NCBI GenBank assembly: GCA_016188705.1
Contig: JACPHH010000006.1
Coordinates: 1-62,913, forward strand
Reading direction: 5' to 3'
Length of the DNA stretch: 62,913 bases
DNA from: Candidatus Peregrinibacteria bacterium
GTDB lineage: Bacteria; Patescibacteriota; Gracilibacteria; UBA1369; JACRIC01
In this document: positions 1 to 62,913 of the stretch, in pieces
How positions within the stretch are numbered: position 1 is the first letter of the stretch
Layout of the letters: the number at the start of each line of letters is the position of its first letter
Program-made: the position numbers and the translations under genes
Notes under the pieces: generated by a model
Seen by the model: the letters and a program-made list of their open reading frames with translations, nothing else
Databases searched by the model: none
Told to the model about the DNA's origin: nothing

Positions 1-15
1 TAACTTTTTCATAAG

Positions 16-1146
16 TTAAGTTATATTTTTATAGGCGCGAAGCGTTTCCACGGCGCATTTTTTCCAAGAACAATGCTTGGCTCTTTCCATTCCTTTTTGT
101 GAAAGTTTTTTTTGCAGCTCCTTATCTGAAATAACTTGATTCAGTTTTTGTTCTAAATCATTTTGCGATCGCGGATTGATATAAACACAAGCGTTTCCTC
201 CAACTTCCGGAAGAGACGAAACATTCGAAGTTATTACAGGCGTTCCGCACTGCATGGCCTCCAGAACGGGCATTCCAAAACCTTCATAAAAAGACGGATA
301 CACAAAAACGTCCGCTCCATTATAAAATGCCGGAAGATCCTCGTCTGCAACATATCCTTTAAACACGATGTCATTTCTGAAAGCGGAAGTTTCACGAGCC
401 TGTATTATTTCTTCATAAAACCAACCTTGCTGACCAACGAGAATCAGCTTGTGCGGACACGCAAGCTTCTGTTTTACTGCATTGAACGCCAAGATCAGCG
501 TCTTCACATTTTTTCGCGGCTCAAGCGTCCCAACAAAAAGAATGTACGGATCATGAATGCCGTGACGGCTCAAAACCTTTTTCGTTTCTTCGTTTCGCAA
601 TGGCCTGAATGTATCATTGGCGCCAAACGGAGTGACAAATATTTTTTCAGGACGTATTTTGAGATATTTGAGAATGTCTTTTTTTGTATTTTCCGAATTC
701 GTGAGTATTCCGTCAGCGTATTTTTCTATATCGTGAAATCTCCGGTTGTAAAAAAAAATATTCTGTTTCATGTGATACTCGGGATAAAGAATTGTCGTGA
801 GGTCGTGAATAAACGCCACAACTTTTCCCTTTTTCGAGGGCTGAACGCAGATTTCGGATGTTTGGTAAACATCGCACGGCTCGGTAACCATTTCCAAATA
901 TGGATATCTCATAAAAAGCCACCAAAGCGTTACGAGCCGCTGCGGCAAAGGCGTAACCTTGAGATGATAATTGTCCGCCTTGAATTGAAGTTGATTAAAT
1001 TTGTGTCTCCAGCGATAATTGAACGCGTAGAGATAGTAGGTATTTTCTTTATCAATCAAAAAAAGATTTTTCAGTAGATTGTATTGATACTGACCGATAC
1101 CGCTCCGAGGCATGCATTGAATGGAAATATCTATTCCGATCTTCAT
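16..1146 (-). CDS. GT4-family glycosyltransferase
   Basis: Probable GT-B retaining glycosyltransferase of family 4 that transfers a sugar from a nucleotide donor during surface glycan assembly on the cytoplasmic face. The protein begins MKIGIDIS, the usual first strand of the N-terminal Rossmann domain. The C-terminal half has the strand TLEPRKNV and the donor-site motif EGFGMPVLE followed by CGTPVI, which matches the E-x7-E signature of the family. The open frame continues 34 codons upstream, but that extension is Phe-rich, lies over the start of the divergent gene and has no counterpart in the family, so I start at 1146 (376 aa). The divergent gene starts 12 bp away, leaving almost no room for separate promoters. 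Acceptor and sugar are unknown. Confidence 0.88.
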   Translation of the reverse strand: MKIGIDISIQCMPRSGIGQYQYNLLKNLFLIDKENTYYLYAFNYRWRHKFNQLQFKADNYHLKVTPLPQRLVTLWWLFMRYPYLEMVTEPCDVYQTSEICVQPSKKGKVVAFIHDLTTILYPEYHMKQNIFFYNRRFHDIEKYADGILTNSENTKKDILKYLKIRPEKIFVTPFGANDTFRPLRNEETKKVLSRHGIHDPYILFVGTLEPRKNVKTLILAFNAVKQKLACPHKLILVGQQGWFYEEIIQARETSAFRNDIVFKGYVADEDLPAFYNGADVFVYPSFYEGFGMPVLEAMQCGTPVITSNVSSLPEVGGNACVYINPRSQNDLEQKLNQVISDKELQKKLSQKGMERAKHCSWKKCAVETLRAYKNIT

Positions 1147-1158
1147 ATACTTTTCCGC

Positions 1159-2667
1159 ATGAAAAAAACTAAAAAAAGCATAGCAGAGACCCAAGTAAAT
1201 GTGAAAGAAATCATGCGTTCCATTGAAAAAAAAGCCAAAAAACATCAAATAGAAGAAGATGTTGCCTTACTTGAATCTATTGATATTCGAAAGCTCGAAG
1301 TTACGGACTCAGAAGTAGAAACTCTTAAAAATTCTTGCAAAACCAATCATGACTCTCTCGATCATAATTTGCAGTACATCAATTGCCACTACGCTTTAAT
1401 TGATAAATATAACCCGTTTTCGTCTCACAGAAAAGGTGTTTTTCGAAAATTCGCCGATAAACTTCTTCAGAAACATTTTAATAAAACGAAAATGTTTCTT
1501 GATAACATTTTTTCGGCCCAAGAAATGTTCAATGTCAAGGTAGTACGCATTTTTAACGCGCTGGTAAAAGAAATTCTTGGCTTGAACAAAAAACTCGATG
1601 AACAACATGATATTCTCGACGAACAAAATGACATTCTCAATGAGCAACATAACATTCTCGACAAACAATATAATATTTTCAATGAGCATACCGAAAAAGT
1701 TAAAGCTGAATTTTCTCATTTTCATACGGTATTTGATGAGCATAGCTTAAAAATGAATCATCATGAAGCAAAAATTGATCAAACATTGTCTCAATTTAAA
1801 AATTTTAGCGCAACGTTTCATGACACTCTAAAGTCTCAGACTGAAAGCATCCAAACAATGTTTTCAACGTTTGGCGAAAATGTATCAAGCCAATCGCGAT
1901 CTCTCGTTGACGGCGTCAAACAAGATTTGGAACAAAAATTCGAAGCCACATTAGATGAAACGAAAAAATCCATTCTTTATCCTCATTTGGAATTGGATTA
2001 TAAAAAATTTCAAGATCGCTTTCGCGGCAGTCAACAAGCCATTACTCAAAAGCAAAAACAATATCTTCGTTTTTTTCACGAATGTAAAAATGTCATGGAT
2101 ATAGGATGCGGAAGAGGCGAATTCATACAACTTTTACATCAAAATGGCTCTGGCGCTTTCGGAATTGAGATTGATCCCGAAATGGTAAAAGAATGTCGCG
2201 CGAAAAATCTCAACGTTGTTGACGTCGATGCCGTATCTTACCTTAAAATTCAACTTGAACGAGAAACTCCAGACAGCATTGATGGCATTTTTTCAGCGCA
2301 GGTTATTGAACATTTACACATGGATTATCTCATTGAAATGCTTAGGCTTTGTTATCGCATTCTCCAGCCGGATCGCTTTATCGTGCTCGAAACCATTAAC
2401 GTAAAATGTCTTGCCGCCTTTACCGCGAGCATTTATTTGGATCCCACTCATGTTAAACCCATTCATCCGGAAACTTTACAATTTATTCTTGAATCATTGG
2501 GATTTCGGGAAATTGCTTTTATTTTTTCGTCAAAATTTTCCAATGAAGAAAAACTTCAAGCGCTCGAACCTCGCTCCGAGCAGGATACTCTTTATAATCA
2601 AAATGTGAAAAAGCTCAATGAGCTCCTTTTCGCCCCTCAAGACTATGCCATTATCGCAAAAAAATAA
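1159..2667 (+). CDS. Coiled-coil SAM-dependent methyltransferase
   Basis: About 502 aa. The C-terminal third is a class I SAM methyltransferase: motif I VMDIGCGRGEF, an acidic strand end GIEIDPEM and the post-motif AQVIEHLHMD. The N-terminal two thirds is charged, heptad-rich and probably a long coiled coil. Residues about 146-177 are four copies of a seven-residue unit of the type LDEQHDI. Coiled-coil plus methyltransferase proteins occur in O-antigen and capsule loci, where they can cap or modify chain ends and control chain length (WbdD is one such case). That role is inferred here. The first ATG consistent with the divergent gene is at 1159; an in-frame ATG at 1213 is possible. Its 3' end overlaps the next glycosyltransferase. 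Confidence 0.85.
   Translation: MKKTKKSIAETQVNVKEIMRSIEKKAKKHQIEEDVALLESIDIRKLEVTDSEVETLKNSCKTNHDSLDHNLQYINCHYALIDKYNPFSSHRKGVFRKFADKLLQKHFNKTKMFLDNIFSAQEMFNVKVVRIFNALVKEILGLNKKLDEQHDILDEQNDILNEQHNILDKQYNIFNEHTEKVKAEFSHFHTVFDEHSLKMNHHEAKIDQTLSQFKNFSATFHDTLKSQTESIQTMFSTFGENVSSQSRSLVDGVKQDLEQKFEATLDETKKSILYPHLELDYKKFQDRFRGSQQAITQKQKQYLRFFHECKNVMDIGCGRGEFIQLLHQNGSGAFGIEIDPEMVKECRAKNLNVVDVDAVSYLKIQLERETPDSIDGIFSAQVIEHLHMDYLIEMLRLCYRILQPDRFIVLETINVKCLAAFTASIYLDPTHVKPIHPETLQFILESLGFREIAFIFSSKFSNEEKLQALEPRSEQDTLYNQNVKKLNELLFAPQDYAIIAKK
1594..1686 (+). repeat. In-frame 21-bp tandem repeat (heptad)
   Basis: About four units of 21 bp inside the coiled-coil methyltransferase, each coding for a DEQ(H/N)(D/N)IL heptad. 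The unit length equals one coiled-coil heptad, so gain or loss of a unit would lengthen or shorten the helix without shifting the frame. Confidence 0.8.
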
Positions 2668-3823
2668 AATCGCGTTTGTCGTGCCATGGTTTGGCGTAGA
2701 TATTCCAGGCGGCGCGGAGAGCGAAACACGCAATCTCGTTGACCACTTGAAGCTATTTTTTGATGTCCACATTCTGACCACATGTATTAAAGATTTTCAT
2801 GCTGATTGGAATCGTAATTTTTGGAAACCAGGCGAGTACCAAGAAATGGGGATAAAAGTACTTCGATTCCCTGTTCGCGAACGAGATACCGCCCATTTTG
2901 ACGCAATCAATGGCAAACTTATGAAAAATGAGCCTATTTCAAAAGCAGAAGAACAAGTGTATATAAATGAGTCTGTCAGAAGTATTGAACTTAATTCCTT
3001 TCTTGAAAAAAATATTCAAACTTACGATTTTTTTTTCTGTATACCCTATATGTTTGGCACCACTTTTGACGCCATTACTCTTACAAAATCCAAATCTATA
3101 CTCATTCCATGCCTGCATGATGAAAGTTATGCTTACTTAAATATTTATAAAAAAATGATTGCCAATGCGGGCAAGGTTTTTTTTCATATTCCTTCAGAAC
3201 AAAAACTTGCGGAACGGCTTTTTCCCAAAAATATAAAAAAATTTCATCTCGTTGGTGAAGGAGTATCTCATGTTTCGCAGCTCCATCCTGGCTCTTTTTG
3301 TAAAAAATATTCTCTGAATCGTTTTATTTTGTATGCGGGTCGAAAAGATACCACAAAAAATGTTCCTGAACTCATTTCATTTTTTGACCGATACCAGCGG
3401 GAAATTGACCATTCTCTTAAACTTGTCCTTATCGGTTCCTCCAAGCTCGATCTTTTGGAAAATAAAAATATCATTGACCTCGGCTTTGTATCCGTGGAAG
3501 ATAAATATGATGCCATGGTTGACGCGATTTGCCTTTGTCAGCCTTCTCTCAATGAAAGTTTTTCAATTGTCATGATGGAAAGTTGGTTGTGTGAAAAACC
3601 CGTTCTTGTTCACGGCAAGTGTATCGCTACCAGTGACCATTGCGACCGCAGTAATGGCGGACTTTACTTTAAAGACTATCATACGTTTTCCGAATGCCTG
3701 CGATTTCTTACAATGAATCCTGAAAAAGCCTATATTTTAGCCATGAACGGTAAAAAATACGTGCTAGAAAATTACACTTGGGATAAAGTTATTCAAAATT
3801 ATTTACACGCGATATATGCCTAA
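2645..3823 (+). CDS. GT4-family glycosyltransferase
   Basis: GT-B glycosyltransferase. The N-terminal domain opens with KIAFVVPWFGVDIPGGAE, where the GGAE loop is typical of GT4 enzymes. The C-terminal domain starts at ILYAGRKDTTKNV and carries NESFSIVMMES, an E-x7-E-like donor motif. It is a close paralogue of the gene at 4889-6250: both share the NGGL motif and a C-terminal NYxW, and comparing them shows that the paralogue carries a palindromic-element insertion in the linker between the two Rossmann domains. The frame is open from an ATG at 2618, but the ATG at 2645 places the start just before the first strand and still overlaps the upstream gene by 23 bp. Translational coupling with the upstream methyltransferase is likely. 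Confidence 0.87.
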   Translation: MPLSQKNKIAFVVPWFGVDIPGGAESETRNLVDHLKLFFDVHILTTCIKDFHADWNRNFWKPGEYQEMGIKVLRFPVRERDTAHFDAINGKLMKNEPISKAEEQVYINESVRSIELNSFLEKNIQTYDFFFCIPYMFGTTFDAITLTKSKSILIPCLHDESYAYLNIYKKMIANAGKVFFHIPSEQKLAERLFPKNIKKFHLVGEGVSHVSQLHPGSFCKKYSLNRFILYAGRKDTTKNVPELISFFDRYQREIDHSLKLVLIGSSKLDLLENKNIIDLGFVSVEDKYDAMVDAICLCQPSLNESFSIVMMESWLCEKPVLVHGKCIATSDHCDRSNGGLYFKDYHTFSECLRFLTMNPEKAYILAMNGKKYVLENYTWDKVIQNYLHAIYA

Positions 3824-4892
3824 CCGATTCATTTCCGTTCATCAATTCACCTCCAATCTCAGCTATGGCGACGCCATTTCAAATGATATTTTAGAAATTC
3901 AAAAAACATTGCTTCGATGGGGGTATCATTCGGAAATCTACGGACAACACGTTGATCAGAAAATGACCAAATATTTTCATCACTTTGAAACATATAAAGG
4001 AAACTCTAAAAATATTATTTTATTCCACGCTTCAATCGGATGCGCTCTTTTTGACTATATTAAAAAGCTCCCTGATAAAAAAATTCTTATATATCACAAT
4101 ATAACTCCTCCTTCCTATTTCGAAGGCTATAACGACGTTCTTTCGAGCCTTCTTCTTCAAGGTCAAACTCATATTCGTAAAATGCAACCTTACGTTGATA
4201 TCGCGGTTGGTGATTCGGATTTTAATACTCGCGAACTCATTGAATATGGCTATAAAAATACAGCGACGCTCCCTATTTATGTTGATTTTAAAAAATTTGA
4301 TAAAAAAAATAACCATCATCTTCTCGCCGAATTATGCAAAGACGACACAAAAAATGTTTTATTCGTTGGCCGTTTTTCGCCTAACAAATGCCAACATGAC
4401 ATCATTAAAGCTTTTTATATATATAAAAATCATTTTGAACCGAATTCACGGCTCATCCTCATAGGAAATCATAATGGCGTTGAACTTTACATGGCTCAAT
4501 TGAAAAAGCTCGTTTCTCTTTTGCATTTAGAGGATTCCGTCGTCTTTTCCGGGCATGTTTCTCTCGATGATCTTGTCACGTATTATCGCGCGGCGCATCT
4601 TTTTCTTTCAATGAGCGAACATGAAGGCTTTATGGTTCCGCTACTCGAGTCATTTTATTTTAATGTTCCAGTTCTTGCTTACGAGGCGGGCGCTGTTCCG
4701 GAAACTCTCGGCAACGCAGGCATAACGTTTAAAGAAAAAAAATATGAAAAAGTCGCTCAGTCGATGGACTCTCTTATTCGTGATGAATCGCTGAGAAATA
4801 CCGTTCTTCAAAAACAACAGGAACGCCTCAAAGATTTTTTCCAAAAACGCGTGGAAGAAAAACTTCAAAAAATACTTTGCCAATTGCAATGA
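3816..4892 (+). CDS. GT4-family glycosyltransferase
   Basis: About 358 aa, GT-B fold. The N-terminus (VHQFTSNLSYGDAISND) is typical of GT4 enzymes that begin with a glycine-rich loop. The C-terminal domain starts with NVLFVGRFSPNKCQHD and contains SEHEGFMVPLLES, a clear E-x7-E donor-binding motif. It overlaps the previous gene by 8 bp and the next by the 4-bp ATGA, so the run of genes is co-translated. It probably adds one residue of the surface glycan; the sugar cannot be predicted. Confidence 0.88.
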   Translation: MPNRFISVHQFTSNLSYGDAISNDILEIQKTLLRWGYHSEIYGQHVDQKMTKYFHHFETYKGNSKNIILFHASIGCALFDYIKKLPDKKILIYHNITPPSYFEGYNDVLSSLLLQGQTHIRKMQPYVDIAVGDSDFNTRELIEYGYKNTATLPIYVDFKKFDKKNNHHLLAELCKDDTKNVLFVGRFSPNKCQHDIIKAFYIYKNHFEPNSRLILIGNHNGVELYMAQLKKLVSLLHLEDSVVFSGHVSLDDLVTYYRAAHLFLSMSEHEGFMVPLLESFYFNVPVLAYEAGAVPETLGNAGITFKEKKYEKVAQSMDSLIRDESLRNTVLQKQQERLKDFFQKRVEEKLQKILCQLQ

Positions 4893-6250
4893 AAAAAAAA
4901 ATTGCCGTTGTTATTCAGCGGTATGGTTTAGAGGTGAATGGAGGCGCGGAACTCCTTTGTCGGCAACTTTCGGAACGTTTGCAAGGCATTTTCGATATTA
5001 CGGTACTTACGACACGCGCACTTGATTATTATTCTTGGAAAAATCATTACAAGCAGGGCGTTAGCAAAATTTATGGAGTGACGGTTCATCGTTTTCCTGT
5101 GGATTTTGAACGCAATAAAAAAAAATTTGATGATCTTTCGCGGATTGTATATGCCACTCCCCATGATACCTCTGCCGGCGAAAAATGGATGAAAGAACAA
5201 GGTCCCTGCTCATCTGAACTTTTTTCATACATCGAGAAACACGAAAGGGACTTCAATTTTTTCTTATTTTTTACCTATTTGTACGCGACGACCTATTATG
5301 GAATACAAGCCATAAAAAACAAGAAAAAAATAGTCCTTGTACCAGCGGCGCATGATGAGCCTCCCATTCGTTTAAAAATTTTTGATTCAGTTTTTCATTC
5401 GCCAAATCAAATTATTTTCAACACGGAAGCTGAACGCGATTTTGTTCATCATCGTTTCGATAATGAGCATATCCAAAATATTGTCGCTGGAGTGGGCGTT
5501 GAATTTCCTCCAAATTATATTCGTCACGCAGCGGATTTCGTAAAAAAATATATAGGAACCTCTGAAAAACGTCATTTCGAAAACGAAAATGCAAAGATTC
5601 GAGCGAAAACGCTGAAGGACGACGAAGACGTATCAGAAGAAGATACGGCAAGGAGGAGTGAAGCGTTTGCAGCCGAATCTTTGCATTTGCAGTCGAAAGA
5701 ATGTTTTTCAGAGGTTCCTAAACGTAAAGGGTGTTTTTCAGGCCTTTCTCAATACGTTATTTATGCCGGCCGTATTGATGAATCGAAAGGTTGTAAAGAA
5801 ATGTTTGAATATTTTTTAGAGTATAAAAAATTAACACATTCTTCTCTTCAACTTGTTCTTCTCGGGAAAGCTGAAATGGATATTCCTTCGCATCCTGACA
5901 TTATCGCTCTTGGATTTATTTCTGATCAAGATAAATTTGATGCCATTTGCGGCGCGCGATTCATGATCGTCCCTTCTCCGTATGAAAGTCTTTCCATATC
6001 GCTTTTAGAGGCTTTTCTCTGTCAAAAAACCGTTCTCGTCAATGGAAGGTGCGAAGTTCTTAAAAATCACTGCGTTCAGAGTAACGGTGGTCTTTGGTAC
6101 GGCAATGCGGGAGAATTTATTGAAGGATTGGACTATTTACTCACTCATAAAAACGAAAGAGAAATTATGGAAAAAAATGGCTATCAATATGTTCTTCAAA
6201 ATTATCAATGGAATTTGATTATTGAAAAAATTAAAAATTTCATTTTGTAA
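4889..6250 (+). CDS. GT4 glycosyltransferase with in-frame palindromic element
   Basis: GT-B glycosyltransferase, paralogous to the gene at 2645-3823. N-terminal KIAVVIQRYGLEVNGGAE and C-terminal YVIYAGRIDESKGC, SPYESLSISLLEA and the NGGL segment are all intact. Between the two Rossmann domains lies a stop-free stretch of about 55 codons (5554-5719), beginning GTSEKRHF and ending CFSEVP. Its DNA is a full-length copy of the dispersed palindromic element, and the paralogue has nothing in its place. The insert sits in the interdomain linker, where extra sequence is likely tolerated. The start at 4889 gives an ATGA overlap with the upstream stop; an ATG at 4877 is also in frame. The gene shows no other damage, so it is probably functional. 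Confidence 0.87.
   Translation: MKKKIAVVIQRYGLEVNGGAELLCRQLSERLQGIFDITVLTTRALDYYSWKNHYKQGVSKIYGVTVHRFPVDFERNKKKFDDLSRIVYATPHDTSAGEKWMKEQGPCSSELFSYIEKHERDFNFFLFFTYLYATTYYGIQAIKNKKKIVLVPAAHDEPPIRLKIFDSVFHSPNQIIFNTEAERDFVHHRFDNEHIQNIVAGVGVEFPPNYIRHAADFVKKYIGTSEKRHFENENAKIRAKTLKDDEDVSEEDTARRSEAFAAESLHLQSKECFSEVPKRKGCFSGLSQYVIYAGRIDESKGCKEMFEYFLEYKKLTHSSLQLVLLGKAEMDIPSHPDIIALGFISDQDKFDAICGARFMIVPSPYESLSISLLEAFLCQKTVLVNGRCEVLKNHCVQSNGGLWYGNAGEFIEGLDYLLTHKNEREIMEKNGYQYVLQNYQWNLIIEKIKNFIL
5554..5719 (+). repeat. Palindromic element, full length, inside a CDS
   Basis: A 166-bp imperfect palindrome. Both arms begin AGGAACCTCTGAAAAAC (reverse complement at the right end) and share about 57 bp, including ATGCAAAGATTCG on each arm. 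The centre holds the small inverted repeat CGTATC...GATACG. From GGA to CCT it is 165 bp, exactly 55 codons, with no stop in the gene's frame. The flanking dinucleotide is TA on both sides. Confidence 0.92.
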
Positions 6251-6277
6251 CAATTTAAACTTTGTAACAATTTAAAC
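6244..6277 (+). repeat. 17-bp tandem duplication
   Basis: Two perfect tandem copies of TTTGTAACAATTTAAAC, spanning the stop codon of the glycosyltransferase and the gap before the next start. It fills the whole intergenic spacer, so the second copy supplies the leader of the FAD oxidoreductase gene. It looks like a recent slippage or recombination duplication. Confidence 0.85.
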
Positions 6278-6278
6278 G

Positions 6279-7598
6279 ATGTCTGATCTTCATGAACATT
6301 ACTTTCCCATTGTTATCATAGGAGGAGGAGTGCTTGGAAACGCTTTAAGTTATGCTCTTTCTTCCGTTTACAGTGGCAGCGATATCGCCGTGATTGAAAT
6401 GGCTCACGACGTTGCCTGTCACGCAAGTGGACGTAATACGGGAGTCATTCATCGTCCTTTTTACCTTCATCCTGAACATAAAAAAAAGTTCGCGCTCATG
6501 GCGAATGAATCATTTGTACTGTGGAAAAAATACGCAAAATTAAAATCTCTTCCGTGGAAAGAAATCGGCACTTTGGAGGTCGCGACATCTCCCGAGCAAC
6601 GCCATTCACTTGATCAATACCAGCAGTGGGCCATAAAAAATGGCATGGAAAAAAAAGAAATTGAACTTCTCTCATCTGACGAAGTTCGAAAAATAGAACC
6701 TCATGTTCACTCTTCAGGGGCACTTTTCTGTCAAACTGATACCGCGGTCGATTTTCGTCTCTTTACTCAATCACTCAAAAACGATTCCATGTCTCAAGGC
6801 GTTACTTTTTTCTTTGACAGCGAAGTAAAACATATTTCCAATCAAAATAATCGTTATTCTCTCTCATGCGACAATGGACTTCGCATTGAGACGAAGTATT
6901 TTATCAATTGCGCCGGAGGAGGAGCTCTAAAGCTCGCTCACATGCTGGGACTGGCGCGGGAATTTGCCGACATGCATTTTCGTGGTGATTATTGGCATAT
7001 CCATCCTTCCTTTTTTTCTCTCGCAAGCAGAAATATCTATTCAGTGCCAAGGCACAGCGCTTTCCCTTTTCTCGATCCGCATTGGGTTGTCAAACATGAT
7101 GGCAGCGTGGAAATCGGACCTAATGCCGCGCCTATCATCGGCCCCTATACCTACTCCGGCGTGATGGGAAATCCTTTTTCAAGTATTCAAAATATTTTTA
7201 CGGGCCCCTTTTCCAATCGACTCAAACTTCTCAAAAATAAGGAGTTTTACTCATTGGCATTGCAGGAATGGCGCAGTTCTTTTTCTCGCCGACACATGAT
7301 TCGTCGGGTTCAGGCATTTTTACCGGAGTTGGACGCTCACGCCGTCACCAAGAAGGGCATAGGTGGCATTCGCAGCATACTGATTGATCCTCTTGGCAAT
7401 TTTGTCAAAGAGGCTCTTGAATTTTTTACGCCTTCCTCTCTTCATATCCTTAATTACAATTCTCCGGGTGCCACCGGCGCTCCATTTTACGCCCTATCTC
7501 TTATTTCTCAATTAAAAGAAAAAGGGTTTCTTGAACATCTCAGTCTGCTCAAAAAAAAGAATTCCGAAACGTGGAGCATTCAGACAATACATTTATAA
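6279..7598 (+). CDS. FAD-dependent oxidoreductase, LhgO-like
   Basis: 439 aa DAO-superfamily flavoenzyme. The N-terminal dinucleotide-binding motif IIGGGVLGNAL is followed by the segment HASGRNTGVIH, which closely resembles the flavin-proximal region of L-2-hydroxyglutarate oxidase (LhgO). A C-terminal glycine-rich FAD loop (SPGATGAP) is present. The family oxidises 2-hydroxy or 2-amino acids, passing electrons to FAD. Its position within a run of glycosyltransferases suggests a role on a sugar or acyl substituent, but this is inference and a housekeeping LhgO role is possible. The start is the ATG just after the 17-bp tandem duplication. Confidence 0.82.
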   Translation: MSDLHEHYFPIVIIGGGVLGNALSYALSSVYSGSDIAVIEMAHDVACHASGRNTGVIHRPFYLHPEHKKKFALMANESFVLWKKYAKLKSLPWKEIGTLEVATSPEQRHSLDQYQQWAIKNGMEKKEIELLSSDEVRKIEPHVHSSGALFCQTDTAVDFRLFTQSLKNDSMSQGVTFFFDSEVKHISNQNNRYSLSCDNGLRIETKYFINCAGGGALKLAHMLGLAREFADMHFRGDYWHIHPSFFSLASRNIYSVPRHSAFPFLDPHWVVKHDGSVEIGPNAAPIIGPYTYSGVMGNPFSSIQNIFTGPFSNRLKLLKNKEFYSLALQEWRSSFSRRHMIRRVQAFLPELDAHAVTKKGIGGIRSILIDPLGNFVKEALEFFTPSSLHILNYNSPGATGAPFYALSLISQLKEKGFLEHLSLLKKKNSETWSIQTIHL

Positions 7599-7702
7599 AA
7601 AATCAACCTGTAAACATAAAATCACTTGTCTATGACAAAATTTAATGGTTACTTTATATTTGTCCATGAAAGATTTTTCCCTCATTAACGTTCGCCTAAA
7701 CA

Positions 7703-8704
7703 ATGAAACAAATTATACGAAAAATACAATACTCTTTGTATAGATTTATGGCATTTTATGCCGTTGCTATTCCGAGCGTTTTAGCCATTATTTTTAATAA
7801 AAGCAAAGAGCCGCTTTTCAGCTATAGATGCCTCTTGCTGTATTTGTTGAAAAGAGATTATTTTCCTTTTTATTCCCAAGTTAATTTTCGAGACCGCTTC
7901 ACTTTTCACCAAGATAAAGATTTTCCTTTTGTCGTTTATAACAATGATACCTATTTCTATTCAAACAAGTGGTCAAAAGAGCTTATTATTGACAACTTTA
8001 ATAGCACTCTCAATGAACAAAATATCGGGTCGCCGCATCGATATTTATCCACGGATGAAATCAAAGAAGGATGGGTTATTTATGACATCGGCGCCGCCGA
8101 GGGTCTGCAAGCGAAAGAATGGTCAAAAAAAACGAAACAAATTATTATTTTTGAGCCGGATGAAACTCAATGCGTCTGTCTAAGAAAAACTTTCGAATCT
8201 GAAATCAAAAACGGTAAAGTTATAATTATTCAAGAAGGCGTATCGAATGAGCATAAAGAAATACAGTACGGTAAACAGGTTTTTACAGTAGACAGTCTTT
8301 CTCATTTGGTAAAAAAATATAAACTCCCAGCTCCGAATTTTATAAAAGCCGATATTGAAGGAGAAGAAATGCATCTTCTTGAGGGAGCAAAGGATGTCAT
8401 CGCAAATCCAAACATTGAAGTTGTCCAAATTACTTCGTACCATCGACCGCACGACAGCGAAAATATCGCTCAATTTTTTAGTCAATATAGCGGCAAGGGT
8501 GAATCGAGCGAGGGCGTTACTCTGGTGAATAGAGACGGTCTTGAAACGGTCATTTTCACCTTTCATCACCCTATTATCAGAAAATGTCTTTATACTTTTC
8601 GGTTTCAGCTCGGTCCATCTAAAGAATCTCTGAAAAACGTACCTTCTATTGCAATAAAGCGCAATGAAAGCAGAACATATCCTTGCTCTTTTCAATCAAA
8701 TTGA
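7703..8704 (+). CDS. FkbM-family methyltransferase
   Basis: 333 aa. Class I SAM methyltransferase with motif I VIYDIGAAEGLQA, then IIFEPDE at the end of strand 2. The FkbM signature segment reads VDSL...FIKADIEGEE, followed by LLEGA. FkbM enzymes O-methylate sugars or polyketides; in glycan loci they usually methylate a hydroxyl on a glycan residue. The first 90 residues contain a hydrophobic helix (AVAIPSVLAIIF) that may associate with the membrane. The 104-bp spacer upstream suggests a new transcription unit could start here. The 3' end overlaps the next gene by 41 bp. Confidence 0.87.
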   Translation: MKQIIRKIQYSLYRFMAFYAVAIPSVLAIIFNKSKEPLFSYRCLLLYLLKRDYFPFYSQVNFRDRFTFHQDKDFPFVVYNNDTYFYSNKWSKELIIDNFNSTLNEQNIGSPHRYLSTDEIKEGWVIYDIGAAEGLQAKEWSKKTKQIIIFEPDETQCVCLRKTFESEIKNGKVIIIQEGVSNEHKEIQYGKQVFTVDSLSHLVKKYKLPAPNFIKADIEGEEMHLLEGAKDVIANPNIEVVQITSYHRPHDSENIAQFFSQYSGKGESSEGVTLVNRDGLETVIFTFHHPIIRKCLYTFRFQLGPSKESLKNVPSIAIKRNESRTYPCSFQSN

Positions 8705-10094
8705 AAAAGATTTTGAAGTAGATCAGTGGACTATTGATGGCATCCATGTTTGGCCGCTTATACGCCTTGACATGATGATGGGACTCCATTTCGAGGAATC
8801 TGAAAAACTGCAAATAAAAATTACTCTGCTTTTTAAAATACGTCAGGCGTTTGGCATGATTTTTGGATATGTTCGATACATTTTTCAATCTCTTCGCGAC
8901 ATGAAAAATAATGCCAAAATTCATCCGGTTGACGCGGTGATTCTTGGCGATGGAATCGCTCGCGTTTTCCTCAATGGCAAATGGCATGACCGATTTTGCG
9001 ATCCTTTGGTTCATGATTTGAGCCTCAAAAATAAAACGAGCCTCGTTCTCGAACCGCTGCATAATTACATCGTCCCTCGCTACAGTCCATCAATTTTTAT
9101 CCAACATTTACTGGATTTTTCATTATTAAAAAATTTTATTTTTAAAAAAAAACATTTCAAACATATTGAGCTTAAAGATTTTCAGAAGTTTGTCGAATAC
9201 ATACAATTAAAAAAATTACGCATTCCCCTTCCTGATGAAAATCGCTTAAAAATAATTGTTTTGACGGTAAAATCGTACGCCGAGCACTATAAAAAAATAC
9301 TTAAACTCGCGAAACCGTCACAGGGCTTTGTTGTCTGTTACTATGGTCCAAGGGGACTTGCTTTCAATCTGGCTTGCCATCAGCTTGGGATTCCCTCCGT
9401 GGATATTCAACACGGCGTTGCCGGTGAATATAATCCCGCGTATGGGCAGTGGAACAAGGTTCCACCAAGCGGATATGAAGTGCTGCCCTCCATCTTTTGG
9501 TGTTGGACAAAAGAGGACGCTTTGGCGATACGTCGATGGAATAAGAACGTTACAGAGTCGCACCGCGCCGTTCTTAGCGGTAACATGTTCGCTGATTTTT
9601 GGAAAAATGCGTCTATTATGGATAAAAAAATAGACAACAATTCGTTTCAAAGCCTCACTAAAAAGAAAGAAGACATACATATCCTTGTCACTCTCTCGTC
9701 AGTGGAAAATCATAATAATCTTCTTTTATCCAAAATTATTGAAGTCATGAAACATTCCGATGCACGTTGGAAATGGTGGATACGACTGCATCCTTGTTTA
9801 TTATATAAAAAAAAAGAAGTCAAAAAAACCCTTCAAGAAGCGCGTATTCAAAATTTCGAAATTGATCAGGCGACCGATCTCCCTTTGTATTTGATTTTGC
9901 CTCACATGGATATTCATATAACTTATGTTTCGGCTACAGTAGTGGAAGCCTGTATGTTCGGAGTTCGTTCGATTGTCACGGGAGAGGATGCCGTACGCTA
10001 TTTTTCCGCTCAAATTTCTTCAGGATGGGCTGTCTACAGCGAAACTCCGGATAAAATAACGCAAGCCATAAAGCGTTTATCTTCATCATGCTAA
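8664..10094 (+). CDS. Putative polysaccharide biosynthesis protein (GT-B-like)
   Basis: 476 aa. The N-terminus has the pattern WTIDGIHVWPLIRLD, seen in a class of capsule or surface-carbohydrate proteins with a GT-B-like fold related to CDP-glycerol or capsule (KpsC/S-like) transferases. The C-terminal half has WIRLHPCLLY and the donor-side segment TYVSATVVEACMFGVRSIVTG, a typical S/T-x-V-E-A nucleotide-sugar contact. Function is probably transfer or polymerisation in the glycan; the substrate is unknown. The start codon lies 41 bp inside the FkbM gene. The TAA stop shares its last base with the first base of a palindromic element. Confidence 0.7.
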   Translation: MKAEHILALFNQIEKDFEVDQWTIDGIHVWPLIRLDMMMGLHFEESEKLQIKITLLFKIRQAFGMIFGYVRYIFQSLRDMKNNAKIHPVDAVILGDGIARVFLNGKWHDRFCDPLVHDLSLKNKTSLVLEPLHNYIVPRYSPSIFIQHLLDFSLLKNFIFKKKHFKHIELKDFQKFVEYIQLKKLRIPLPDENRLKIIVLTVKSYAEHYKKILKLAKPSQGFVVCYYGPRGLAFNLACHQLGIPSVDIQHGVAGEYNPAYGQWNKVPPSGYEVLPSIFWCWTKEDALAIRRWNKNVTESHRAVLSGNMFADFWKNASIMDKKIDNNSFQSLTKKKEDIHILVTLSSVENHNNLLLSKIIEVMKHSDARWKWWIRLHPCLLYKKKEVKKTLQEARIQNFEIDQATDLPLYLILPHMDIHITYVSATVVEACMFGVRSIVTGEDAVRYFSAQISSGWAVYSETPDKITQAIKRLSSSC

Positions 10095-10186
10095 GGAACC
10101 TCTGAAAAACGTACCATCTACTGCAATTTTACCATGTCGGCTGCAAAATGTTCAAAGCTCCTTGAGCGTATCTTATCTGATACGCT
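10094..10186 (+). repeat. Palindromic element, left half
   Basis: Left arm from AGGAACCTCTGAAAAACG up to and including the central inverted repeat GCGTATC...GATACGC (10167-10186). The right arm is missing and is replaced by the third repeat family. The first base of the element is the last base of the stop codon of the preceding gene. Confidence 0.88.
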
Positions 10187-10262
10187 TTTTCCTTTGAAAA
10201 AAAGTACATATCGCTGGGAGGCGGGGGCTCGTCGCTCGGATACTCGACCGAATCAAAGAGCA
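10183..10262 (+). repeat. Third repeat family, uninterrupted copy
   Basis: About 80 bp starting ACGCTTTTTCCTTTGAA and containing GTACATAT, GGGAGGCGGG, CTCGTCGCTCGGATACTCG and GATCAAA-like sequence. The same string recurs at 28524-28742, where it is split by a 130-bp hairpin element. This copy shows the uninterrupted state. The rest of the spacer to 10334 holds no gene that I can see. Confidence 0.8.
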
Positions 10263-10334
10263 AAGATTGACCTCGTCCATTATTTTTGTCATATTTAGCC
10301 GAGGAAAACATACTTTTTTATTCAAAGGACTCTC

Positions 10335-11585
10335 ATGTACAAAGAAATCACCCGATGTCGTATTTGCGGGAATCAACATCTGGTGCCATTGGTTGATCTT
10401 GGATCAATGGCCCTTACCGGCATTTTTCCAAAGGAAAGATCGTCTTCGGTTGGCTCGGGTCCTCTTGAATTAGTCAAGTGCGCGGAGGATCCCCATTCAA
10501 ATAATTGCGGACTGGCGCAGTTGCGACATAATTTCGCGCTGGATCAGCTTTACGGACTTAATTATGGTTATCGGTCTGGTTTGAATCAATCCATGGTGCA
10601 TCATCTTCATTCAAAAGTACAAAAAATACTTGAAAGAGTGGAATTGAATCCGGGCGACGCGGTGATTGATATAGGCAGTAACGATAGCACTCTGCTTCAA
10701 GCCTATCCGAAAATGGATATTCAATTGATTGGCATTGATCCCACTGGAGCTAAATTTAAGAAATTTTACCCTTCTCACATCGATCTCATTATTGATTTTT
10801 TTCCATGTAAAAATCTTTTGTCAAAATTGCCTAAAGGGAAAGCGAAAATTATTACTTCCATCGCCATGTTTTATGATTTGGAAGATCCACTTTCTTTTGT
10901 TCAAAATATTTATGACGTCTTGGATGAAAAAGGCGTATGGGTATTTGAACAAAGCTATATGCCAAAAATGCTTGAAATGAATGCCTATGACACGATCTGT
11001 CATGAACATCTTGAATATTATTCGCTCAAGCAAATCCACTACATGATGGAAAAGGTTGGATTTAAAATTATTGACGTTGAATTCAACTCAACCAATGGCG
11101 GCAGTTTTTCCGTTATGGTGGCTAGAAAAGATTCTCCTTTGCAAGCGAATGAAACATTGGTGAACCACATACTGCAAGAAGAAATTAAAAAGGATTTACA
11201 TACTCTTGCGCCGTATCAGAAATTTCAGCAAAGAATCAAAAAGCATAAAGACGATTTGCTCAGTTTTATTCATGAAAAGCATGAGCAGGAAAATACCATT
11301 ATCGGCTACGGAGCGTCTACAAAAGGCAATGTTATTTTGCAATATTGCGGAATTACGGAAAAAGAGATTCCTTTTATTGCCGAAGTAAATGAAGATAAAT
11401 TTGGCAGCTTTACGCCAGGATCCTTGATTCCCATTATTTCAGAAAAAGAAGCAAAAAAAATGCGGCCTGATATATTCATGGTTCTTCCATGGCATTTTCG
11501 CGATAACATTCTTAAAAGAGAAGAAAGTTATCTTCAAGACGGCGGCCATTTATTTTTTCCATTACCTCAATTAGAAGTTGTTTAA
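10335..11585 (+). CDS. Sugar C-methyltransferase, NovU/TylC3 type
   Basis: 416 aa with the three-part architecture of dTDP-sugar C-methyltransferases. An N-terminal zinc-binding domain starts CRICGN with further cysteines near residues 52 and 60. The central class I SAM domain has VIDIGSNDSTLL and GIDPTG. The C-terminal nucleotide-binding-like domain has IIGYGASTKGNVILQ. Such enzymes add a methyl group to C3 or C5 of a 4-keto-deoxy sugar nucleotide. The segment HEHLEYYS is the conserved motif near the active site. An AAAGGA lies a few bases upstream of the ATG. A keto-sugar precursor would come from a dehydratase such as the one at 22676. Substrate not determined. Confidence 0.88.
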   Translation: MYKEITRCRICGNQHLVPLVDLGSMALTGIFPKERSSSVGSGPLELVKCAEDPHSNNCGLAQLRHNFALDQLYGLNYGYRSGLNQSMVHHLHSKVQKILERVELNPGDAVIDIGSNDSTLLQAYPKMDIQLIGIDPTGAKFKKFYPSHIDLIIDFFPCKNLLSKLPKGKAKIITSIAMFYDLEDPLSFVQNIYDVLDEKGVWVFEQSYMPKMLEMNAYDTICHEHLEYYSLKQIHYMMEKVGFKIIDVEFNSTNGGSFSVMVARKDSPLQANETLVNHILQEEIKKDLHTLAPYQKFQQRIKKHKDDLLSFIHEKHEQENTIIGYGASTKGNVILQYCGITEKEIPFIAEVNEDKFGSFTPGSLIPIISEKEAKKMRPDIFMVLPWHFRDNILKREESYLQDGGHLFFPLPQLEVV

Positions 11586-11593
11586 GTAAAAAA

Positions 11594-12586
11594 ATGCATA
11601 TAAAAGTCATGAATAATGACGCGTCGATATTTCATCGTTATTACCATCCGGAAGCTTTTAAAGATCGATTTATCGATGATAGGACAGATGCTTTGGACAT
11701 TCTGATTCCCATTATCCACACGAATGAAATGTGGGAAAGCAACCTTAGATCCATCTATCGAGAGGTTCCGGTTCATCGGCTGCTTATCGGAAATGGAGGG
11801 TGTATCGATAATTCGATTGAAATTGTCAAAAAATATCCGCGCGTTACCATTTTTGATCATGCCAAATATAAAACTTTGGGATTCAGCATTCGAAAACTCA
11901 TTGAGGAAGTATCAACTGAATGGTTCGCGTATTTTCATTCGGACGTTTTTTTGCCTCATGGCTGGTTTGAAACCATGAAAAAATATAAAAAAGAATATGA
12001 CTGGTACGGATGCCAAATGCAGATTACGGCGCTTGTTGAATTTCCCGACGAAAACAACGCCACAAAAAATCGTCCTTTCGCAGGAACTCAAATAGGTCGA
12101 AAAAAGGCTTTCACTCCTCATCTTCATGAAATTGACGATGACTTCGTGTATCGGCAGGAAGACTATGTTTTTAATAATGTTGTTGAAAAAGGAGGCTTTA
12201 AAACGGGTTTTGTCGATGACGTTTTTCATTATCATCAGCTGATTCATAAAAAGAGTCCTTGGTCGAGAAACATTAAACGCGTTACCGTTGAAATGGACTG
12301 GAGTCCTGAAGAACTGGCGAGAGCAAGCGACATGCAAGTCCATGGAGTCGTTAAATATCTGAAGCCGACCAACTATTTGGCTTCGTGGATTTCTCTTGAT
12401 TTGGCGCGACTCATTGAACTTAAAAAATTATCCTGGAAAGAATTTAAAAATTGGGCGGAAGAGGTGAATCCTCAGTGGAAGCCTTATTTAAAATATTGGC
12501 AAGTATTTCTCATGAGAATGTATTTAAACCTTAGTCGTGGCGAAGGAATTCTTCAAAAATGCAAACGCTGGTTTTTAAAAAAATAA
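11594..12586 (+). CDS. GT2-like glycosyltransferase
   Basis: 330 aa. The segment LDILIPIIHTNE followed by NGGCIDNSIEIVKKYP looks like the first strands of a GT-A domain, and YFHSDVFLP occupies the position of the metal-binding DxD motif. Later YRQEDYVFNNVVEKGG resembles the catalytic-base region (ED) of GT2 enzymes. It therefore probably is an inverting GT-A glycosyltransferase. It begins 8 bp after the C-methyltransferase stop and ends 15 bp before the next gene, consistent with one operon. Confidence 0.75.
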   Translation: MHIKVMNNDASIFHRYYHPEAFKDRFIDDRTDALDILIPIIHTNEMWESNLRSIYREVPVHRLLIGNGGCIDNSIEIVKKYPRVTIFDHAKYKTLGFSIRKLIEEVSTEWFAYFHSDVFLPHGWFETMKKYKKEYDWYGCQMQITALVEFPDENNATKNRPFAGTQIGRKKAFTPHLHEIDDDFVYRQEDYVFNNVVEKGGFKTGFVDDVFHYHQLIHKKSPWSRNIKRVTVEMDWSPEELARASDMQVHGVVKYLKPTNYLASWISLDLARLIELKKLSWKEFKNWAEEVNPQWKPYLKYWQVFLMRMYLNLSRGEGILQKCKRWFLKK

Positions 12587-12601
12587 AAAAACCTGAAATA
12601 T

Positions 12602-14065
12602 ATGGAAACCTCTGAAAAACATCCTTTCGACCGCACATGCAAAAATTCGAGCGAAAACACTGAAAGCACGCAATCGGCTCTACTTGTTATAAATACAATG
12701 ACTTATTTTGTGGGGCTTGTTGAAACAGGAAGAATGCTGCAGAAAAAATCAAAATATAAACCCATTTTTTACTTTACTCAGCCTTATCCAAAATATCAGG
12801 AAGATTTAGCCATTTGCGAAAAAGAACGCATGCGGTATATCTGTGGTTTTCAAAAAATTCCTCTCATTCTCGGTGGAGATTCTTCACGTCTGACTCCCAA
12901 GCAGGATAGTTTCAAAAAATTCTGCCTCTATTTTTATGGCATTTTTTTTGTCGGTTTTCTCTATGAAATGTTTTCATATTTCAAAGAATTTTCAAAAATT
13001 CGCGCGTTGATTCGAAAATCGAAGCCGACAATACTCATTATCGCAGGAGATAACATCGGATATAACACCAATATTCTCGTAAAAATATGCCATGACAATA
13101 AAATTCCATCTCTGATCATTCCTTTATGGATGGCAGGTCCGGCTGAAGCGGCTGAAGCTTATTTTCATAATCCTCTTTATGATGCTCGCAGATTATCCAA
13201 TCGCATTTTAGGTTTTTTCGATCCAAAATGGCTCTACTCGCACAAGGGAAAAAAGATGATACGGTGGCCTGCTTTTAAAATACTGGCCATGAAACTTTTT
13301 GGACTGGAACCACCGCTGCCCTGGATTCTTAACAGCAGCTATGCCGATAGCATTACGGCGGAGTGCGAGGAAATGGCGGCATTTATGAAACGCGAAGGCA
13401 TTCCTTTGAAGCAAATTACTGTCACTGGCTCTCTCGCGAACGATATTATGGCCGAAAACATTCGAGACTATGATACGCGAAAAAAAAATCTTTTCGAACG
13501 CCTTAATCTCGAAAAAGATAAGCCTCTCTTACTGTGTGCGTTGCCTCCCAATATTTTGTATGGCTATTCTCGGCCGGAATGCGATTTTTCTACTTATGGG
13601 GAGCTCGTAGAATTTTGGATCAAGTCGCTCGCGAATATAAAAAATTATAACGTGGTTATATCTTTGCATCCTGCCATAAAATATGAAGAAATTCGCTCTA
13701 TCGAAGACTTTGGCGTTACAATTGCCCTGGAAAAAATTATCGATCTCATTCCGTATTGCGATCTTTTTGTCGCCGCCATGTCCGGTACTATCCACTGGGC
13801 TACGGCCTGCGGAAAACCAGTGCTCAATTATGATGTGTATAAATTCCGCTACAAAGATTTTTTGGAATATAAAGGCATTCTGTATGCCGATCAGAAAGAC
13901 CATTTTACAATGCTCCTTCAGAAGCTTACTCATAATAATGATTTTTACCTAAAAATACTTCATGAGCAAAAATCCAACTCTCGTCAATGGGGTATTCTTG
14001 ATGGAAAATGTGGCAATCGAATTCTTCAACGCATTGATACTTTGGTAAAACAATATTCATGCTAA
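12602..14065 (+). CDS. GT-B-like surface carbohydrate protein
   Basis: 487 aa. The fold prediction from visible motifs is two Rossmann-like halves: ALLVINTMTYFVGLVETGR at the start, and in the second half VVISLHPAIKYEE, then AAMSGTIHWATACGKPVLNY. That pattern is found in UDP-GlcNAc 2-epimerase, CDP-glycerol transferase and related GT-B proteins. I cannot assign an exact reaction. The first 20 or so residues (METSEK...) derive from a palindromic-element fragment at 12604-12661. A later start at the ATG coding Met33 (12698) would omit it but would also cut into the first strand. The 3' end overlaps the flippase by 7 bp. Confidence 0.68.
   Translation: METSEKHPFDRTCKNSSENTESTQSALLVINTMTYFVGLVETGRMLQKKSKYKPIFYFTQPYPKYQEDLAICEKERMRYICGFQKIPLILGGDSSRLTPKQDSFKKFCLYFYGIFFVGFLYEMFSYFKEFSKIRALIRKSKPTILIIAGDNIGYNTNILVKICHDNKIPSLIIPLWMAGPAEAAEAYFHNPLYDARRLSNRILGFFDPKWLYSHKGKKMIRWPAFKILAMKLFGLEPPLPWILNSSYADSITAECEEMAAFMKREGIPLKQITVTGSLANDIMAENIRDYDTRKKNLFERLNLEKDKPLLLCALPPNILYGYSRPECDFSTYGELVEFWIKSLANIKNYNVVISLHPAIKYEEIRSIEDFGVTIALEKIIDLIPYCDLFVAAMSGTIHWATACGKPVLNYDVYKFRYKDFLEYKGILYADQKDHFTMLLQKLTHNNDFYLKILHEQKSNSRQWGILDGKCGNRILQRIDTLVKQYSC
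12604..12661 (+). repeat. Palindromic element arm at a CDS start
   Basis: About 58 bp matching one arm of the palindromic element (GGAAACCTCTGAAAAACAT, then TTCGA and ATGCAAAAATTCGAGCG). It supplies the first codons of the downstream gene (METSEK). A one-base shift part-way along means that only the first third keeps the frame used in the other in-gene copies. Confidence 0.85.
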
Positions 14066-15483
14066 AACATTTTAAGCAAACTCCTTTTTTTGAATTACTC
14101 AAACATTCAAAAAATTATTTTCTAAGCAATCTAGCGACCGGCGCGCTAGCCTTTTTATCAATGCCGGTGATGACGCGGCTTCTTTCACCGCATGATTATG
14201 GAGTATTGGCTGTTTTTACCGGCTATCAAGGTATTTTTATCGCTCTGCTGACGCTTAATTGCTACGTTGCCCTGGGACGCTATTACTATGAAAAAAAGGA
14301 GGATTTTAAAGAATTTTTTGGCACAAATTTGATTTTTGTGCTCTTTCTGCTTGTATTGGCTTTTCTGTTTTTTATGATTTTTCGAGAACAAGCGGCATCA
14401 ATCTTAGGCCTTCCCTCCAACACAATCGTGTACATAGTCCCAGCGGTGCTGATTTACGTAAGCGGATCGTGGTTTGAACAGTTGTATATGCCGCAAAAAG
14501 AGAGCCGAAAAATCGCCGTGAGAAATATTTTTCGAGCCTACGGCATCTTTACGCTCTCGGTTGTTATTATTTTATTTTTGAACCATGAAAAATACTTAGG
14601 ACAAATATATGGCATGATGATTATTGGCACATTGTTTTTTTTCTATTATATTTTCGAGCTTAAATCCTATTTGAAGCTTTCTTTTCAATTAAAACACGTA
14701 CGGTATATTCTCCATTATTCCGTTCCTCTCTTGCTGTACTCTTTAAGCGGAGTCATTTTGGCTCAATTCGATAAAATCATGGTGAATAGATACTTGGGAA
14801 GCGATTCCGCCGGGTTATACGCTTTTGCCGCGGTAGTCGGTTCCATTTTGACCATTATCAGCAGCGCGATGTTTCAGGCGTGGAATCCTGATTATTTTGC
14901 CCACATGGACTCTAAAAATTATAACCAGCTCAACTCGGATGCTTATAAAATTTTTAAAATTATTATGATCTGCGCGCTTTTTCTTATTTTATTCGGCCAG
15001 GAAATCGGAATGATCTTGGCTTCAAAAAATTTTTATGACGCGTTGCCAGTTATTCCGATTATCGTCATAGGATACATTTTTAACTCCATCTTTGCTTTTT
15101 ACGGATGGAATATTGAATACGAAAAAAAGAATATATATCTCTCGATGGTGGTATTAGCGGCTGGAGCGATCAATATTTTTCTGAATATGCTTTTTATTCC
15201 GAAATTTGGTTACATCGCGGCGGCTTATACAACCGCTGTATCGTATTTCGCCATGGCCTTTCTCGCATGGTTTACGAGTAAATGCGTATTAAAAATATAC
15301 TGCGTTCCGATTTGGCCCATTTTACAGTCATTTTTCATTATTGCGCTTCTGCTTATTATTTATTTCATGATTTCTCTCTTGCCTCTCCATTTTGGATTTT
15401 TTCTTCTTATTAAATTTTTATTTTGCCTCATTGGAGCCGCTCTTTTATGCGGTCGGTCTATTTTGGATTTTTTTATAAAATGA
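14059..15483 (+). CDS. wzx: Wzx-type oligosaccharide flippase
   Basis: 474 aa integral membrane protein of the MOP superfamily with about 12-14 hydrophobic segments. The N-terminus has the polysaccharide transporter signature (NYFLSNLATGALAFL, then MPVMTRLLSPHDYGVLA), and YSLSGVILAQFDKIMVNRYLG marks the start of the second half. It would flip lipid-linked glycan repeat units across the cytoplasmic membrane. It closes the plus-strand glycosyltransferase run, and its TGA stop lies 39 bp inside the convergent oxidoreductase gene, so the two transcripts overlap at their 3' ends. Confidence 0.9.
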   Translation: MLKHFKQTPFFELLKHSKNYFLSNLATGALAFLSMPVMTRLLSPHDYGVLAVFTGYQGIFIALLTLNCYVALGRYYYEKKEDFKEFFGTNLIFVLFLLVLAFLFFMIFREQAASILGLPSNTIVYIVPAVLIYVSGSWFEQLYMPQKESRKIAVRNIFRAYGIFTLSVVIILFLNHEKYLGQIYGMMIIGTLFFFYYIFELKSYLKLSFQLKHVRYILHYSVPLLLYSLSGVILAQFDKIMVNRYLGSDSAGLYAFAAVVGSILTIISSAMFQAWNPDYFAHMDSKNYNQLNSDAYKIFKIIMICALFLILFGQEIGMILASKNFYDALPVIPIIVIGYIFNSIFAFYGWNIEYEKKNIYLSMVVLAAGAINIFLNMLFIPKFGYIAAAYTTAVSYFAMAFLAWFTSKCVLKIYCVPIWPILQSFFIIALLLIIYFMISLLPLHFGFFLLIKFLFCLIGAALLCGRSILDFFIK

Positions 15484-16407
15484 GAGATTATGCGATTGTT
15501 CCTCTATCGGGCACAAATTGGCTTTTTTATTATATAAAAATGCTTCAACTTGGTTATAGAGTCCGGGTTTAAATTGCGTATCCAACGTGTTATCAATTTC
15601 CATATTATTGATGGCGACGCTCCCGATTTCCTGAACGCACAGATGTTCCAATGGCCGTAAAATGAGACGGTGTTTTGGAGTTAATACTTCCACTCCCCAT
15701 CGGCCCGGAGCCTGCCAATTGGCTTGATACGAAAATAAAGCTCCATTTTCAGCCACGCCGGCGCCCGCAAATATTGAAGCTGAAGGATGCCAGCTCAAAC
15801 CGCCGGCACAGTATGAAGTGATTTTTTTCGGCACGCCACCAAGAAAAAAGGCGAGATCAATGACATGGGATGAATTATGAAGAAACCAATTTTCTTTGAC
15901 TCCTGGCGCTTTTTTTAAATCACCAATGACGTGACTCCATTCCGTAAATTCGAAATTAAACGAGAGTACCTTGCCGTCTTTTTTTATGATCTCTTTTGTT
16001 TTTTCGGTTGAAGCGTTAAAACGGCGATTATAAGCCACGAAAACTCGCGCTTTACGTTTTTTTGTTTCTTTCGCGACTTCATAAATTTCTTTATACGTCG
16101 CGCCGCCGGGTTTTTCAACAAGAATTTTCGTGAATCCCGCCTTTAAAAGAGACAATGTGACTTTTCCGAGCTCATTTTCAGTAACGGCTACGATTGCTGT
16201 TCGCGTCGCCGGGGTATTATTTCGCAACCACAAATCAATACCCCCAGTGATGACTTTTTCTCCTGTAGTTTCATTAAATTTCATGGCTGATTCGCTTCCT
16301 CGACCTATGACGCGTATTTCACGCTTCAAATGCTTTAAAATTTTTACGTATTCTGCTGCCATTGGTCCAGTTCCGACTACAACAATCTTTTCTGTCGTTT
16401 CTTTCAT
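15445..16407 (-). CDS. Gfo/Idh/MocA-family oxidoreductase
   Basis: 320 aa NAD(P)-dependent sugar oxidoreductase. Rossmann motif VVVGTGPMAAEYV at the N-terminus, the family signature VEKPGGATYKE near residue 105 with the catalytic lysine, and a C-terminal sheet domain including the NSSHVIDLAFF helix that carries the catalytic histidine. It oxidises or reduces a carbon of a sugar or sugar nucleotide. It starts 5 bp after the stop of a second member of the same family, and follows the amidotransferase genes, so the pair may act on the same amidated sugar. The exact substrate is unknown. Confidence 0.85.
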   Translation of the reverse strand: MKETTEKIVVVGTGPMAAEYVKILKHLKREIRVIGRGSESAMKFNETTGEKVITGGIDLWLRNNTPATRTAIVAVTENELGKVTLSLLKAGFTKILVEKPGGATYKEIYEVAKETKKRKARVFVAYNRRFNASTEKTKEIIKKDGKVLSFNFEFTEWSHVIGDLKKAPGVKENWFLHNSSHVIDLAFFLGGVPKKITSYCAGGLSWHPSASIFAGAGVAENGALFSYQANWQAPGRWGVEVLTPKHRLILRPLEHLCVQEIGSVAINNMEIDNTLDTQFKPGLYNQVEAFLYNKKANLCPIEEQSHNLSFYKKIQNRPTA

Positions 16408-16412
16408 GATTT

Positions 16413-17384
16413 CTATGTGAATGGATAATAATCAAATTTTTTGCCGGAAGAAGTATTTAAAAACGCACGTAAAGCTTCCAATAAAGTGAGATGGAGTTGA
16501 GCCGCTTTTTTATAGGGAATCAACGGACAGGCGCCGGTTTTTAAAATATTTTCCGTAAGCGTGGCCGTCATTTGACTCTGAAAAGGTATTTCGGCGTTTA
16601 CTTCCTGCCATTGCCAATTGTTTTTTTGAGAAGATTCCCAGGCTTTTCTTTCGTTTTCGCGTACTATACAACGGTACTCTTTGGCGTGAATTTCGACCAA
16701 AAAAGGTATTTCGCCATCGGGAAAACACGTAAAAGTTCCATGACTTCCGTCTTTAAAATGAACCGACAGAGTTCCATTTAATTCCAAAAAACCCGGTCTC
16801 TTGCTATCAATGGGCGTTGGATCCAGCGCGCCGGTTATTACTTCATAATCATAGCAACCGGTGAGGTAAGCGATGTGATCGATGTAATGAATAATATTTG
16901 TAATGAGACCATACTGACTGCCCGTAACAAGATAGGTAAGCGGGCCACTTTGTATTTTCTTTGGTAATTCAGCATAAAAGGTCATGGCGCGCATGCTGCA
17001 ATTCACCCAAGCCTGGCAATGATTTTTTTCGAGCAATTGTTCAACTTTTTGATAATCCTCATATCGCTGAAAAAGGATTTTTTCCAAAATCATGGATTTT
17101 ACGGAACATGTTTCGAAAAGTTTTTCTACTACTTCGCGTCGGTAATTCGAAGTGGTCGCTATAATCACGAGATCAAATGACTGAGCCGTATCTCCCAGCG
17201 TCTTGACGTACCGTAATTGATGATGAGCCGATCCAGTCGCCAACTGATACCTCTCTTCCGCTCTTTTGAGAGACTCCTCGGATGGATCAACAATGGTAAT
17301 ATGTAATGGTTGAAGTACCATCTTTAAGGCTTGAAGATGGCGGCTTCCAAGCTGACCAGCGCCAATAATGCAAAGAGTGTTCAT
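16413..17384 (-). CDS. Gfo/Idh/MocA-family oxidoreductase, divergent
   Basis: About 323 aa. Rossmann motif CIIGAGQLGSRHLQAL at the N-terminus. The signature EKP of the family reads EKIL here (MILEKILFQRYEDY), so the proline after the catalytic-site Glu-Lys pair is replaced, while the Lys is kept. The segment NIIHYIDHIAYLTG corresponds to the helix carrying the active-site histidine. Met at 17384 starts directly at the Rossmann strand; a start at 17405 would add seven residues. It is tightly linked to the amidotransferase upstream and the second oxidoreductase downstream. Confidence 0.8.
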   Translation of the reverse strand: MNTLCIIGAGQLGSRHLQALKMVLQPLHITIVDPSEESLKRAEERYQLATGSAHHQLRYVKTLGDTAQSFDLVIIATTSNYRREVVEKLFETCSVKSMILEKILFQRYEDYQKVEQLLEKNHCQAWVNCSMRAMTFYAELPKKIQSGPLTYLVTGSQYGLITNIIHYIDHIAYLTGCYDYEVITGALDPTPIDSKRPGFLELNGTLSVHFKDGSHGTFTCFPDGEIPFLVEIHAKEYRCIVRENERKAWESSQKNNWQWQEVNAEIPFQSQMTATLTENILKTGACPLIPYKKAAQLHLTLLEALRAFLNTSSGKKFDYYPFT

Positions 17385-17410
17385 GCGATGTATTTCAGAC
17401 GGCATATTTT

Positions 17411-18646
17411 TTATTTATCGTCGACTCCATCGCGATTGACCGTGTGGCGCAATTTCCACTCGCCATCCACCTTTTTCCATATGTGCGGAGAGCGAAACTT
17501 ATCACACAATGCAAGAAATTCTTCGGGCTTCATTTCAATATAATTCATCACGTCATCGAAATAGCGTTTCGGAAATTCTCCGTCAAAACGCTTCACTAAT
17601 GCCATTCCTTCCTCACGAGTAAGGTGCCTGTTTCTGATTTCCTGCGACGCATCATAGGTAGCTCGACCAATACCAAATTTAATGAATGTCGTATAGTAAT
17701 TCAAATCATCAATCTTATCATCAATGCTTAAATATTTACTGTAGGTGCCCTCGGTTCGAAAAGGTCGGGCCTGAAAACCCGTATGTTCCACCGCGTAATA
17801 ATACGACTCCTGCGGAATCCATTTTGTGTAATAACCGAAATAATGGACTTCAATATTGGAATTTTCTATTTCACTTTCATCCGGAGGCAAAAAGCATTGA
17901 AGATCCGCCAAATCTATTTTATATTTTTCACGCAATTCACCGATAGACACGCCTCCCAAATACATATCATTCAGATTTTGCATTGTAAAATAGGCCTTAT
18001 CTCTCAAAGAAGTGGCGTTATCTCCAATTGGATTTCCGTATTCAGCTTCGTTTTCACCGTAAAAAATTAATGGGATTTTATACTTTAAAGCAATTTTTGG
18101 AGCGATATTTTTTTGTCCCAAAATAAAAGTCTGAAACGGATGGAAAAGATTTTCAACCGATAATCTCGTTAACAGTTTCATCACTTTTCCATTTTGTTTA
18201 AATGTAATGTTGTCGAAACCACCAACTTCAATCCAATTGCGAAAATTTTTGTAACCATAGTCCGTATAGAGAATGGGAGGCCATGTAACCGTCAAAGGAT
18301 GCATTCCATATTTATATTTCAGCATATGCGAGGCAATGCAGCTATCTTTACCTCCACTTCCTGGAACAATGCAATCATAATGGCCATCCGTTCTTCGATG
18401 CTTATCCAAAAGTTTCAATAATTCTTTTTCTCTTTCTTTCCAGTCGATTTCAAGTTTTTTGTCTCCATATTTGCAGGCGTCACACACTCCATCTTCGTCA
18501 ATATTCATCGTCACTTTTTTGGAATTGATGTTATGTTTAAATTCTTGCGCCGAAGCCGGACGTTGATTGGATATGACGCAGCGTTTACAAAATATTACTT
18601 TTGGAGGAAGTCCGAATTTTGCTTCCAATTTTTCCGTTGTACTCAT
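17411..18646 (-). CDS. N-acetyl sugar amidotransferase (WbpG-like), copy 1
   Basis: 411 aa member of the WbpG/PtmG-type N-acetyl sugar amidotransferases. These ATP-pyrophosphatase-fold enzymes adenylate an acetamido group and convert it to an acetamidino group with ammonia from a HisH/HisF-like pair. The PP-loop is VPGSGGKDSC. Cysteine pairs FCKRC near residue 20 and CDACK near residue 59 probably bind zinc. The HisH-like gene is directly upstream in the transcript (40-bp gap) and the HisF-like gene lies beyond an inserted segment. A second complete set is at 38466-41331. Targets in other bacteria are UDP-ManNAc3NAcA or nonulosonic acids; which applies here is open. Confidence 0.88.
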   Translation of the reverse strand: MSTTEKLEAKFGLPPKVIFCKRCVISNQRPASAQEFKHNINSKKVTMNIDEDGVCDACKYGDKKLEIDWKEREKELLKLLDKHRRTDGHYDCIVPGSGGKDSCIASHMLKYKYGMHPLTVTWPPILYTDYGYKNFRNWIEVGGFDNITFKQNGKVMKLLTRLSVENLFHPFQTFILGQKNIAPKIALKYKIPLIFYGENEAEYGNPIGDNATSLRDKAYFTMQNLNDMYLGGVSIGELREKYKIDLADLQCFLPPDESEIENSNIEVHYFGYYTKWIPQESYYYAVEHTGFQARPFRTEGTYSKYLSIDDKIDDLNYYTTFIKFGIGRATYDASQEIRNRHLTREEGMALVKRFDGEFPKRYFDDVMNYIEMKPEEFLALCDKFRSPHIWKKVDGEWKLRHTVNRDGVDDK

Positions 18647-18686
18647 TGAAAAATATGTTAAAAAATGTAAAAACAGCTCGCGGTTA

Positions 18687-19325
18687 TTATACTATTAATT
18701 TTGCCCAGTTACTATATATTTTCATGCCTTCTTTTCCACTTTTTTCAGGATGAAACTGGGTCGCGAAGACGTTTTTTCGCAGAATACTTGAACAATATTC
18801 TATCCCCTGATAATCGGTAAGGGAAAGAGCTGTTTCATTGTCGTCGGGTTTCGCGAAATAGGAATGCACAAAGTACATAAATTCATTATTTTTAAGCGAT
18901 CCGAGTGGTGAATTTTCCCATTTTTTTTCGCTTGGTTCATAGATTTGATTCCAGCCGATTTGTGGAATTTTTACAATCGTCCCGTTCTGGTTCTTTGAAG
19001 GAAATTTGGTTACTTTTCCAGGAATAATATTCAAACCCGCGTGATTTCCAAATTCTTCGCTTTCGGAAAATAACAGTTGCATGCCCAAGCAAATACCCAT
19101 AAAAGGTTTTCCGGAATCAATAAATTTCTTGATCGGTTCAATCAAATCGAGTTTTTTTAAGTTTTGCATGGCATCGCCAAACGCGCCAACTCCCGGCAAA
19201 ATGGCTGCGTCGCTTTTCAGAAGTTTTTCTTTATCCGAAGATATTTCAGCCTCAATACCAAGAAACTCACACGCGTGTTTGACGCTGAACAGATTGCTAA
19301 TTTGATAATCGATAATAGTAACCAA
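18687..19325 (-). CDS. hisH: HisH-like glutamine amidotransferase, copy 1
   Basis: 212 aa class I glutaminase. Oxyanion and nucleophile motif GICLGMQLLF with the catalytic cysteine near residue 80, and FHPEKSG with the catalytic His/Glu near residue 195. In histidine synthesis HisH feeds ammonia to HisF. Here the neighbour is an N-acetyl sugar amidotransferase and no other his gene is present, so I infer that it supplies ammonia for acetamidino-group formation. Its HisF-like partner (21791-22663) is separated by a 2.4-kb segment carrying two unrelated genes. Confidence 0.9.
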   Translation of the reverse strand: MVTIIDYQISNLFSVKHACEFLGIEAEISSDKEKLLKSDAAILPGVGAFGDAMQNLKKLDLIEPIKKFIDSGKPFMGICLGMQLLFSESEEFGNHAGLNIIPGKVTKFPSKNQNGTIVKIPQIGWNQIYEPSEKKWENSPLGSLKNNEFMYFVHSYFAKPDDNETALSLTDYQGIEYCSSILRKNVFATQFHPEKSGKEGMKIYSNWAKLIV

Positions 19326-19508
19326 AGAGAAAAATTACAATGAATATATTCAGGAGTAGTTTATATGATGCTTTTCCTACGATCAAGGCTTTTTCAAAGA
19401 GAGTAGCACTTTTTCTGCTCTATTACTGAAAATCAACGCACCACTTAAGATGAACACTCAAAGATGTTCATTTTGGTTATTGGCGCGAATGATTTTTGAT
19501 TGTTTTAT

Positions 19509-20468
19509 TTACTCACTCATGGTCGTGAGTATACTTTGTACTAAACGATTTTTCTCTTCATATGCGGCTCGCCACGCAGGTAGAATCTCAGCATCATGTT
19601 TACACAGATATTCGACCATTTCCATGGTCGTTTGGCTTCGGTCTTTTGGATTTTCTCCCCAAACAACTGAAAGATAAAGAAGAGCTCCTACTGCTTTAAT
19701 TCCAGGATCCAGTGAGATTTCAAATTTCCCCATATAGCCTTCCTTTGCGGTTTCTAAATCTCCCATCTTTTCAGCGAGCATTCCTCTTAAGTGAGAATAT
19801 TCTTCTGCTGGACTAGAATAAGCTACTGTGTCTGCTCTCAATGTCTCATCATTAAGAAGTTCATAATACTTCTTCATATCTTCTAAAGTTGACTCACTTA
19901 CATTAGCTTCAAAAGTTAAAACATCTGAAATATGTCCTGCGAGGTAGAAAATCCTTTTATAGAGAGGTATTTCTGGGCTATTGCATAATTCCAACGTTTC
20001 ACGGCCTAACCTCAAAACTTCTTGTCCATTTCCAGTCAAATTGTGGCATTGTTTCCGTGCTTCCAGCCATTCAGCTCTGGCTATAGGACTTATTGGCTGT
20101 AAAACTTCGAGTTCTTGTAAAACTCCAGGCGCTTTTTCTTTTCCTCCGACTCTTCTCTTTTTATCAGCCCATAAGATACGTACTCTCACTTTGTCGTCTT
20201 CCGATGCTTCTGGGTGATTAAAAATATAATCATAAATAGCATATCTTTCATCCCACTTCCCTTTGAGTACCATATGTCTTCCCATATCAAAAAGCTGAGC
20301 TGGAGTAAAGTTTTCAGGACTTTTTTCACCAGCTGCAAGTGCCGCATATTCCGCGTCCCAATCTCTCGGTGTCATTGAGCTAACTTCAGCTTCTTGTTGC
20401 GGATTTCCATCTTCACCACCTGCCGTGCCATCTTCACCGGGTGTCCCTGATCCTCCATATCCTTTCAT
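19509..20468 (-). CDS. Hypothetical helical-repeat (TPR-like) protein
   Basis: 319 aa, no function recognised. The first 30 residues are Gly/Glu-rich and look disordered. From about residue 45 onward the sequence is helical with paired-helix spacing (LFDMGRHMVLKGKWDERYAIYDYIF; LRGMLAEKMGDLETAKEGYMG), resembling divergent tetratricopeptide repeats and thus a protein-protein interaction role. No signal peptide or membrane segment is visible. It sits with the DUF4143 ATPase between hisH1 and hisF1, genes that are normally adjacent, so the two probably arrived together or successively as an insertion. The spacers on both sides (183 and 131 bp) hold nothing I can identify. Confidence 0.7.
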   Translation of the reverse strand: MKGYGGSGTPGEDGTAGGEDGNPQQEAEVSSMTPRDWDAEYAALAAGEKSPENFTPAQLFDMGRHMVLKGKWDERYAIYDYIFNHPEASEDDKVRVRILWADKKRRVGGKEKAPGVLQELEVLQPISPIARAEWLEARKQCHNLTGNGQEVLRLGRETLELCNSPEIPLYKRIFYLAGHISDVLTFEANVSESTLEDMKKYYELLNDETLRADTVAYSSPAEEYSHLRGMLAEKMGDLETAKEGYMGKFEISLDPGIKAVGALLYLSVVWGENPKDRSQTTMEMVEYLCKHDAEILPAWRAAYEEKNRLVQSILTTMSE

Positions 20469-20599
20469 AGGTAATTTTTTAATTAATAATTATTACTTGA
20501 AAAGTATTTCACATTTTCATATTTTTGTCAATCTGTTATGTTTGATAAAAAAATAACTTTTATATATCATGATAATTGAAAATATAAGTTTAATTTTAC

Positions 20600-21742
20600 A
20601 TGTATTCTCGCTTACAAAGATTTCTTGATCGAAAATACGAAACCTGCTTCTTATGGGGACCAAGACAAACAGGAAAAAGCACTCTCCTGAAAACACTTTT
20701 TCCAAAATCACCCTATTATGATCTCCTGAAATCAGATGAATTCGAGAGACTCATTCGACACCCTTCTCTTTTAAGAGAAGAATTGCTGGCATTAAAGTCC
20801 AATAGACTGGTGATTATTGATGAAGTACAAAAGATTCCTCAACTCCTCGATGAAATCCAATGGCTCATTGTCAACAAAAACTTGTCTTTTATCCTCTGCG
20901 GTTCAAGCGCGCGAAAGTTAAAGCGAGGCGGTGGAAATCTTCTGGGAGGCCGAGCTCTTCGGTATGAACTCTATCCATTAGTTTCTCGGGAAATATTGAA
21001 TTTTGATCTTTTACGTGCTTTAAATCATGGACTTATTCCGCGTCACTATCTTTCAGAAACTCCTTCGAAACTTCTCCAGGCCTATATCGGCGACTACCTT
21101 AAAGAAGAAATCGCCGCAGAGGCGCTTACACGATCAGTTCCGACCTTTAGTCGCTTTCTCGAAACAGCTGCTTTTAGCAACGGTGAAGTTATTAACTACC
21201 AAAATATTGCACGAGAATGCGGTATAAGCGGTCCCACTGTAAAAGAATATTTTCAAATTCTTTATGACACTCTCATCGCATTTGAACTTCCGTCATATCA
21301 GAAACGACCAAAACGAAGAATCATCAGTTCGCCAAAATTTTACTTTTTTGACCTTGGAATTGCTCATTTTCTTCTCAAACGAGGCGAAATTCAATATGGA
21401 AGTGAAATATTTGGTCGAGCCTTTGAACATTTTATTCTTCAAGAAATCCGGGCTCATAGACACTACAGCGGAAAAGAGTACTCGGTTTCTTATTGGCGTA
21501 CCGCCTCGGGATTCGAAGTTGACTTTATTCTCGGGGAACACGAGGTTGCCATCGAAGTAAAGGGTAATCACTTTATCCAACCACATCATCTAAAAGGGCT
21601 GACAGCTTTTTCCGATGAATATAAAACAAAAAAAACAATCGTTATTTCACTTGACCCAAAGCCACGCATGATAAATCATATCGAAATTTTGCCTGTCAAA
21701 AACTTTCTCGACGCACTGTGGTCTGGAAAAATTCTTTCATAA
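20600..21742 (+). CDS. AAA_14/DUF4143 ATPase
   Basis: 380 aa. N-terminal P-loop ATPase with Walker A GPRQTGKST near residue 20, Walker B RLVIIDEVQKI near residue 75 and a sensor segment FILCGSSARKL. The C-terminal half is a DUF4143 domain ending in a nuclease-like fold: SGFEVDFILGEHEVAIEVKGN has the D-x(n)-E-V-K spacing of PD-(D/E)XK enzymes. Such ATPases are common and mobile in low-GC and candidate-phylum genomes; their role is not established. It runs against the surrounding operon. A truncated relative lies at 62230-62358. A palindromic-element end fragment follows the stop. Confidence 0.88.
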   Translation: MYSRLQRFLDRKYETCFLWGPRQTGKSTLLKTLFPKSPYYDLLKSDEFERLIRHPSLLREELLALKSNRLVIIDEVQKIPQLLDEIQWLIVNKNLSFILCGSSARKLKRGGGNLLGGRALRYELYPLVSREILNFDLLRALNHGLIPRHYLSETPSKLLQAYIGDYLKEEIAAEALTRSVPTFSRFLETAAFSNGEVINYQNIARECGISGPTVKEYFQILYDTLIAFELPSYQKRPKRRIISSPKFYFFDLGIAHFLLKRGEIQYGSEIFGRAFEHFILQEIRAHRHYSGKEYSVSYWRTASGFEVDFILGEHEVAIEVKGNHFIQPHHLKGLTAFSDEYKTKKTIVISLDPKPRMINHIEILPVKNFLDALWSGKILS

Positions 21743-21759
21743 TTTCCGCTTATAGAAAA

Positions 21760-21780
21760 AATGTTTTTCTGAAGACTCCT
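21760..21780 (+). repeat. Palindromic element, right-end fragment
   Basis: Only about 21 bp, AATGTTTTTCTGAAGACTCC plus T, resembling the right terminus (TTTTTCAGAGG...CTCCT). It lies just after the ATPase gene, at one edge of the segment that separates hisF1 from hisH1. Confidence 0.6.
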
Positions 21781-21790
21781 TAAAAATGAC

Positions 21791-22663
21791 TTACTTCAGA
21801 ACGGTCTCATTCCAACGACAGGAAATATTATGTGAGTGCAAATATTTTTTCACCTCGCCGATATCCGCTTTTTGGATTTTTGGTAAATATTCGCGACCGC
21901 TTTTTAAAAATTCAATATTGCCTTCTATTTGGTATCCAGAAAGATTTTTATGGCTTTCAATAAATTCATAATGAAGCATGGATGCAATGGCCACGGCGTT
22001 TGCTCCACCCTCTTTTATGACATCGACGACATGCTGCGTATTTCCGGCGCCGCCACATGCTATTACTGGTATGGAAACGGCATTGCTTACCATTTTGGTT
22101 AATTCGAGATCGTATCCGTTTCCAGTCCCTTCACGATCTATCGATGTCAGCAAAATTTCACCCGCCCCAAGTTCTTCGACTCGTTTGGCCCATGAAAGCA
22201 CTTCAACTCCTGTATGCTCGCGGCCGTTGTCGGTATACGCCAAATAACTTCCATCGGATTGTCGTATCGCTTCAATAGTCACCGTGATAGTAGAGGAACC
22301 AAAAACTCTTGATGCTTCTTTAATGAGCTGTGGATTATTGATGGCAGCTGTATTGATTGATATTTTGTCAGCCCCAGCCCTGAGCACGCTTCGAATATCT
22401 TCAATGCTTCTCAGTCCTCCAGCCACTGTCAAAGGAATAAAAATTTCTTTGGCGGTGCGTTCTATAATATCGTGCAGACTGTTTCGGCCGTAAAGACTGG
22501 CTACGACATCAATATAAAGCAATTCATCGGCGCCATTTTCATAATAATGACGGGCAAAATCTTCAGGCTTTCCAAGCACCCGCAACCCTTCCAAGTGAAT
22601 GCCTTTCACCAGATTGGGACCTTTAATATCAAGTTTTGGTATAATTCTTATGTTTTGACTCAT
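21791..22663 (-). CDS. hisF: HisF-like synthase subunit, copy 1
   Basis: 290 aa (beta/alpha)8 barrel of the HisF family, with about 35 extra C-terminal residues. Phosphate-binding and barrel motifs are intact (TVAGGLRSIED, ISINTAA, ILLTSIDREGTGNGYD, IACGGAG). The first catalytic Asp of HisF is kept (PKLDIKG), but the second, in the V-x-x-D-A-K strand, is Glu (VTIEAIR). This suggests that the cyclase reaction of histidine synthesis is lost or changed while the ammonia channel remains. Expected role: deliver HisH ammonia to the sugar amidotransferase. It is the last gene of the minus-strand operon that starts near 28191. Confidence 0.88.
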   Translation of the reverse strand: MSQNIRIIPKLDIKGPNLVKGIHLEGLRVLGKPEDFARHYYENGADELLYIDVVASLYGRNSLHDIIERTAKEIFIPLTVAGGLRSIEDIRSVLRAGADKISINTAAINNPQLIKEASRVFGSSTITVTIEAIRQSDGSYLAYTDNGREHTGVEVLSWAKRVEELGAGEILLTSIDREGTGNGYDLELTKMVSNAVSIPVIACGGAGNTQHVVDVIKEGGANAVAIASMLHYEFIESHKNLSGYQIEGNIEFLKSGREYLPKIQKADIGEVKKYLHSHNISCRWNETVLK

Positions 22664-22675
22664 TTAAAAAGACTA

Positions 22676-23638
22676 TTATTTATTTTCCTTTCTTGTTTTT
22701 TCGGGGCGCACGACGTAATAGGATTTTTTATCAGTCATAAAATTTTTTTCTTCATCAGTAAAAAGTTTTTCGGTCATTTTTTCTCGCTCTCGCGCTCCCG
22801 TGACTTTTATAGCTATTTTTTTACCCTGACCATACTCCGCTATAACCTCTTTTGCCAATTCATAAATACTTCTTTCCTTCATTTTCAACACGAATATTTC
22901 CCGACCTTTCATGTTCGCGGTCGCGATAAATACCAATTTTACGGCATCGGGAATAGTCATAAAAAACCTCTTCATTTTTTTATCGGTGATGGTTATTGGA
23001 CCACCTTTTTGAATTTGATCTATCCATAACGGAATCACGGATCCCCTGGAATTTATAACGTTCCCGAATCTCACCACTGAAAATTTCGTTACTGACTCGC
23101 CGAGATAATAATTCGCGTTTATCGTTATCCTTTCCATGAGTAATTTAGTGATTCCCATGATGCTTGATGGATACACCGCTTTGTCGGAAGAAATAGCCAC
23201 CATTTTTTCGACATTATGTTTAAGCGCCATATCAATCACGTTTTGAGTGCCCTGAACATTGGTTTTTACCGCTTCAAAAGGATTATATTCACAAAATGGA
23301 ACATGCTTCATGGCCGCGGCGTGAAAAACAATATCAATATTCCCCATGGCTCTATTAAGCCTTTCTTTATCGCGAACATCGCCAATAAGCGAGCGTATAT
23401 CAATTTTATGAGGAATTTTTTCCAATTCCTGCTGAAAAAAGAAATGTTTGCCTTCATCACGAGAAAAAATTCGTATTTGAGAAGGTTCATATTGTAACAA
23501 CTGTCGAACAATTTCACTGCCAATGGAACCTGTTCCACCCGTGACCAAAATTTTCTTATTTTTGAAGGTTTTCAACAAATTTTTCATATCATTTGATTCG
23601 TGATTTTCTGATTCGGAAGTTTGAGTTTGTTTTACCAT
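22676..23638 (-). CDS. Sugar-nucleotide 4,6-dehydratase (PseB/FlaA1 type)
   Basis: About 320 aa extended SDR. Rossmann motif VTGGTGSIGSEIVRQLL, the segment AAAMKHVPFCEYNPFEA, and the SSDKAV...MGITK active-site region. Replacement of YxxxK by MxxxK is the hallmark of the short UDP-GlcNAc 4,6-dehydratases (PseB, FlaA1, soluble WbpM-like). It produces a UDP-4-keto-6-deoxy-HexNAc, the entry to pseudaminic, bacillosamine or similar sugars. The frame opens at 23677, but the ATG at 23638 overlaps the PIG-L gene by only 7 bp and is the likely start; an ATG at 23587 is also possible. Stereochemistry (5-epimerising or not) cannot be told from sequence by eye. Confidence 0.87.
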   Translation of the reverse strand: MVKQTQTSESENHESNDMKNLLKTFKNKKILVTGGTGSIGSEIVRQLLQYEPSQIRIFSRDEGKHFFFQQELEKIPHKIDIRSLIGDVRDKERLNRAMGNIDIVFHAAAMKHVPFCEYNPFEAVKTNVQGTQNVIDMALKHNVEKMVAISSDKAVYPSSIMGITKLLMERITINANYYLGESVTKFSVVRFGNVINSRGSVIPLWIDQIQKGGPITITDKKMKRFFMTIPDAVKLVFIATANMKGREIFVLKMKERSIYELAKEVIAEYGQGKKIAIKVTGAREREKMTEKLFTDEEKNFMTDKKSYYVVRPEKTRKENK

Positions 23639-24294
23639 ATTTCTTTTAAAATCATAAAACTTTCGGCGTACATGCAATTGGCGGTTGAACCACGGTATGT
23701 GGCCAGAGCACGGATGTTTTCCAAACTTCTTGGCATCGGCCGTTCACCAATTTCGCTTTCATATTTTCGCATAATCTCCAACTTTTTATCAATATATTTC
23801 GTGATATCGACAAAAAAATTAGGACTAAAAACAGCATTATTTTGCGGAGCGAACTCGGTTTCACTGATTGTCTCCATCGCGAGAATTTTTTTTACGAATG
23901 GAAAACGAAAAGTTTTGGCACAGTTGTATATGACCGAAAACGTCTTAAGATGATCGGAATGGCCATCATTTGGGAATGGCAAATAGACGACTTCCGGCTG
24001 TAATTTTTCAAAAACTTCTCTTATTTTTAACGTCAAATCTCTCGTTGGCATTATGTCCAATTTGGTTGTGGCCAGATTTAATTCCACAACTTCATGAAAT
24101 TGATAAGCCTTTTTCACGGCTTTTATTTCTTGATTTCTTTTTGTTCTTTGAGCAGCGCTATACCCTGACTCTTCAGCTAAATAAGTCATGATGAGCCAAT
24201 TGATTTCATCGCCTTGATCGCGGTGTTTTAAAAGCGTACCGCCACAGCCTAGTGTTTCATCATCTGGATGAGGCGCCACAACAACTACTTTCAT
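23632..24294 (-). CDS. PIG-L/LmbE-family deacetylase
   Basis: 220 aa zinc-dependent N-deacetylase. Metal and catalytic motif APHPDDETLGCGG at residues 7-19 and the second motif DGHSDH near residue 113. PIG-L enzymes remove the acetyl group from GlcNAc-type sugars or sugar nucleotides. In this operon it could free an amine that is then re-acylated, for example by the downstream or upstream acyl and formyl transferases. It overlaps the aminotransferase gene by 4 bp (ATGA-type) and the dehydratase gene by 7 bp, so all three should be co-translated. Confidence 0.9.
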   Translation of the reverse strand: MKVVVVAPHPDDETLGCGGTLLKHRDQGDEINWLIMTYLAEESGYSAAQRTKRNQEIKAVKKAYQFHEVVELNLATTKLDIMPTRDLTLKIREVFEKLQPEVVYLPFPNDGHSDHLKTFSVIYNCAKTFRFPFVKKILAMETISETEFAPQNNAVFSPNFFVDITKYIDKKLEIMRKYESEIGERPMPRSLENIRALATYRGSTANCMYAESFMILKEIW

Positions 24295-25403
24295 AATTTT
24301 TTATATAAATCGATAATAACATTACAAACGGCATCAACTTCAGAAAACGGCATATGGGAGTAAATTGGGAGATTCATTATATGATTGGAAAGGTAATTCG
24401 TTTGAGGAAGGCTGAGATGCTTATACTGACTGTAGACCTTTTTTAAATGAAGAGGCGGGCTGAAATAGACTTTAGACTGAATGTTGTTTTTTTTCAAGGC
24501 ATCTAAAAGATCATCACGGGAAAAACCTGTTTTTTTCTCATCAATCGTGATTACCAAATCTTTATAAACTGTAATATCTTTTTCGCAAATTTTTTGCCAA
24601 CCTATGCCCTCAATCGATGCGAGGTTTTTTTTGTAACGCCGAACAACTTTATACCTTCTTTTTATCATTTTTTGAAATATTTTTAGAGTTTCCAGTCCCA
24701 CGATGGCTTGCAGTTCGCTCATGCGAGCCGTGAGTCCCAAAAATTCTTCCTCGCGATTGAGGCTGTCGCCATTCAGTTTCGCGATTTTTAATTTATTCAC
24801 TAAATTGACATCATTGGTCAGAACGAGTCCGCCTTCGCCCGCGGTCAACACTTTCGTTGGAGTCAGGCTGTATATCGAAGCGTCTCCGAAAGCCCCCACG
24901 GGCTTACCCTCATACAAAGAACCAAACGCATGAGCAGCATCATAAATAATTTTGAGATTATGTTTACGAGCTATTGTATCGATGGCAGAAATATCGCAAG
25001 GATTTCCAAATACATGAGTCGGAAGTATCGCGGACGTTTTTGGGGTTATTTTTTTTTCAATTTCATCGGGATCAATGTTAAAAGTCTCAGGATCAATGTC
25101 GGCAAATACAGGAGTCAGTCCGCACCAAAGTAAAGCATGGGCATCTGATGAATAAGTAAAACTTGGCACAATGACTTCGCCTTTGAGATCCATGCATTTC
25201 AGAGTGAGCATTAAAGCGCTTGTGCCATTGCTTGTGGCGACCGCATATCGAGTTCCTAAAAATTGAGCGCATTTTTGTTCAAATAATCGCACATATTTGT
25301 ATTCGGTAATCATGCCGGACTTAAAAATTTCCGCGATTTTTTTCGTCAGAGACGTTGCCTTTGGCAGCGTCGGCCGCGTTAATGGAATACATCTTTTTTT
25401 CAT
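24291..25403 (-). CDS. DegT/DnrJ/EryC1 aminotransferase, copy 1
   Basis: 370 aa PLP-dependent sugar aminotransferase. ATSNGTSALML binds the cofactor phosphate, YDAAHAFGS contains the Asp that contacts the pyridine nitrogen, and SLTPTKVLTAGEGG holds the Schiff-base lysine. These enzymes add an amino group to a keto-sugar nucleotide; here the substrate is probably the 4-keto product of the adjacent dehydratase. It is a close paralogue of the enzyme at 31344-32561 (same SLxPTKxLTxGEGG active site), which carries an extra N-terminal segment from a palindromic element that this copy lacks. Confidence 0.9.
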   Translation of the reverse strand: MKKRCIPLTRPTLPKATSLTKKIAEIFKSGMITEYKYVRLFEQKCAQFLGTRYAVATSNGTSALMLTLKCMDLKGEVIVPSFTYSSDAHALLWCGLTPVFADIDPETFNIDPDEIEKKITPKTSAILPTHVFGNPCDISAIDTIARKHNLKIIYDAAHAFGSLYEGKPVGAFGDASIYSLTPTKVLTAGEGGLVLTNDVNLVNKLKIAKLNGDSLNREEEFLGLTARMSELQAIVGLETLKIFQKMIKRRYKVVRRYKKNLASIEGIGWQKICEKDITVYKDLVITIDEKKTGFSRDDLLDALKKNNIQSKVYFSPPLHLKKVYSQYKHLSLPQTNYLSNHIMNLPIYSHMPFSEVDAVCNVIIDLYKKL

Positions 25404-25417
25404 TTTTTTTATTATTT

Positions 25418-26569
25418 TTAAAAAGTCATGATTTTATGCAACAATGTATCATCAATATCGATTGCGGAGAGAATATCAACGATTTTTTTCGAAACGTTGC
25501 TCGCTTCATAGGCGCTTTTACATTCTTTGACGACCGACTGGAATTTTTTATCGAATAAAGCTTTTTTGATGGCTTTTTGAATCGCTTTTTCGTCGTAAGG
25601 AACGCTTATAATATTTTTCGCCATCTCTCGACCCAGTTGACGCGAACCGATATTTACCGCGGGCAGATGAAACGTTGGAGCCTCAAGAATGGCAGAGCTG
25701 GAATTGCCCACAAGAACACTGGCCACTTTGAGAAGACCGAGATAGTCGGCGGATGGTAAATTTTTATAGGCCGTAATGTAAGAATATTTTTCATATTTTT
25801 TTATGACATCAATAATATCTTTACCGCCGGCATCGACGTTAGGATACACAACCAATGTTGGCAGTTTAAAAAAAGCCACGGCTTTCATGGTTTCTTCCAT
25901 CTGTTTTCGCGAATTCGCGGCGTCAATGGCCAGAGGATGCTGGACCACTACTATCAGAGGTTGTTTCAAATCGAGGTTATATTTTTTTATCAACATCGAA
26001 GGCTGAGTGATTTTATTTAATGCGATATTATCAATAAATGGCGCCCCGACGTAGTGCACTCGCCACTTTTCCTCGCCAAGTTTCATAATTCGCTGAGCGC
26101 TTTTTTGAGTCGCGGCAAAATGAAGATGGGAAAATTTGGTCAACGCGTGGCGAATCGATTCATCAATGTGTCCGCCGGTTCCCACTTCTCCTCCGTGAAT
26201 ATGCGCTACTGGAATATTTATGCAAAGTGAAGCAATCGCAGCAGCCAACATTTCCTCCCTGTCTCCAAGAACAATCGTTATATCTGGCTCGATCATTTCA
26301 AACACCTGAGCGAATTCCAATATGCCTACTCCAAGCGAACGAGCCATGCGAGCGCCTGTGTCGTCGCTGAGGAGCATGTCTACTTTGGCCGCAATTTTAA
26401 ATCCATCTTTTTCTATCTCTCCTATGGTGTAGCCAAATTCGTGAGACAAATGAGCTCCTGCCACAATAAGCTGCAAGGACGCATTTTTACGATTTTCAAT
26501 TTCTTTTAAAATCGGATAGAGAATACCGTAATCGGCGCGAATACCTGTAATGACAGCGATTTTTCTCAT
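25418..26569 (-). CDS. neuC: Hydrolysing UDP-GlcNAc 2-epimerase (NeuC/LegG type), copy 1
   Basis: 383 aa GT-B-fold epimerase. N-terminal ITGIRADYGILYPIL is the NeuC/LegG signature, with VLGDREEMLAAAIA, IHGGE and the C-terminal VGNSSSAILEAP donor-binding segment. NeuC-type enzymes hydrolyse UDP and invert C2 of GlcNAc or a diacetamido sugar, giving the mannosamine-configured precursor of nonulosonic acids. A second copy lies in the nonulosonate operon at 34676, so this one may serve another sugar, for example a WbpI-like step. It is preceded by WbqC and followed by the aminotransferase in a tight operon. Confidence 0.88.
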   Translation of the reverse strand: MRKIAVITGIRADYGILYPILKEIENRKNASLQLIVAGAHLSHEFGYTIGEIEKDGFKIAAKVDMLLSDDTGARMARSLGVGILEFAQVFEMIEPDITIVLGDREEMLAAAIASLCINIPVAHIHGGEVGTGGHIDESIRHALTKFSHLHFAATQKSAQRIMKLGEEKWRVHYVGAPFIDNIALNKITQPSMLIKKYNLDLKQPLIVVVQHPLAIDAANSRKQMEETMKAVAFFKLPTLVVYPNVDAGGKDIIDVIKKYEKYSYITAYKNLPSADYLGLLKVASVLVGNSSSAILEAPTFHLPAVNIGSRQLGREMAKNIISVPYDEKAIQKAIKKALFDKKFQSVVKECKSAYEASNVSKKIVDILSAIDIDDTLLHKIMTF

Positions 26570-26587
26570 ATTTTCTTAGAGGGTTTT

Positions 26588-27280
26588 TTATAAAGACGCA
26601 TGTTTGAGGATTTCGAGACTGTCCATTCCATGATTAAACAAAAGATCGATAAAAGACAAGTGGGAAATAAAACCAAGTTTCGTGTATTGCTGGGTATAAA
26701 CGGGATGCGTAAACGCTTGCCACATGATTTTTATGCCGGCGTCGTCAAAGGCTTTTGTATCCATATACCTTTTTCCTCCTTCGCCGGATAAATAGGCATC
26801 GCCATTGAGCTTTTTGCAAATATCGACGAGCATATCCGTTGATTTTCCGATTGGATTCAAGGAAGAGGATTTATAAATCTTTTTTTTCACGCCGAGTTTT
26901 TCCAAAATATTCATAATGATAGCGGTGTCGAGTTCGGAAATAGAATCCCAATTTTGCTCATAAATTCCCTTTATTAAATCGTGAAATTGCGCGAAATGCG
27001 CGGCTTTGGCGTAATTCATAACAATGGTCTTGTAATGTTTTTCACGCCATTCAAGGTTATTTTGAATTTGAACTTTTGAAATTTCCATGTGATCCATCTT
27101 TTTATATACCGGCACCGTCAGCCACTCCGGTCCATTCGCGTTTTTAATTCTATTACGATTAATATTGCAATTTTTTTGATACTGCACGTGATCAAGAATG
27201 ACAAATATATCTGACTTGATGATCCGATCAAAAAATCCGAGCCATGGCAAATATTCCGGTTGATGAATGGTAATAATCAT
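26588..27280 (-). CDS. WbqC-like protein
   Basis: 230 aa WbqC family protein. It begins IITIHQPEYLPWLGFFDRI, the family signature with the HQP-x-Y-x-P-W-x-G-F motif, and has LDHVQYQKN, NRNRIK and YLSGEGGKRYMD further on. WbqC proteins are found in O-antigen and glycan loci that make 4-amino-4,6-dideoxy sugars and have been linked to N-acylation of the amine. This fits the neighbouring dehydratase and aminotransferase. The start overlaps the SDR gene stop by 4 bp. Confidence 0.88.
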   Translation of the reverse strand: MIITIHQPEYLPWLGFFDRIIKSDIFVILDHVQYQKNCNINRNRIKNANGPEWLTVPVYKKMDHMEISKVQIQNNLEWREKHYKTIVMNYAKAAHFAQFHDLIKGIYEQNWDSISELDTAIIMNILEKLGVKKKIYKSSSLNPIGKSTDMLVDICKKLNGDAYLSGEGGKRYMDTKAFDDAGIKIMWQAFTHPVYTQQYTKLGFISHLSFIDLLFNHGMDSLEILKHASL

Positions 27281-28191
27281 ATTGCGAGAAAATCAATATA
27301 TCTTTTGAGGCAGGCATTTAAATTTTCCGGCTTGAAATGGAGCAATTTCTTAGCTTTTGTGATGTCAAAATAAAATCTGTAGGGATTTTTTTCACACAAT
27401 GGGCTGATGGTCAGTTGAGATTTTGATTGAGTCATGACGATAATTTTTTTGGCAAGATCAATAATGTTTATTTCTTGGCCACGACCAATATTGATGAGTT
27501 CATATTGTAATTTTTCCGCCTGCTTGTATGCCTGAAAGTTGGCCTCGGCGACATCGTTTACGTCAATAATGTCCCAATTGATGTTATTTTGAATGGAAAG
27601 AGGCTTTTGAAGTAGAGCACTTTTTATAAAATGCGCCACGGCGCCTGAATCGCGGCCCTGCCCAAAAACTCCCGAATATCTCAATACAATAATATTTATA
27701 TTGTGATTTTTTGCATAAAAATCGCATATATCTTCGGCTGTTTTTTTACTCAGGCTATAAAAGTCGTACGGTTGCAAGGGATGACGCTCATCCACGGGGA
27801 GATATTTCGGCTTATTGCCATACACGCTCATGGAAGAACTGTGAATAATCGTACGGACATTATTAAGACGGCACGCTTCGAGAATGTTCAACGTGCCAAT
27901 AACATTCGTGGTAAAAAAAGGTTGCGGATTTTTTTCTTCAGCGACATACGCGGCAGCGTGAAATACCGCCTTCGGTTTTATTTTCTTCATCAACCGATTC
28001 ATTGACGCGGCATCGGCGATATTTTGGCAAACGGCTTGAAAGTTTTTATTTTTTTTCAATGTTTTTATCCGATCCTGATTCGCATGATACATTCCATATA
28101 CTTTTAGGTCATTTCGCAGCAGGGTATCGCAAAGTCGCGCTCCTATAAAACCACTAGCGCCTGTAACAAGGACATTTTCTTTTTTTGACAT
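27277..28191 (-). CDS. NAD-dependent epimerase/dehydratase (extended SDR)
   Basis: 304 aa. Glycine motif VTGASGFIGARL, the serine strand IIHSSSMSVYG and the catalytic YSLSK, with a C-terminal substrate domain (VLRYSGVFGQGRDSG). It is a nucleotide-sugar epimerase, reductase or dehydratase of the extended SDR class; the exact step is unclear. It is the first gene of the minus-strand operon running to hisF1, so its promoter should lie in the 28192-28300 region, which is full of palindromic-element DNA. Confidence 0.85.
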   Translation of the reverse strand: MSKKENVLVTGASGFIGARLCDTLLRNDLKVYGMYHANQDRIKTLKKNKNFQAVCQNIADAASMNRLMKKIKPKAVFHAAAYVAEEKNPQPFFTTNVIGTLNILEACRLNNVRTIIHSSSMSVYGNKPKYLPVDERHPLQPYDFYSLSKKTAEDICDFYAKNHNINIIVLRYSGVFGQGRDSGAVAHFIKSALLQKPLSIQNNINWDIIDVNDVAEANFQAYKQAEKLQYELINIGRGQEINIIDLAKKIIVMTQSKSQLTISPLCEKNPYRFYFDITKAKKLLHFKPENLNACLKRYIDFLAI

Positions 28192-28228
28192 ACATTCAGG
28201 AAGTAAAGCCTCTGCTAAAATATATTTG

Positions 28229-28278
28229 AGGAACCTTAAGAAAAACGTAATTTCGTAACGAGTTTTGAGGGAGTTCCT
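28229..28278 (+). repeat. Palindromic element, short deletion form
   Basis: About 50 bp, AGGAACCTTAAGAAAAACGT on the left and GGAGTTCCT on the right. It belongs to the variant with CCTTAAG in place of CCTCTG. The interior is almost wholly lost, leaving TTTCGTAACG. Confidence 0.75.
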
Positions 28279-28280
28279 TT

Positions 28281-28444
28281 AGGAGCCTCTGAAAAACGTA
28301 CCATCTACTGCAATTTTACCATGTCGGCTGCAAATCGTTCACAGCTCCTTGACGTATCTAATCTGATACGCCTTCGTCGCTGTTCACGATTTTCGCTCGA
28401 CATGATAAAATTTCGTTACGAAGTTACGTTTTTCAGAGGCTCCT
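28281..28444 (+). repeat. Palindromic element, full length, intergenic
   Basis: 164 bp with termini AGGAGCCTCTGAAAAACG and ACGTTTTTCAGAGGCTCCT, and the central CGTATC...GATACG near 28354-28370. Although intergenic, it has no stop codon over its whole length in the frame GGA-GCC-TCT-GAA, the same frame used by the copies that lie inside genes. Confidence 0.92.
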
Positions 28445-28523
28445 TTACCGATGTTTATTTTAGAGAATTGTTTTTGGTCGTGTCAAGGCGTTTCAGAGTA
28501 CCTGCACACGGCTTTTTGAATCA

Positions 28524-28742
28524 CACGCTTTTTTCCTTTGAATAAAAGTACATATGCTTGGAGGCGGGAACTCGTGTATTTGCCCACCGCCGTTACTTTT
28601 TATTCAGATAAAAATGGGGCGGGGACTCCATTTTCGCTACGCTTCGCTATGCGCTCAAATGGAAATCCCCGCCCCATTTCTTCAAAAAAAGGAGTGGGCA
28701 CGTACGAGCTCGTCGCTCGGATACTCGGCCCGATCAAAAAGG
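28524..28742 (+). repeat. Third repeat family, interrupted copy
   Basis: Matches 10183-10262 on both sides of an insertion: ACGCTTTTTTCCTTTGAA, GTACATATG and GGAGGCGGG to the left, and CTCGTCGCTCGGATACTCG and CGATCAAA to the right. The 130-bp hairpin element at 28576-28705 plus a duplicated 8 bp splits it. The intact copy at 10183 shows the empty-site structure. Confidence 0.82.
28576..28705 (+). mobile_element. 130-bp hairpin MITE, copy A
   Basis: Starts GTATTTGCCCACC and ends GTGGGCACGTAC, so the termini are inverted repeats (GTAxxTGCCCAC). Inside, GGGGCGGGGACTCCATTT pairs with AAATGGAAATCCCCGCCCC around the loop CGCTACGCTTCGCTATGCG. It is flanked by 8-bp direct repeats, GAACTCGT at 28568-28575 and GAGCTCGT at 28706-28713 (7 of 8 match). 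It is nested inside the third repeat family. No transposase gene is present, so it would be non-autonomous. Confidence 0.88.
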
Positions 28743-28804
28743 GCGAAAATGAGCGTTATCTCAAATTACATGGACAAAACAGGTCATCTGAGTAATATCA
28801 ATGT

Positions 28805-28881
28805 AGGAACCTTAAGAAAAACATTTTTATCTACTGTACTTTTCAAATTTCATGACAAAAATCTGTTTCTCAGAGGTTTCT
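28805..28881 (+). repeat. Palindromic element, internally deleted
   Basis: 77 bp with termini AGGAACCTTAAGAAAAAC and TTTCTCAGAGGTTTCT. The centre is missing. It ends 44 bp before the GTG start of the methyltransferase, so it forms part of that gene's leader. Confidence 0.8.
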
Positions 28882-28925
28882 TAATAAAAATACAAAATAT
28901 TTTTCATACTTTTTTTTCTACTTGA

Positions 28926-30428
28926 GTGGAATCATTAAAAATCTATTATCGGAGCAGTCCGCATTTGGAAACGGAGCACGTTGAATCATTGCTTCTGAAA
29001 TTTTCGCAGCGCAGACTCGCTCACTTTTTTCCTGAGTATACGTTAAAATTCACCAAACTTTCCGCCACAGAAAGCGATAATACTATTTTTGAACAAGAAA
29101 AACCTGAACAAATTATTATAGTTACTTCACTGACGAATCCACTCCTTGATGCTTCTTTACTGCGACAAATGATCAAAATTGCTCGCGAAAAACCAGTAAA
29201 AATTGAAGCACGGGGCGCTGTTCCAGGAACAATACCTCATGTCGTTTGCCAGGCCGCTGCTTTCAAAAAAACGCAACCATCTTATTTCGCATACTCTACT
29301 TTGCAGCGCCGTTATAATTCGCAACTGAACCTTGGAAGACTCAGAAGGCTGAAACTTTTTCGATCCCTTTTGATAAAGTTCGATCATTTACACTCAATGA
29401 GCATTGAGGAAATTTTGGATTTTTTTAGCGGCAAAGAAGGCACGGAATTTGTTCTCGCCTATGGCGAACAGGTTCAATTGGAATATCTTCAGGCATGTCC
29501 GCTCTGCGAATCAATCTCGTTTAGTCCGGTTTATGCCGATGTATCTCAACCGTTAACTGGTTTTTTGACGCGATTTTCTGAATATTATTTTTTATGCCAC
29601 GACTGCGGATTGGTGTTTGTTAATCCTCGCATGCCAGAGTCCGAATTATGGCGTTATTACGATCGCTACTCGTATGATTCGGCATGGACTTCGGAAACTT
29701 TAAAAACACATTATGAGCATCTGAATCACCTCAATACGAGTCATTATTATAATTACGTTGCGGCCTTGCCTTACATACGGCAGCTTCCGCCCAACGCCTC
29801 AGTCATTGATCTTGGAGGAGGCGATGGAGAATTTACCGTTTTTTTGAGAAAACAATTCCAGGATTTCCATATAACTCTGTGGGATTACCGCATTCTTCCA
29901 TTGATTGAAAAAGGGCTTGCTCCTTGGAACATTCATATCAAGCAATCAGATTTTCTCAATGAACCATTTGGCAAAAACGCTTTGGATTTAGTCACTAATT
30001 GGGAAGTTATTGAACATCTTCCTTTAGGAAAACTTGAGGCTTATTTTAAAAAAATATATGATGCTCTGAAAACTGGAGGCATGTATCTGTTTTCCACGCC
30101 GGATTTTCATAATCCCTATTGTCACGCGCTGGATTTTTGGGCTATTACTCCAGGAGAACATCTTTCCGTGCTTTCACGAAAAGTGCTTGAGCCTCTTTTA
30201 ACACGATGCGGTTTTCAGATTATTGGAGAGCATCATGAATGCGTGAGCATGAAAACCAAGGATCGATGGTATTCATACGGCATGGAAAATAATTCCTTTA
30301 TGGCCTCGCGAGCGGAAGCTTTGATTATTAATGATTTTCTTCGAGATGAAACATTTTTACATTCTCACCTTGACTGGCTCAGACAGCGCAATTTGGGAAG
30401 CGAGCTTATTTTGTGCTGTCAAAAATAA
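28926..30428 (+). CDS. Zinc-ribbon SAM-dependent methyltransferase
   Basis: 500 aa, start GTG. Residues 1-180 are a domain I do not recognise. A zinc-ribbon-like CPLC...CHDCGLVF follows near residues 190-235, then a class I methyltransferase with VIDLGGGDGEFTVF and NWEVIEHLP. This order (zinc knuckle, then SAM domain) is typical of methyltransferases in surface glycan loci. The substrate is unknown. The GTG is the first start after the upstream stop and lacks a Shine-Dalgarno sequence. It is followed after 46 bp by a formyltransferase, so both may decorate the same sugar. Confidence 0.82.
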   Translation: MESLKIYYRSSPHLETEHVESLLLKFSQRRLAHFFPEYTLKFTKLSATESDNTIFEQEKPEQIIIVTSLTNPLLDASLLRQMIKIAREKPVKIEARGAVPGTIPHVVCQAAAFKKTQPSYFAYSTLQRRYNSQLNLGRLRRLKLFRSLLIKFDHLHSMSIEEILDFFSGKEGTEFVLAYGEQVQLEYLQACPLCESISFSPVYADVSQPLTGFLTRFSEYYFLCHDCGLVFVNPRMPESELWRYYDRYSYDSAWTSETLKTHYEHLNHLNTSHYYNYVAALPYIRQLPPNASVIDLGGGDGEFTVFLRKQFQDFHITLWDYRILPLIEKGLAPWNIHIKQSDFLNEPFGKNALDLVTNWEVIEHLPLGKLEAYFKKIYDALKTGGMYLFSTPDFHNPYCHALDFWAITPGEHLSVLSRKVLEPLLTRCGFQIIGEHHECVSMKTKDRWYSYGMENNSFMASRAEALIINDFLRDETFLHSHLDWLRQRNLGSELILCCQK

Positions 30429-30474
30429 AGCTGACTTTACGGCCCCTCTCAATATTTTTTAATACTTTCCGTCC

Positions 30475-31260
30475 ATGGCTTCATTTAAAAGAATACGCAA
30501 CGTTATTTTTTTAGGAAAAAAACCATGGGCTTCAAAAGCACTCGAATTTTTAGTACAAAACGGCATTCATGTCCGTCTCGTCGTCGCGCCTAAGCATGAA
30601 TCATACAAAATCACTCTACAAAAAACCGCCCAAAAATATAAAATTCCTGTTCTTTTTGGAGACGAAAATCTCTACCAACACATAGCTAGTCATGATTTTC
30701 ATTCAAATATCGATCTGGTTATTTCGTTTTTATTTTGGCAAAAAATAAAAATGCCTCTCATTCGTTTAGGCAAACTCGGTTGCGTTAATTTTCATCCAGC
30801 GCCGCTTCCTGATTATAAAGGAAGAGCTGGTTATAATACGGCCATTTTGGAGCAAAAAAAAGAGTATGGAGTCAGCGCCCACTATGTGGATTCAGAAAAA
30901 TTTGACGCGGGTCCGATAATAAAAGTTTCACGATTTCCGATTGACGCTGAACGTGAAAACGCTCACTCCCTCGAACAAAAAACGCAGGAAAAGTTATATG
31001 ATCTTTTTGTCGAAACGATGCTACTTTTAGAAAAAAATACAGTAACCACGACTCCAAATAGTGGAGGACTCTATCTTAATCTTGAGCAATTGGAAAAACT
31101 GAAAGAAGTCGATTTAAAAAAGGATACTCCCGAAGAAATAAATCGAAAAATTCGGGCTTTCTTTTTCCCTCCGTATAGCGGCGCGAAAATTTCCGTCAAA
31201 GATCAGGAATTTACGCTGGTAAACGCGGAAATATTGAAATATATTAGCGAACGCTTATAG
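30475..31260 (+). CDS. Sugar N-formyltransferase
   Basis: 261 aa of the formyltransferase family (10-formyl-THF dependent). The catalytic region reads CVNFHPAPLPDYKGRAGYN, giving the Asn and His of the N-x-H motif, and HYVDSEKFDAGPI supplies the catalytic Asp. Methionyl-tRNA formyltransferases usually have about 310 residues and a longer C-terminal domain; this one is shorter and lies among sugar genes, so formylation of an amino sugar nucleotide is more likely. The amine could come from the DegT aminotransferases. The last 60 residues resemble the small C-terminal OB-like domain. Confidence 0.82.
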   Translation: MASFKRIRNVIFLGKKPWASKALEFLVQNGIHVRLVVAPKHESYKITLQKTAQKYKIPVLFGDENLYQHIASHDFHSNIDLVISFLFWQKIKMPLIRLGKLGCVNFHPAPLPDYKGRAGYNTAILEQKKEYGVSAHYVDSEKFDAGPIIKVSRFPIDAERENAHSLEQKTQEKLYDLFVETMLLLEKNTVTTTPNSGGLYLNLEQLEKLKEVDLKKDTPEEINRKIRAFFFPPYSGAKISVKDQEFTLVNAEILKYISERL

Positions 31261-31343
31261 TATAGTTTCCAGGTCCTTTTCATATTATGTAAAAAAATCT
31301 TGCATAGTACTCAAATTGGCGAAAAATTTAAGCTAGGCAGTGT

Positions 31344-32561
31344 TCACATAAAATTTTTAGAAAGACTCTTTTTCACTTCGTCAGCATGTTCATGGAGAGC
31401 TAACACAGCGTTACAGATTTTCTTTATCGTTTTTTCAGGAATATGTGAAAAAAGCGGCAGGCTCAAAGAATTTTCCGATACCATACAGGTGATTTTGAGT
31501 CCTGTATCTCTTTTTGGATAAAATTGAAAAGCCTTTTGAACGTGCACTGGCGGATAGAAATATTTTTTCGTTATGATATTTTCTTTGCCAAGCGCCTCGC
31601 ATACATGATCTCGCGAGAGGCCAAATGCCGATTCGTCAATATAGATTGAAAAATCTTTATAACTGCTTCGGTTTCCGCTCTCAATTTTTTGAAAGGATAT
31701 GCCTGGAATTTTTGATAAAAATTTCTTATACAATTCAACCATTTTATTTCTGCGGACTACATTTTTTTCAAGAGCCTTTATGCTTTCAATTCCAAGAGCG
31801 GCATGGAGCTCGCTCATTCGTGCATTGAACCCTGAAAATTCGCTATCGTAGTTTCCTGGATCTCCATAATTTCTTCCTGTCCTGAGTTTTTTCGCCAAAT
31901 CTGCGTCATTGGTTGTCACCATTCCTCCTTCTCCACTCGTAAGCAATTTCGTTGGGCTTAAACTGAATGATTCAGCATTTCCAAAACTACCGATTTTTTT
32001 TCCGTGGTATATGGTTCCAAAACCGTGAGCCGCGTCAAAAATGAGTTTTAATCCATGTTTTTTCGCTATTTTTTCCAATGACTCAATGTCCGCGGGATTA
32101 CCAAAAAGATGCACGCCCAAAATCGCGCTGGTTTTTTTTGTAATTGCGGCTTCAACTTTCACGGGATCGATATTATATGTTTCGGGATCGCAATCCACAA
32201 AAACAAGTTCCAATCCATTCCACGCGGCGGCATGAGCCGTGGCATGAAAGGTAAAACTCGGCATAATAATTTCACCTTTTAATCCAAGAATTTTTAAAAT
32301 AAGCATCATTCCATTCATACAACTATTGGTGGCGACCGCATATTTTGCTCCGGTATAATTTTTTACGGATTCTTCAAATGCTTCAACATATTTAAAATTC
32401 GTCAGCATGCCGCTTTTAAAAATTTTTTTATATGATCTCATTATATTTTCCACGGGAGGAATCGTCGGAGAAGTAATCGGCACCGTTATATCAAACATGG
32501 GAGCATTGCCGAGTACCGCGAGATGATGACGTTTTTCAGAGGTTCCTTTAAAATGTTTCAT
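31344..32561 (-). CDS. DegT/DnrJ/EryC1 aminotransferase (LegC-like), copy 2
   Basis: 405 aa PLP-dependent sugar aminotransferase with ATNSCMNGMML, FDAAHGFGT and the lysine motif SLSPTKLLTSGEGG. It is the last gene of the nonulosonate operon, where the expected role is transamination of a 4-keto sugar nucleotide (LegC/PseC step). The first 21 residues, MKHFKGTSEKRHH and on, are encoded by a palindromic-element end; paralogue copy 1 has no such leader. A start at Met22 (32498) would give the usual family N-terminus. The 5' end overlaps the CBS/SDR gene by 14 bp. Confidence 0.87.
   Translation of the reverse strand: MKHFKGTSEKRHHLAVLGNAPMFDITVPITSPTIPPVENIMRSYKKIFKSGMLTNFKYVEAFEESVKNYTGAKYAVATNSCMNGMMLILKILGLKGEIIMPSFTFHATAHAAAWNGLELVFVDCDPETYNIDPVKVEAAITKKTSAILGVHLFGNPADIESLEKIAKKHGLKLIFDAAHGFGTIYHGKKIGSFGNAESFSLSPTKLLTSGEGGMVTTNDADLAKKLRTGRNYGDPGNYDSEFSGFNARMSELHAALGIESIKALEKNVVRRNKMVELYKKFLSKIPGISFQKIESGNRSSYKDFSIYIDESAFGLSRDHVCEALGKENIITKKYFYPPVHVQKAFQFYPKRDTGLKITCMVSENSLSLPLFSHIPEKTIKKICNAVLALHEHADEVKKSLSKNFM
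32528..32547 (-). repeat. Palindromic element end inside aminotransferase N-terminus
   Basis: GACGTTTTTCAGAGGTTCCT on the plus strand; on the coding strand it reads GGAACCTCTGAAAAACG and encodes GTSEKR in the same frame as the other in-gene copies. Confidence 0.82.
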
Positions 32562-33954
32562 TGAGATATTTTATATTGTAATACTGCGGATGGTTTACAT
32601 CCTCAATCTCAGTACCGAGGATAACCTGTTTCATTTGCTGAATGGCTCTTTCCACGCTGTGTCTGGCTTTAAATTTTAAAAGCTTTTCTATTTTGGCAAA
32701 TGACACCATGTAATTTCGAGGATCATTATCGCTGGACTTTTCAACCATAAGTTGAGAACCGGGAACCAATGTATGAACCATTTTCGCGATATCAATAATT
32801 CGATAATTTTGTTGGCTTGATCCAACATTAAAAACCTCCCCTTTTACTTTTTCAAGCGGAGCTTCGAGACATTTGATATATGCTTGAGCGGCATCATCAA
32901 CGCTTAAGAGCGGTCGCCAATGTTTACCTCCTCCAAAAACATTAATTTGTTTATTTTTTACCGCATCTTTTGTCATGGTATTTATAACAAGGTCAAAACG
33001 CATGCGTGGCGAATAGCCGTACAAAGTACTCATTCGTAAAATAATGGGAGAAAAATTTTCATCTTTCATGCTGAGCAAACTCTCTTCAGATTGAATTTTT
33101 GAACGAGCATAAAGTGATACTGGATTTAAGGGAGCATTTTCGTCGAGTTCTTTGTCTTCATCCGACTGACCGTATACGCTACAGGTCGAAGCGTAAATAA
33201 AACGATTAATTTGTTGATATTTACAGGCATCAGCTAGAGCTTTATTCGCTAAATAATTCGTTTCTATAGCCATTTCCGGCTTATCCTTGCAAGCAGGGTC
33301 GCCAACGATGGCAGCCAAATTAATGACCGCGTCAATATCAGTCAGCGCCCGCACCAAGGTGGAAATATTTCGAGCATCGCCCACTATCACTTCAATATTT
33401 TTATTTTTTGTCTGTTTTACAACTTTTTTCATTCCATAATCGCCGTACAACATCGAGTCTAAAACACGAACTCGGTAACCACTTTTTATCAATTGCAAAC
33501 AAAGCACGGTACCAAGATAGCCAGCTCCTCCGACTATGAGAATATGTTTACCGCGATGCGTTTTCTTTCCAGACGCGCGGGACTTCAAATTCAATTCTCG
33601 CAAATGAATTAACTCTGATGGTCTGTGTTTTTTATCGACCGCAAGAATGTACTCACTTCCAGGCATTCTTTCGTAAAGCTCTCGAATAATTTTATTAACC
33701 TGGTATGGATTTTTTCTGTCTTTTTCCTCTAAAATTATTGGATTTTTATTTAAAATATTGGAAATTTTTCCTTTTATATCAATACCTTTGATGATGGCTT
33801 TTCTCACTTCGCTATCGCTGACCGCCCCCAAAAGTGTATTATTTTTGTCCACAACAAATACCATTCTGAGACCAAACTGATCAATGTTCCTCATTGCTTC
33901 CTTAATGGACGCCACGTCTTTGATGAGAATGTTTTTTAATTGAACCTGTTTCAT
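32548..33954 (-). CDS. CBS-pair/SDR epimerase fusion
   Basis: 468 aa. Residues 1-125 form a CBS-domain pair: NILIKDVASIKEAMRNID, VFVVDKNNTLLGAVSDSEVR and EYILAVDKKHRPSELIHLREL. From about residue 136 an extended SDR follows, with LIVGGAGYLGTVLC, STCSVYG and YARSK. In legionaminic acid loci such as that of Campylobacter, a CBS pair is normally joined to the sugar nucleotidyltransferase PtmE. Here the pair is joined to an SDR instead. CBS pairs bind adenosyl ligands and often regulate the attached enzyme, so nucleotide control of the epimerase is a reasonable inference. It sits between neuD and the aminotransferase in one operon. Confidence 0.86.
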   Translation of the reverse strand: MKQVQLKNILIKDVASIKEAMRNIDQFGLRMVFVVDKNNTLLGAVSDSEVRKAIIKGIDIKGKISNILNKNPIILEEKDRKNPYQVNKIIRELYERMPGSEYILAVDKKHRPSELIHLRELNLKSRASGKKTHRGKHILIVGGAGYLGTVLCLQLIKSGYRVRVLDSMLYGDYGMKKVVKQTKNKNIEVIVGDARNISTLVRALTDIDAVINLAAIVGDPACKDKPEMAIETNYLANKALADACKYQQINRFIYASTCSVYGQSDEDKELDENAPLNPVSLYARSKIQSEESLLSMKDENFSPIILRMSTLYGYSPRMRFDLVINTMTKDAVKNKQINVFGGGKHWRPLLSVDDAAQAYIKCLEAPLEKVKGEVFNVGSSQQNYRIIDIAKMVHTLVPGSQLMVEKSSDNDPRNYMVSFAKIEKLLKFKARHSVERAIQQMKQVILGTEIEDVNHPQYYNIKYLNETF

Positions 33955-33965
33955 ATAATGCGTTG

Positions 33966-34601
33966 TTAAATGACGGTATTATGTTGTTTAATAACTTCGG
34001 CTGGAATGCCTACAGCAGTTACATTATCTGGAATATTTTTGATCACGGCTGCTCCGGCACCTATAATAGCATATTTTCCTATTTGAATATTTTGAATAAC
34101 CGCGCAACCCGTTCCGATATACGAATAAGCCCCAATCTCCACGGTTCCCGCCAGATGAGCGCCCGGCCAGATATGACAAAATTTATGCAAATGGCAATCA
34201 TGATCAACGGTTGCTCCAGTATTAACAACCACTCCTTCTTCAATGATCGTTCCTGGATTTATAACCGCCTGAGCCATTACTACTATCCCTATTCCAAGCT
34301 TTGTATCGCGAGAAATGACGGCTCTGGGGTGAAGAGCATTGACGACTGGATATCCCAATTTTTGAGCTTTGGTAAAAATTTTTTCTCGTATTTTATTATT
34401 TCCTATTCCTAAAGCGATATCTACATTTTTTGTATCTTTGAGAAACGACCAATCCCCCAAAATCTTGAAACCGCTCACTTTTTGTCCTTTTTTTTTGGGA
34501 TCTTCATCGAGAAATCCAAGCACGGAGCAGCCGGATTCCAAAAGAATATCCAAAACCACTTTACCGTGACCGCCCGCGCCAAAAATGACTATTTTTTTCA
34601 T
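33966..34601 (-). CDS. neuD: NeuD/PglD/LegH-family sugar O/N-acyltransferase
   Basis: 211 aa. N-terminal Rossmann-like sugar-nucleotide domain (IVIFGAGGHGKVVLDIL) followed by a left-handed beta-helix of hexapeptide repeats (residues about 90-195), with the catalytic histidine in TGATVDHDCHLHKF. NeuD/PglD/LegH enzymes acetylate the 4-amino group of a UDP sugar or O-acetylate sialic acids. In this operon, upstream of the LegC-like aminotransferase, acetylation of the newly made amine is the likely step. Confidence 0.88.
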   Translation of the reverse strand: MKKIVIFGAGGHGKVVLDILLESGCSVLGFLDEDPKKKGQKVSGFKILGDWSFLKDTKNVDIALGIGNNKIREKIFTKAQKLGYPVVNALHPRAVISRDTKLGIGIVVMAQAVINPGTIIEEGVVVNTGATVDHDCHLHKFCHIWPGAHLAGTVEIGAYSYIGTGCAVIQNIQIGKYAIIGAGAAVIKNIPDNVTAVGIPAEVIKQHNTVI

Positions 34602-34608
34602 TTTTAAT

Positions 34609-34677
34609 GAACCTTAAGAAAAACGTACCATCTACTGCAATTTTACCATGTCGGCTGCAAAATGTTTAAAACTCCTT
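34609..34677 (+). repeat. Palindromic element, left half
   Basis: GAACCTTAAGAAAAACGTAC on the left and CTCCTT on the right, matching the left arm up to the position before the central inverted repeat. It fills the spacer between neuC2 and neuD and overlaps the stop codon of neuC2 by 2 bp. Confidence 0.82.
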
Positions 34678-35824
34678 AATACGAAATCTGTTTTTTTAAT
34701 AATTTTTTACCAAGAGGAAGCGATTTTAATGTTTTCATGATTCGTTGACCCGCTTTTCCATCACCCCAAGGGTTTTTCATGTTTTTTATTTTTTTTAAAT
34801 ACTCTTCATCGTAGAGCGCTTGATGCATCGCTTTCATAATAGATTGTTCGGAGTGATCAACATGAATAACGTTGGCTCCGTGCAAACGTCCAGATTGCCG
34901 AGTCCCAATATTTACCACGGGTGTTTTAAAAGAACCTGACTCAATCATTGAAGCGCTGCTGTTTCCCACCCAAACGGCGGCATGTTTTTCCAAACTCAGA
35001 AAAACGGTATATTCCAAATTTTTATATATTCGAAAAAGTGGATTTTTTTTCTCACGCTCTATTACTTCAATTATTGCTTTATTGCCTGGGTCCGCGTTTG
35101 GATAAATAACCGCCGTTGGCAGTTTACATGATTTTATCGCGTCGATCGTTTGCTCCATCTGCCAGCCCGCTTTCTCTATCTCTTCGCTCGTAGGATGCTG
35201 TAAAAGCAAAATAAATGGCTGGTTGTCATCAAATTTCAGCATGGAATAGACCTCATCCTTTGTCATCAGTTTTTGATGAGTGATTACATCCAAAGCCGGC
35301 GCGCCAATAACCTGTATCCGCCATTTTTCTTCACCCATGCGTTCAATTCTTTTCGCCGCCTCTTTGGTAGCGGGAAAATGAAAGTGTGAGAGTTTCGTGA
35401 TCGCGTGTCTTACAATTTCATCGACCGTAGCGGTTTTATCACCGCCATGAATATGACAGCTTGGAATGCCCAAATAGAGTGAAACGAGCGCCAGACTCAG
35501 CACTTCCGGCCTGTCGCCGATGGTTAATACAAAGTCCGGTCGATCGCGAGTGAATTCAATGGTAATCTTTTTTATAAGCTCGGCCATGAAACGCGTAACA
35601 GCCGTTTCATCATCGGATTCAAATCGAACATCAATACGTCGAGCGTCGGGAAAACTTTTTTGAACCATGCTCGCTGTTTGACCATATTCCGGCATGAGGT
35701 GCATACCTGTATAATAGAGTTCTAATTTAAGCTGAGGATCTTTTTGAATGTTTTGAAGAATAGGGAGCATGAGTCCATACTCAGCGCGAGTAGCCGTAAC
35801 ATACGCGATTTTTCTTTTTTTCAT
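34676..35824 (-). CDS. neuC: Hydrolysing UDP-GlcNAc 2-epimerase (NeuC/LegG type), copy 2
   Basis: 382 aa. AYVTATRAEYGLMLPIL at the N-terminus, LTIGDRPEVLSLALVS, IHGGD and VGNSSASMIESGSF: all features of NeuC/LegG hydrolysing epimerases. It lies 5 bp after the fused neuA-neuB gene, so its product (a mannosamine-type sugar) would be the direct substrate of the synthase. The copy at 25418 shares the same layout but has ITGIRADYG and SSAILEAP, so the two are clearly diverged paralogues rather than a recent duplication. Confidence 0.9.
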   Translation of the reverse strand: MKKRKIAYVTATRAEYGLMLPILQNIQKDPQLKLELYYTGMHLMPEYGQTASMVQKSFPDARRIDVRFESDDETAVTRFMAELIKKITIEFTRDRPDFVLTIGDRPEVLSLALVSLYLGIPSCHIHGGDKTATVDEIVRHAITKLSHFHFPATKEAAKRIERMGEEKWRIQVIGAPALDVITHQKLMTKDEVYSMLKFDDNQPFILLLQHPTSEEIEKAGWQMEQTIDAIKSCKLPTAVIYPNADPGNKAIIEVIEREKKNPLFRIYKNLEYTVFLSLEKHAAVWVGNSSASMIESGSFKTPVVNIGTRQSGRLHGANVIHVDHSEQSIMKAMHQALYDEEYLKKIKNMKNPWGDGKAGQRIMKTLKSLPLGKKLLKKQISY

Positions 35825-35829
35825 ACTTT

Positions 35830-37587
35830 TTAGACAAAATCATCTAAACGAATTTGCTCATCCTTTTTATAATCTTTTTTGGCGGTTTTTCCTATAATTT
35901 TTTCATAATGTATAGGAGAAAGACCGTCCGCTGGCCTTTTCGCTTCGATATCGTTAAATGAGATCAGAGCGCCTTTTTTAAAATTTTTCGCGGCCACGAT
36001 GCTTCTGCGAGCTATTGGAAGAGTGAATTTTTTTTCATCAACGGTCGCTTCTTTCGCGGAATTTCCCATCATGAGAGATGCTTGTCTTATGGCTTTTACT
36101 CTTTCTTTTGCTTCTTCAGGATTCGCTGAAGCTCTATGATCCGGACCCGGTAAATTTTTATCAAGCGTGAAATGAAATTCATAAAGCGCCGCTCCGAGCG
36201 TTGTTGCCATAATAGCAGCGGTAAGCCCTTCCGTATGGTCCGAGTAACCAACTGGCACGTCGAGTTCCCGCATGAGTGTTTTCATCGCAGCCATATTCAC
36301 GTCGACTGGAGGACAGGGATAATTACTCGTGCAATGCAACACAATTATCTGATGATTGCCTTTTGATTTAATGAATTCAACCGCGTCTTTTACTTCATCG
36401 AGTGTCGCCATGCCTGTCGCGAGTATAATGGGCTTTCCCGTTCGCGCGATTTTATCAAGAAGAATATAATGAGTCAAATCACCCGATCCTATTTTATGAG
36501 CTGGAACGCCTAAATATTCCAAAAAATCAACGCTTTCTTTCCCTCCATGAGGCGTGGATAAAAAAAGAATTTGTTTTTCCTTGCAACGCTCCATAATCGG
36601 TGGATAGAAATTTTCCGGCAGTTCCAGGTCTTTTAACATCTCTCTTTGAGTTTTTTCAAAGCCTAAATTTCTTTTCTGATATTCCGCCATGTCTCCTTTT
36701 TCGGTTACTACTTGCTCGGCTTTAAATGTTTGAAATTTTATGGCATCGGCTCCGATTTCCGCGGCCAGATCGACAAGCGCGATTGCTTTTTCCAAATCGC
36801 CGTTGTGATTGACTCCGGCTTCGGCAATCACAAAAACTCTTTTCCCTTCATTGATTTCATAATTTCTGATAACAATAGATTTTTTGGATGTATTTTTTTG
36901 CTTTATTAAAAAGTTGGCGAGATCAAAATCTTCCTGCGTATCGACATCAACCGAATCAGCTCGTTTCATCAAATAATAACCAAGTTTTTTCGGATAAAAA
37001 GTCTTTTCTTTGAAAAGAATATCCGATTTAATGATATACATTGCTCCATTTGGCACTAAACATTGCGTCGAAACCGTAAAAGAATTTTCCATTTTCAAAG
37101 CATTCTCCAAAAATCCCGAAGCGCCGACGGCATGAATCCAGTCAGGCTTTTTATCCCATGCATAAAAAGAATTCATTGCGTCCAAATGATCATTACCCAT
37201 CATTTGCTCAATGGCCTCATCGAGATGCTCAGCGGTTCTTAGTGGCGAAGTTGGCTGAAGCAAGGTAATAAAGTCGTATTCTTTTTTTTCATTATCCTTG
37301 AGCCATTTGAGAACATGGAATACGGCATCAATGGAGCTGGCTGTATCAGACGCAAGTTCGTCAGGTCTTTTAAAAGGTGTTTCGGCGCCATATTTTTTAG
37401 ACACAGAAGCGATTTCTTCCGAATCAGTGGAAACGATGACACGATCAATGTATTTCGATTTTTTCGCGGCTTCAATCGTCCACGCGATCATTGGTTTTCC
37501 TCCGATCCATTTCACGTTTTTACCAGGAAGGCGTTTTGAACCTCCTCGAGCCAAAATCAGAGCTAGTATTGATTGTTTTTCGTACAT
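35830..37587 (-). CDS. neuA-neuB: Fused CMP-nonulosonate cytidylyltransferase/nonulosonate synthase
   Basis: 585 aa bifunctional protein. Residues 1-235 are a CMP-sialic acid synthetase (NeuA/LegF type): ALILARGGSKRLPGKN binds CTP and LLQPTSPLRT follows. A short linker leads to a NeuB/LegI synthase from about residue 250: VIAEAGVNHNGDLEKA, DAIKFQTF, VGYSDHTEG and FTLDKNLPGPDH, with a C-terminal SAF (antifreeze-like) domain from about residue 525. NeuB condenses a mannosamine-type sugar with phosphoenolpyruvate; NeuA then activates the product with CTP. The usual arrangement is two separate genes. It is the first gene of the operon, which makes legionaminic or a related acid. Confidence 0.92.
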   Translation of the reverse strand: MYEKQSILALILARGGSKRLPGKNVKWIGGKPMIAWTIEAAKKSKYIDRVIVSTDSEEIASVSKKYGAETPFKRPDELASDTASSIDAVFHVLKWLKDNEKKEYDFITLLQPTSPLRTAEHLDEAIEQMMGNDHLDAMNSFYAWDKKPDWIHAVGASGFLENALKMENSFTVSTQCLVPNGAMYIIKSDILFKEKTFYPKKLGYYLMKRADSVDVDTQEDFDLANFLIKQKNTSKKSIVIRNYEINEGKRVFVIAEAGVNHNGDLEKAIALVDLAAEIGADAIKFQTFKAEQVVTEKGDMAEYQKRNLGFEKTQREMLKDLELPENFYPPIMERCKEKQILFLSTPHGGKESVDFLEYLGVPAHKIGSGDLTHYILLDKIARTGKPIILATGMATLDEVKDAVEFIKSKGNHQIIVLHCTSNYPCPPVDVNMAAMKTLMRELDVPVGYSDHTEGLTAAIMATTLGAALYEFHFTLDKNLPGPDHRASANPEEAKERVKAIRQASLMMGNSAKEATVDEKKFTLPIARRSIVAAKNFKKGALISFNDIEAKRPADGLSPIHYEKIIGKTAKKDYKKDEQIRLDDFV

Positions 37588-37765
37588 ATATTTAGATAAT
37601 TTTTTGTATATGAGTTCGAATTTTTTATTTTTTTAAAAAAAATCTTTAAGTCAAACAATATTTAATATTTTTTCGCAAGCTTTTTCCTCCATAAATTACT
37701 TGTCAATGTCCTATGATTTAGCCATAATATCAACGCGTTGATTATTAAACTGTCGATTATGGCAC

Positions 37766-37803
37766 AATTTCGTTACGAAGTTACGTTTTTCTTAAGGCTC
37801 CCT
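37766..37803 (+). repeat. Palindromic element, right-end fragment
   Basis: AATTTCGTTACGAAGTTACG then TTTTTCTTAAGGCTCCC, matching the right arm in its CTTAAG variant. It lies in the 246-bp divergent spacer (37588-37833), which otherwise is AT-rich and must carry the promoters of the nonulosonate operon and of the small membrane protein. Confidence 0.8.
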
Positions 37804-37833
37804 TAATAAAAAAATCTCATTTACTATATCCCA

Positions 37834-38379
37834 ATGAAATCAGAAAATAAAGTACTATGGTCCGTAATAACACTTTGTATACTCATTTTTTCATTTTGGT
37901 TGTACAAACTATCCGGATCCAAAAATTTGATGAATATCGTGTATGATATTAAACAAGAGTCTGTCGTTCCATTTACTCTTAAATCGAATGGTGTATTTCC
38001 GAGCGTATCTCCTCATAAAATAGCTCTTAAAAAAAATACTTCTTATCTTATGTCAACTATTGTTTCTGGAACGCCCGAAATACGACTTGATTTTTTCGGC
38101 ACGGATTATGATTCGGCAGAGCAAGAATTGATTATTCCTGAAGGAACAAAAGGAAGTTACTATTTTGAAGGTTTGGTAAATTCATATGATGTTTCTGAAG
38201 GTGACAAATATTTTAGAGCATTTTATACAAATAATAACGATATAATTATTCATGATCTTATGCTGTATGAAGTTGGAATAAAAAATAAACTGGCTCTTTA
38301 TTTATCAATAATTCTATTCGTTTTTTCGATTATTTTCCTGAGTAAGATTGTTTATAAAAAATTCGCTCAAACAAATTAA
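37834..38379 (+). CDS. Hypothetical two-TM membrane protein
   Basis: 181 aa, function not recognised. Hydrophobic segments at residues about 9-27 (VITLCILIFSFWLY) and 152-172 (LYLSIILFVFSIIFL) flank a soluble beta-rich domain of about 120 residues. The arrangement predicts a bitopic hairpin with the central domain outside the membrane, and a short basic tail (KIVYKKFAQTN) in the cytoplasm. It is an isolated plus-strand gene between two minus-strand glycan operons. A role in glycan assembly or export is possible by location only. Confidence 0.65.
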   Translation: MKSENKVLWSVITLCILIFSFWLYKLSGSKNLMNIVYDIKQESVVPFTLKSNGVFPSVSPHKIALKKNTSYLMSTIVSGTPEIRLDFFGTDYDSAEQELIIPEGTKGSYYFEGLVNSYDVSEGDKYFRAFYTNNNDIIIHDLMLYEVGIKNKLALYLSIILFVFSIIFLSKIVYKKFAQTN

Positions 38380-38465
38380 TTTCCTTTTTTTAGAATAGAA
38401 GAAAAAACACAATAGAATCAGTAAATAATTCTCTTTGAAAATTAAAGGGGAAGTTTTATAAGTAC

Positions 38466-39311
38466 TCATTTCCGTCCTCGTATTTTTTCGAGTTCTTCTT
38501 CAATGGGATAGTTTATTAAAACGGCTTTTCTAGCGCCATGAAATACAAACATGCTTCCCGCGGCTACGGCGGACGCATGACCTTCCACAATTCCATCTCT
38601 CAAATCGCTTATCGAGCCCGCTCCGCCACAAGCGATGATGGGAATTCGCGAGTTTTCAGCAACTTTTCGAATAATATCAAGATCATACCCCTCCATGGTT
38701 CCATCCCGATCAATGGAATTTAAGAGGATTTCACCCGCGCCTTTTTCTTCAACAAGGCGAATAACCTTTGCAAGATCATCTGAAAAAACTTTGGTTCCGC
38801 AATGAATATAAACATCATATGATTCCTTAGGAATCTCTGAAAAACACACCTTCGCTCGAATTTTTGCATTTTCGTTTCCGAAATTACGTTTTTCAGAGGT
38901 TCCTCCATTATTTTTTTTAATATCCACGGAAACCACGATGCTTTGCCGACCGAAAATTTCTGATGCTTCTTTTATCAAATCAGGATTTTCCAAAGCAGAG
39001 GTATTCAGGCACACTTTTTCCGCTCCGGATGATAAAATATCCCGAATTTGCGAAACATTTTGAATACCGCCGCCCACTCCAAACGGCATGAGGCATTGAT
39101 CGGCAATTTTTTGTATCAAATCGAGATCAGGAATTCTTTTTTCTTGCGTCGCCAAAATGTCCAAAAATAAAAGTTCGTCCACCTCCATGGTATTGAAAAT
39201 CTGGACCGCGTTTATCGGATCGCCGATATATCGATGATCTTTAAACTTTACTCCTTTTACGAGACCTTTTCCTTTGAGTAATAAACAAGGGATGACTCTT
39301 GGTAATAGCAT
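38466..39311 (-). CDS. hisF: HisF-like synthase subunit, copy 2, with in-frame element
   Basis: 281 aa HisF-family barrel: FGVGGGIQNVSQ, VCLNTSALENP, ILLNSIDRDGTMEGYD, IACGGAG. The first catalytic Asp of HisF is replaced (PCLLLKG, Leu where Asp is expected), while the second is kept (VSVDIKK). Right after that strand, about 25 residues starting GTSEKRNF and ending CFSEIP are encoded by a 76-bp palindromic element (38829-38904); HisF1 lacks them. They fall in the loop after the strand bearing the second Asp. The gene is 2 bp from hisH2 and next to amidotransferase 2, so a role in channelling ammonia to sugar amidation is inferred. Confidence 0.87.
   Translation of the reverse strand: MLLPRVIPCLLLKGKGLVKGVKFKDHRYIGDPINAVQIFNTMEVDELLFLDILATQEKRIPDLDLIQKIADQCLMPFGVGGGIQNVSQIRDILSSGAEKVCLNTSALENPDLIKEASEIFGRQSIVVSVDIKKNNGGTSEKRNFGNENAKIRAKVCFSEIPKESYDVYIHCGTKVFSDDLAKVIRLVEEKGAGEILLNSIDRDGTMEGYDLDIIRKVAENSRIPIIACGGAGSISDLRDGIVEGHASAVAAGSMFVFHGARKAVLINYPIEEELEKIRGRK
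38829..38904 (-). repeat. Palindromic element, internally deleted, inside hisF2
   Basis: 76 bp: AGGAATCTCTGAAAAACAC on one end, TACGTTTTTCAGAGGTTCCT on the other, with the GCTCGAATTTTTGCATTTTC arm segment between. The centre is missing. On the coding strand it is open in the gene's frame and encodes the GTSEKR...ENAKIRAK peptide that also occurs in the glycosyltransferase at 4889. Confidence 0.92.
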
Positions 39312-39313
39312 TT

Positions 39314-40144
39314 TTACGTGTAATCGATAAAATTTTTATATATTTCAAGTCCGGTCAGATGGCTTTTTTCAGGGTGGAATTGGGTTCCGTACATATTGTC
39401 TCTTTTTATAATGGATGGAAAATCGTAGCCATAGGATGTTGTCGCGATAACGTACTCTTCCTCCAACTCATCAAAATGGTACGAATGCGTAAAATAAAAC
39501 CGCGTTGATCGCGAAATTCCCTTAATGAGAGATGAATCCTTCCTGATATCAATGGTATTCCAACCAACATGAGGAATACTGAGCTTTTTTGCCATACGCT
39601 TAAGCACCTGAGGCTTATCATCGCTGAATTCCTGAAACCTATCATCGCTGAACTTCTGAAACCTATCATCGCTGAACTTCTGAAACCTATCATCACTGAA
39701 CTTCTGAAACCTATCATCACTGAACTTCTGAAACCTATCATCACTGAACTCCTGAATCCTGTCATCACTTGATTCCTGAGATACATCATCGCTGAACTCC
39801 TGAGATTTATCATCGAAATGGAAACGCACGATTTTTCCTTTTATCCAGCCAAGTCCCGCGACATTTCCCTCCTCGCTCCACTCCGAGAAGAGCTGCATGC
39901 CCAAACACACTCCAAGTATCGGAGTTTTTTCTTCAAGGACTTTCGTATTGAGAACAGGCAGCAACCCGTATTCTTTTATATTTTTCATACCTTGTCCAAA
40001 ATGACCAACTCCCGGAAAAATGAGTTTTTCAGCGCTTTTTATATCTTCAACTTTCGATGAAATGACGGCCTTCACTTTTATCATTTCAAGTTTTTTCAAA
40101 ATGGACCTCAAATTTCCCATCCCGTAATCAACGATAACGATCAT
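39314..40144 (-). CDS. hisH: HisH-like glutamine amidotransferase, copy 2, with repeat insert
   Basis: 276 aa, against 200-212 for the family. Glutaminase motifs are intact: VDYGMGNLRSI, GVCLGMQLFSEWSEEG with the catalytic cysteine and TQFHPEKSH with the His/Glu pair. The extra length is a run of about nine 8-residue units (consensus SDDRFQKF) inserted before KLSIPHVGW, at a loop where HisH1 has a short connection. The gene overlaps amidotransferase 2 by 4 bp and precedes hisF2 by 2 bp, so all three are coupled. Whether the acidic repeat affects pairing with HisF2 is unknown. Confidence 0.88.
   Translation of the reverse strand: MIVIVDYGMGNLRSILKKLEMIKVKAVISSKVEDIKSAEKLIFPGVGHFGQGMKNIKEYGLLPVLNTKVLEEKTPILGVCLGMQLFSEWSEEGNVAGLGWIKGKIVRFHFDDKSQEFSDDVSQESSDDRIQEFSDDRFQKFSDDRFQKFSDDRFQKFSDDRFQKFSDDRFQEFSDDKPQVLKRMAKKLSIPHVGWNTIDIRKDSSLIKGISRSTRFYFTHSYHFDELEEEYVIATTSYGYDFPSIIKRDNMYGTQFHPEKSHLTGLEIYKNFIDYT
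39608..39818 (-). repeat. 24-bp in-frame tandem repeat in hisH2
   Basis: About 8.7 units of 24 bp, four of them nearly identical (plus-strand ATCATCGCTGAACTTCTGAA and variants). Outer units diverge more, as expected if the centre expands most recently. Units are contiguous with no spacers and encode 8 residues each. Confidence 0.92.
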
Positions 40145-41331
40145 TTAAAATATTTAAAATAGATGATTTCCGGTATAAATCCGAATTTAAAACCGATATA
40201 AATTGGCAATTTTAAGGCTTTTAACAGAGGATAATAGGTTTTATAATCATGAAAACTTTTTCGTTCATTTTTCATAATCGCGTCAAATTCTTCGCGGGAT
40301 AAACCCAATTTTTCCAACACGTATTCAATGAGATCTTCTTCGTAAGGATACTCCGTTGCCCCCATTTCGCTTAAAGCTTGTTCCCGCGTCATCATTCCAC
40401 TCCTGATGAAAGCGGCGTATTCAAGTTTCCTTTTGTCGATATTGAATTTTTTTGGCAAATAGTATGACTGGAAAAATTTCGTAAAAAGCGATTCGTGATG
40501 GTGTCCGCCGTAATATCTCCAGTCAAGTTCTTCTTCAAGGAGTTTTTTCGCTTTCAATTTGTCATACTGAAAATAATTCATAAAAGGAATGCATTTTATT
40601 CCTTTGATTACGCGGTAATAAAATAAGCTTCCCAAAGTGATATTCGGGAAACTCGTTATCTTTTTTTGACCGAATTTTTCATGAACGCTATTTACATATT
40701 TTCCTTCCATGTACGTCCAAGTCACTGGAACGATTCCCTCATTGCGGAAAGAATGCCCGAAGAAGACATATTTGATATTTTCTTTAGCCGCCACGTCATG
40801 TAAGACGGCGTGAATGGCGACATCAGTTGGAATTTCCGCGTCCGACACTGAAGCCTTCAGAAAAGCAATCTGCAGATCCTTAAATTCTTCCCAATCCGCG
40901 ACCACGGTTTCCAAATCAATATTCAATTTTTTGGTGGAATTTTGAATATTTCTTACGGCAATTTCCGAATTCCAGCCATTGTCAAAATGCACCGCCAAAG
41001 GCCGCAGTCCCGCCTTCACGGCAAGATAAAGCATATAGGTGCTGTCGGTTCCGCCGCTTGTTCCTATAACGCAGTCATAACGATTATTTTTCCCGTTTTT
41101 TTTAATTTTTCGAATAAGCTTTTCGCGATTTTTTTCACCCTGTTCGTTCAGTGGATACATTTTTTCCATCAAATCGTGCATTTTGCAAAACTGGCAGACG
41201 CCGTTTTCATCAAAAACTATTTCCGGAATAGTTGTATCACAGACACACCTCGTACAAATGATTAAAGGAATTCCCTCATTTTTATCATAGAAATGGCATT
41301 TTTCAGATGTTCCTCTTGCTGTCTTTTCCAT
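40141..41331 (-). CDS. N-acetyl sugar amidotransferase (WbpG-like), copy 2
   Basis: 396 aa. Zinc-type cysteines CTRCVCDTT and CQFC, then the PP-loop IGTSGGTDSTYML, in which Thr replaces the Lys of the usual SGGKDS. It is the partner of HisH2 and HisF2 and first in the three-gene unit. The reaction is ATP-dependent conversion of an acetamido to an acetamidino group. The first 20 residues (MEKTARGTSEKCHF) come from a palindromic-element end at 41294-41314; the family normally starts just before the first cysteine pair. Copy 1 at 17411 has the canonical SGGKDS loop, so the two copies are old paralogues. Confidence 0.87.
   Translation of the reverse strand: MEKTARGTSEKCHFYDKNEGIPLIICTRCVCDTTIPEIVFDENGVCQFCKMHDLMEKMYPLNEQGEKNREKLIRKIKKNGKNNRYDCVIGTSGGTDSTYMLYLAVKAGLRPLAVHFDNGWNSEIAVRNIQNSTKKLNIDLETVVADWEEFKDLQIAFLKASVSDAEIPTDVAIHAVLHDVAAKENIKYVFFGHSFRNEGIVPVTWTYMEGKYVNSVHEKFGQKKITSFPNITLGSLFYYRVIKGIKCIPFMNYFQYDKLKAKKLLEEELDWRYYGGHHHESLFTKFFQSYYLPKKFNIDKRKLEYAAFIRSGMMTREQALSEMGATEYPYEEDLIEYVLEKLGLSREEFDAIMKNERKSFHDYKTYYPLLKALKLPIYIGFKFGFIPEIIYFKYFK
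41294..41314 (-). repeat. Palindromic element end inside amidotransferase N-terminus
   Basis: TGGCATTTTTCAGATGTTCC plus T on the plus strand. On the coding strand it reads AGGAACATCTGAAAAATGCC and encodes GTSEKC in the common frame. Confidence 0.78.
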
Positions 41332-41363
41332 ATATTTTCGTAATGAGAAGGAATAGTCGATAC

Positions 41364-41497
41364 GTAGTACTTGCCCACCGCTGTTGCTTTTTATTCAGAT
41401 AGCAATGTGATCGGGGACTCCATTTTCGCTACGCTTCGCTATGCGCTCAAATGGCAGTCCCCGCCCACATTGCTTCAAAAAAGCCGTGGGCAGTTAC
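41364..41497 (+). mobile_element. Hairpin MITE, copy B
   Basis: Core termini GTACTTGCCCACC and GTGGGCAGTTAC, with inner arms around the loop CGCTACGCTTCGCTATGCG as in the other copies. It is flanked by perfect 8-bp direct repeats GTCGATAC at 41356-41363 and 41498-41505, with three extra bases (GTA) at the left end. It fills most of the 199-bp spacer between amidotransferase 2 and the GT2 gene. Confidence 0.88.
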
Positions 41498-41530
41498 GTC
41501 GATACATATCAAAAAACCTCGACCATTATA

Positions 41531-42487
41531 TTACTTTCCTTCTTCCATATCAAAAAGCATGGCAAAGAGCAAAAACATGAAACCTGTAATCAGGAGCAAT
41601 GCGGCAAATATTGCCCTGGGAGCCGTTACTTCCCATCCTCCGTAAAAAAGTTTGTCTAGCACTAAATAAAGACTGATCAAAAAACCTATCGGAATGAGTA
41701 AAAAAGAGAGATAATAAAAAAATACGAGTGGATGAAAATTGAGATACAGATATTTAAAATTGAGCCTCCAAAAAAAATGTCGAATCAGCATGGGGGAAAC
41801 TTTTAAAACATAGCGGACACTTTTTATTTGAGATTGTTTTTCTCCAGGAAGATAAATAGCGGTTCTTGGCACGTCAATTATTTTAAAACTGTAGGCGTTG
41901 AGCCGTATTAAAAAATCCATCGGATACCCATAGCCCTTCCATGCCTTCCTCCAATCAACGATATCAATCGCCTGTTTCGTTATAGCGGTGTAGCCATCAA
42001 CAACATCCATGGTTTTGTAATATCCTGAGGCAATTTTCGTAAGAACCGTAATTATCCAGTTTCCCACCAGCCTTATTTTTGGCATTTTTTCCAAAGTATC
42101 TTCAATTCTGCTGAGTAAAAAACGATTTCCCTTGGAGTAATCGGCCTTCCCGTCAATAATCGGATCGATAAAATGCGTTACTTCGTTTAACGGCATCTGA
42201 TAATCTCCTCCAACCACGACCGTAATGTCATTATTTTCTTTGCTTGACCGAAGATAGCCCGTAATAATGGCTCCACCCGGACCTTGCTGATCTTTGTGGA
42301 TTATTAACTCAATTCGTTTATCTTTTTCTGCGCACGAAAGAATAATCTGATTTTGCTTGTCAGCGCTTTTATCATCAACAACATATATTTTGTCAATTAT
42401 GTCCGGAACGTGTTCGAGCGTTGGCTTGATGAGCCTTTCTTCATTATGCGCCGGAATGACAAGGGCTATTTTCTTGTTTCTATACAT
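41531..42487 (-). CDS. GT2 glycosyltransferase with C-terminal membrane anchor
   Basis: 318 aa DPM1-like glycosyltransferase. GT-A motifs: ALVIPAHNEERLI, VVDDKSAD, the GGAIITGY segment and GGDYQMP at the metal-binding position; the catalytic region reads DVVDGYTAITKQA. Two hydrophobic helices follow at the C-terminus (about residues 245-275 and 285-312). Proteins of this type make polyprenyl-phosphate-linked sugars for membrane glycosyltransferases. The next gene upstream in the transcript (42647-44791) is such a membrane enzyme, so the pair may supply and use a lipid-linked sugar. Confidence 0.88.
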   Translation of the reverse strand: MYRNKKIALVIPAHNEERLIKPTLEHVPDIIDKIYVVDDKSADKQNQIILSCAEKDKRIELIIHKDQQGPGGAIITGYLRSSKENNDITVVVGGDYQMPLNEVTHFIDPIIDGKADYSKGNRFLLSRIEDTLEKMPKIRLVGNWIITVLTKIASGYYKTMDVVDGYTAITKQAIDIVDWRKAWKGYGYPMDFLIRLNAYSFKIIDVPRTAIYLPGEKQSQIKSVRYVLKVSPMLIRHFFWRLNFKYLYLNFHPLVFFYYLSFLLIPIGFLISLYLVLDKLFYGGWEVTAPRAIFAALLLITGFMFLLFAMLFDMEEGK

Positions 42488-42501
42488 AGGATTAGATTCA
42501 T

Positions 42502-42651
42502 TTATTTAATCTTAATAGAGACAACTTCAATACCAAGATTCCGTTCATCATCATTGATGCCAAATTCTTTAGGAATAAAAGTTGATGAATTAATTTTAAT
42601 TTCATTAATTTCTTTCATTTTTGGATCGATCGCGAAATAATAATCACTATC
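42502..42651 (-). pseudogene. Out-of-frame C-terminal end of the GT-C gene
   Basis: Directly past the stop of the membrane glycosyltransferase, shifting the frame by one base gives about 49 more codons (YYFAIDPKMKEINEI ... FIPKEFGINDDERN ... VVSIKIK) ending at TAA. The segment reads like the C-terminal lumenal tail of that protein, and GIND-x-R-x-LG endings are typical of this class. The break is at the GG of 42651-42652. It may be a real frameshift, programmed slippage or a sequencing error. Confidence 0.6.
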
Positions 42652-44791
42652 CTATATCATTCTCCAAAGGGCTGTGTCCTCCTGTTTTAAGAACCACATA
42701 TTCAGCTTCATCTGTCAGCGGCAACTCTAATTGAGCGATAACGCCATTGCCATTTGTCCAGATTTGATCTTCATAGAAATTAGTAAGCGGATAATTCGCA
42801 GGTCTGATAATTCTTGTAAAAGCATTGTAGCGACTTATCTTATAAAGATAGAGATTTGTTTGCCTGTGATAAAAAAATAACCTTGGTATCCTGGTGGATG
42901 GATGTTCAAAAATGCCTTGTTTGTAAGAAATAATATTCACTGTTTCCAAATGAGTATTAGACAAAGGTCCATTAGAAAGCACAAAAATATCGTTAAAATT
43001 ATCCAAAAAATTATTGATCAGATCTTTGTTGGCAAGCTCTTGTTTCGTTAAAACAAAAACATTAAGTCCGAAATAATAAGTGAGCGGCGTGGTAATTTCG
43101 TTATCGCTAAAAGTTGACAAAAGCAAATCTTTTTCATCCATTTGCGTTGCAATCAGTTTAAGCGACTGATTGGAGCCGTCTGCTTCTTGCCCCCGAAGCT
43201 GAAACGTGGTATAAAAAATAGAATAAACTAATAAGCATGTTATCAACAGGTATCCGAACCATCGTTTTATTCTTTTTTCTTCCAATAAATAACCTCCGTA
43301 TAAGGCCACGAGCAAAAGAAAATAAACCAAAACTTCGCTGAAAAGATATCTTGAGGCATAGTATTGATAGTTTATAGATATCGAACCAATTGCTTTTAAT
43401 AACCAAAAAAGCAATAAAATAACTAAAAAAAGGAAAAAAGAAACCTTGTGCCACTTGCGTATCTTGTTTAACCCCAATAAAAAGAGCACGACGCCAAAAG
43501 GGGTAAGATATAACATTGTAATATAACTGGAGGAGGTCTGAAGATCGATGCCCGAGTGAAAAGCCTGATAAAGATTCCAAGGAATCAATAGTACTATCAA
43601 AAGCGCCAGCAAATTAAAAAGATGCGGCAACAATCGATTCATAATAGATTTTAATCTTTGATGAAATCGTATAGCTATAAAAGGCATAGCAAGCGTCAAA
43701 ATAATTGCTAATACTATTTGCGTAGTCGGATTAAAGACAAGTAGTCGACCTAGTTCTAGGCGATAGATATCACGAGAATAGGTAGGAGAATAGTTAAGGC
43801 CATAGATTATAGAAAGAAAATAGCTCAAAAAAACAAAAAAATAATAAATAATGAGGTGTTTTTTGGATGTATAGTCTGTAACGTAGATGAGCGTGAGTAA
43901 AAGTAATAAATAAAAAATAGGCATATAAAGAAATCCCGCAATATGAACGAAAAAAAGATTAGAAAACGAAAGCAAAGATAAAAATAAATAGATTTTACTC
44001 CATTCACCTTCTTTTGTTCTTTTATAATAGCGAAGCAAGTAATAAAAACCCAAGGATGAAAACGCGACAGAAACTATTTCAGAAAGCGGAAATTTAGAAA
44101 AAAAGGAGAATAAAGGATTTGTTGCTAAAAATAACGCAATTAAATAACCAGGCAATTTTTTACGCCCTGATATTTCATAAGCAATTAGAAAAAAGGCTAC
44201 GATAGAAATAAGGGAAAAGAAAACAATTGAATAAACTCTATTGTCAGATCCTAAAATTTTTCCAAAAATGGCCATCCAAATCGGATGGAGCGGATAAAAT
44301 TGATAAACATATTCGAATTGAGATTTATTTGTAGGATAAATCCCCAAATGATAATGATTATAAGCATCGTATAGTTTTTTTTCAGACGCTGATAACTTGG
44401 TCCAAAGATTATTTTTAATAAAAGTGGACCCTGTTCTTTCATACGTTGAAGACATATTCACGTAAAGACCCTCATCTTGTCCTCCCATTACATACAGGTA
44501 TGGTTTTGCATTAAAAAATACGGCGATTAAAAGGATAAGCGTGATGTAGCGATCAAATCGCCTGTCAGCAAGGACGATCTTGCAATTGAAAATTTGTAAA
44601 AAGAGCACGGTTAAAAAAAAACCGGAAATTATAGCATATATGGAACTAAAATGGTTTAAAATAAGAAGTAATACCGAGGTAATACTTGTTGAAAAAATAA
44701 ATAAAATCAGTGTTTCAAATAAACCAATTTTACAAGGATGCTTTTGGCCGCCTGTTGCAAGGGAGGCTGCCTCAATTTCGGTATTTGACAT
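42647..44791 (-). CDS. GT-C membrane glycosyltransferase (GT39/ArnT-like)
   Basis: 714 aa polytopic membrane protein with about 11-12 hydrophobic segments. The acidic motif of GT-C enzymes appears in the first extracytoplasmic loop (VMGGQDEGLYVN). A soluble C-terminal domain of about 180 residues follows. GT39/ArnT-type enzymes transfer a sugar from polyprenyl phosphate outside the membrane, here perhaps to a surface glycan or to the S-layer protein. The end of the protein appears cut: 49 codons of matching tail continue in another frame. It starts 9 bp after the aminotransferase stop. Confidence 0.83.
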   Translation of the reverse strand: MSNTEIEAASLATGGQKHPCKIGLFETLILFIFSTSITSVLLLILNHFSSIYAIISGFFLTVLFLQIFNCKIVLADRRFDRYITLILLIAVFFNAKPYLYVMGGQDEGLYVNMSSTYERTGSTFIKNNLWTKLSASEKKLYDAYNHYHLGIYPTNKSQFEYVYQFYPLHPIWMAIFGKILGSDNRVYSIVFFSLISIVAFFLIAYEISGRKKLPGYLIALFLATNPLFSFFSKFPLSEIVSVAFSSLGFYYLLRYYKRTKEGEWSKIYLFLSLLSFSNLFFVHIAGFLYMPIFYLLLLLTLIYVTDYTSKKHLIIYYFFVFLSYFLSIIYGLNYSPTYSRDIYRLELGRLLVFNPTTQIVLAIILTLAMPFIAIRFHQRLKSIMNRLLPHLFNLLALLIVLLIPWNLYQAFHSGIDLQTSSSYITMLYLTPFGVVLFLLGLNKIRKWHKVSFFLFLVILLLFWLLKAIGSISINYQYYASRYLFSEVLVYFLLLVALYGGYLLEEKRIKRWFGYLLITCLLVYSIFYTTFQLRGQEADGSNQSLKLIATQMDEKDLLLSTFSDNEITTPLTYYFGLNVFVLTKQELANKDLINNFLDNFNDIFVLSNGPLSNTHLETVNIISYKQGIFEHPSTRIPRLFFYHRQTNLYLYKISRYNAFTRIIRPANYPLTNFYEDQIWTNGNGVIAQLELPLTDEAEYVVLKTGGHSPLENDIG

Positions 44792-44800
44792 ATCTTTTTA

Positions 44801-45916
44801 CTAATGAATTGAAAATATTGAAAGTACTTTTTGGATCGACTCATCTGTTATATTTCCGCATATCGGCAGGCTCAAAATTTCCTTGGCCGCTTGTTCGGTA
44901 ACGGGAAAATCGCCTTCCTTGTGTCCGAGAAAAGCGTAAGCCTTCTGTAAATGCAGAGGAATAGGATAATGAACCCCGCATTCTATTTCATTTTCTTTGA
45001 GTTTTTGCATCAACTCATCCCTTCGCGGCGTTCGAATGACATACAAATGATAGACATGCTTCCCATAGTCGGCCTCAATCGGAGGAATAATGTCCGCGTG
45101 GCCTTTCAAACGCTCATTATTTTTTATGCCTTTATTATAGAGAGCAGCCGCTTGTCGTCTCCGCTCGGTCCATTTTGGAAGATGTTTCAATTTCGTATTT
45201 AAAATCGCTCCTTGCAACCCATCCATGCGGTAATTCGTTCCTATGCTACTGTGACTGTATTTTTCACCTTTTTTTCGACCATGATTGAGTTTTTCACGAA
45301 TTTTTTCGGCTATTTTTTCATTTTTCGTCACCACGGCTCCAGCGTCGCCATACGCGCCAAGATTTTTCCCCGGGAAAAAACTGAAACATCCGGTTTCTCC
45401 CACTGGAACCCGATGCCCCTTATATTCGGCTAAATGCGCCTGAGCGCAATCTTCAATAACCGCCAAATTATGTTTTTTAGCGATTTCAAGTATCGAATCC
45501 ATGTCGGCTACCTGTCCATACACATGCACGGGAAGGATGGCTTTTGTTTTCGATGTAATGCGCTTTTCGATATCATTTGGATTGATGGTAAAAGTAGTAT
45601 TTTCTATTTCAGCAAAAATAGGAGTTGCTCCGACATTAGACACGGCTTCGGCGGTCGCGATAAAAGTGTGTGAAGGAAGTATTACCTCGTCTCCTTGTCC
45701 GATTCCATACGCGAAAAGAGCAAGCTCCAAAGCCGTGGTTCCATTGCTGCATCCTACGCAAAACGAAGATTCGCAAGCGCGAGCAAAATTTTCTTCAAAT
45801 TCTTTACAATATTTACCCTGGATAAAAGCACAATCATTGATGACATTTCTGATAGCCTCATCCAGTTCATGTTGTATGCTTTTGTATTGTGTTTTTAAAT
45901 CAACAAATGGAATCAT
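44801..45916 (-). CDS. wbpE: DegT/DnrJ aminotransferase, WbpE-like
   Basis: 371 aa PLP-dependent aminotransferase. It opens IPFVDLKTQYKSI, has GCSNGTTALELAL, EDCAQAHLAEYKG and FFPGKNLGAYGDAGA with the Schiff-base lysine. This set, particularly FPGKNLGA, is that of WbpE/WlbC and related 3-aminotransferases. WbpE aminates UDP-3-keto-GlcNAcA. The neighbours WbpD-like and WbpB-like support the assignment to the UDP-2,3-diacetamido-uronic acid pathway. It belongs to a different subgroup from the two DegT enzymes at 24291 and 31344. Confidence 0.9.
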   Translation of the reverse strand: MIPFVDLKTQYKSIQHELDEAIRNVINDCAFIQGKYCKEFEENFARACESSFCVGCSNGTTALELALFAYGIGQGDEVILPSHTFIATAEAVSNVGATPIFAEIENTTFTINPNDIEKRITSKTKAILPVHVYGQVADMDSILEIAKKHNLAVIEDCAQAHLAEYKGHRVPVGETGCFSFFPGKNLGAYGDAGAVVTKNEKIAEKIREKLNHGRKKGEKYSHSSIGTNYRMDGLQGAILNTKLKHLPKWTERRRQAAALYNKGIKNNERLKGHADIIPPIEADYGKHVYHLYVIRTPRRDELMQKLKENEIECGVHYPIPLHLQKAYAFLGHKEGDFPVTEQAAKEILSLPICGNITDESIQKVLSIFSIH

Positions 45917-45938
45917 TATTTTTACATTAACTGTTTAT

Positions 45939-46004
45939 GAACCTCTGATACATAAGATTTCGTTACGAAAATCGCAGTAATAAAAATGTTTTTCTTAAAG
46001 TTCC
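45939..46004 (+). repeat. Palindromic element, internally deleted
   Basis: 66 bp, GAACCTCTGATAC on the left and AAAATGTTTTTCTTAAAGTTC plus C on the right, with TTTCGTTACGAAAATCG between. It mixes the CTCTG and CTTAA terminus variants. It occupies the spacer between the wbpE-like and wbpD-like genes. Confidence 0.75.
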
Positions 46005-46052
46005 ATAAATAAATTTTCATTTTCAGTAGTGAGCAATCGTTTTCGTCAAAAT

Positions 46053-46709
46053 TTAATCAAGCTCGAGCGTATAGACTTTTTGTCCATCTGAGTATACAAG
46101 TTCTGAGACCTTTTTTACAACTTTTGCTGGATTTCCCATCACTACAGAATTCGGCGGCACGTCTTTTGTAACGACAGAGCCGGATCCCACAAGCGCGTTT
46201 TTACCAATGATTATTCCGGGCAAAATTGTTACATTCGCGCCTATTTTCGCGTTTTCACCTACCATTGCTCCTTGCAGTTCGTCTTTTACCCGCTCGCCGC
46301 GCGGATATTTCGCGTTGGTAAAACAAACTTTCGGGCCAATCCAACACCCTTTTTTAAGATGGCAAAACTCCGGTATAAACACTCCTGAATGTATCCGTAC
46401 TCCATCTTCTATTATTACATGGTGTTCGATATTGGAATAACTTCCGATGCTTACATTATTTCCAATGGTATTTTTTTCCCGAATTAAAACAAAATGACCT
46501 GTTCGCAGGTTCGTTCCAATAGAATTTCCCGCATATATAATGGCATGTGATCGAATAATGCCATCCTTTCCAATCACGGTTTCGAGTGGCATGCCTTGAA
46601 GATTCAACATGTCGGCGTCTTTTAGCGGCACGCCGATCTGGCACCACTCTCCAATAATCACATTTTCGCCTAATTGTACGTTATCGAATATTTGCTGCGT
46701 CATAATCAA
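46053..46709 (-). CDS. wbpD: WbpD-like N-acetyltransferase
   Basis: 218 aa hexapeptide-repeat acyltransferase. Repeats of the (I/V)G-x4 type run through GENVIIGEWCQIG, TGHFVLIREKNTIG, IEHHVIIEDG and ITVLPGIIIGKN-like turns near the end (NVTILPGIIIGKNALVG). WbpD/WlbB acetylates the 3-amino group of UDP-GlcNAc3NA. It overlaps the WbpB-like gene by 29 bp if started at 46709; the ATG at 46703 reduces this to 23 bp. Confidence 0.87.
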   Translation of the reverse strand: MIMTQQIFDNVQLGENVIIGEWCQIGVPLKDADMLNLQGMPLETVIGKDGIIRSHAIIYAGNSIGTNLRTGHFVLIREKNTIGNNVSIGSYSNIEHHVIIEDGVRIHSGVFIPEFCHLKKGCWIGPKVCFTNAKYPRGERVKDELQGAMVGENAKIGANVTILPGIIIGKNALVGSGSVVTKDVPPNSVVMGNPAKVVKKVSELVYSDGQKVYTLELD

Positions 46710-47715
46710 TGAAAATTTCAGTACGTGTTTTGGATGAAAGGAAAATGCTCTCGGCGATGAGAAGCGATTTTAATCCTTCCGATCCAGTAATAAGTGATGC
46801 GATATTTTTCTTATGCAGTAAAAATTTTACGATATCTTGATATAATTGACAATGATTCGTGAGGTATTTTTTGCTATCTTCAAGTTCTGGTTTTTGTAGG
46901 CCTGAAACTTCCCAAATATCAAAAACATTCAAGTTATTTCCTCCAACCTTCACGGTGCCCTTGTCTCCGAGAATGGTAATAGATCCTTCAATATTTTTGA
47001 GCGCGGCGCACGTTGTAATTTCCATGTTTCCAAAAATATTATTTTCAAATTGAAGAATCGCGAGCGCGGTATCCGGAGCTTCAATGGCATGGTTGAGAAT
47101 TGCTGTTTTTGCCACGACCGAAACGGGTTTTCCAAGCATCCATTGCAAAAGATCAATATGATGAATGGCTTGATTTAAGACCACTCCGCCATCCATGCTC
47201 ATAGTCCCGTACCAATCATTGCTGTCATAATAATCTTGCGGTCTGTTCCACCGCACCGTTATATTACCCATAAGAATTTTTCCGAGGAGCCCCTTGTCTA
47301 TGGCCGATTTCAGCTCTCGAATCGCTGGAGAATAGCGATTTTGTTTCACTTCAAAAAGAGATCGTTTTTGTTCGCGCGCCACGTCATTCATTTTTTTCGC
47401 GTCAGCGACATTGAGAGCCATTGGTTTTTCGCAGAGGACGTGCTTTCCCGCCTTGAGGGCTGATAGCGAAAGAAGGGAATGAAGCCCTGACGGCGCGCAA
47501 ATTACCACCACGTCGATTTCTTTGCTTTCAATTAAATCGATATAATTTTTATATGTATGCGGAATGGAGTACTGTTTTTCTATCTCTTTCAAGCGTTCTC
47601 CATTGATATCCGAGGCCGCAACGAGTTTTGCCTCGGGGATTTTTATAAGAGACTCCGCGTGGCGGTCAAATATTTTTCCGCAACCTATAATTCCAAAGTG
47701 TAAAAATTTTTTCAT
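46681..47715 (-). CDS. wbpB: WbpB-like Gfo/Idh/MocA dehydrogenase
   Basis: 344 aa. FGIIGCGKIFDRHAESL, then VLCEKPMALNVADAKKM with the EKP motif and catalytic lysine, and NQAIHHIDLLQWMLG with the active-site histidine. The sequence pattern matches WbpB/WlbA, which oxidises C3 of UDP-GlcNAcA, and the gene precedes WbpD- and WbpE-like genes. The required UDP-GlcNAc 6-dehydrogenase (WbpA type) is not in this window, since the nearby ugd looks like a UDP-glucose enzyme. Confidence 0.88.
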   Translation of the reverse strand: MKKFLHFGIIGCGKIFDRHAESLIKIPEAKLVAASDINGERLKEIEKQYSIPHTYKNYIDLIESKEIDVVVICAPSGLHSLLSLSALKAGKHVLCEKPMALNVADAKKMNDVAREQKRSLFEVKQNRYSPAIRELKSAIDKGLLGKILMGNITVRWNRPQDYYDSNDWYGTMSMDGGVVLNQAIHHIDLLQWMLGKPVSVVAKTAILNHAIEAPDTALAILQFENNIFGNMEITTCAALKNIEGSITILGDKGTVKVGGNNLNVFDIWEVSGLQKPELEDSKKYLTNHCQLYQDIVKFLLHKKNIASLITGSEGLKSLLIAESIFLSSKTRTEIFIDYDAANIR

Positions 47716-47802
47716 GTGATATTTTTTTAATGCTCAATTTCTATGCTTATCGATTACCGCTTTTAATGAGTGAAAACTTGAATTTTTATCTAACGGGGAA
47801 AA

Positions 47803-49293
47803 TTATCTCCCAAAACAGATGTATTTAAATCCTTCTTTTTCCACATCTTCTCTTTCGTACATATTTCTTCCGTCAATGATAATTCGTCCCTTCATGGTAT
47901 TTTTCAGTTTTTCAAAATCGAGTATGCGAAATTCATCCCATTCGGTCATGATTGCTAAAACATCAGCGCCTTGGCAAGCCTCATAGGCATTTTTACTGTA
48001 AAAAATACTTCCCTTTTCAATGGATTTTTTTGTACTGTCGAAATTTTTTGCGTTCATGAAGTTTTTTACGCCAATCGATTTTTTTATGTCAATAAAATTC
48101 ATGGCGCCGATGGATTTTTTCGCATTTTCTTCGGCAACGGGATCAAACACTTGTATTTTTGCTCCTTCGGCTAAAAGTTTTCCAATAACGAAAATAGAAG
48201 GCGCCTCGCGTATATCATCCGTTTTTGGTTTGAATGATAAACCCCAGACGGCAACTACCTTCCCTTTTAAAGTACCAAGGACTTTTTTTATTTTTTCAAA
48301 CATCAATCTTTTTTGGTGATTATTAACTTCATCTACCATGGCGAGGATGCGAAATTTGTAATTACGCGTCTTTCCTGTCTGAATAAATGCCCTGACATCT
48401 TTTGGAAAACATGAGCCTCCATACCCAATCCCCGCATGGAGAAATTTCGGGCCTATTCGTTTATCAAGGCCTATTCCTTTCGCTATTTCCTTTACGTCGC
48501 CACCAATGAGGTCGCAGAAATTAGCTATTTCGTTCATAAATGAAATTTTTGTCGCGAGAAAGGCGTTGGACGCATATTTAATAATTTCCGAGCTTCGAAT
48601 GTCCGTAATTACAATCGGGCTACCGACGCGAACAAGAGGTTCGTAGAGTTTTCGGATTATTTTTTTCGTCTGTTCTGTTTTAAGTTTTTCTTTTTCCGTT
48701 GTACCTTTACACAGTCCGATAATGATGCGATCGGGTACAATAAAATCTTTTACAGCCGACCCTTCTCGTAAAAATTCCGGATTCGAAACAACGTCGAATT
48801 CCTGCGTTTTTTCAGTGGACTTCCTCATGGTTTTTTCATGAACCAACTTTAATTCCCTTGTTTTCTTTTTTCTTTCAGCAAGAGATTTTTCAATCTCCTC
48901 AACAATCTGCTCGCTTGTTCCCACAGGTACCGTTGATTTATTCACAAAAATTTTGAATCCATTAAGGTATTTTCCAAAATCACACGCCACCTGTTTGACG
49001 TATTTGAGATCCGCTTCATGATTTTCACCCGCGGGCGTGCCGACGGCGCTGAAAACGATTTCACTTCTTTCTATGGCGTCTCGAATGTTCGTGGTAAATT
49101 CAAGCCGTTTTTCCTTAAAATTGCGCGCTATGAGTTCTTCAAGCCCTGGCTCATAAATGGGGATAATTCCTTTCTTAAGTTTCTGTATTTTTTTCGCGTC
49201 AATGTCAACGCAGACAACGCAGTGTCCCAGCTCTGCCAGGCAGGTGCCCGTTACCAGTCCGACATACCCCGTACCCACGACAGCGACTTTCAT
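47803..49293 (-). CDS. ugd: UDP-glucose 6-dehydrogenase with expanded loops
   Basis: 496 aa, longer than the usual 430-450. N-terminal NAD domain VAVVGTGYVGLVTGTCLAE, VNKSTVPVG, SNPEFLREGSA, and the catalytic cysteine in GIGYGGSCFPKD, which distinguishes UDP-glucose from UDP-HexNAc dehydrogenases. C-terminal NAD/UDP domain: VVAVWGLSFKPKTDDIREAPS. It makes UDP-glucuronate. Two low-complexity inserts account for the length: a Lys-rich stretch before QEFDVVSNPEF, and a near-repeat KKSIGAMNFIDI/KKSIGVKNFMNA in the C-terminal domain. Transcription ends or begins next to the terminator at 49375. Confidence 0.92.
   Translation of the reverse strand: MKVAVVGTGYVGLVTGTCLAELGHCVVCVDIDAKKIQKLKKGIIPIYEPGLEELIARNFKEKRLEFTTNIRDAIERSEIVFSAVGTPAGENHEADLKYVKQVACDFGKYLNGFKIFVNKSTVPVGTSEQIVEEIEKSLAERKKKTRELKLVHEKTMRKSTEKTQEFDVVSNPEFLREGSAVKDFIVPDRIIIGLCKGTTEKEKLKTEQTKKIIRKLYEPLVRVGSPIVITDIRSSEIIKYASNAFLATKISFMNEIANFCDLIGGDVKEIAKGIGLDKRIGPKFLHAGIGYGGSCFPKDVRAFIQTGKTRNYKFRILAMVDEVNNHQKRLMFEKIKKVLGTLKGKVVAVWGLSFKPKTDDIREAPSIFVIGKLLAEGAKIQVFDPVAEENAKKSIGAMNFIDIKKSIGVKNFMNAKNFDSTKKSIEKGSIFYSKNAYEACQGADVLAIMTEWDEFRILDFEKLKNTMKGRIIIDGRNMYEREDVEKEGFKYICFGR
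48020..48122 (-). repeat. In-frame near-repeat in ugd
   Basis: About three degenerate units of roughly 36 bp, coding for KKSIG(A/V)xNF-type 12-residue stretches in the C-terminal domain, at a loop where other Ugd proteins have a short connection. Confidence 0.6.
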
Positions 49294-49369
49294 AAGGCTT
49301 TTTAAAGGCTCTGGATGCTATTGTAAGAGTTTCGCTCAAGTAAGTAAATATCCAAAAAATTTATCTCAC

Positions 49370-49420
49370 AAAAAAAAGAACCCCTCGCTCCGACGTAATG
49401 TCGGAAGTGAGGGGTTCTTT
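49370..49420 (-). terminator. Rho-independent terminator of the S-layer gene
   Basis: A strong hairpin: AAAGAACCCCTC...CCGAC, loop GTAAT, GTCGG...GAGGGGTTCTTT. On the minus strand it is followed by an unbroken T run (from the A run at 49370-49377), so it terminates transcription leaving the S-layer gene 80 bp upstream. It separates that unit from ugd. Confidence 0.9.
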
Positions 49421-49497
49421 GAAGTTTGATGTACGGATATGATCAATTTTTCATATGCGTCATTGTTTATTTCTCATGTCCATAAAGTGTCAAACTT

Positions 49498-52400
49498 TTA
49501 GAGGCTCATAGATATCTGATCAGTTGGAAGTCCTGTTGCCTTGTAGCCGTTCGTCCAGTCGGTCGTTGCGAGACCGTGACTGGTAGCCGAGCGATCAGAC
49601 CAAACAGTGTTTCCGCTGACGCTGGCAGCTGCCGCGTTGGACGCGAAGCTTGTATCGTCCTGAACACGCGTACTGATGCTGTTATTCTGAGCACTTGTAT
49701 CGATTGTGAGCGATCCCTTGACGATGTATGTTACCTTTCCTCCCGCGCTAATGGTATCAGCAGCGGAGAGAGTGAACGTAGCAACGTTGCTGCTAACCGC
49801 AGCAGTATCGAGAACAGTAGATTGATCAGCATAGTCATAGAGAGATAGTGTTCCAGGTGTAATTGAGGAACCTGCTACTTGTAGAGCTACCTGATAAAGA
49901 TCCACTGCTCCATTCGCGTCGGCCGTTACATCGAAGCAGTAAAGGTTATTTGTACCACTCGTCGGCTTCGTTGAATTCGTAGGACAGCCTGAGGAAGTGG
50001 TATTCGTGGCAAATGTAGGAACAGTCTTGTAGAGCCCAACATGATTGCCGTTACTGACATCCAGGTCGCCTGAAGTAACCGAATCAATCACGCTGCTACC
50101 TGACGATTGACCTATTGCTTCAAATTCATCCGTCGCGTCCGTCGCGTCAAAGTCAATTCGGATTCGATCTCCGCTTATGGATGATCCGCTTTCGATAGTA
50201 TCCGTGTCCATATAGACGGAGAACTCTACGGTTTTATCTTTTGGCACATAGAAGCTCATATTCGTGAAGTTTGCCAACTTAGGACTTGTTCCAGTTACGA
50301 CTTCTTTTGAGCTGGTCACACTCTTGCCGTCTTTACCAGTATAGACAAGATACACCTGTTCAACGTCGTTCGTTGTTCCTGATGAAAGATTGGAAACAAG
50401 GTAGTTCGACTTAGTGATCATAAAGTCTTCATCCGTTGCCGTTGCCTTGAATTTCGATACAAGCACGCCATTGACTCCCGCTACTACCTTTGAATCAGTT
50501 ACCACGTTGTCGGCATTGGCAATTACGAGACTACCGGCTGAGCTTACGGTAACTATTTTTGTCGGAGTAGCTCCTCCATTTGGACTGCCAGGAGTAACCG
50601 TGATGGCACTTCCATCATCTTTCTTCTGAGCAGTTACTGAGCTTACATCAAAGGAAAATCTATCATTCGTGCTGTTCTGTGGAGCAGTTGTCGAAAGTGA
50701 AGTAGCTCGTACTTCCAATTTTTCAGTGGCTCCAGCTTTTATGGTCCAAGTCAATCCAGAGAATGTCGCGGAACCAGTACTTGACACATTCTTTGTAACG
50801 GAAGAAATCTTGTTTCCGTTCGCGTCGTAAAGATCAACCGATGGAACAGTATCTTTCAAAGATTTACTATTATCGGTTCCTGTTGCTCCATAGGTTCCAT
50901 CGACATTTTCATCGAAGTAACCTTGGAGTACTACATCCGTAACAAAAACATCTCCTGCCGTGCCAGCCGTGAAGGTAAATCCAACAGAAGGCACATTCGT
51001 TGAACCTTTAACAAAGGTGTCGGAAACCGGACTGGAAGCCAAACCAATCGTGAGACTGGCTGTCCTCACTGTCATATTGTTACCTTGAATAGCACTGGAA
51101 GGAACGATATCGGTAATATACGTACTACCTCCAGCGTCCACGTCCCTAATACCTTCCGTTTGGCTGACAGCTGCAAGTGTTACGTAGAATACTTCTGTAC
51201 TGATAGCTGTTTGATTGGCAATATCCATCGTTACCGCGAGGTTTTTCGATGTTCCTGCCGCGAGCGTCCAGCTATCCGTAAAGTTCAATGTTTGACTAAG
51301 ATCATCTCCCGCGCCCACTGAAGTGGTTGCAGTCAATTCTCTTGGTCCCATCAATGTATTCCCTGAATCAGCATCAATAATCTTGATGTCGGTAAAGTTA
51401 GCAACTGTAGAAGTACTATTCCAGAGATTCGCTGCTCCAGTCGTTGTATTCGCTCCAGCAGCCGTGATGGAAAGTGTCATTTTCTTTACATCGATATTTC
51501 TCTGCGTTGAAAGATTTAGCTTCATGAATGTGACATCTTTTCCATTCAAAGCCACATCCGCAGCAACTGGACCATTGAAAGCAATGGTTACCTGTCCTCC
51601 TTCAAGCGTAGAATTGGATGAGTCAGGCACGGTGCCATCTCCATCAGAATCCGTAGTTTGATCGCCATCATAGTTATTTCGACTAACCTGTGAACCATAA
51701 CCATAGACGAGACCAACAGCGAGAAGATCCGTATCTTCTTCCATGTATACCTGAATCGTGTCATTCGCGTCGGCTTTAGAGCTTATATCAGCGTAGACAT
51801 AAAAATTGCGATTATCACCCTTTTTAAGAGTATATGGCGTCGCGAGACTAAACGTCATGACATCGTCCTTGTTGACGGCGTCATCGGTCGCGATTTCCGT
51901 CGTACTCTGATAAAGTTTGAAGTTCGAAAGGTCAGCGCTTGCTGATACACTTCCCTTCACTACGAGGGCTACTTTCTGGAGAGTCATATCTTCATTGGCA
52001 GCCGTGAGTTGGAATTCAGCAATTTTAACGTTCGTTTCTCCAACTTTTGGATTGGAAATTGAACCATTCTTCGCGATTGTAATAGTTCCCGCGGTTGATC
52101 CGCTGATCTGCATGTATCCGCCAACGAGCGCACCACTTAGATTAACAGTTTCAGCGCTGGAGTCGATTTTATCAACCCCTGTAAATTCAAACGCATTCTG
52201 GTCTCCTGTCGTGGCACTCGTGCTCGTATCTGCTTTTACGCTAAGTTCCACAGATTCACCGGCGGGAACAGTTACTCCAAGGTTATTAAATTCAGCTTCA
52301 TTGGTGTCAGAGCTTATTGACTTACCAGAAGTAAGACGCTCATCTCCATTATAGAGATAAACATTACTGAAATCATTCACTGAACCCACTCCCGTTCGGT

Positions 52401-53424
52401 GGAATACGAGCGACGATACCTTAACGTCAGCTTCAGCGCCTGCTGTCAAATTGACATTAAGAAATTTTACAGCTGTCGCGCCCTTTGGAATTGTATTATT
52501 AGCAACCACGGTTCCCATAGAAACCGTCAAATCACCAACTGTTACAACTACCGCGTCACAAGCATCACCCGCTCCATCGGCGTCAGTGTCTACTTGATCA
52601 GCATTTGCAACATCTGGACAGTTGTCACTGCCATCAGCAATATCATCTCCATCTCGATCTTCGTCCGTACAAGCATCACCTACACCGTCATTATCTCCAT
52701 CTTCTTGCGTAGCGTTAGCAGTATATGGACAGTTATCGACATCATCCGCTACTCCATCGCTGTCACTATCTTTTACAACGACGTTGCAGCTTGCTCTTTC
52801 CGTAGGACTCTGAGCCATGACGGCAATCTTGGCAATCTGCGCCCTAGTTACGTTATCACTAGGACCAAAATTACCATTGCTATATCCATCAATCACGCTC
52901 CAGTAATATCCTGTTTCCACAAAACTTTCATACCAAGCTCCATCAGCGACATCCGGGAAGGTAGAACCCGCTCCGCATGTCTGCTCTGGAACACCAAAGG
53001 TATTTATAAGAATCTTCATGGCTTGCGCGCGATTTACAGCATCTCCAGGACCGAATTTCCCGGTTGGATTTCCTGCTTCATCGGCATATCCCATGACAAT
53101 ACCGTTCTTCGCAGCAGTTTCGACATACTGATAGTACCAAGCACTCGAAGATACATCATCGAAGCTTGGACCACCCGAGGTGTCGATATCATATTGTCCT
53201 GCTGTAACTGCTATCTTTACGAGTTCAGCTCGATTGAGTGTTCGATCAGGGTAGAAATAATCACCCTCATCGACAACTCCGTCAGCGACGAGCTGTTCCA
53301 CGTAACTAAATGCCCAATGATCTTCAGGCACATCCTTGAAGCCAGCCAAAGCGATTTGAAGCCCCATAGTAGAAAGGAGCATCGTCGCCATGGAAATGCT
53401 GGCCAACATTTTTCGAATGTTCAT
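49498..53424 (-). CDS. SLH-domain S-layer/surface protein
   Basis: 1308 aa secreted protein. Signal peptide with a hydrophobic core at residues 6-26, likely cut after ALA at 27. Three SLH domains follow (about 28-72, 86-142, 155-203; FKDVPEDHWA, FDDVSSSAWYYQYVE, FPDVADGAWYESFVE) for binding to cell-wall polymer. Residues 219-290 are calcium-binding thrombospondin type 3 repeats (DSDSDGVADDVDNCP and two more). The rest is Thr/Ser-rich beta-sandwich-like repeats with few charged residues. It is probably the major surface-layer subunit and may be a glycan acceptor; that is inference. The upstream 325-bp spacer and its own terminator suggest single-gene transcription. Confidence 0.92.
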   Translation of the reverse strand: MNIRKMLASISMATMLLSTMGLQIALAGFKDVPEDHWAFSYVEQLVADGVVDEGDYFYPDRTLNRAELVKIAVTAGQYDIDTSGGPSFDDVSSSAWYYQYVETAAKNGIVMGYADEAGNPTGKFGPGDAVNRAQAMKILINTFGVPEQTCGAGSTFPDVADGAWYESFVETGYYWSVIDGYSNGNFGPSDNVTRAQIAKIAVMAQSPTERASCNVVVKDSDSDGVADDVDNCPYTANATQEDGDNDGVGDACTDEDRDGDDIADGSDNCPDVANADQVDTDADGAGDACDAVVVTVGDLTVSMGTVVANNTIPKGATAVKFLNVNLTAGAEADVKVSSLVFHRTGVGSVNDFSNVYLYNGDERLTSGKSISSDTNEAEFNNLGVTVPAGESVELSVKADTSTSATTGDQNAFEFTGVDKIDSSAETVNLSGALVGGYMQISGSTAGTITIAKNGSISNPKVGETNVKIAEFQLTAANEDMTLQKVALVVKGSVSASADLSNFKLYQSTTEIATDDAVNKDDVMTFSLATPYTLKKGDNRNFYVYADISSKADANDTIQVYMEEDTDLLAVGLVYGYGSQVSRNNYDGDQTTDSDGDGTVPDSSNSTLEGGQVTIAFNGPVAADVALNGKDVTFMKLNLSTQRNIDVKKMTLSITAAGANTTTGAANLWNSTSTVANFTDIKIIDADSGNTLMGPRELTATTSVGAGDDLSQTLNFTDSWTLAAGTSKNLAVTMDIANQTAISTEVFYVTLAAVSQTEGIRDVDAGGSTYITDIVPSSAIQGNNMTVRTASLTIGLASSPVSDTFVKGSTNVPSVGFTFTAGTAGDVFVTDVVLQGYFDENVDGTYGATGTDNSKSLKDTVPSVDLYDANGNKISSVTKNVSSTGSATFSGLTWTIKAGATEKLEVRATSLSTTAPQNSTNDRFSFDVSSVTAQKKDDGSAITVTPGSPNGGATPTKIVTVSSAGSLVIANADNVVTDSKVVAGVNGVLVSKFKATATDEDFMITKSNYLVSNLSSGTTNDVEQVYLVYTGKDGKSVTSSKEVVTGTSPKLANFTNMSFYVPKDKTVEFSVYMDTDTIESGSSISGDRIRIDFDATDATDEFEAIGQSSGSSVIDSVTSGDLDVSNGNHVGLYKTVPTFATNTTSSGCPTNSTKPTSGTNNLYCFDVTADANGAVDLYQVALQVAGSSITPGTLSLYDYADQSTVLDTAAVSSNVATFTLSAADTISAGGKVTYIVKGSLTIDTSAQNNSISTRVQDDTSFASNAAAASVSGNTVWSDRSATSHGLATTDWTNGYKATGLPTDQISMSL

Positions 53425-53749
53425 AATCTTTGTACGTGTTAAGAAATAATTTTTTATAAAAATATATATATTTAAAAGTTAATTGTTTGATTATAAGCTT
53501 TATTTTAAAAAACATAATATTTTAGTTTTTTAAAATTCTATACTTTATTCTATACTTTGAATTTTTCACTTTCACCTAATTTTCAAGGGACGAAATTTCT
53601 GAGTATATATATAAGGTGGTCGATAGCAAAGTTTTCTACGCCTGTTTATGTTTGCATTGTATTAAACTCATTCCCTGTCAAAAAGTTTCATAAATCTCTT
53701 TGACAGACTCTATTATTAATGTCGTTCCCGTGTTACTTCATTTTATTCT

Positions 53750-53822
53750 GAGTCCCAACGGGACTCGAACCCGTGTTTTCGCCGTGAGAGGGCGATGTCC
53801 TAAACCGCTAGACGATGGGACC
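53750..53822 (-). tRNA. tRNA-Glu (CUC)
   Basis: Minus-strand cloverleaf: acceptor GGTCCCA pairs with TGGGACT, D-arm GTCTAGCGGTTTAGGAC, anticodon stem TCGCC/GGCGA with loop CTCTCAC (anticodon CUC), and T-arm ACGGG-TTCGAGT-CCCGT. The body is nearly the standard bacterial tRNA-Glu. CCA is not encoded. Confidence 0.95.
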
Positions 53823-53845
53823 TCTCTTTACAGCCCCTTTACAGT

Positions 53846-53880
53846 CCCAATCAAATTACCTTAGCAATCAAGTTACCTTA
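53846..53880 (+). repeat. 17-bp tandem duplication upstream of tRNA-Glu
   Basis: AATCAAATTACCTTAG followed by CAATCAAGTTACCTTAG, two near-identical 17-bp units (one difference) in the region between a possible promoter and the tRNA. An adjacent CTTTACAGCCC/CTTTACAGTCC pair is similarly duplicated. Confidence 0.7.
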
Positions 53881-53887
53881 GGCAGTT

Positions 53888-53916
53888 TATAGAATTCCCT
53901 TTTTTTTATCAAGGGT
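53888..53916 (-). promoter_or_regulatory. Possible tRNA-Glu promoter
   Basis: On the minus strand TTGATA is followed after 15-17 bases by TATAAA/TAAACT, about 65 bp upstream of the tRNA. Good -35 match; -10 spacing is uncertain. The duplicated 17-mers lie between this site and the tRNA. Confidence 0.4.
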
Positions 53917-54451
53917 TTATAATGTAAAATTCGCAGGAGCATGCCTATTTTTCCTACTTATTTTTTCATTAGCCATTCTTTTATAGTTTTTTCTCATATT
54001 TTTGTCAATCGTAACTTGATTAATCAATTATTCTTTTTTATTTACTTTTAGACATTTTTTGAACAAGTTTTAAACAAGTTTTCTTATTACTTGATTAACC
54101 GTTCGATATATCACCCCGCCTTTTTTAGCTCATTTCTTCTTTCTATCTATTGAGTAGTCAAATTTGTTTATATATTTTTGATAAATTGATCATTCTTTAT
54201 TCTTTTATTTTAGCCATAAAATGTACTATTATTTTATTTCCATATATTAAATAACGTTTGTTTATTTTTTTGATAACTTGATCATTTCATTATTGATGAA
54301 TTCACTCATGCTTTTTTTGATTAGTCATTTTAGTATTTTTGTTTATTTAAAGTCATTTTTTATTAGTCATTTTTTATTAGTCAAATTCTTATTTACATTT
54401 TAATTTTTTATTTTATAATATCTATTTTAGAAACAGTCAAAACTTAAAACC

Positions 54452-54581
54452 ATACCTGCCCACCGCCGTTACTTTTTATTCAAATAAAAATAGGACGGGG
54501 ACTCCATTTTCGCTACGCTTCGCTATGCGCTCAAATGGCAATCCCCGCCCTATTTTTTCAAAAAAAGCGGTGGGCAGATAC
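54452..54581 (+). mobile_element. 130-bp hairpin MITE, copy C
   Basis: Starts ATACCTGCCCACC and ends GTGGGCAGATAC. Inner arms CGGGGACTCCATTT and AAATGGCAATCCCCG surround the loop CGCTACGCTTCGCTATGCG. Perfect 8-bp direct repeats TTAAAACC flank it at 54444-54451 and 54582-54589. Same length and structure as copies A and B. Confidence 0.92.
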
Positions 54582-54624
54582 TTAAAACCTTGCATTTTCA
54601 TAACTAAAATGGCATTTTTCAAAG

Positions 54625-54650
54625 GGTCCATTATCGGGGTCCATTATCGA
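54625..54650 (+). repeat. 13-bp tandem duplication upstream of dnaJ
   Basis: GGGTCCATTATCG twice in tandem, ending 18 bp before the dnaJ start codon. A degenerate palindromic-element end (GGCATTTTTCAAAGG) lies just before it. Confidence 0.75.
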
Positions 54651-54667
54651 AAATTAAACTGAAAATT

Positions 54668-55789
54668 ATGACAGAAAATTACTATTCCATCCTTGGAATT
54701 GATAAAAATGCTTCCGACGATGAAATTAAACGGGCATATAGACGGCTTGCTCAAAAATATCATCCTGATCGCAACAGCGGAAACAAAGAAGCCGAGCAGC
54801 AATTTAAGAAGATTAACATGGCGTACGAAGTGCTTTCCGATAAAGAAAAAAGGGGAAATTATGATCAATTTGGAGAAGCGGGAGCCAATTTTGATCCTTC
54901 GCAGGGTTTTACTGGTCAGGGATTCGATTTTTCCGATTTCAATACAGGTTTTGGAGATATATTTGAATCATTTTTTGGATCTGGCACGCGTTCAAGGAAA
55001 AAAGGGGGCCAGTCAATGCGAGGAAATGATATCGAAGCCCTTTTAAAGCTCCGTTTTGAAGAAGCGGCATTTGGCACCGAAAAAGAACTCAAAGTGACCA
55101 AATCCGTCGTTTGTGAACGATGCAAGGGACAGGGCAATGAACCAGGTTCAAAAATAGTAACTTGTCAACATTGCGGTGGCAGCGGCGAGATTCGCACGGT
55201 TCGTTCGACGTTTTTAGGACAAATGGCGACATCCAGAGCATGCGACGTATGCAGAGGCGAAGGTAAAATGCCTGAAACGCCCTGTCGTGATTGCAATAGA
55301 GCCACGCGCGTACGCAAAACCGAGCATATTCGAGTAAAAATTCCGGAAGGCATTGATTCTGGCGCCACCATTCGTCTTTCCGAAAAGGGCGAAGGCGGCA
55401 TGAAAGGCGGTCCCTCCGGCGACTTGTTTATTCACGTTGAGGTTGAACCTTCAGCCATCTATAAACGTAATGGATATGACATTTATAGCGACAAACATGT
55501 TCACGTTCTTCAAGTGACCCTCGGCGATGAAATTTCAGTGGAAACACTTCACGGACTCGTTCAACTCAAAATTCCAGCAGGAACACAAAGCGGAACTCTT
55601 TTTAAATTAAAAGAACGCGGCATAAAAAAGCTCCGCGCCAAGGGCTTAGGCGACCATTATGTTCGGATCATTATCAATATCCCCCTGAAATTGAGCAAAA
55701 AAGAAAGGGAACTCTATTCTCAACTTGCCTTAGAGGCCGGTCTCAAAGTAAAAACTGATGAAAGTCTTTTGAAACGCATGGGGTTATAA
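54668..55789 (+). CDS. dnaJ: Chaperone DnaJ
   Basis: 373 aa Hsp40 co-chaperone that stimulates DnaK ATPase and binds unfolded proteins. J domain at residues 1-68 with the HPD motif at 32-34, a Gly/Phe-rich stretch to about 118 (GFTGQGFDFSDF), a zinc domain with CERCKGQG (149), CQHCGGSG (166), CDVCRGEG (192) and CRDCNRAT (206), then two C-terminal substrate domains. The fourth zinc repeat keeps both cysteines but has lost the two glycines (NRAT instead of x-G-x-G). No grpE or dnaK is adjacent in the window. Confidence 0.95.
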   Translation: MTENYYSILGIDKNASDDEIKRAYRRLAQKYHPDRNSGNKEAEQQFKKINMAYEVLSDKEKRGNYDQFGEAGANFDPSQGFTGQGFDFSDFNTGFGDIFESFFGSGTRSRKKGGQSMRGNDIEALLKLRFEEAAFGTEKELKVTKSVVCERCKGQGNEPGSKIVTCQHCGGSGEIRTVRSTFLGQMATSRACDVCRGEGKMPETPCRDCNRATRVRKTEHIRVKIPEGIDSGATIRLSEKGEGGMKGGPSGDLFIHVEVEPSAIYKRNGYDIYSDKHVHVLQVTLGDEISVETLHGLVQLKIPAGTQSGTLFKLKERGIKKLRAKGLGDHYVRIIINIPLKLSKKERELYSQLALEAGLKVKTDESLLKRMGL

Positions 55790-55842
55790 AAGAAACTTTT
55801 GAAAAATACCCTATTCATGGATAAGTTCTTATTCGATTTTTT

Positions 55843-55860
55843 TTCTTGCGCGCGCAAGAA
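55843..55860. repeat. 18-bp perfect palindrome
   Basis: TTCTTGCGCGCGCAAGAA is a perfect inverted repeat, GC-rich in an AT-rich spacer 54 bp after dnaJ. A T run precedes it but none follows on the plus strand, so it is not a standard terminator. It could be a protein-binding site or mRNA 3'-end hairpin. Confidence 0.6.
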
Positions 55861-55876
55861 GAATATAATAGATTAA

Positions 55877-56040
55877 AGGAGCCTCTGAAAAATATCTTTT
55901 CTACTGTACTTTGCAAATTTTGGCTGCAAATTCTTCACCGCTCCTCGACGTATCTTACATGATACGCCTTTGTCGCGGTTCAAAATTTTCGCACAAAATT
56001 TGCAAATTTCGTAACGAAAATCTATTTTTCAGAAGCTCCT
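55877..56040 (+). repeat. Palindromic element, full length, intergenic
   Basis: 164 bp, AGGAGCCTCTGAAAAAT to ATTTTTCAGAAGCTCCT, with central CGTATCTTACATGATACG and inner arms GCAAATTTTGGCTGCAAAT and AAATTTGCAAATTTCG. Like the other intergenic full copy it is stop-free in the GGA-GCC-TCT-GAA frame over its length. Confidence 0.9.
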
Positions 56041-56062
56041 AAAAGATGAATTAAAAATACGT

Positions 56063-56626
56063 ATGGCAATAACACTTTCCTGGGACCTTTTTATCATTGT
56101 TTTTTTTACTGTCATTATTGCCTACAGTTTTATTATTGGTAAACACCAGACACTCAAAGTTATTATCGGTACTTATATTGCCGTTCTTACGGCTGACGGA
56201 CTTGGAAATCTTATTCAACAATACGTTTTTGGCAATAGTCCCGCTCTGAAAATATTGCCGGCTGCTTATGAAGATCGAGCGCTCATTCTTTTAAAAATTT
56301 TTGTATTTATATTAGTAATAGTTGTTATCTCCGTGCGTGGCGGTTTTCATATTGATCTCCCTATTGAATCAACGAAAATCGGACAACTGCTTACCACGTT
56401 TTGTTTCGGGTTTTTGAACGCAGGGCTTATAGTGAGTACCATTTTGGTCTATGTGTCTGGTTTTTCTTTTGTGCAGGGCGCGTCGGACATCGCGCTCAGT
56501 CCGATATTTTCACTCTATCGGGATTCGCAGATGGTGCAAATTATGATTAATCATTATAATTTCTGGTTTTCTCTTCCCGCGATTGCCTTTGTATTTCAAA
56601 GCTTTGCCGGCAGAGATGAATCTTAA
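56063..56626 (+). CDS. Integral membrane protein, CvpA-like
   Basis: 187 aa with four or five hydrophobic segments (about residues 8-28, 33-50, 73-96, 107-133 and 160-180). The layout, with a charged loop DLPIESTKIGQLL between helices, resembles small CvpA/colicin V-production-type proteins, but I cannot confirm the family. It lies between a full-length palindromic element and a degenerate one, with no operon partner. Function unknown. Confidence 0.6.
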   Translation: MAITLSWDLFIIVFFTVIIAYSFIIGKHQTLKVIIGTYIAVLTADGLGNLIQQYVFGNSPALKILPAAYEDRALILLKIFVFILVIVVISVRGGFHIDLPIESTKIGQLLTTFCFGFLNAGLIVSTILVYVSGFSFVQGASDIALSPIFSLYRDSQMVQIMINHYNFWFSLPAIAFVFQSFAGRDES

Positions 56627-56630
56627 AAAC

Positions 56631-56695
56631 TCATTCGGAAATAACCTTTTTACTGCAATGCTCAAATTTTGGCTGTAAACGATTTATTGCGCCTT
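56631..56695 (+). repeat. Degenerate palindromic-element half
   Basis: TTTTTACTGCAATG, then CAAATTTTGGCTGTAAA and GCGCCTT, match the left arm of the 55877 copy with many changes and a damaged terminus. Probably an old copy. Confidence 0.6.
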
Positions 56696-56756
56696 GTTTT
56701 TTCCTTACCGAAATAGCATTTTTTTTAAGATGATGTATTTTTTCATTGAGGTTCTC

Positions 56757-56785
56757 TTGCTTTTTTCTTATTGGATTCGTACAAT
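56757..56785 (+). promoter_or_regulatory. tRNA-Lys promoter
   Basis: TTGCTT (56757-56762) and TACAAT (56780-56785) with exactly 17 bases between, about 25 bp upstream of the mature tRNA. A good sigma-70-type match. Confidence 0.6.
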
Positions 56786-56810
56786 ACGATGGCTGGATTT
56801 AAGGAAATAT

Positions 56811-56883
56811 GGGTCAGTAGCTCAGTTGGTAGAGCGGCAGCCTTTTAAGCTGAAGGTCCTGGGTTCGATTCCCAGCTGACCCA
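56811..56883 (+). tRNA. tRNA-Lys (UUU)
   Basis: Acceptor GGGTCAG pairs with CTGACCC, D-arm GCTCAGTTGGTAGAGC, anticodon loop CTTTTAA (anticodon UUU), T-arm CTGGG-TTCGATT-CCCAG, discriminator A. The first anticodon-stem pair is mismatched. CCA is not encoded. Confidence 0.95.
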
Positions 56884-57012
56884 TAGAAAATTCTTTTAAA
56901 AGCTTGATGCGGTAATATCTTTCGTTTCTTTTATCAAGTGATTTTTTTATATAAATATCATCCGCGATCGTTTTTTCCTTGATTCGTTTTTCTATTTCGG
57001 TTATACAAACAT

Positions 57013-57018
57013 AAGGAG
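57013..57018 (+). promoter_or_regulatory. Strong Shine-Dalgarno before a TTG start
   Basis: AGGAGG lies 9 bases before the TTG at 57028. It is one of the few strong ribosome-binding sites in the window and decides the TTG start over the ATG at 57043. Confidence 0.75.
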
Positions 57019-57027
57019 GATATTTTT

Positions 57028-58056
57028 TTGATTAATCAACTTATGGAAAAAGGCTTACTGACAATCAATGAAGCCTCAAGTCTTAGTGGCAAGTCACCAC
57101 AGACGATTCGGCGTCTTCTTAAACAAAAAAAATTAAAATTTCGCAGAAAAAGAACTCCACAGGGTTTCAGTTATTTTATTGATCGAAGCAGTATCGCTGA
57201 TTATTTTGATCTTGATAGCGCTGATCAAACTTCTGAAATATCAGCAGAATCGGGTGATCATGTGGCAGCAAAGCAAGTCAATAATGAAACTACTCAGGGG
57301 AATGATACAACCTTGCAAGGTCATAGAAATGCCACTCAGATCAATAATAAAGCTGCTCAAGGAAATGATACAACTTTGCGAGGTCATAGAAATGCCACTC
57401 AAGTTAATGATGAATCGGGGCAAAACTATAGTAATGCCACTCAAGTCAATGATAAATCTGGACAAAACTCTGGCAAAGCTACTCAAATCAATAATGAATC
57501 GGGGCAAAATTATGGCAAAGCCACTCAAGTCAATGATGAAACTGAACAAAACTCTGAAAAATCCTCATCGGCATCTTCACAAACAAAATATGGTTTTTCT
57601 CATGGAAGAAATGATGAACTGAATGGATTAAACAGGATTCCAATGGAAGATATCATTGAAATCGATGCCAATGCTGATTTTGAATATAACGAAAGAGATC
57701 AAGCCTCGTCTGTTTTTTCTCAACCATTAAGCACTCCCCACGGAGAATCGTCTGTTTCGTCAGGAAGAAGCGCTCAAAATACGGCAGCAGGTAATCGCGC
57801 CGGTGGCGGCTATCACTCGACTGGATATGGAGCAGGCTCGAATCCCGCTCAGGAAACAGCTCAATACAGTATTGATTTTAATAAAACGATTCTTCAACTC
57901 ATTAATCAGTACGATCGGATTCTTTCCCAACAAGAAGAAGATAAAAGAAAGCTTTTTAAGCTCCTGGAAGATTTTCAGGAAAGAGTAATATCGCTCGAAT
58001 CCCGCATTAAACAACTTGAAGCTCCGAAAAAAAAGAAATGGTTCCATGTTTTTTAA
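57028..58056 (+). CDS. HTH/tandem-repeat/coiled-coil protein
   Basis: 342 aa. Residues 8-58 are a MerR/excisionase-like helix-turn-helix (TINEASSLSGKSPQTIRRLL, then the wing RKRTPQGFSYFIDRSS). Residues about 80-190 are low-complexity Asn/Gln/Thr-rich repeats: 21-residue units (NATQxNN...LRGHR) followed by 14-residue units (NATQVNDESGQNYS type). A disordered stretch and a C-terminal coiled coil (about 285-330, NQYDRILSQQEEDKRKLFKLLEDF) end in KKKKWFHVF. The order HTH, spacer, coiled coil recalls chromosome-organising proteins such as RacA, but no homology is claimed. Single gene, TTG start. Confidence 0.78.
   Translation: MINQLMEKGLLTINEASSLSGKSPQTIRRLLKQKKLKFRRKRTPQGFSYFIDRSSIADYFDLDSADQTSEISAESGDHVAAKQVNNETTQGNDTTLQGHRNATQINNKAAQGNDTTLRGHRNATQVNDESGQNYSNATQVNDKSGQNSGKATQINNESGQNYGKATQVNDETEQNSEKSSSASSQTKYGFSHGRNDELNGLNRIPMEDIIEIDANADFEYNERDQASSVFSQPLSTPHGESSVSSGRSAQNTAAGNRAGGGYHSTGYGAGSNPAQETAQYSIDFNKTILQLINQYDRILSQQEEDKRKLFKLLEDFQERVISLESRIKQLEAPKKKKWFHVF
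57283..57555 (+). repeat. In-frame tandem repeats, 63- and 42-bp units
   Basis: Two or so 63-bp units coding for NATQ...GNDTTLxGHR, then four 42-bp units coding for (N/K)ATQ(V/I)N(D/N)(E/K)SGQN-x-x. Both unit lengths are multiples of three. Neighbouring units differ at few positions, so copy number may vary between strains. Confidence 0.88.
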
Positions 58057-58126
58057 AATATTTATTATCGATTTTTTTATCAATTCGCTATAGTGTTGGT
58101 GTTGCGTTTTTTTTTAAAAAAATTCT

Positions 58127-59386
58127 ATGTCACGATTTTTTGAAACCACCCTTGAACAACTGAAAAAAGCCGCCAAAACCATGAAGCTTTCGCCTTCGGT
58201 TTTTACTATCCTTGAAGAGCCCCAAAGAATCGTTACGGCTCATATTCCCGTTACAATGGATAATGGTACTATCCAAATATTCCGCGGTTACCGAGTGCAA
58301 CATAATAACGCAAGGGGTCCTTATAAAGGTGGCATCCGCTATCATCCGGATGTCAATATGGAAGAAGTAAAAGCCCTTGCTCTCCTCATGACTATAAAGT
58401 GCGCGGTGGTCAATCTCCCTTTGGGAGGCGGAAAGGGCGGCATTGAAGTAGATTCACATAAACTTTCTCAGCGTGAACTCGAAGCGCTGACTCGAGGTTA
58501 CACTCGCCTCATGGCTCCAATTCTTGGCCCAAAAATTGATGTTCCTGCTCCGGATGTCTATACCAACGCGCAAATTATGGCTTGGATTTATGATGAATAT
58601 TCAAAAATCACAGGCAAAGACTCTCCCGCGGTTGTTACGGGAAAAGCCGTTGGCAAGGGCGGTTCCCTTGGACGTGAATCAGCGACAGCTCAAGGTGGAT
58701 TTTATGTTCTCATGGAATTTATACAAAAAATGAAAAAAAATCCAAAGGACATGACGGTGGTGATTCAAGGATTTGGAAATGCCGGCTCATTCATTGCCCG
58801 AATGGTCCATGACGCGGGCTTTCGACTTATCGCGGTTTCGGATTCCAAGGGCGGTCTTTACTGTAAAGGCGGTATTGATCCCGCCATAGCCTATTCATGC
58901 AAACGCGAATCTCACAGCGTTCAAAATTGTGAAATTGCCGGTATCGAATATACAAAGAAAGGGGAAGGCGTCTGCAAACGTATTTCCAACGCGGAACTTC
59001 TCGAACTTCCATGTGACATTTTGGTTCTTTCGGCGCTCGAAAATCAAATTACGGCTTCAAATGCCAAAAATATTCGCGCGCATATCATTCTTGAACTTGC
59101 CAATGGTCCGACTGACGCTGAAGGAGATATTATTCTTGAAAAACGCGGTATTACTGTTTTGCCTGATATACTCGCCAACGCAGGAGGAGTTACCGTGAGT
59201 TATTTTGAGTGGCTTCAGAATCTTCAAAAAAAACAGTGGACCGAAAAAATCGTCCTCGCAAAACTTAAAAAAACCATGGTGGAAGCTTTTAATGAAGTGT
59301 ATGCTATGAGTAGAAAGTATAAAATAGGTCTGCGGCAAGGAGCTCTTATTACCGCGCTCAAACGTCTCGAAGATACTATTATTTAA
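58127..59386 (+). CDS. gdhA: Glutamate dehydrogenase
   Basis: 419 aa hexameric-type glutamate dehydrogenase, converting 2-oxoglutarate and ammonia to glutamate or the reverse. Substrate and catalytic region PYKGGIRYHPDV and NLPLGGGKGGI with the active-site lysine; the PAPDVYT segment carries the catalytic Asp. The NAD(P) domain has VVIQGFGNAGSFIA, and LANGPTDAEGD and ILANAGGV follow. Its product or substrate ammonia links nitrogen supply to the glutamine-dependent amidation above, but that is only a metabolic connection. The next gene, ppdK, starts 12 bp after its stop, so they form an operon. Confidence 0.95.
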   Translation: MSRFFETTLEQLKKAAKTMKLSPSVFTILEEPQRIVTAHIPVTMDNGTIQIFRGYRVQHNNARGPYKGGIRYHPDVNMEEVKALALLMTIKCAVVNLPLGGGKGGIEVDSHKLSQRELEALTRGYTRLMAPILGPKIDVPAPDVYTNAQIMAWIYDEYSKITGKDSPAVVTGKAVGKGGSLGRESATAQGGFYVLMEFIQKMKKNPKDMTVVIQGFGNAGSFIARMVHDAGFRLIAVSDSKGGLYCKGGIDPAIAYSCKRESHSVQNCEIAGIEYTKKGEGVCKRISNAELLELPCDILVLSALENQITASNAKNIRAHIILELANGPTDAEGDIILEKRGITVLPDILANAGGVTVSYFEWLQNLQKKQWTEKIVLAKLKKTMVEAFNEVYAMSRKYKIGLRQGALITALKRLEDTII

Positions 59387-59398
59387 ATTTTTGTCATT

Positions 59399-62071
59399 AT
59401 GTCCCCATGTGTATTTTCCTTTGAAGAAGGTCATAAAGACATGAAGGATGTATTGGGAGGAAAAGGCGCGAATTTGGCCGAAATGACCAATCTTGGACTC
59501 CCTGTTCCACCGGGTTTTACGATTACAACGGCCGCCTGTCTCTTTTTTTTACGTGAAGGCAAGTATCCTCAGGGATTTCAACAGGAGCTCGATATAAAAC
59601 TCCACGAGCTCGAAATAAAAATCAGCAAACAGTTTGGAAACAAAGACAATCCTCTGCTTATATCCGTTCGGTCGGGTTCTAAATTTTCCATGCCGGGCAT
59701 GATGGATACCGTGCTGAATTTGGGTCTCAATGATGAAACGGTGCAAGGACTGGTGGCAAAAACGAATAATGAACGATTTTGCTTTGACGCCTACAGACGT
59801 TTTATTCAAATGTTCGGCAATGTGGTACTCAATATGAATCATGAACATTTTGAAGAAGCAATGGATGAACTCAAGGCCGAAAAACGTGTAAAACTCGACA
59901 CGGAACTTGACGCTAAAGATCTTCAGGAACTCGTGATTCGATTTAAGGAACTCGTGAAAAAAGATACTGGCAGAGTATTTCCGATAGATCCAAAAGAACA
60001 GCTTCGCACAGCCATAGAAGCTGTTTTTCATTCCTGGAATAGTAAGCGGGCGAAGACCTATCGCACGCTTCATGCTATTCCGGAAGACCTTGGAACCGCG
60101 GTAAATATCCAAGCCATGGTATTTGGAAATATGGGCGAAGATAGCGGCACGGGTGTTGCCTTTACCCGAAATCCTGCCACTGGTGAAAATGTTTTCTATG
60201 GCGAATTCCTTATGAATGCTCAAGGTGAAGATGTGGTGGCGGGTATCCGAACGCCTCTTTTCATTGAAGAACTCAAGAAAAAAATGCCACGTATTTACGA
60301 CGAACTTGTGGTGATTCGTAAAAAACTCGAATACCACTATCAAGATATGCAAGATATTGAATTTACCATCGAAAATGGACGACTCTTTATTCTTCAAACC
60401 AGAAATGGCAAAAGAACGACTCACGCCGCGGTGAAAATCGCGGTTGACATGGTGGACGAAAAGCTTATTTCTCGTGAAGAAGCGGTTCTTCGTATTGATC
60501 CCAAACAGCTGAGTCAGCTTCTTCATCCTTCGATTGACCCGAAAGCGCAAAAAAAAATTATTGCGAAAGGGCTTCCCGCCTCTCCAGGCGCAGCATCGGG
60601 AAAAGTTGTTTTTACCGCTGATGAAGCCTATCAATGGGCGGATCGAGGCGAAAAAGTTATTTTGGTGCGCAAAGAAACAACGCCGGAAGATATTCACGGA
60701 ATGCATGCGGCTCAGGGAATTTTGACAGCAACAGGAGGCATGACTTCTCACGCGGCTGTAGTCTGCCGAGGAATGGGAAAGTGTTGTGTCGCAGGTTGTA
60801 GCGATATAACGGTTTCAAAAACGAAAAAACAATTTTCTGTTGAAGGGATCACAATTCAAGAAGGCGATATTATAACCCTGGATGGAAGCACTGGTGAAGT
60901 TATACTTGGAGAAGTTGCCACCTTGGAACCGACTCTTACGGGCGATTTTCGTGTTCTTATGAAATGGGCCGACACGTTTCGATCTTTGAAAGTGCGCGCC
61001 AATGCTGATACGCCCATAGATGCCAAAAAAGCCCTCGAATTTGGCGCTGAAGGCATTGGACTTTGTAGAACCGAGCATATGTTTTTTAACGAAGAACGCA
61101 TTAAAATCATGCGTGAAATGATACTTTCCACAACTGAAATTGCTCGTCGCAAAGCTCTTTCCAAGCTTTTGCCGTTTCAAAAAGGAGATTTTATGGAAAT
61201 TTTCCGTGTCATGGATGGCCTGCCTGTAACGATTCGTCTTTTGGATCCGCCATTGCATGAATTTATGCCGGAAAAAGAAGAACACATTGAGGCGCTTGCC
61301 AAAGAGATGAATATAAGCGTGGTGGATCTCAAGGATGTTATTTCAAAGATGCATGAAGTCAATCCCATGCTGGGGCATCGCGGTTGTCGGCTTGGAGTAA
61401 CCTATCCGGAAATTTATGAAATGCAGGTTCGAGCCATTTTGGAAGCGGGTATCGAAGTATCGGCCGAAGGAATACAACCGTTTCCCGAAATCGAAGTTCC
61501 TCTGGTAGGCCATGTTCGAGAGCTTCAAAAAATAAAAAAACGTATTGAATGTATTCTTGATGAAATCCGTGAAAACGTGAAATTTTCGATAAAAATCGGC
61601 ACCATGATTGAACTTCCCCGCGCCTGTTTAACGGCTGACGATATTGCGCCGGAAGCTGATTTTTTCTCTTTTGGAACGAATGATTTAACGCAGATGGTTT
61701 TCGGGCTGAGTCGGGACGATGCCGGAAAATTTTTACCGAAATATGTGGAAAGCGGCATATTGAAGCGTGATCCGACGGAAAGTATTGATCAAAAAGGCGT
61801 TGGACGATTGATGCAGACGTGTGTTGAATTAGCGAGAGGGGTCAAATCTGATTTGGAAATCGGTATTTGCGGCGAGCACGGCGGCGAGCCAGATTCGGTA
61901 CAATTTTGCCATAGAATCGGTCTTAATTACGTGAGTTGTTCTCCTTATCGAGTGCCTCTTGCCCGACTTGCCGCCGCCCATGCCGCCCTGATTGAAAAAG
62001 CCCAATATGAGAAAAAAAAAGCCTCATTCGGCCATCAGAAAAAAAAGGAAATGACCAGTTTGACGTTGTAA
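59399..62071 (+). CDS. ppdK: Pyruvate, phosphate dikinase
   Basis: 890 aa, full length for the family. It interconverts pyruvate, ATP and phosphate with phosphoenolpyruvate, AMP and diphosphate. The N-terminal ATP-grasp domain has GGKGANLAEM and SVRSGSKFSMPGMMDTVLN. The central swivelling domain carries the phosphorylated histidine in GGMTSHAAVVCRGMGK (about residue 455). The C-terminal PEP domain has the conserved RTEHMFF and the cysteine in GICGEHGG. The frame opens at ATG 59399 with no clear Shine-Dalgarno. PEP from this enzyme is the co-substrate of the NeuB reaction. A minus-strand 400-codon open frame inside it is a shadow. Confidence 0.96.
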   Translation: MSPCVFSFEEGHKDMKDVLGGKGANLAEMTNLGLPVPPGFTITTAACLFFLREGKYPQGFQQELDIKLHELEIKISKQFGNKDNPLLISVRSGSKFSMPGMMDTVLNLGLNDETVQGLVAKTNNERFCFDAYRRFIQMFGNVVLNMNHEHFEEAMDELKAEKRVKLDTELDAKDLQELVIRFKELVKKDTGRVFPIDPKEQLRTAIEAVFHSWNSKRAKTYRTLHAIPEDLGTAVNIQAMVFGNMGEDSGTGVAFTRNPATGENVFYGEFLMNAQGEDVVAGIRTPLFIEELKKKMPRIYDELVVIRKKLEYHYQDMQDIEFTIENGRLFILQTRNGKRTTHAAVKIAVDMVDEKLISREEAVLRIDPKQLSQLLHPSIDPKAQKKIIAKGLPASPGAASGKVVFTADEAYQWADRGEKVILVRKETTPEDIHGMHAAQGILTATGGMTSHAAVVCRGMGKCCVAGCSDITVSKTKKQFSVEGITIQEGDIITLDGSTGEVILGEVATLEPTLTGDFRVLMKWADTFRSLKVRANADTPIDAKKALEFGAEGIGLCRTEHMFFNEERIKIMREMILSTTEIARRKALSKLLPFQKGDFMEIFRVMDGLPVTIRLLDPPLHEFMPEKEEHIEALAKEMNISVVDLKDVISKMHEVNPMLGHRGCRLGVTYPEIYEMQVRAILEAGIEVSAEGIQPFPEIEVPLVGHVRELQKIKKRIECILDEIRENVKFSIKIGTMIELPRACLTADDIAPEADFFSFGTNDLTQMVFGLSRDDAGKFLPKYVESGILKRDPTESIDQKGVGRLMQTCVELARGVKSDLEIGICGEHGGEPDSVQFCHRIGLNYVSCSPYRVPLARLAAAHAALIEKAQYEKKKASFGHQKKKEMTSLTL

Positions 62072-62417
62072 AATAGCAACAGGATGCCGTTTATAGAAAA
62101 ATATCTTACTGATAGTTTTTTCTATCTAACTATAAAAAACGACTGAATGTACTTTTTTCTGTGGCTGGATAGAGGATGCAAGAAGTTGGTTAATAAGCTT
62201 CAGTTTTCGTGATTTTTTTAAAATAATGCATGAAAGAACGATATCTTCAGACTGTTATTCATGAAGACCTCAAAGAAAAAATGGTTTTTCTCGGCGGACC
62301 AAGGCAGGTAGGAAAAACGACTCTTGCCCAATCAGTCGGTTTTTCCTTTGCGTTATAAAAATTTAATGGTATAATAAATAGATAATTTTTCAAAAAAAGA
62401 AAAATAAAAAGTATTCC
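62072..62417. other. Intergenic region with ATPase remnant
   Basis: 346 bp between ppdK and the secreted protein gene. Apart from the truncated ATPase fragment at 62230-62358 I see only AT-rich sequence; no convincing terminator. Confidence 0.7.
62230..62358 (+). pseudogene. Truncated AAA_14/DUF4143 ATPase
   Basis: 42 codons from ATG to TAA. The peptide begins MKERYLQTVI and continues VFLGGPRQVGKTTLAQS, the Walker A region of AAA_14/DUF4143 ATPases, then stops. Everything after the P-loop (Walker B, DUF4143 and nuclease-like part) is absent. It is the remnant of a gene like that at 20600-21742, although the sequences differ enough to be different members. Confidence 0.85.
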
Positions 62418-62913
62418 ATGAAAAAAACTTTTTGTTCTGGATTGGGTGTTTTTCTTTCCATCGCTCTGACTTTTGTCCTTGTTTTGAAATTTGATTTTGT
62501 TTCTTTTACCAACGCTAAACAATATAGTGCAGGCACTGTTCTTACCGCGGATACGACTGACACGGAGGACGTTGTTATTCCAAGTGGATACGTTCTTACC
62601 ATGCAGGGCGATATTACCTGGACCATTCAAGGAAATTTAGTCGTGGATGGCACATTGATTATTGACGATGATGAAAATAAATCTAGCTATCCAATCTTGC
62701 GTGTCCAAGGCGATTTGAATGTCTCCTCCTCGGGAAAAATTAACGCGGATGGCTATGGATATGCAGGTGGCGCTAAAGAAAAAAATGGCAGCGGCACTTC
62801 TCCAGGTATCTATCAAAGTAACTCGGGCGGCGGCGGCGGTCACGCAGGCAAAGGCGGTAATTCCTCCAAAGGCGCCTCAGGCGGTTCCACTATTTATGGC
62901 TCTACTCTTGCTC
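62418..62913 (+). CDS. Secreted glycine-rich surface protein, 5' part
   Basis: Open frame of 165 codons running off the window. N-terminal signal sequence (MKKTFCSGLGVFLSIALTFV, lysine-rich n-region and hydrophobic core). Next comes a beta-helix-like region (VVIPSGYVLTMQGDITWTI, GNLVVDGTLII, LRVQGDLNVSSSGKINADG), a pattern of repeated short strands in large exported proteins. Gly/Ser-rich HAGKGGN turns follow, as in adhesin-like glycine-rich proteins. Size and function are unknown because the 3' end is missing. Confidence 0.8.
   Translation, partial: MKKTFCSGLGVFLSIALTFVLVLKFDFVSFTNAKQYSAGTVLTADTTDTEDVVIPSGYVLTMQGDITWTIQGNLVVDGTLIIDDDENKSSYPILRVQGDLNVSSSGKINADGYGYAGGAKEKNGSGTSPGIYQSNSGGGGGHAGKGGNSSKGASGGSTIYGSTLA

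Follow-up and report, generated by a model that had tools for sequence, protein, structure and literature searches.

Introduction

Palindromic repeats lying in frame inside genes have so far been mainly a curiosity of the Rickettsiales, and how they move has remained unclear. The palindromic elements of Rickettsia (RPE) and Wolbachia (WPE) are dispersed hairpins found both within and between genes, in frame and in unrelated conserved hosts (PMC2229807, PMC3767692 and PMC10969869, as far as their available sections go), and in the accessible part of a 2007 review (PMC2229807) the RPE target duplication is entered as '?'. The same portion of that review describes the Correia/NEMIS elements of Neisseria as having two size forms, one open-frame and present in ORFs, the other mostly intergenic. 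PMC2996958, of which only part was available, cites Suyama et al. 2005 for in-frame coding palindromes in the archaeon Methanocaldococcus jannaschii; it also describes the PARCEL repeats of Mollicutes and others, coding sequence with dyad symmetry and a proposed horizontal spread, as mostly tandem 25-residue repeats. Miniature transposons (MITEs) of the IS5 family have terminal inverted repeats in common with IS5-family elements and a 4-bp AT-rich duplication, as IS5-family elements do. The target of Escherichia coli IS5 is YTAR (available text of PMC10359306).

The host of the element described here is inferred, from a genome of the same family, to be Candidatus Peregrinibacteria and not one of the Rickettsiales. 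It is like the RPE and WPE in the features given above and is of similar length (164 or 162 bp, slightly longer than the RPE hairpin of about 100-150 bp), but it belongs to another phylum and has clear 4-bp target duplications and IS5-like ends. Ends and duplications ally it to IS5-family MITEs, from which it differs in having a 56-codon open-frame lineage concentrated in genes, and in duplications looser than YTAR. The Correia/NEMIS elements have a comparable division between forms, but are from a different phylum (no sequence comparison was made); the M. jannaschii palindromes are likewise in frame and outside the Rickettsiales, but in an archaeal host; and PARCEL repeats, unlike the single inserts of about 54 residues seen here, are mostly tandem. 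In a limited literature search, none of the papers listed dealt with elements of this kind in Peregrinibacteria, Patescibacteria or CPR. The original prediction, that a lineage outside Rickettsia and Wolbachia with this habit would be new, was nonetheless too strong, given the palindromes cited for M. jannaschii.

Copies in the window and across the genome

Six element queries were run by blastn against the window (the whole 62,913-bp stretch of DNA analysed) at E <= 0.05; in five resampled windows the same threshold let through 0, 1, 0, 3 and 0 matches. An element copy was matched at 15 of the 16 places predicted to hold one (the weakest being 54610, E 0.027, and 41294, E 0.002), while 21760 had no match, and a further copy absent from the earlier list was found at 8624-8655 (E 5e-7; Table 1). 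The three full copies predicted do exist, bounded by GGAACC/GGAGCC-type ends, but their lengths are 164, 162 and 162 bp and not 164-166 bp, the predicted span having taken in one flanking base on each side. Five in-frame cases had been expected, all in one frame: GTSEK or ETSEK is indeed encoded in ORFs at 5555, 12605, 32546(-), 38903(-) and 41313(-), but the unlisted sixth case, at 8624-8655, reads ESLKN. The two other full copies (28282 and 55878) are, as predicted, intergenic and stop-free in the GASEK frame.

Table 1. Element copies in the window, with strand and gene context
Feature	Position	Strand	Context
Full lineage-A element, 164 bp	5555..5718	+	Internal, in frame, glycosyltransferase ORF 4877-6250 (+); flanks TATA/TAAA, non-identical
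Partial copy	8624..8655	+	C-terminal end, FkbM-type methyltransferase ORF 7703-8704; other frame (ESLKN)
Partial copy, left half	10095..10189	+	Immediately after ORF 8664-10094
Partial lineage-A copy	12607..12664	+	N-terminus (METSEK) of ORF 12602-14065
Partial copy	28230..28261	-	CCTTAAG-type terminus
Full 162-bp element	28282..28443	+	Between ORFs; flanks TTTA/TTTA
Partial copy	28816..28874	+	CCTTAAG-type terminus at 28810
Partial copy	32521..32546	-	Part of N-terminus (GTSEK), DegT-type aminotransferase ORF 31344-32561 (-)
Partial copy	34618..34679	+	CCTTAAG-type terminus at 34612
Partial copy, right end	37759..37801	+	CCTTAAG-type terminus at 37785
Lineage-A copy, 74 bp, internal deletion	38830..38903	-	In frame within HisF2/AglZ-type ORF 38466-39311 (-)
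Partial copy	41277..41313	-	Part of N-terminus (GTSEK), ORF 40141-41331 (-)
Partial copy	45939..45976	+	blastn E 1e-6
Weak partial copy	54590..54629	-	blastn E 0.027
Full 162-bp element	55878..56039	+	Between ORFs; flanks TAAA/TAAA
Partial copy	56639..56695	+	blastn E 6e-4

The reality of the repeat is confirmed, and it occurs throughout the genome: its terminus has 86 exact matches in 1.37 Mb, against none for the reversed pattern. The 62 ORF placements listed among 173 terminus matches include some spurious antisense frames.

Element structure and target duplication

The elements are short, have terminal inverted repeats and carry no transposase gene, and two copies fold as hairpins (z about -11). 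Identical 4-bp flanks were seen in 33 of 45 full-length copies (34% of the genome sampled), whereas re-pairing of the flanks gave a mean of 5.1 and a maximum of 14 identical. REP/RAYT-type repeats are not known to have a target duplication, and identity with these was rejected on account of the duplications present here. The IS5 motif YTAR is fitted by 7 of the 33 identical flanks (CTAA/TTAG 6, TTAA 1), while TAAA/TTTA (16) and others do not fit; YTAR duplication is not known to apply across the whole IS5 family. We are confident, if short of certain, that the copies together make up a non-autonomous MITE family, in a full explanation that includes mobilisation in trans by an IS5-family enzyme and tolerance of in-frame inserts. 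One widely spaced pair of ends (C13:169869/170999) was considered as a single transposon and rejected; its left end lies in a FolC ORF and its right end is a separate 85-bp copy with CTAA/CTAA flanks of its own.

Absence from homologues and host range

Comparison of host genes with their homologues, as originally proposed, placed the insert opposite a gap in the solved homologue for nine of ten host proteins, the tenth alignment stopping short of the insert. An ancestral protein domain with no insertion at all would account for the recurrence of the same 54-residue segment across many proteins; these gaps, the unrelatedness of the host proteins and the presence of other family copies between ORFs, with identical 4-bp flanks, led us to reject it, and it can hardly be entertained. 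The predicted likeness to Rickettsia palindromic elements was borne out by a dispersed hairpin of ~160 bp, in frame in unrelated conserved genes, missing from homologues and outside the Rickettsiales, and is supported as a behaviour, not as shown membership of the family.

Convincing matches were confined to one order among the 353 genomes of the class searched, all genomes examined being drafts, with about 13 of the order's 89 genomes as carriers. Two class-level matches outside the order were discounted (only 23-26 bp), and within the order G006 and G067 were likewise set aside. No match to the element was found in phages by blastn, or in IMG/VR with an exact 19-base pattern. True RPE or WPE families transferred horizontally into Peregrinibacteria would explain the shared size class, hairpin, in-frame habit and single preferred frame (RPE features from the available parts of PMC2229807 and PMC3767692). 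Such a transfer is very improbable in our judgement, as it sits poorly with the restriction to one order and with five encoded peptides having no match to any Pfam or NCBIfam model (there was no direct RPE sequence comparison, and the profile result carries weight only if those libraries include RPE models).

Element length and residence in genes

A 164-bp element plus its 4-bp duplication comes to 168 bp, or 56 codons; for full copies of any other length, the corresponding sum is mostly not divisible by three. By hand classification in G000 and G001 together, nine of the 27 164-bp copies sit within a gene and keep its frame, against none of 32 copies of other lengths (p=0.0004); a looser first count of 10/27 that included RelA (p 0.0001) was discarded. 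Counting full and partial copies, lineage A is in ORFs in 15 of 29 cases, compared with 3/75 for the 162- and 216-bp groups. Some regions had been picked partly via a peptide profile and were therefore omitted from this latter count, being kept in the full-copy and flank listing, the 9/27 count and the frame-use statistics. An O-antigen-ligase-like host, which carries one of the nine in-gene copies, stems from these regions.

A frame-compatible length is not sufficient for residence in genes: lineage C, also of 164 bp, lies mostly outside ORFs (2/28 within, full and partial), and G001 has two further copies, of 146 and 206 bp, whose length plus duplication is also divisible by three but which lie outside genes.

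An alternative is that the inserts are removed, by RNA or protein self-splicing or by ribosomal bypassing of the hairpin, leaving host proteins normal. The very strong hairpin and the presence of inserts in conserved enzymes, among them tilS (single-copy, with inserts in both G000 and G010), would be consistent with this. Removal, however, needs no stop-free frame, nor an element and duplication that together make a multiple of three, and the in-gene full copies have both; shortened copies in ORFs, which are common too, also keep the frame, and the only Rfam families in the window are two tRNAs. We regard removal as highly unlikely and infer, without expression data, that the inserts are translated and retained in the protein.

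Reading frame and encoded peptide

The frame open from the first element base encodes GTSEK in lineages A and B and GNPDK in lineage C; PyrD and NspC are among the hosts with GTSEK. In lineage A a single hydrophilic frame predominates without being universal (GRAVY -1.09, 39% charged residues; GRAVY of its other open frames 0.06 and -0.12), and other frames are a real minority of its cases genome-wide. In G069, UvrC carries a 161-bp copy that is read in another frame. The six full lineage-A copies share strand and frame throughout, though two or three frames are open (chance about 0.004 if three are).

This shared frame, and the concentration of lineage A in ORFs, could indicate a positive function, with peptide or hairpin kept for a benefit to the cell in regulation, localisation or stability. 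We think this very unlikely. No codon-level constraint was seen, and purifying selection on the peptide was set aside (lineage A pN/pS 0.84; 7, 8 and 8 variable sites at the three codon positions); the named host genes have no obvious common pathway, and the frame bias is accounted for if copies survive in whichever frame does least harm. Tolerance, not benefit, is our inferred account of the inserts. Stops were present in 0/6 (A), 0/16 (C, one 84%-identical copy excluded) and 0/12 (162 bp) copies, against 1.2, 2.0 and 1.9 expected; the p values are 0.26, 0.09 and 0.04, not significant for A or C, and the 10 closest 162-bp copies give 0.64, so stop absence is not relied on as evidence. The predicted HisF2 structure (mean pLDDT 61.6, falling below 50 across the insert at 133-176) rests on a 2-sequence alignment, and such a weak model gives merely a hint of disorder in the insert.

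Proposed mechanism and candidate mobiliser

What has been demonstrated, all at the level of sequence, is that the copies are dispersed hairpins with 4-bp flanks, that the frame arithmetic holds, that homologues lack the insert and that the ends are those of IS5 elements in close variants. We propose that an IS5-family DDE transposase would move the MITEs in trans, each insertion duplicating an AT-rich 4-bp target; the element DNA is a near-complete hairpin. On landing in a gene, the 164-bp lineages with their duplication would add exactly 56 codons and keep the frame open, the protein gaining about 56 residues; in the usual lineage-A frame these would be strongly charged and hydrophilic, and the host protein would probably put up with them as a floppy loop on its surface. 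We lean somewhat towards regarding lineage A as a transposon specialised for an existence within genes, its 56-codon total and soluble charged loop turning insertions into harmless protein extensions. If so, and if the mobiliser is of the IS5 family, Rickettsia-type coding palindromes would have a concrete transposition mechanism. The case also illustrates how, in a small genome, many conserved enzymes can be lengthened by about 50 residues through one mobile element. Since the Rickettsia-type habit is met here in a distant uncultured lineage where target duplications can be seen and candidate parents exist, the mechanism becomes testable.

No IS5-type transposase or autonomous partner was found in G000 or G001, both incomplete, and a search there for DDE_Tnp_1 (PF01609) gave nothing above cut-off. 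The earlier statement that no transposase was found fits the element's own genome as far as searched, but not its relatives: putative autonomous partners, complete IS5-family elements with ends very similar to the MITE end, are present in two other element-bearing genomes, G060 (15/16 identical) and G039 (13/16). The G060 element has ends GGAAGCTCTGAAAAAC and flanks TTAG/TTAG, and that of G039 has ends GGACTCTCTGAAAAAA and non-identical flanks; their transposases match NF033581 at 335 and 336 bits (cut-off 140). An IS5-family DDE transposase acting in trans is the most likely mobiliser, judged from such ends; this mobiliser is only inferred, searches of the element's own genome having turned up no enzyme of the kind, and so is transposition by it. 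Three IS5 relatives on named plasmids were also examined. One had no clear ends; a second has imperfect ends GGAAAGTCTGAAAAAC, these having been chosen by eye among candidates, and flanks TCAA/TCAA; and another has ends GGATGCTCTGAT and flanks CTAA/CTAA.

A dispersed hairpin repeat and its target duplications

The genome from which the window comes (G000; 1.37 Mb, 35 contigs, completeness 94.65%) contains 86 exact matches to the pattern CCTCTGAAAAACG, against none for the reversed pattern, and 28 to the second terminus CCTTAAGAAAAAC, against one for its control; blastn with a full element copy as the query gave 77 matches. Within the window, the original prediction had placed 16 copies between 5554 and 56695, and 15 of these places were borne out; that at 21760 was not, and a copy at 8624 had been overlooked.

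In a sample of 472,051 bases of G000, made up of the stretches surrounding matches, we found 45 full copies: four of lineage A and 17 of lineage C (both 164 bp, the latter with ends GGAAACCCTGATAAATA), 19 in a 153-163-bp group and five in a 216/217-bp group with some 54 additional bases. The 4-bp flanks were identical in 33 of the 45, where re-pairing the flanks 20,000 times gave a mean of 5.1 and a maximum of 14. Both copies folded formed a hairpin spanning the entire length (z -11.2 and -11.1).

Lineage-A copies are concentrated in genes

By hand classification in G000 and G001 (a genome of the same family but a different genus, Candidatus Peregrinibacteria bacterium NC_groundwater_1793; contigs JACRIC010000102 and JACRIC010000018), nine of 27 copies of 164 bp lie in frame within genes, whereas none of the 32 copies that differ in length (146-163 and 198-217 bp) does (Fisher p 0.0004). 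This count excludes a sixth full lineage-A copy, in G001, which lies in frame and without stops ahead of a RelA/SpoT protein whose start is uncertain. Length plus duplication is not a multiple of three in 30 of the 32; the 146- and 206-bp copies are multiples of three with the duplication, yet lie outside genes. When full and partial copies were taken together, in regions picked by DNA matches only, ORFs of at least 200 aa held 15 of 29 lineage-A copies, 2 of 28 lineage-C copies and 3 of 75 from the 162- and 216-bp groups (the last against lineage A, p 8e-8).

Elsewhere in the order, full 164-bp inserts are present in TilS of G010 and, close to the N-terminus, in a CYTH-domain protein of G039, and UvrC of G069 has a 161-bp insert (161+4 = 165) in a different frame. 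Fragments occur in G000 in TilS, a Mur ligase, UvrD, FolC, UvrC, RecF, MiaA, anaerobic ribonucleotide reductase, phosphoketolase and an aminotransferase.

Gene-borne copies, neighbouring features and other in-frame additions
Feature	Location	Coordinates (strand)	Remark
Full lineage-A copy, glycosyltransferase	G000, window		
Full lineage-A copy, PyrD			
Full lineage-A copy, KsgA/RsmA			
Full lineage-A copy, type IV secretion pilin-like protein			ten residues in
Full lineage-A copy, sugar transferase	G001		
Lineage-B copies, PrmC and NspC	G001		
Lineage-C copies, QueE and O-antigen-ligase-like protein			
Anaerobic ribonucleotide reductase	G000:C20, locus L243		element fragment and LAGLIDADG-containing, intein-like segment
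UvrC ORF	G000, locus L067	10463-12823 (-)	acetyltransferase-like domain match at 559-632, plus element fragment
146-bp second copy	G001, locus L115	1912-2057	begins directly after nspC, itself host of a full copy
24-bp tandem repeats, in frame	window	39584-39823	within HisH-like ORF 39314-40144 (-), named by eye
42/63-bp tandem repeats, in frame	window	57286-57558	within ORF 57028-58056 (+)
HisF2/AglZ-type protein (NF038364) adjoining HisH-like and PP-loop-like ORFs	window	38466-41331	names by eye

For each of ten host proteins we took the best alignment with a solved structure, and the insert was a gap against the homologue in nine: PyrD, KsgA, HisF2, QueE, NspC, phosphoketolase, MiaA, aminotransferase IV and FolC. 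The gap was cleanest in HisF2 (query 137/165 against chain 137/138) and NspC (298/358 against 298/302); placement was coarse for QueE and partial for MiaA, and the alignment of G010 TilS ended before the insert. The tilS gene is essential in model bacteria, and since no second copy of TilS was found in either G010 or G000 (one additional match, of 21.9 bits, fell under the cut-off), inserts do sit in such a gene.

Reading frame

All six full lineage-A copies use one and the same strand-frame. Three of the six strand-frames are open in four of these copies and two in the remaining two; the chance of all six sharing one frame is about 0.004 with three open frames and somewhat higher with two. 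Among 21 partial lineage-A copies in ORFs, a count that takes in regions picked with a peptide profile, 11 are in the usual frame by coordinates, three more by peptide after small shifts, and seven in other frames. The usual frame is hydrophilic (GRAVY -1.09, 39% charged residues, against 0.06 and -0.12 for the two other frames), and no sign of codon-level constraint was seen in lineage A. Our reading of this bias is that the least harmful insertions survived, not that the frame has a function. In 42 copies from G001 and other genomes, the open strand-frames per phase were 26, 16 and 1 of 84, the third phase being shut because the usual element end itself contains TGA.

IS5-type ends and candidate parents

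No autonomous partner was found in G000, and the PF01609 profile had no match above cut-off in G000 or G001. Across 13 element-bearing genomes, PF05598 matched strongly twice, once in G039 and once in G060, each time inside a complete element, roughly 1.16 kb long, that has inverted ends (GGACTCTCTGAAAAAA, flanking bases not identical, in G039; GGAAGCTCTGAAAAAC, flanks TTAG/TTAG, in G060). These transposases score 336 and 335 bits on NF033581, the NCBIfam IS5-family model (cut-off 140). The same transposase as query against 89 genomes found, besides these two, only a transposase of 40% identity in G080, whose element ends (GAGGCCTCTGCAAAAG) are similar to those of a different miniature element in G010 (GAGACCTCTGCAAAAG). 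Three IS5 relatives carried by named plasmids were also compared: that of Rhodanobacter has ends GGATGCTCTGAT and flanks CTAA/CTAA, that of Sulfitobacter imperfect ends (12/16 between the two, picked by eye) and flanks TCAA/TCAA, and the ends of that of Azospira were not clearly seen. The ends and duplications of our element are thus, judged by sequence, of IS5 type; the link to the transposase is by likeness only.

Ends of the form ...CTGCAAAAG mark a second IS5-type element and a group of miniature elements in the same order (loci L238 in G080; L150, L151, L180 and L198 in G010 and G022).

Distribution and relation to known elements

A search of 59 genomes taken as relatives found the exact 17-base end in G000 and G001 alone, and from the identity of G001 the window's host is inferred to belong to a Peregrinibacteria lineage. 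Across the order, 15 of 89 genomes matched a query with the 164-bp element; the short, weak matches in G006 and G067 were set aside, leaving about 13. Because the two additional genomes in a class-level search (17 of 353) had matches of just 23-26 bp, the family appears, on these searches, to be confined to a single order.

Rickettsia palindromic elements are likewise described as hairpins, some 100-150 bp long, that sit in genes in frame (PMC2229807, PMC3767692, PMC10969869), their target duplication being entered as '?' in 2007, and Correia elements as having an ORF-bearing form located in ORFs and another that is mostly intergenic (PMC2229807), a split similar to that of the Peregrinibacteria element; coding palindromes have already been reported in an archaeon (cited in PMC2996958). 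As far as our searches of the literature go, the novelty lies in the phylum, in target duplications that can be seen, in IS5-type ends for which there are candidate parents, and in a lineage of 56 codons that is concentrated in genes.

Other in-frame additions in the window

The tandem repeats of the HisH-like ORF are a further sign that in-frame additions are tolerated by genes here. This ORF and its neighbours probably form a cluster for sugar acetamidino modification, and each of the three bears element copies or tandem repeats.
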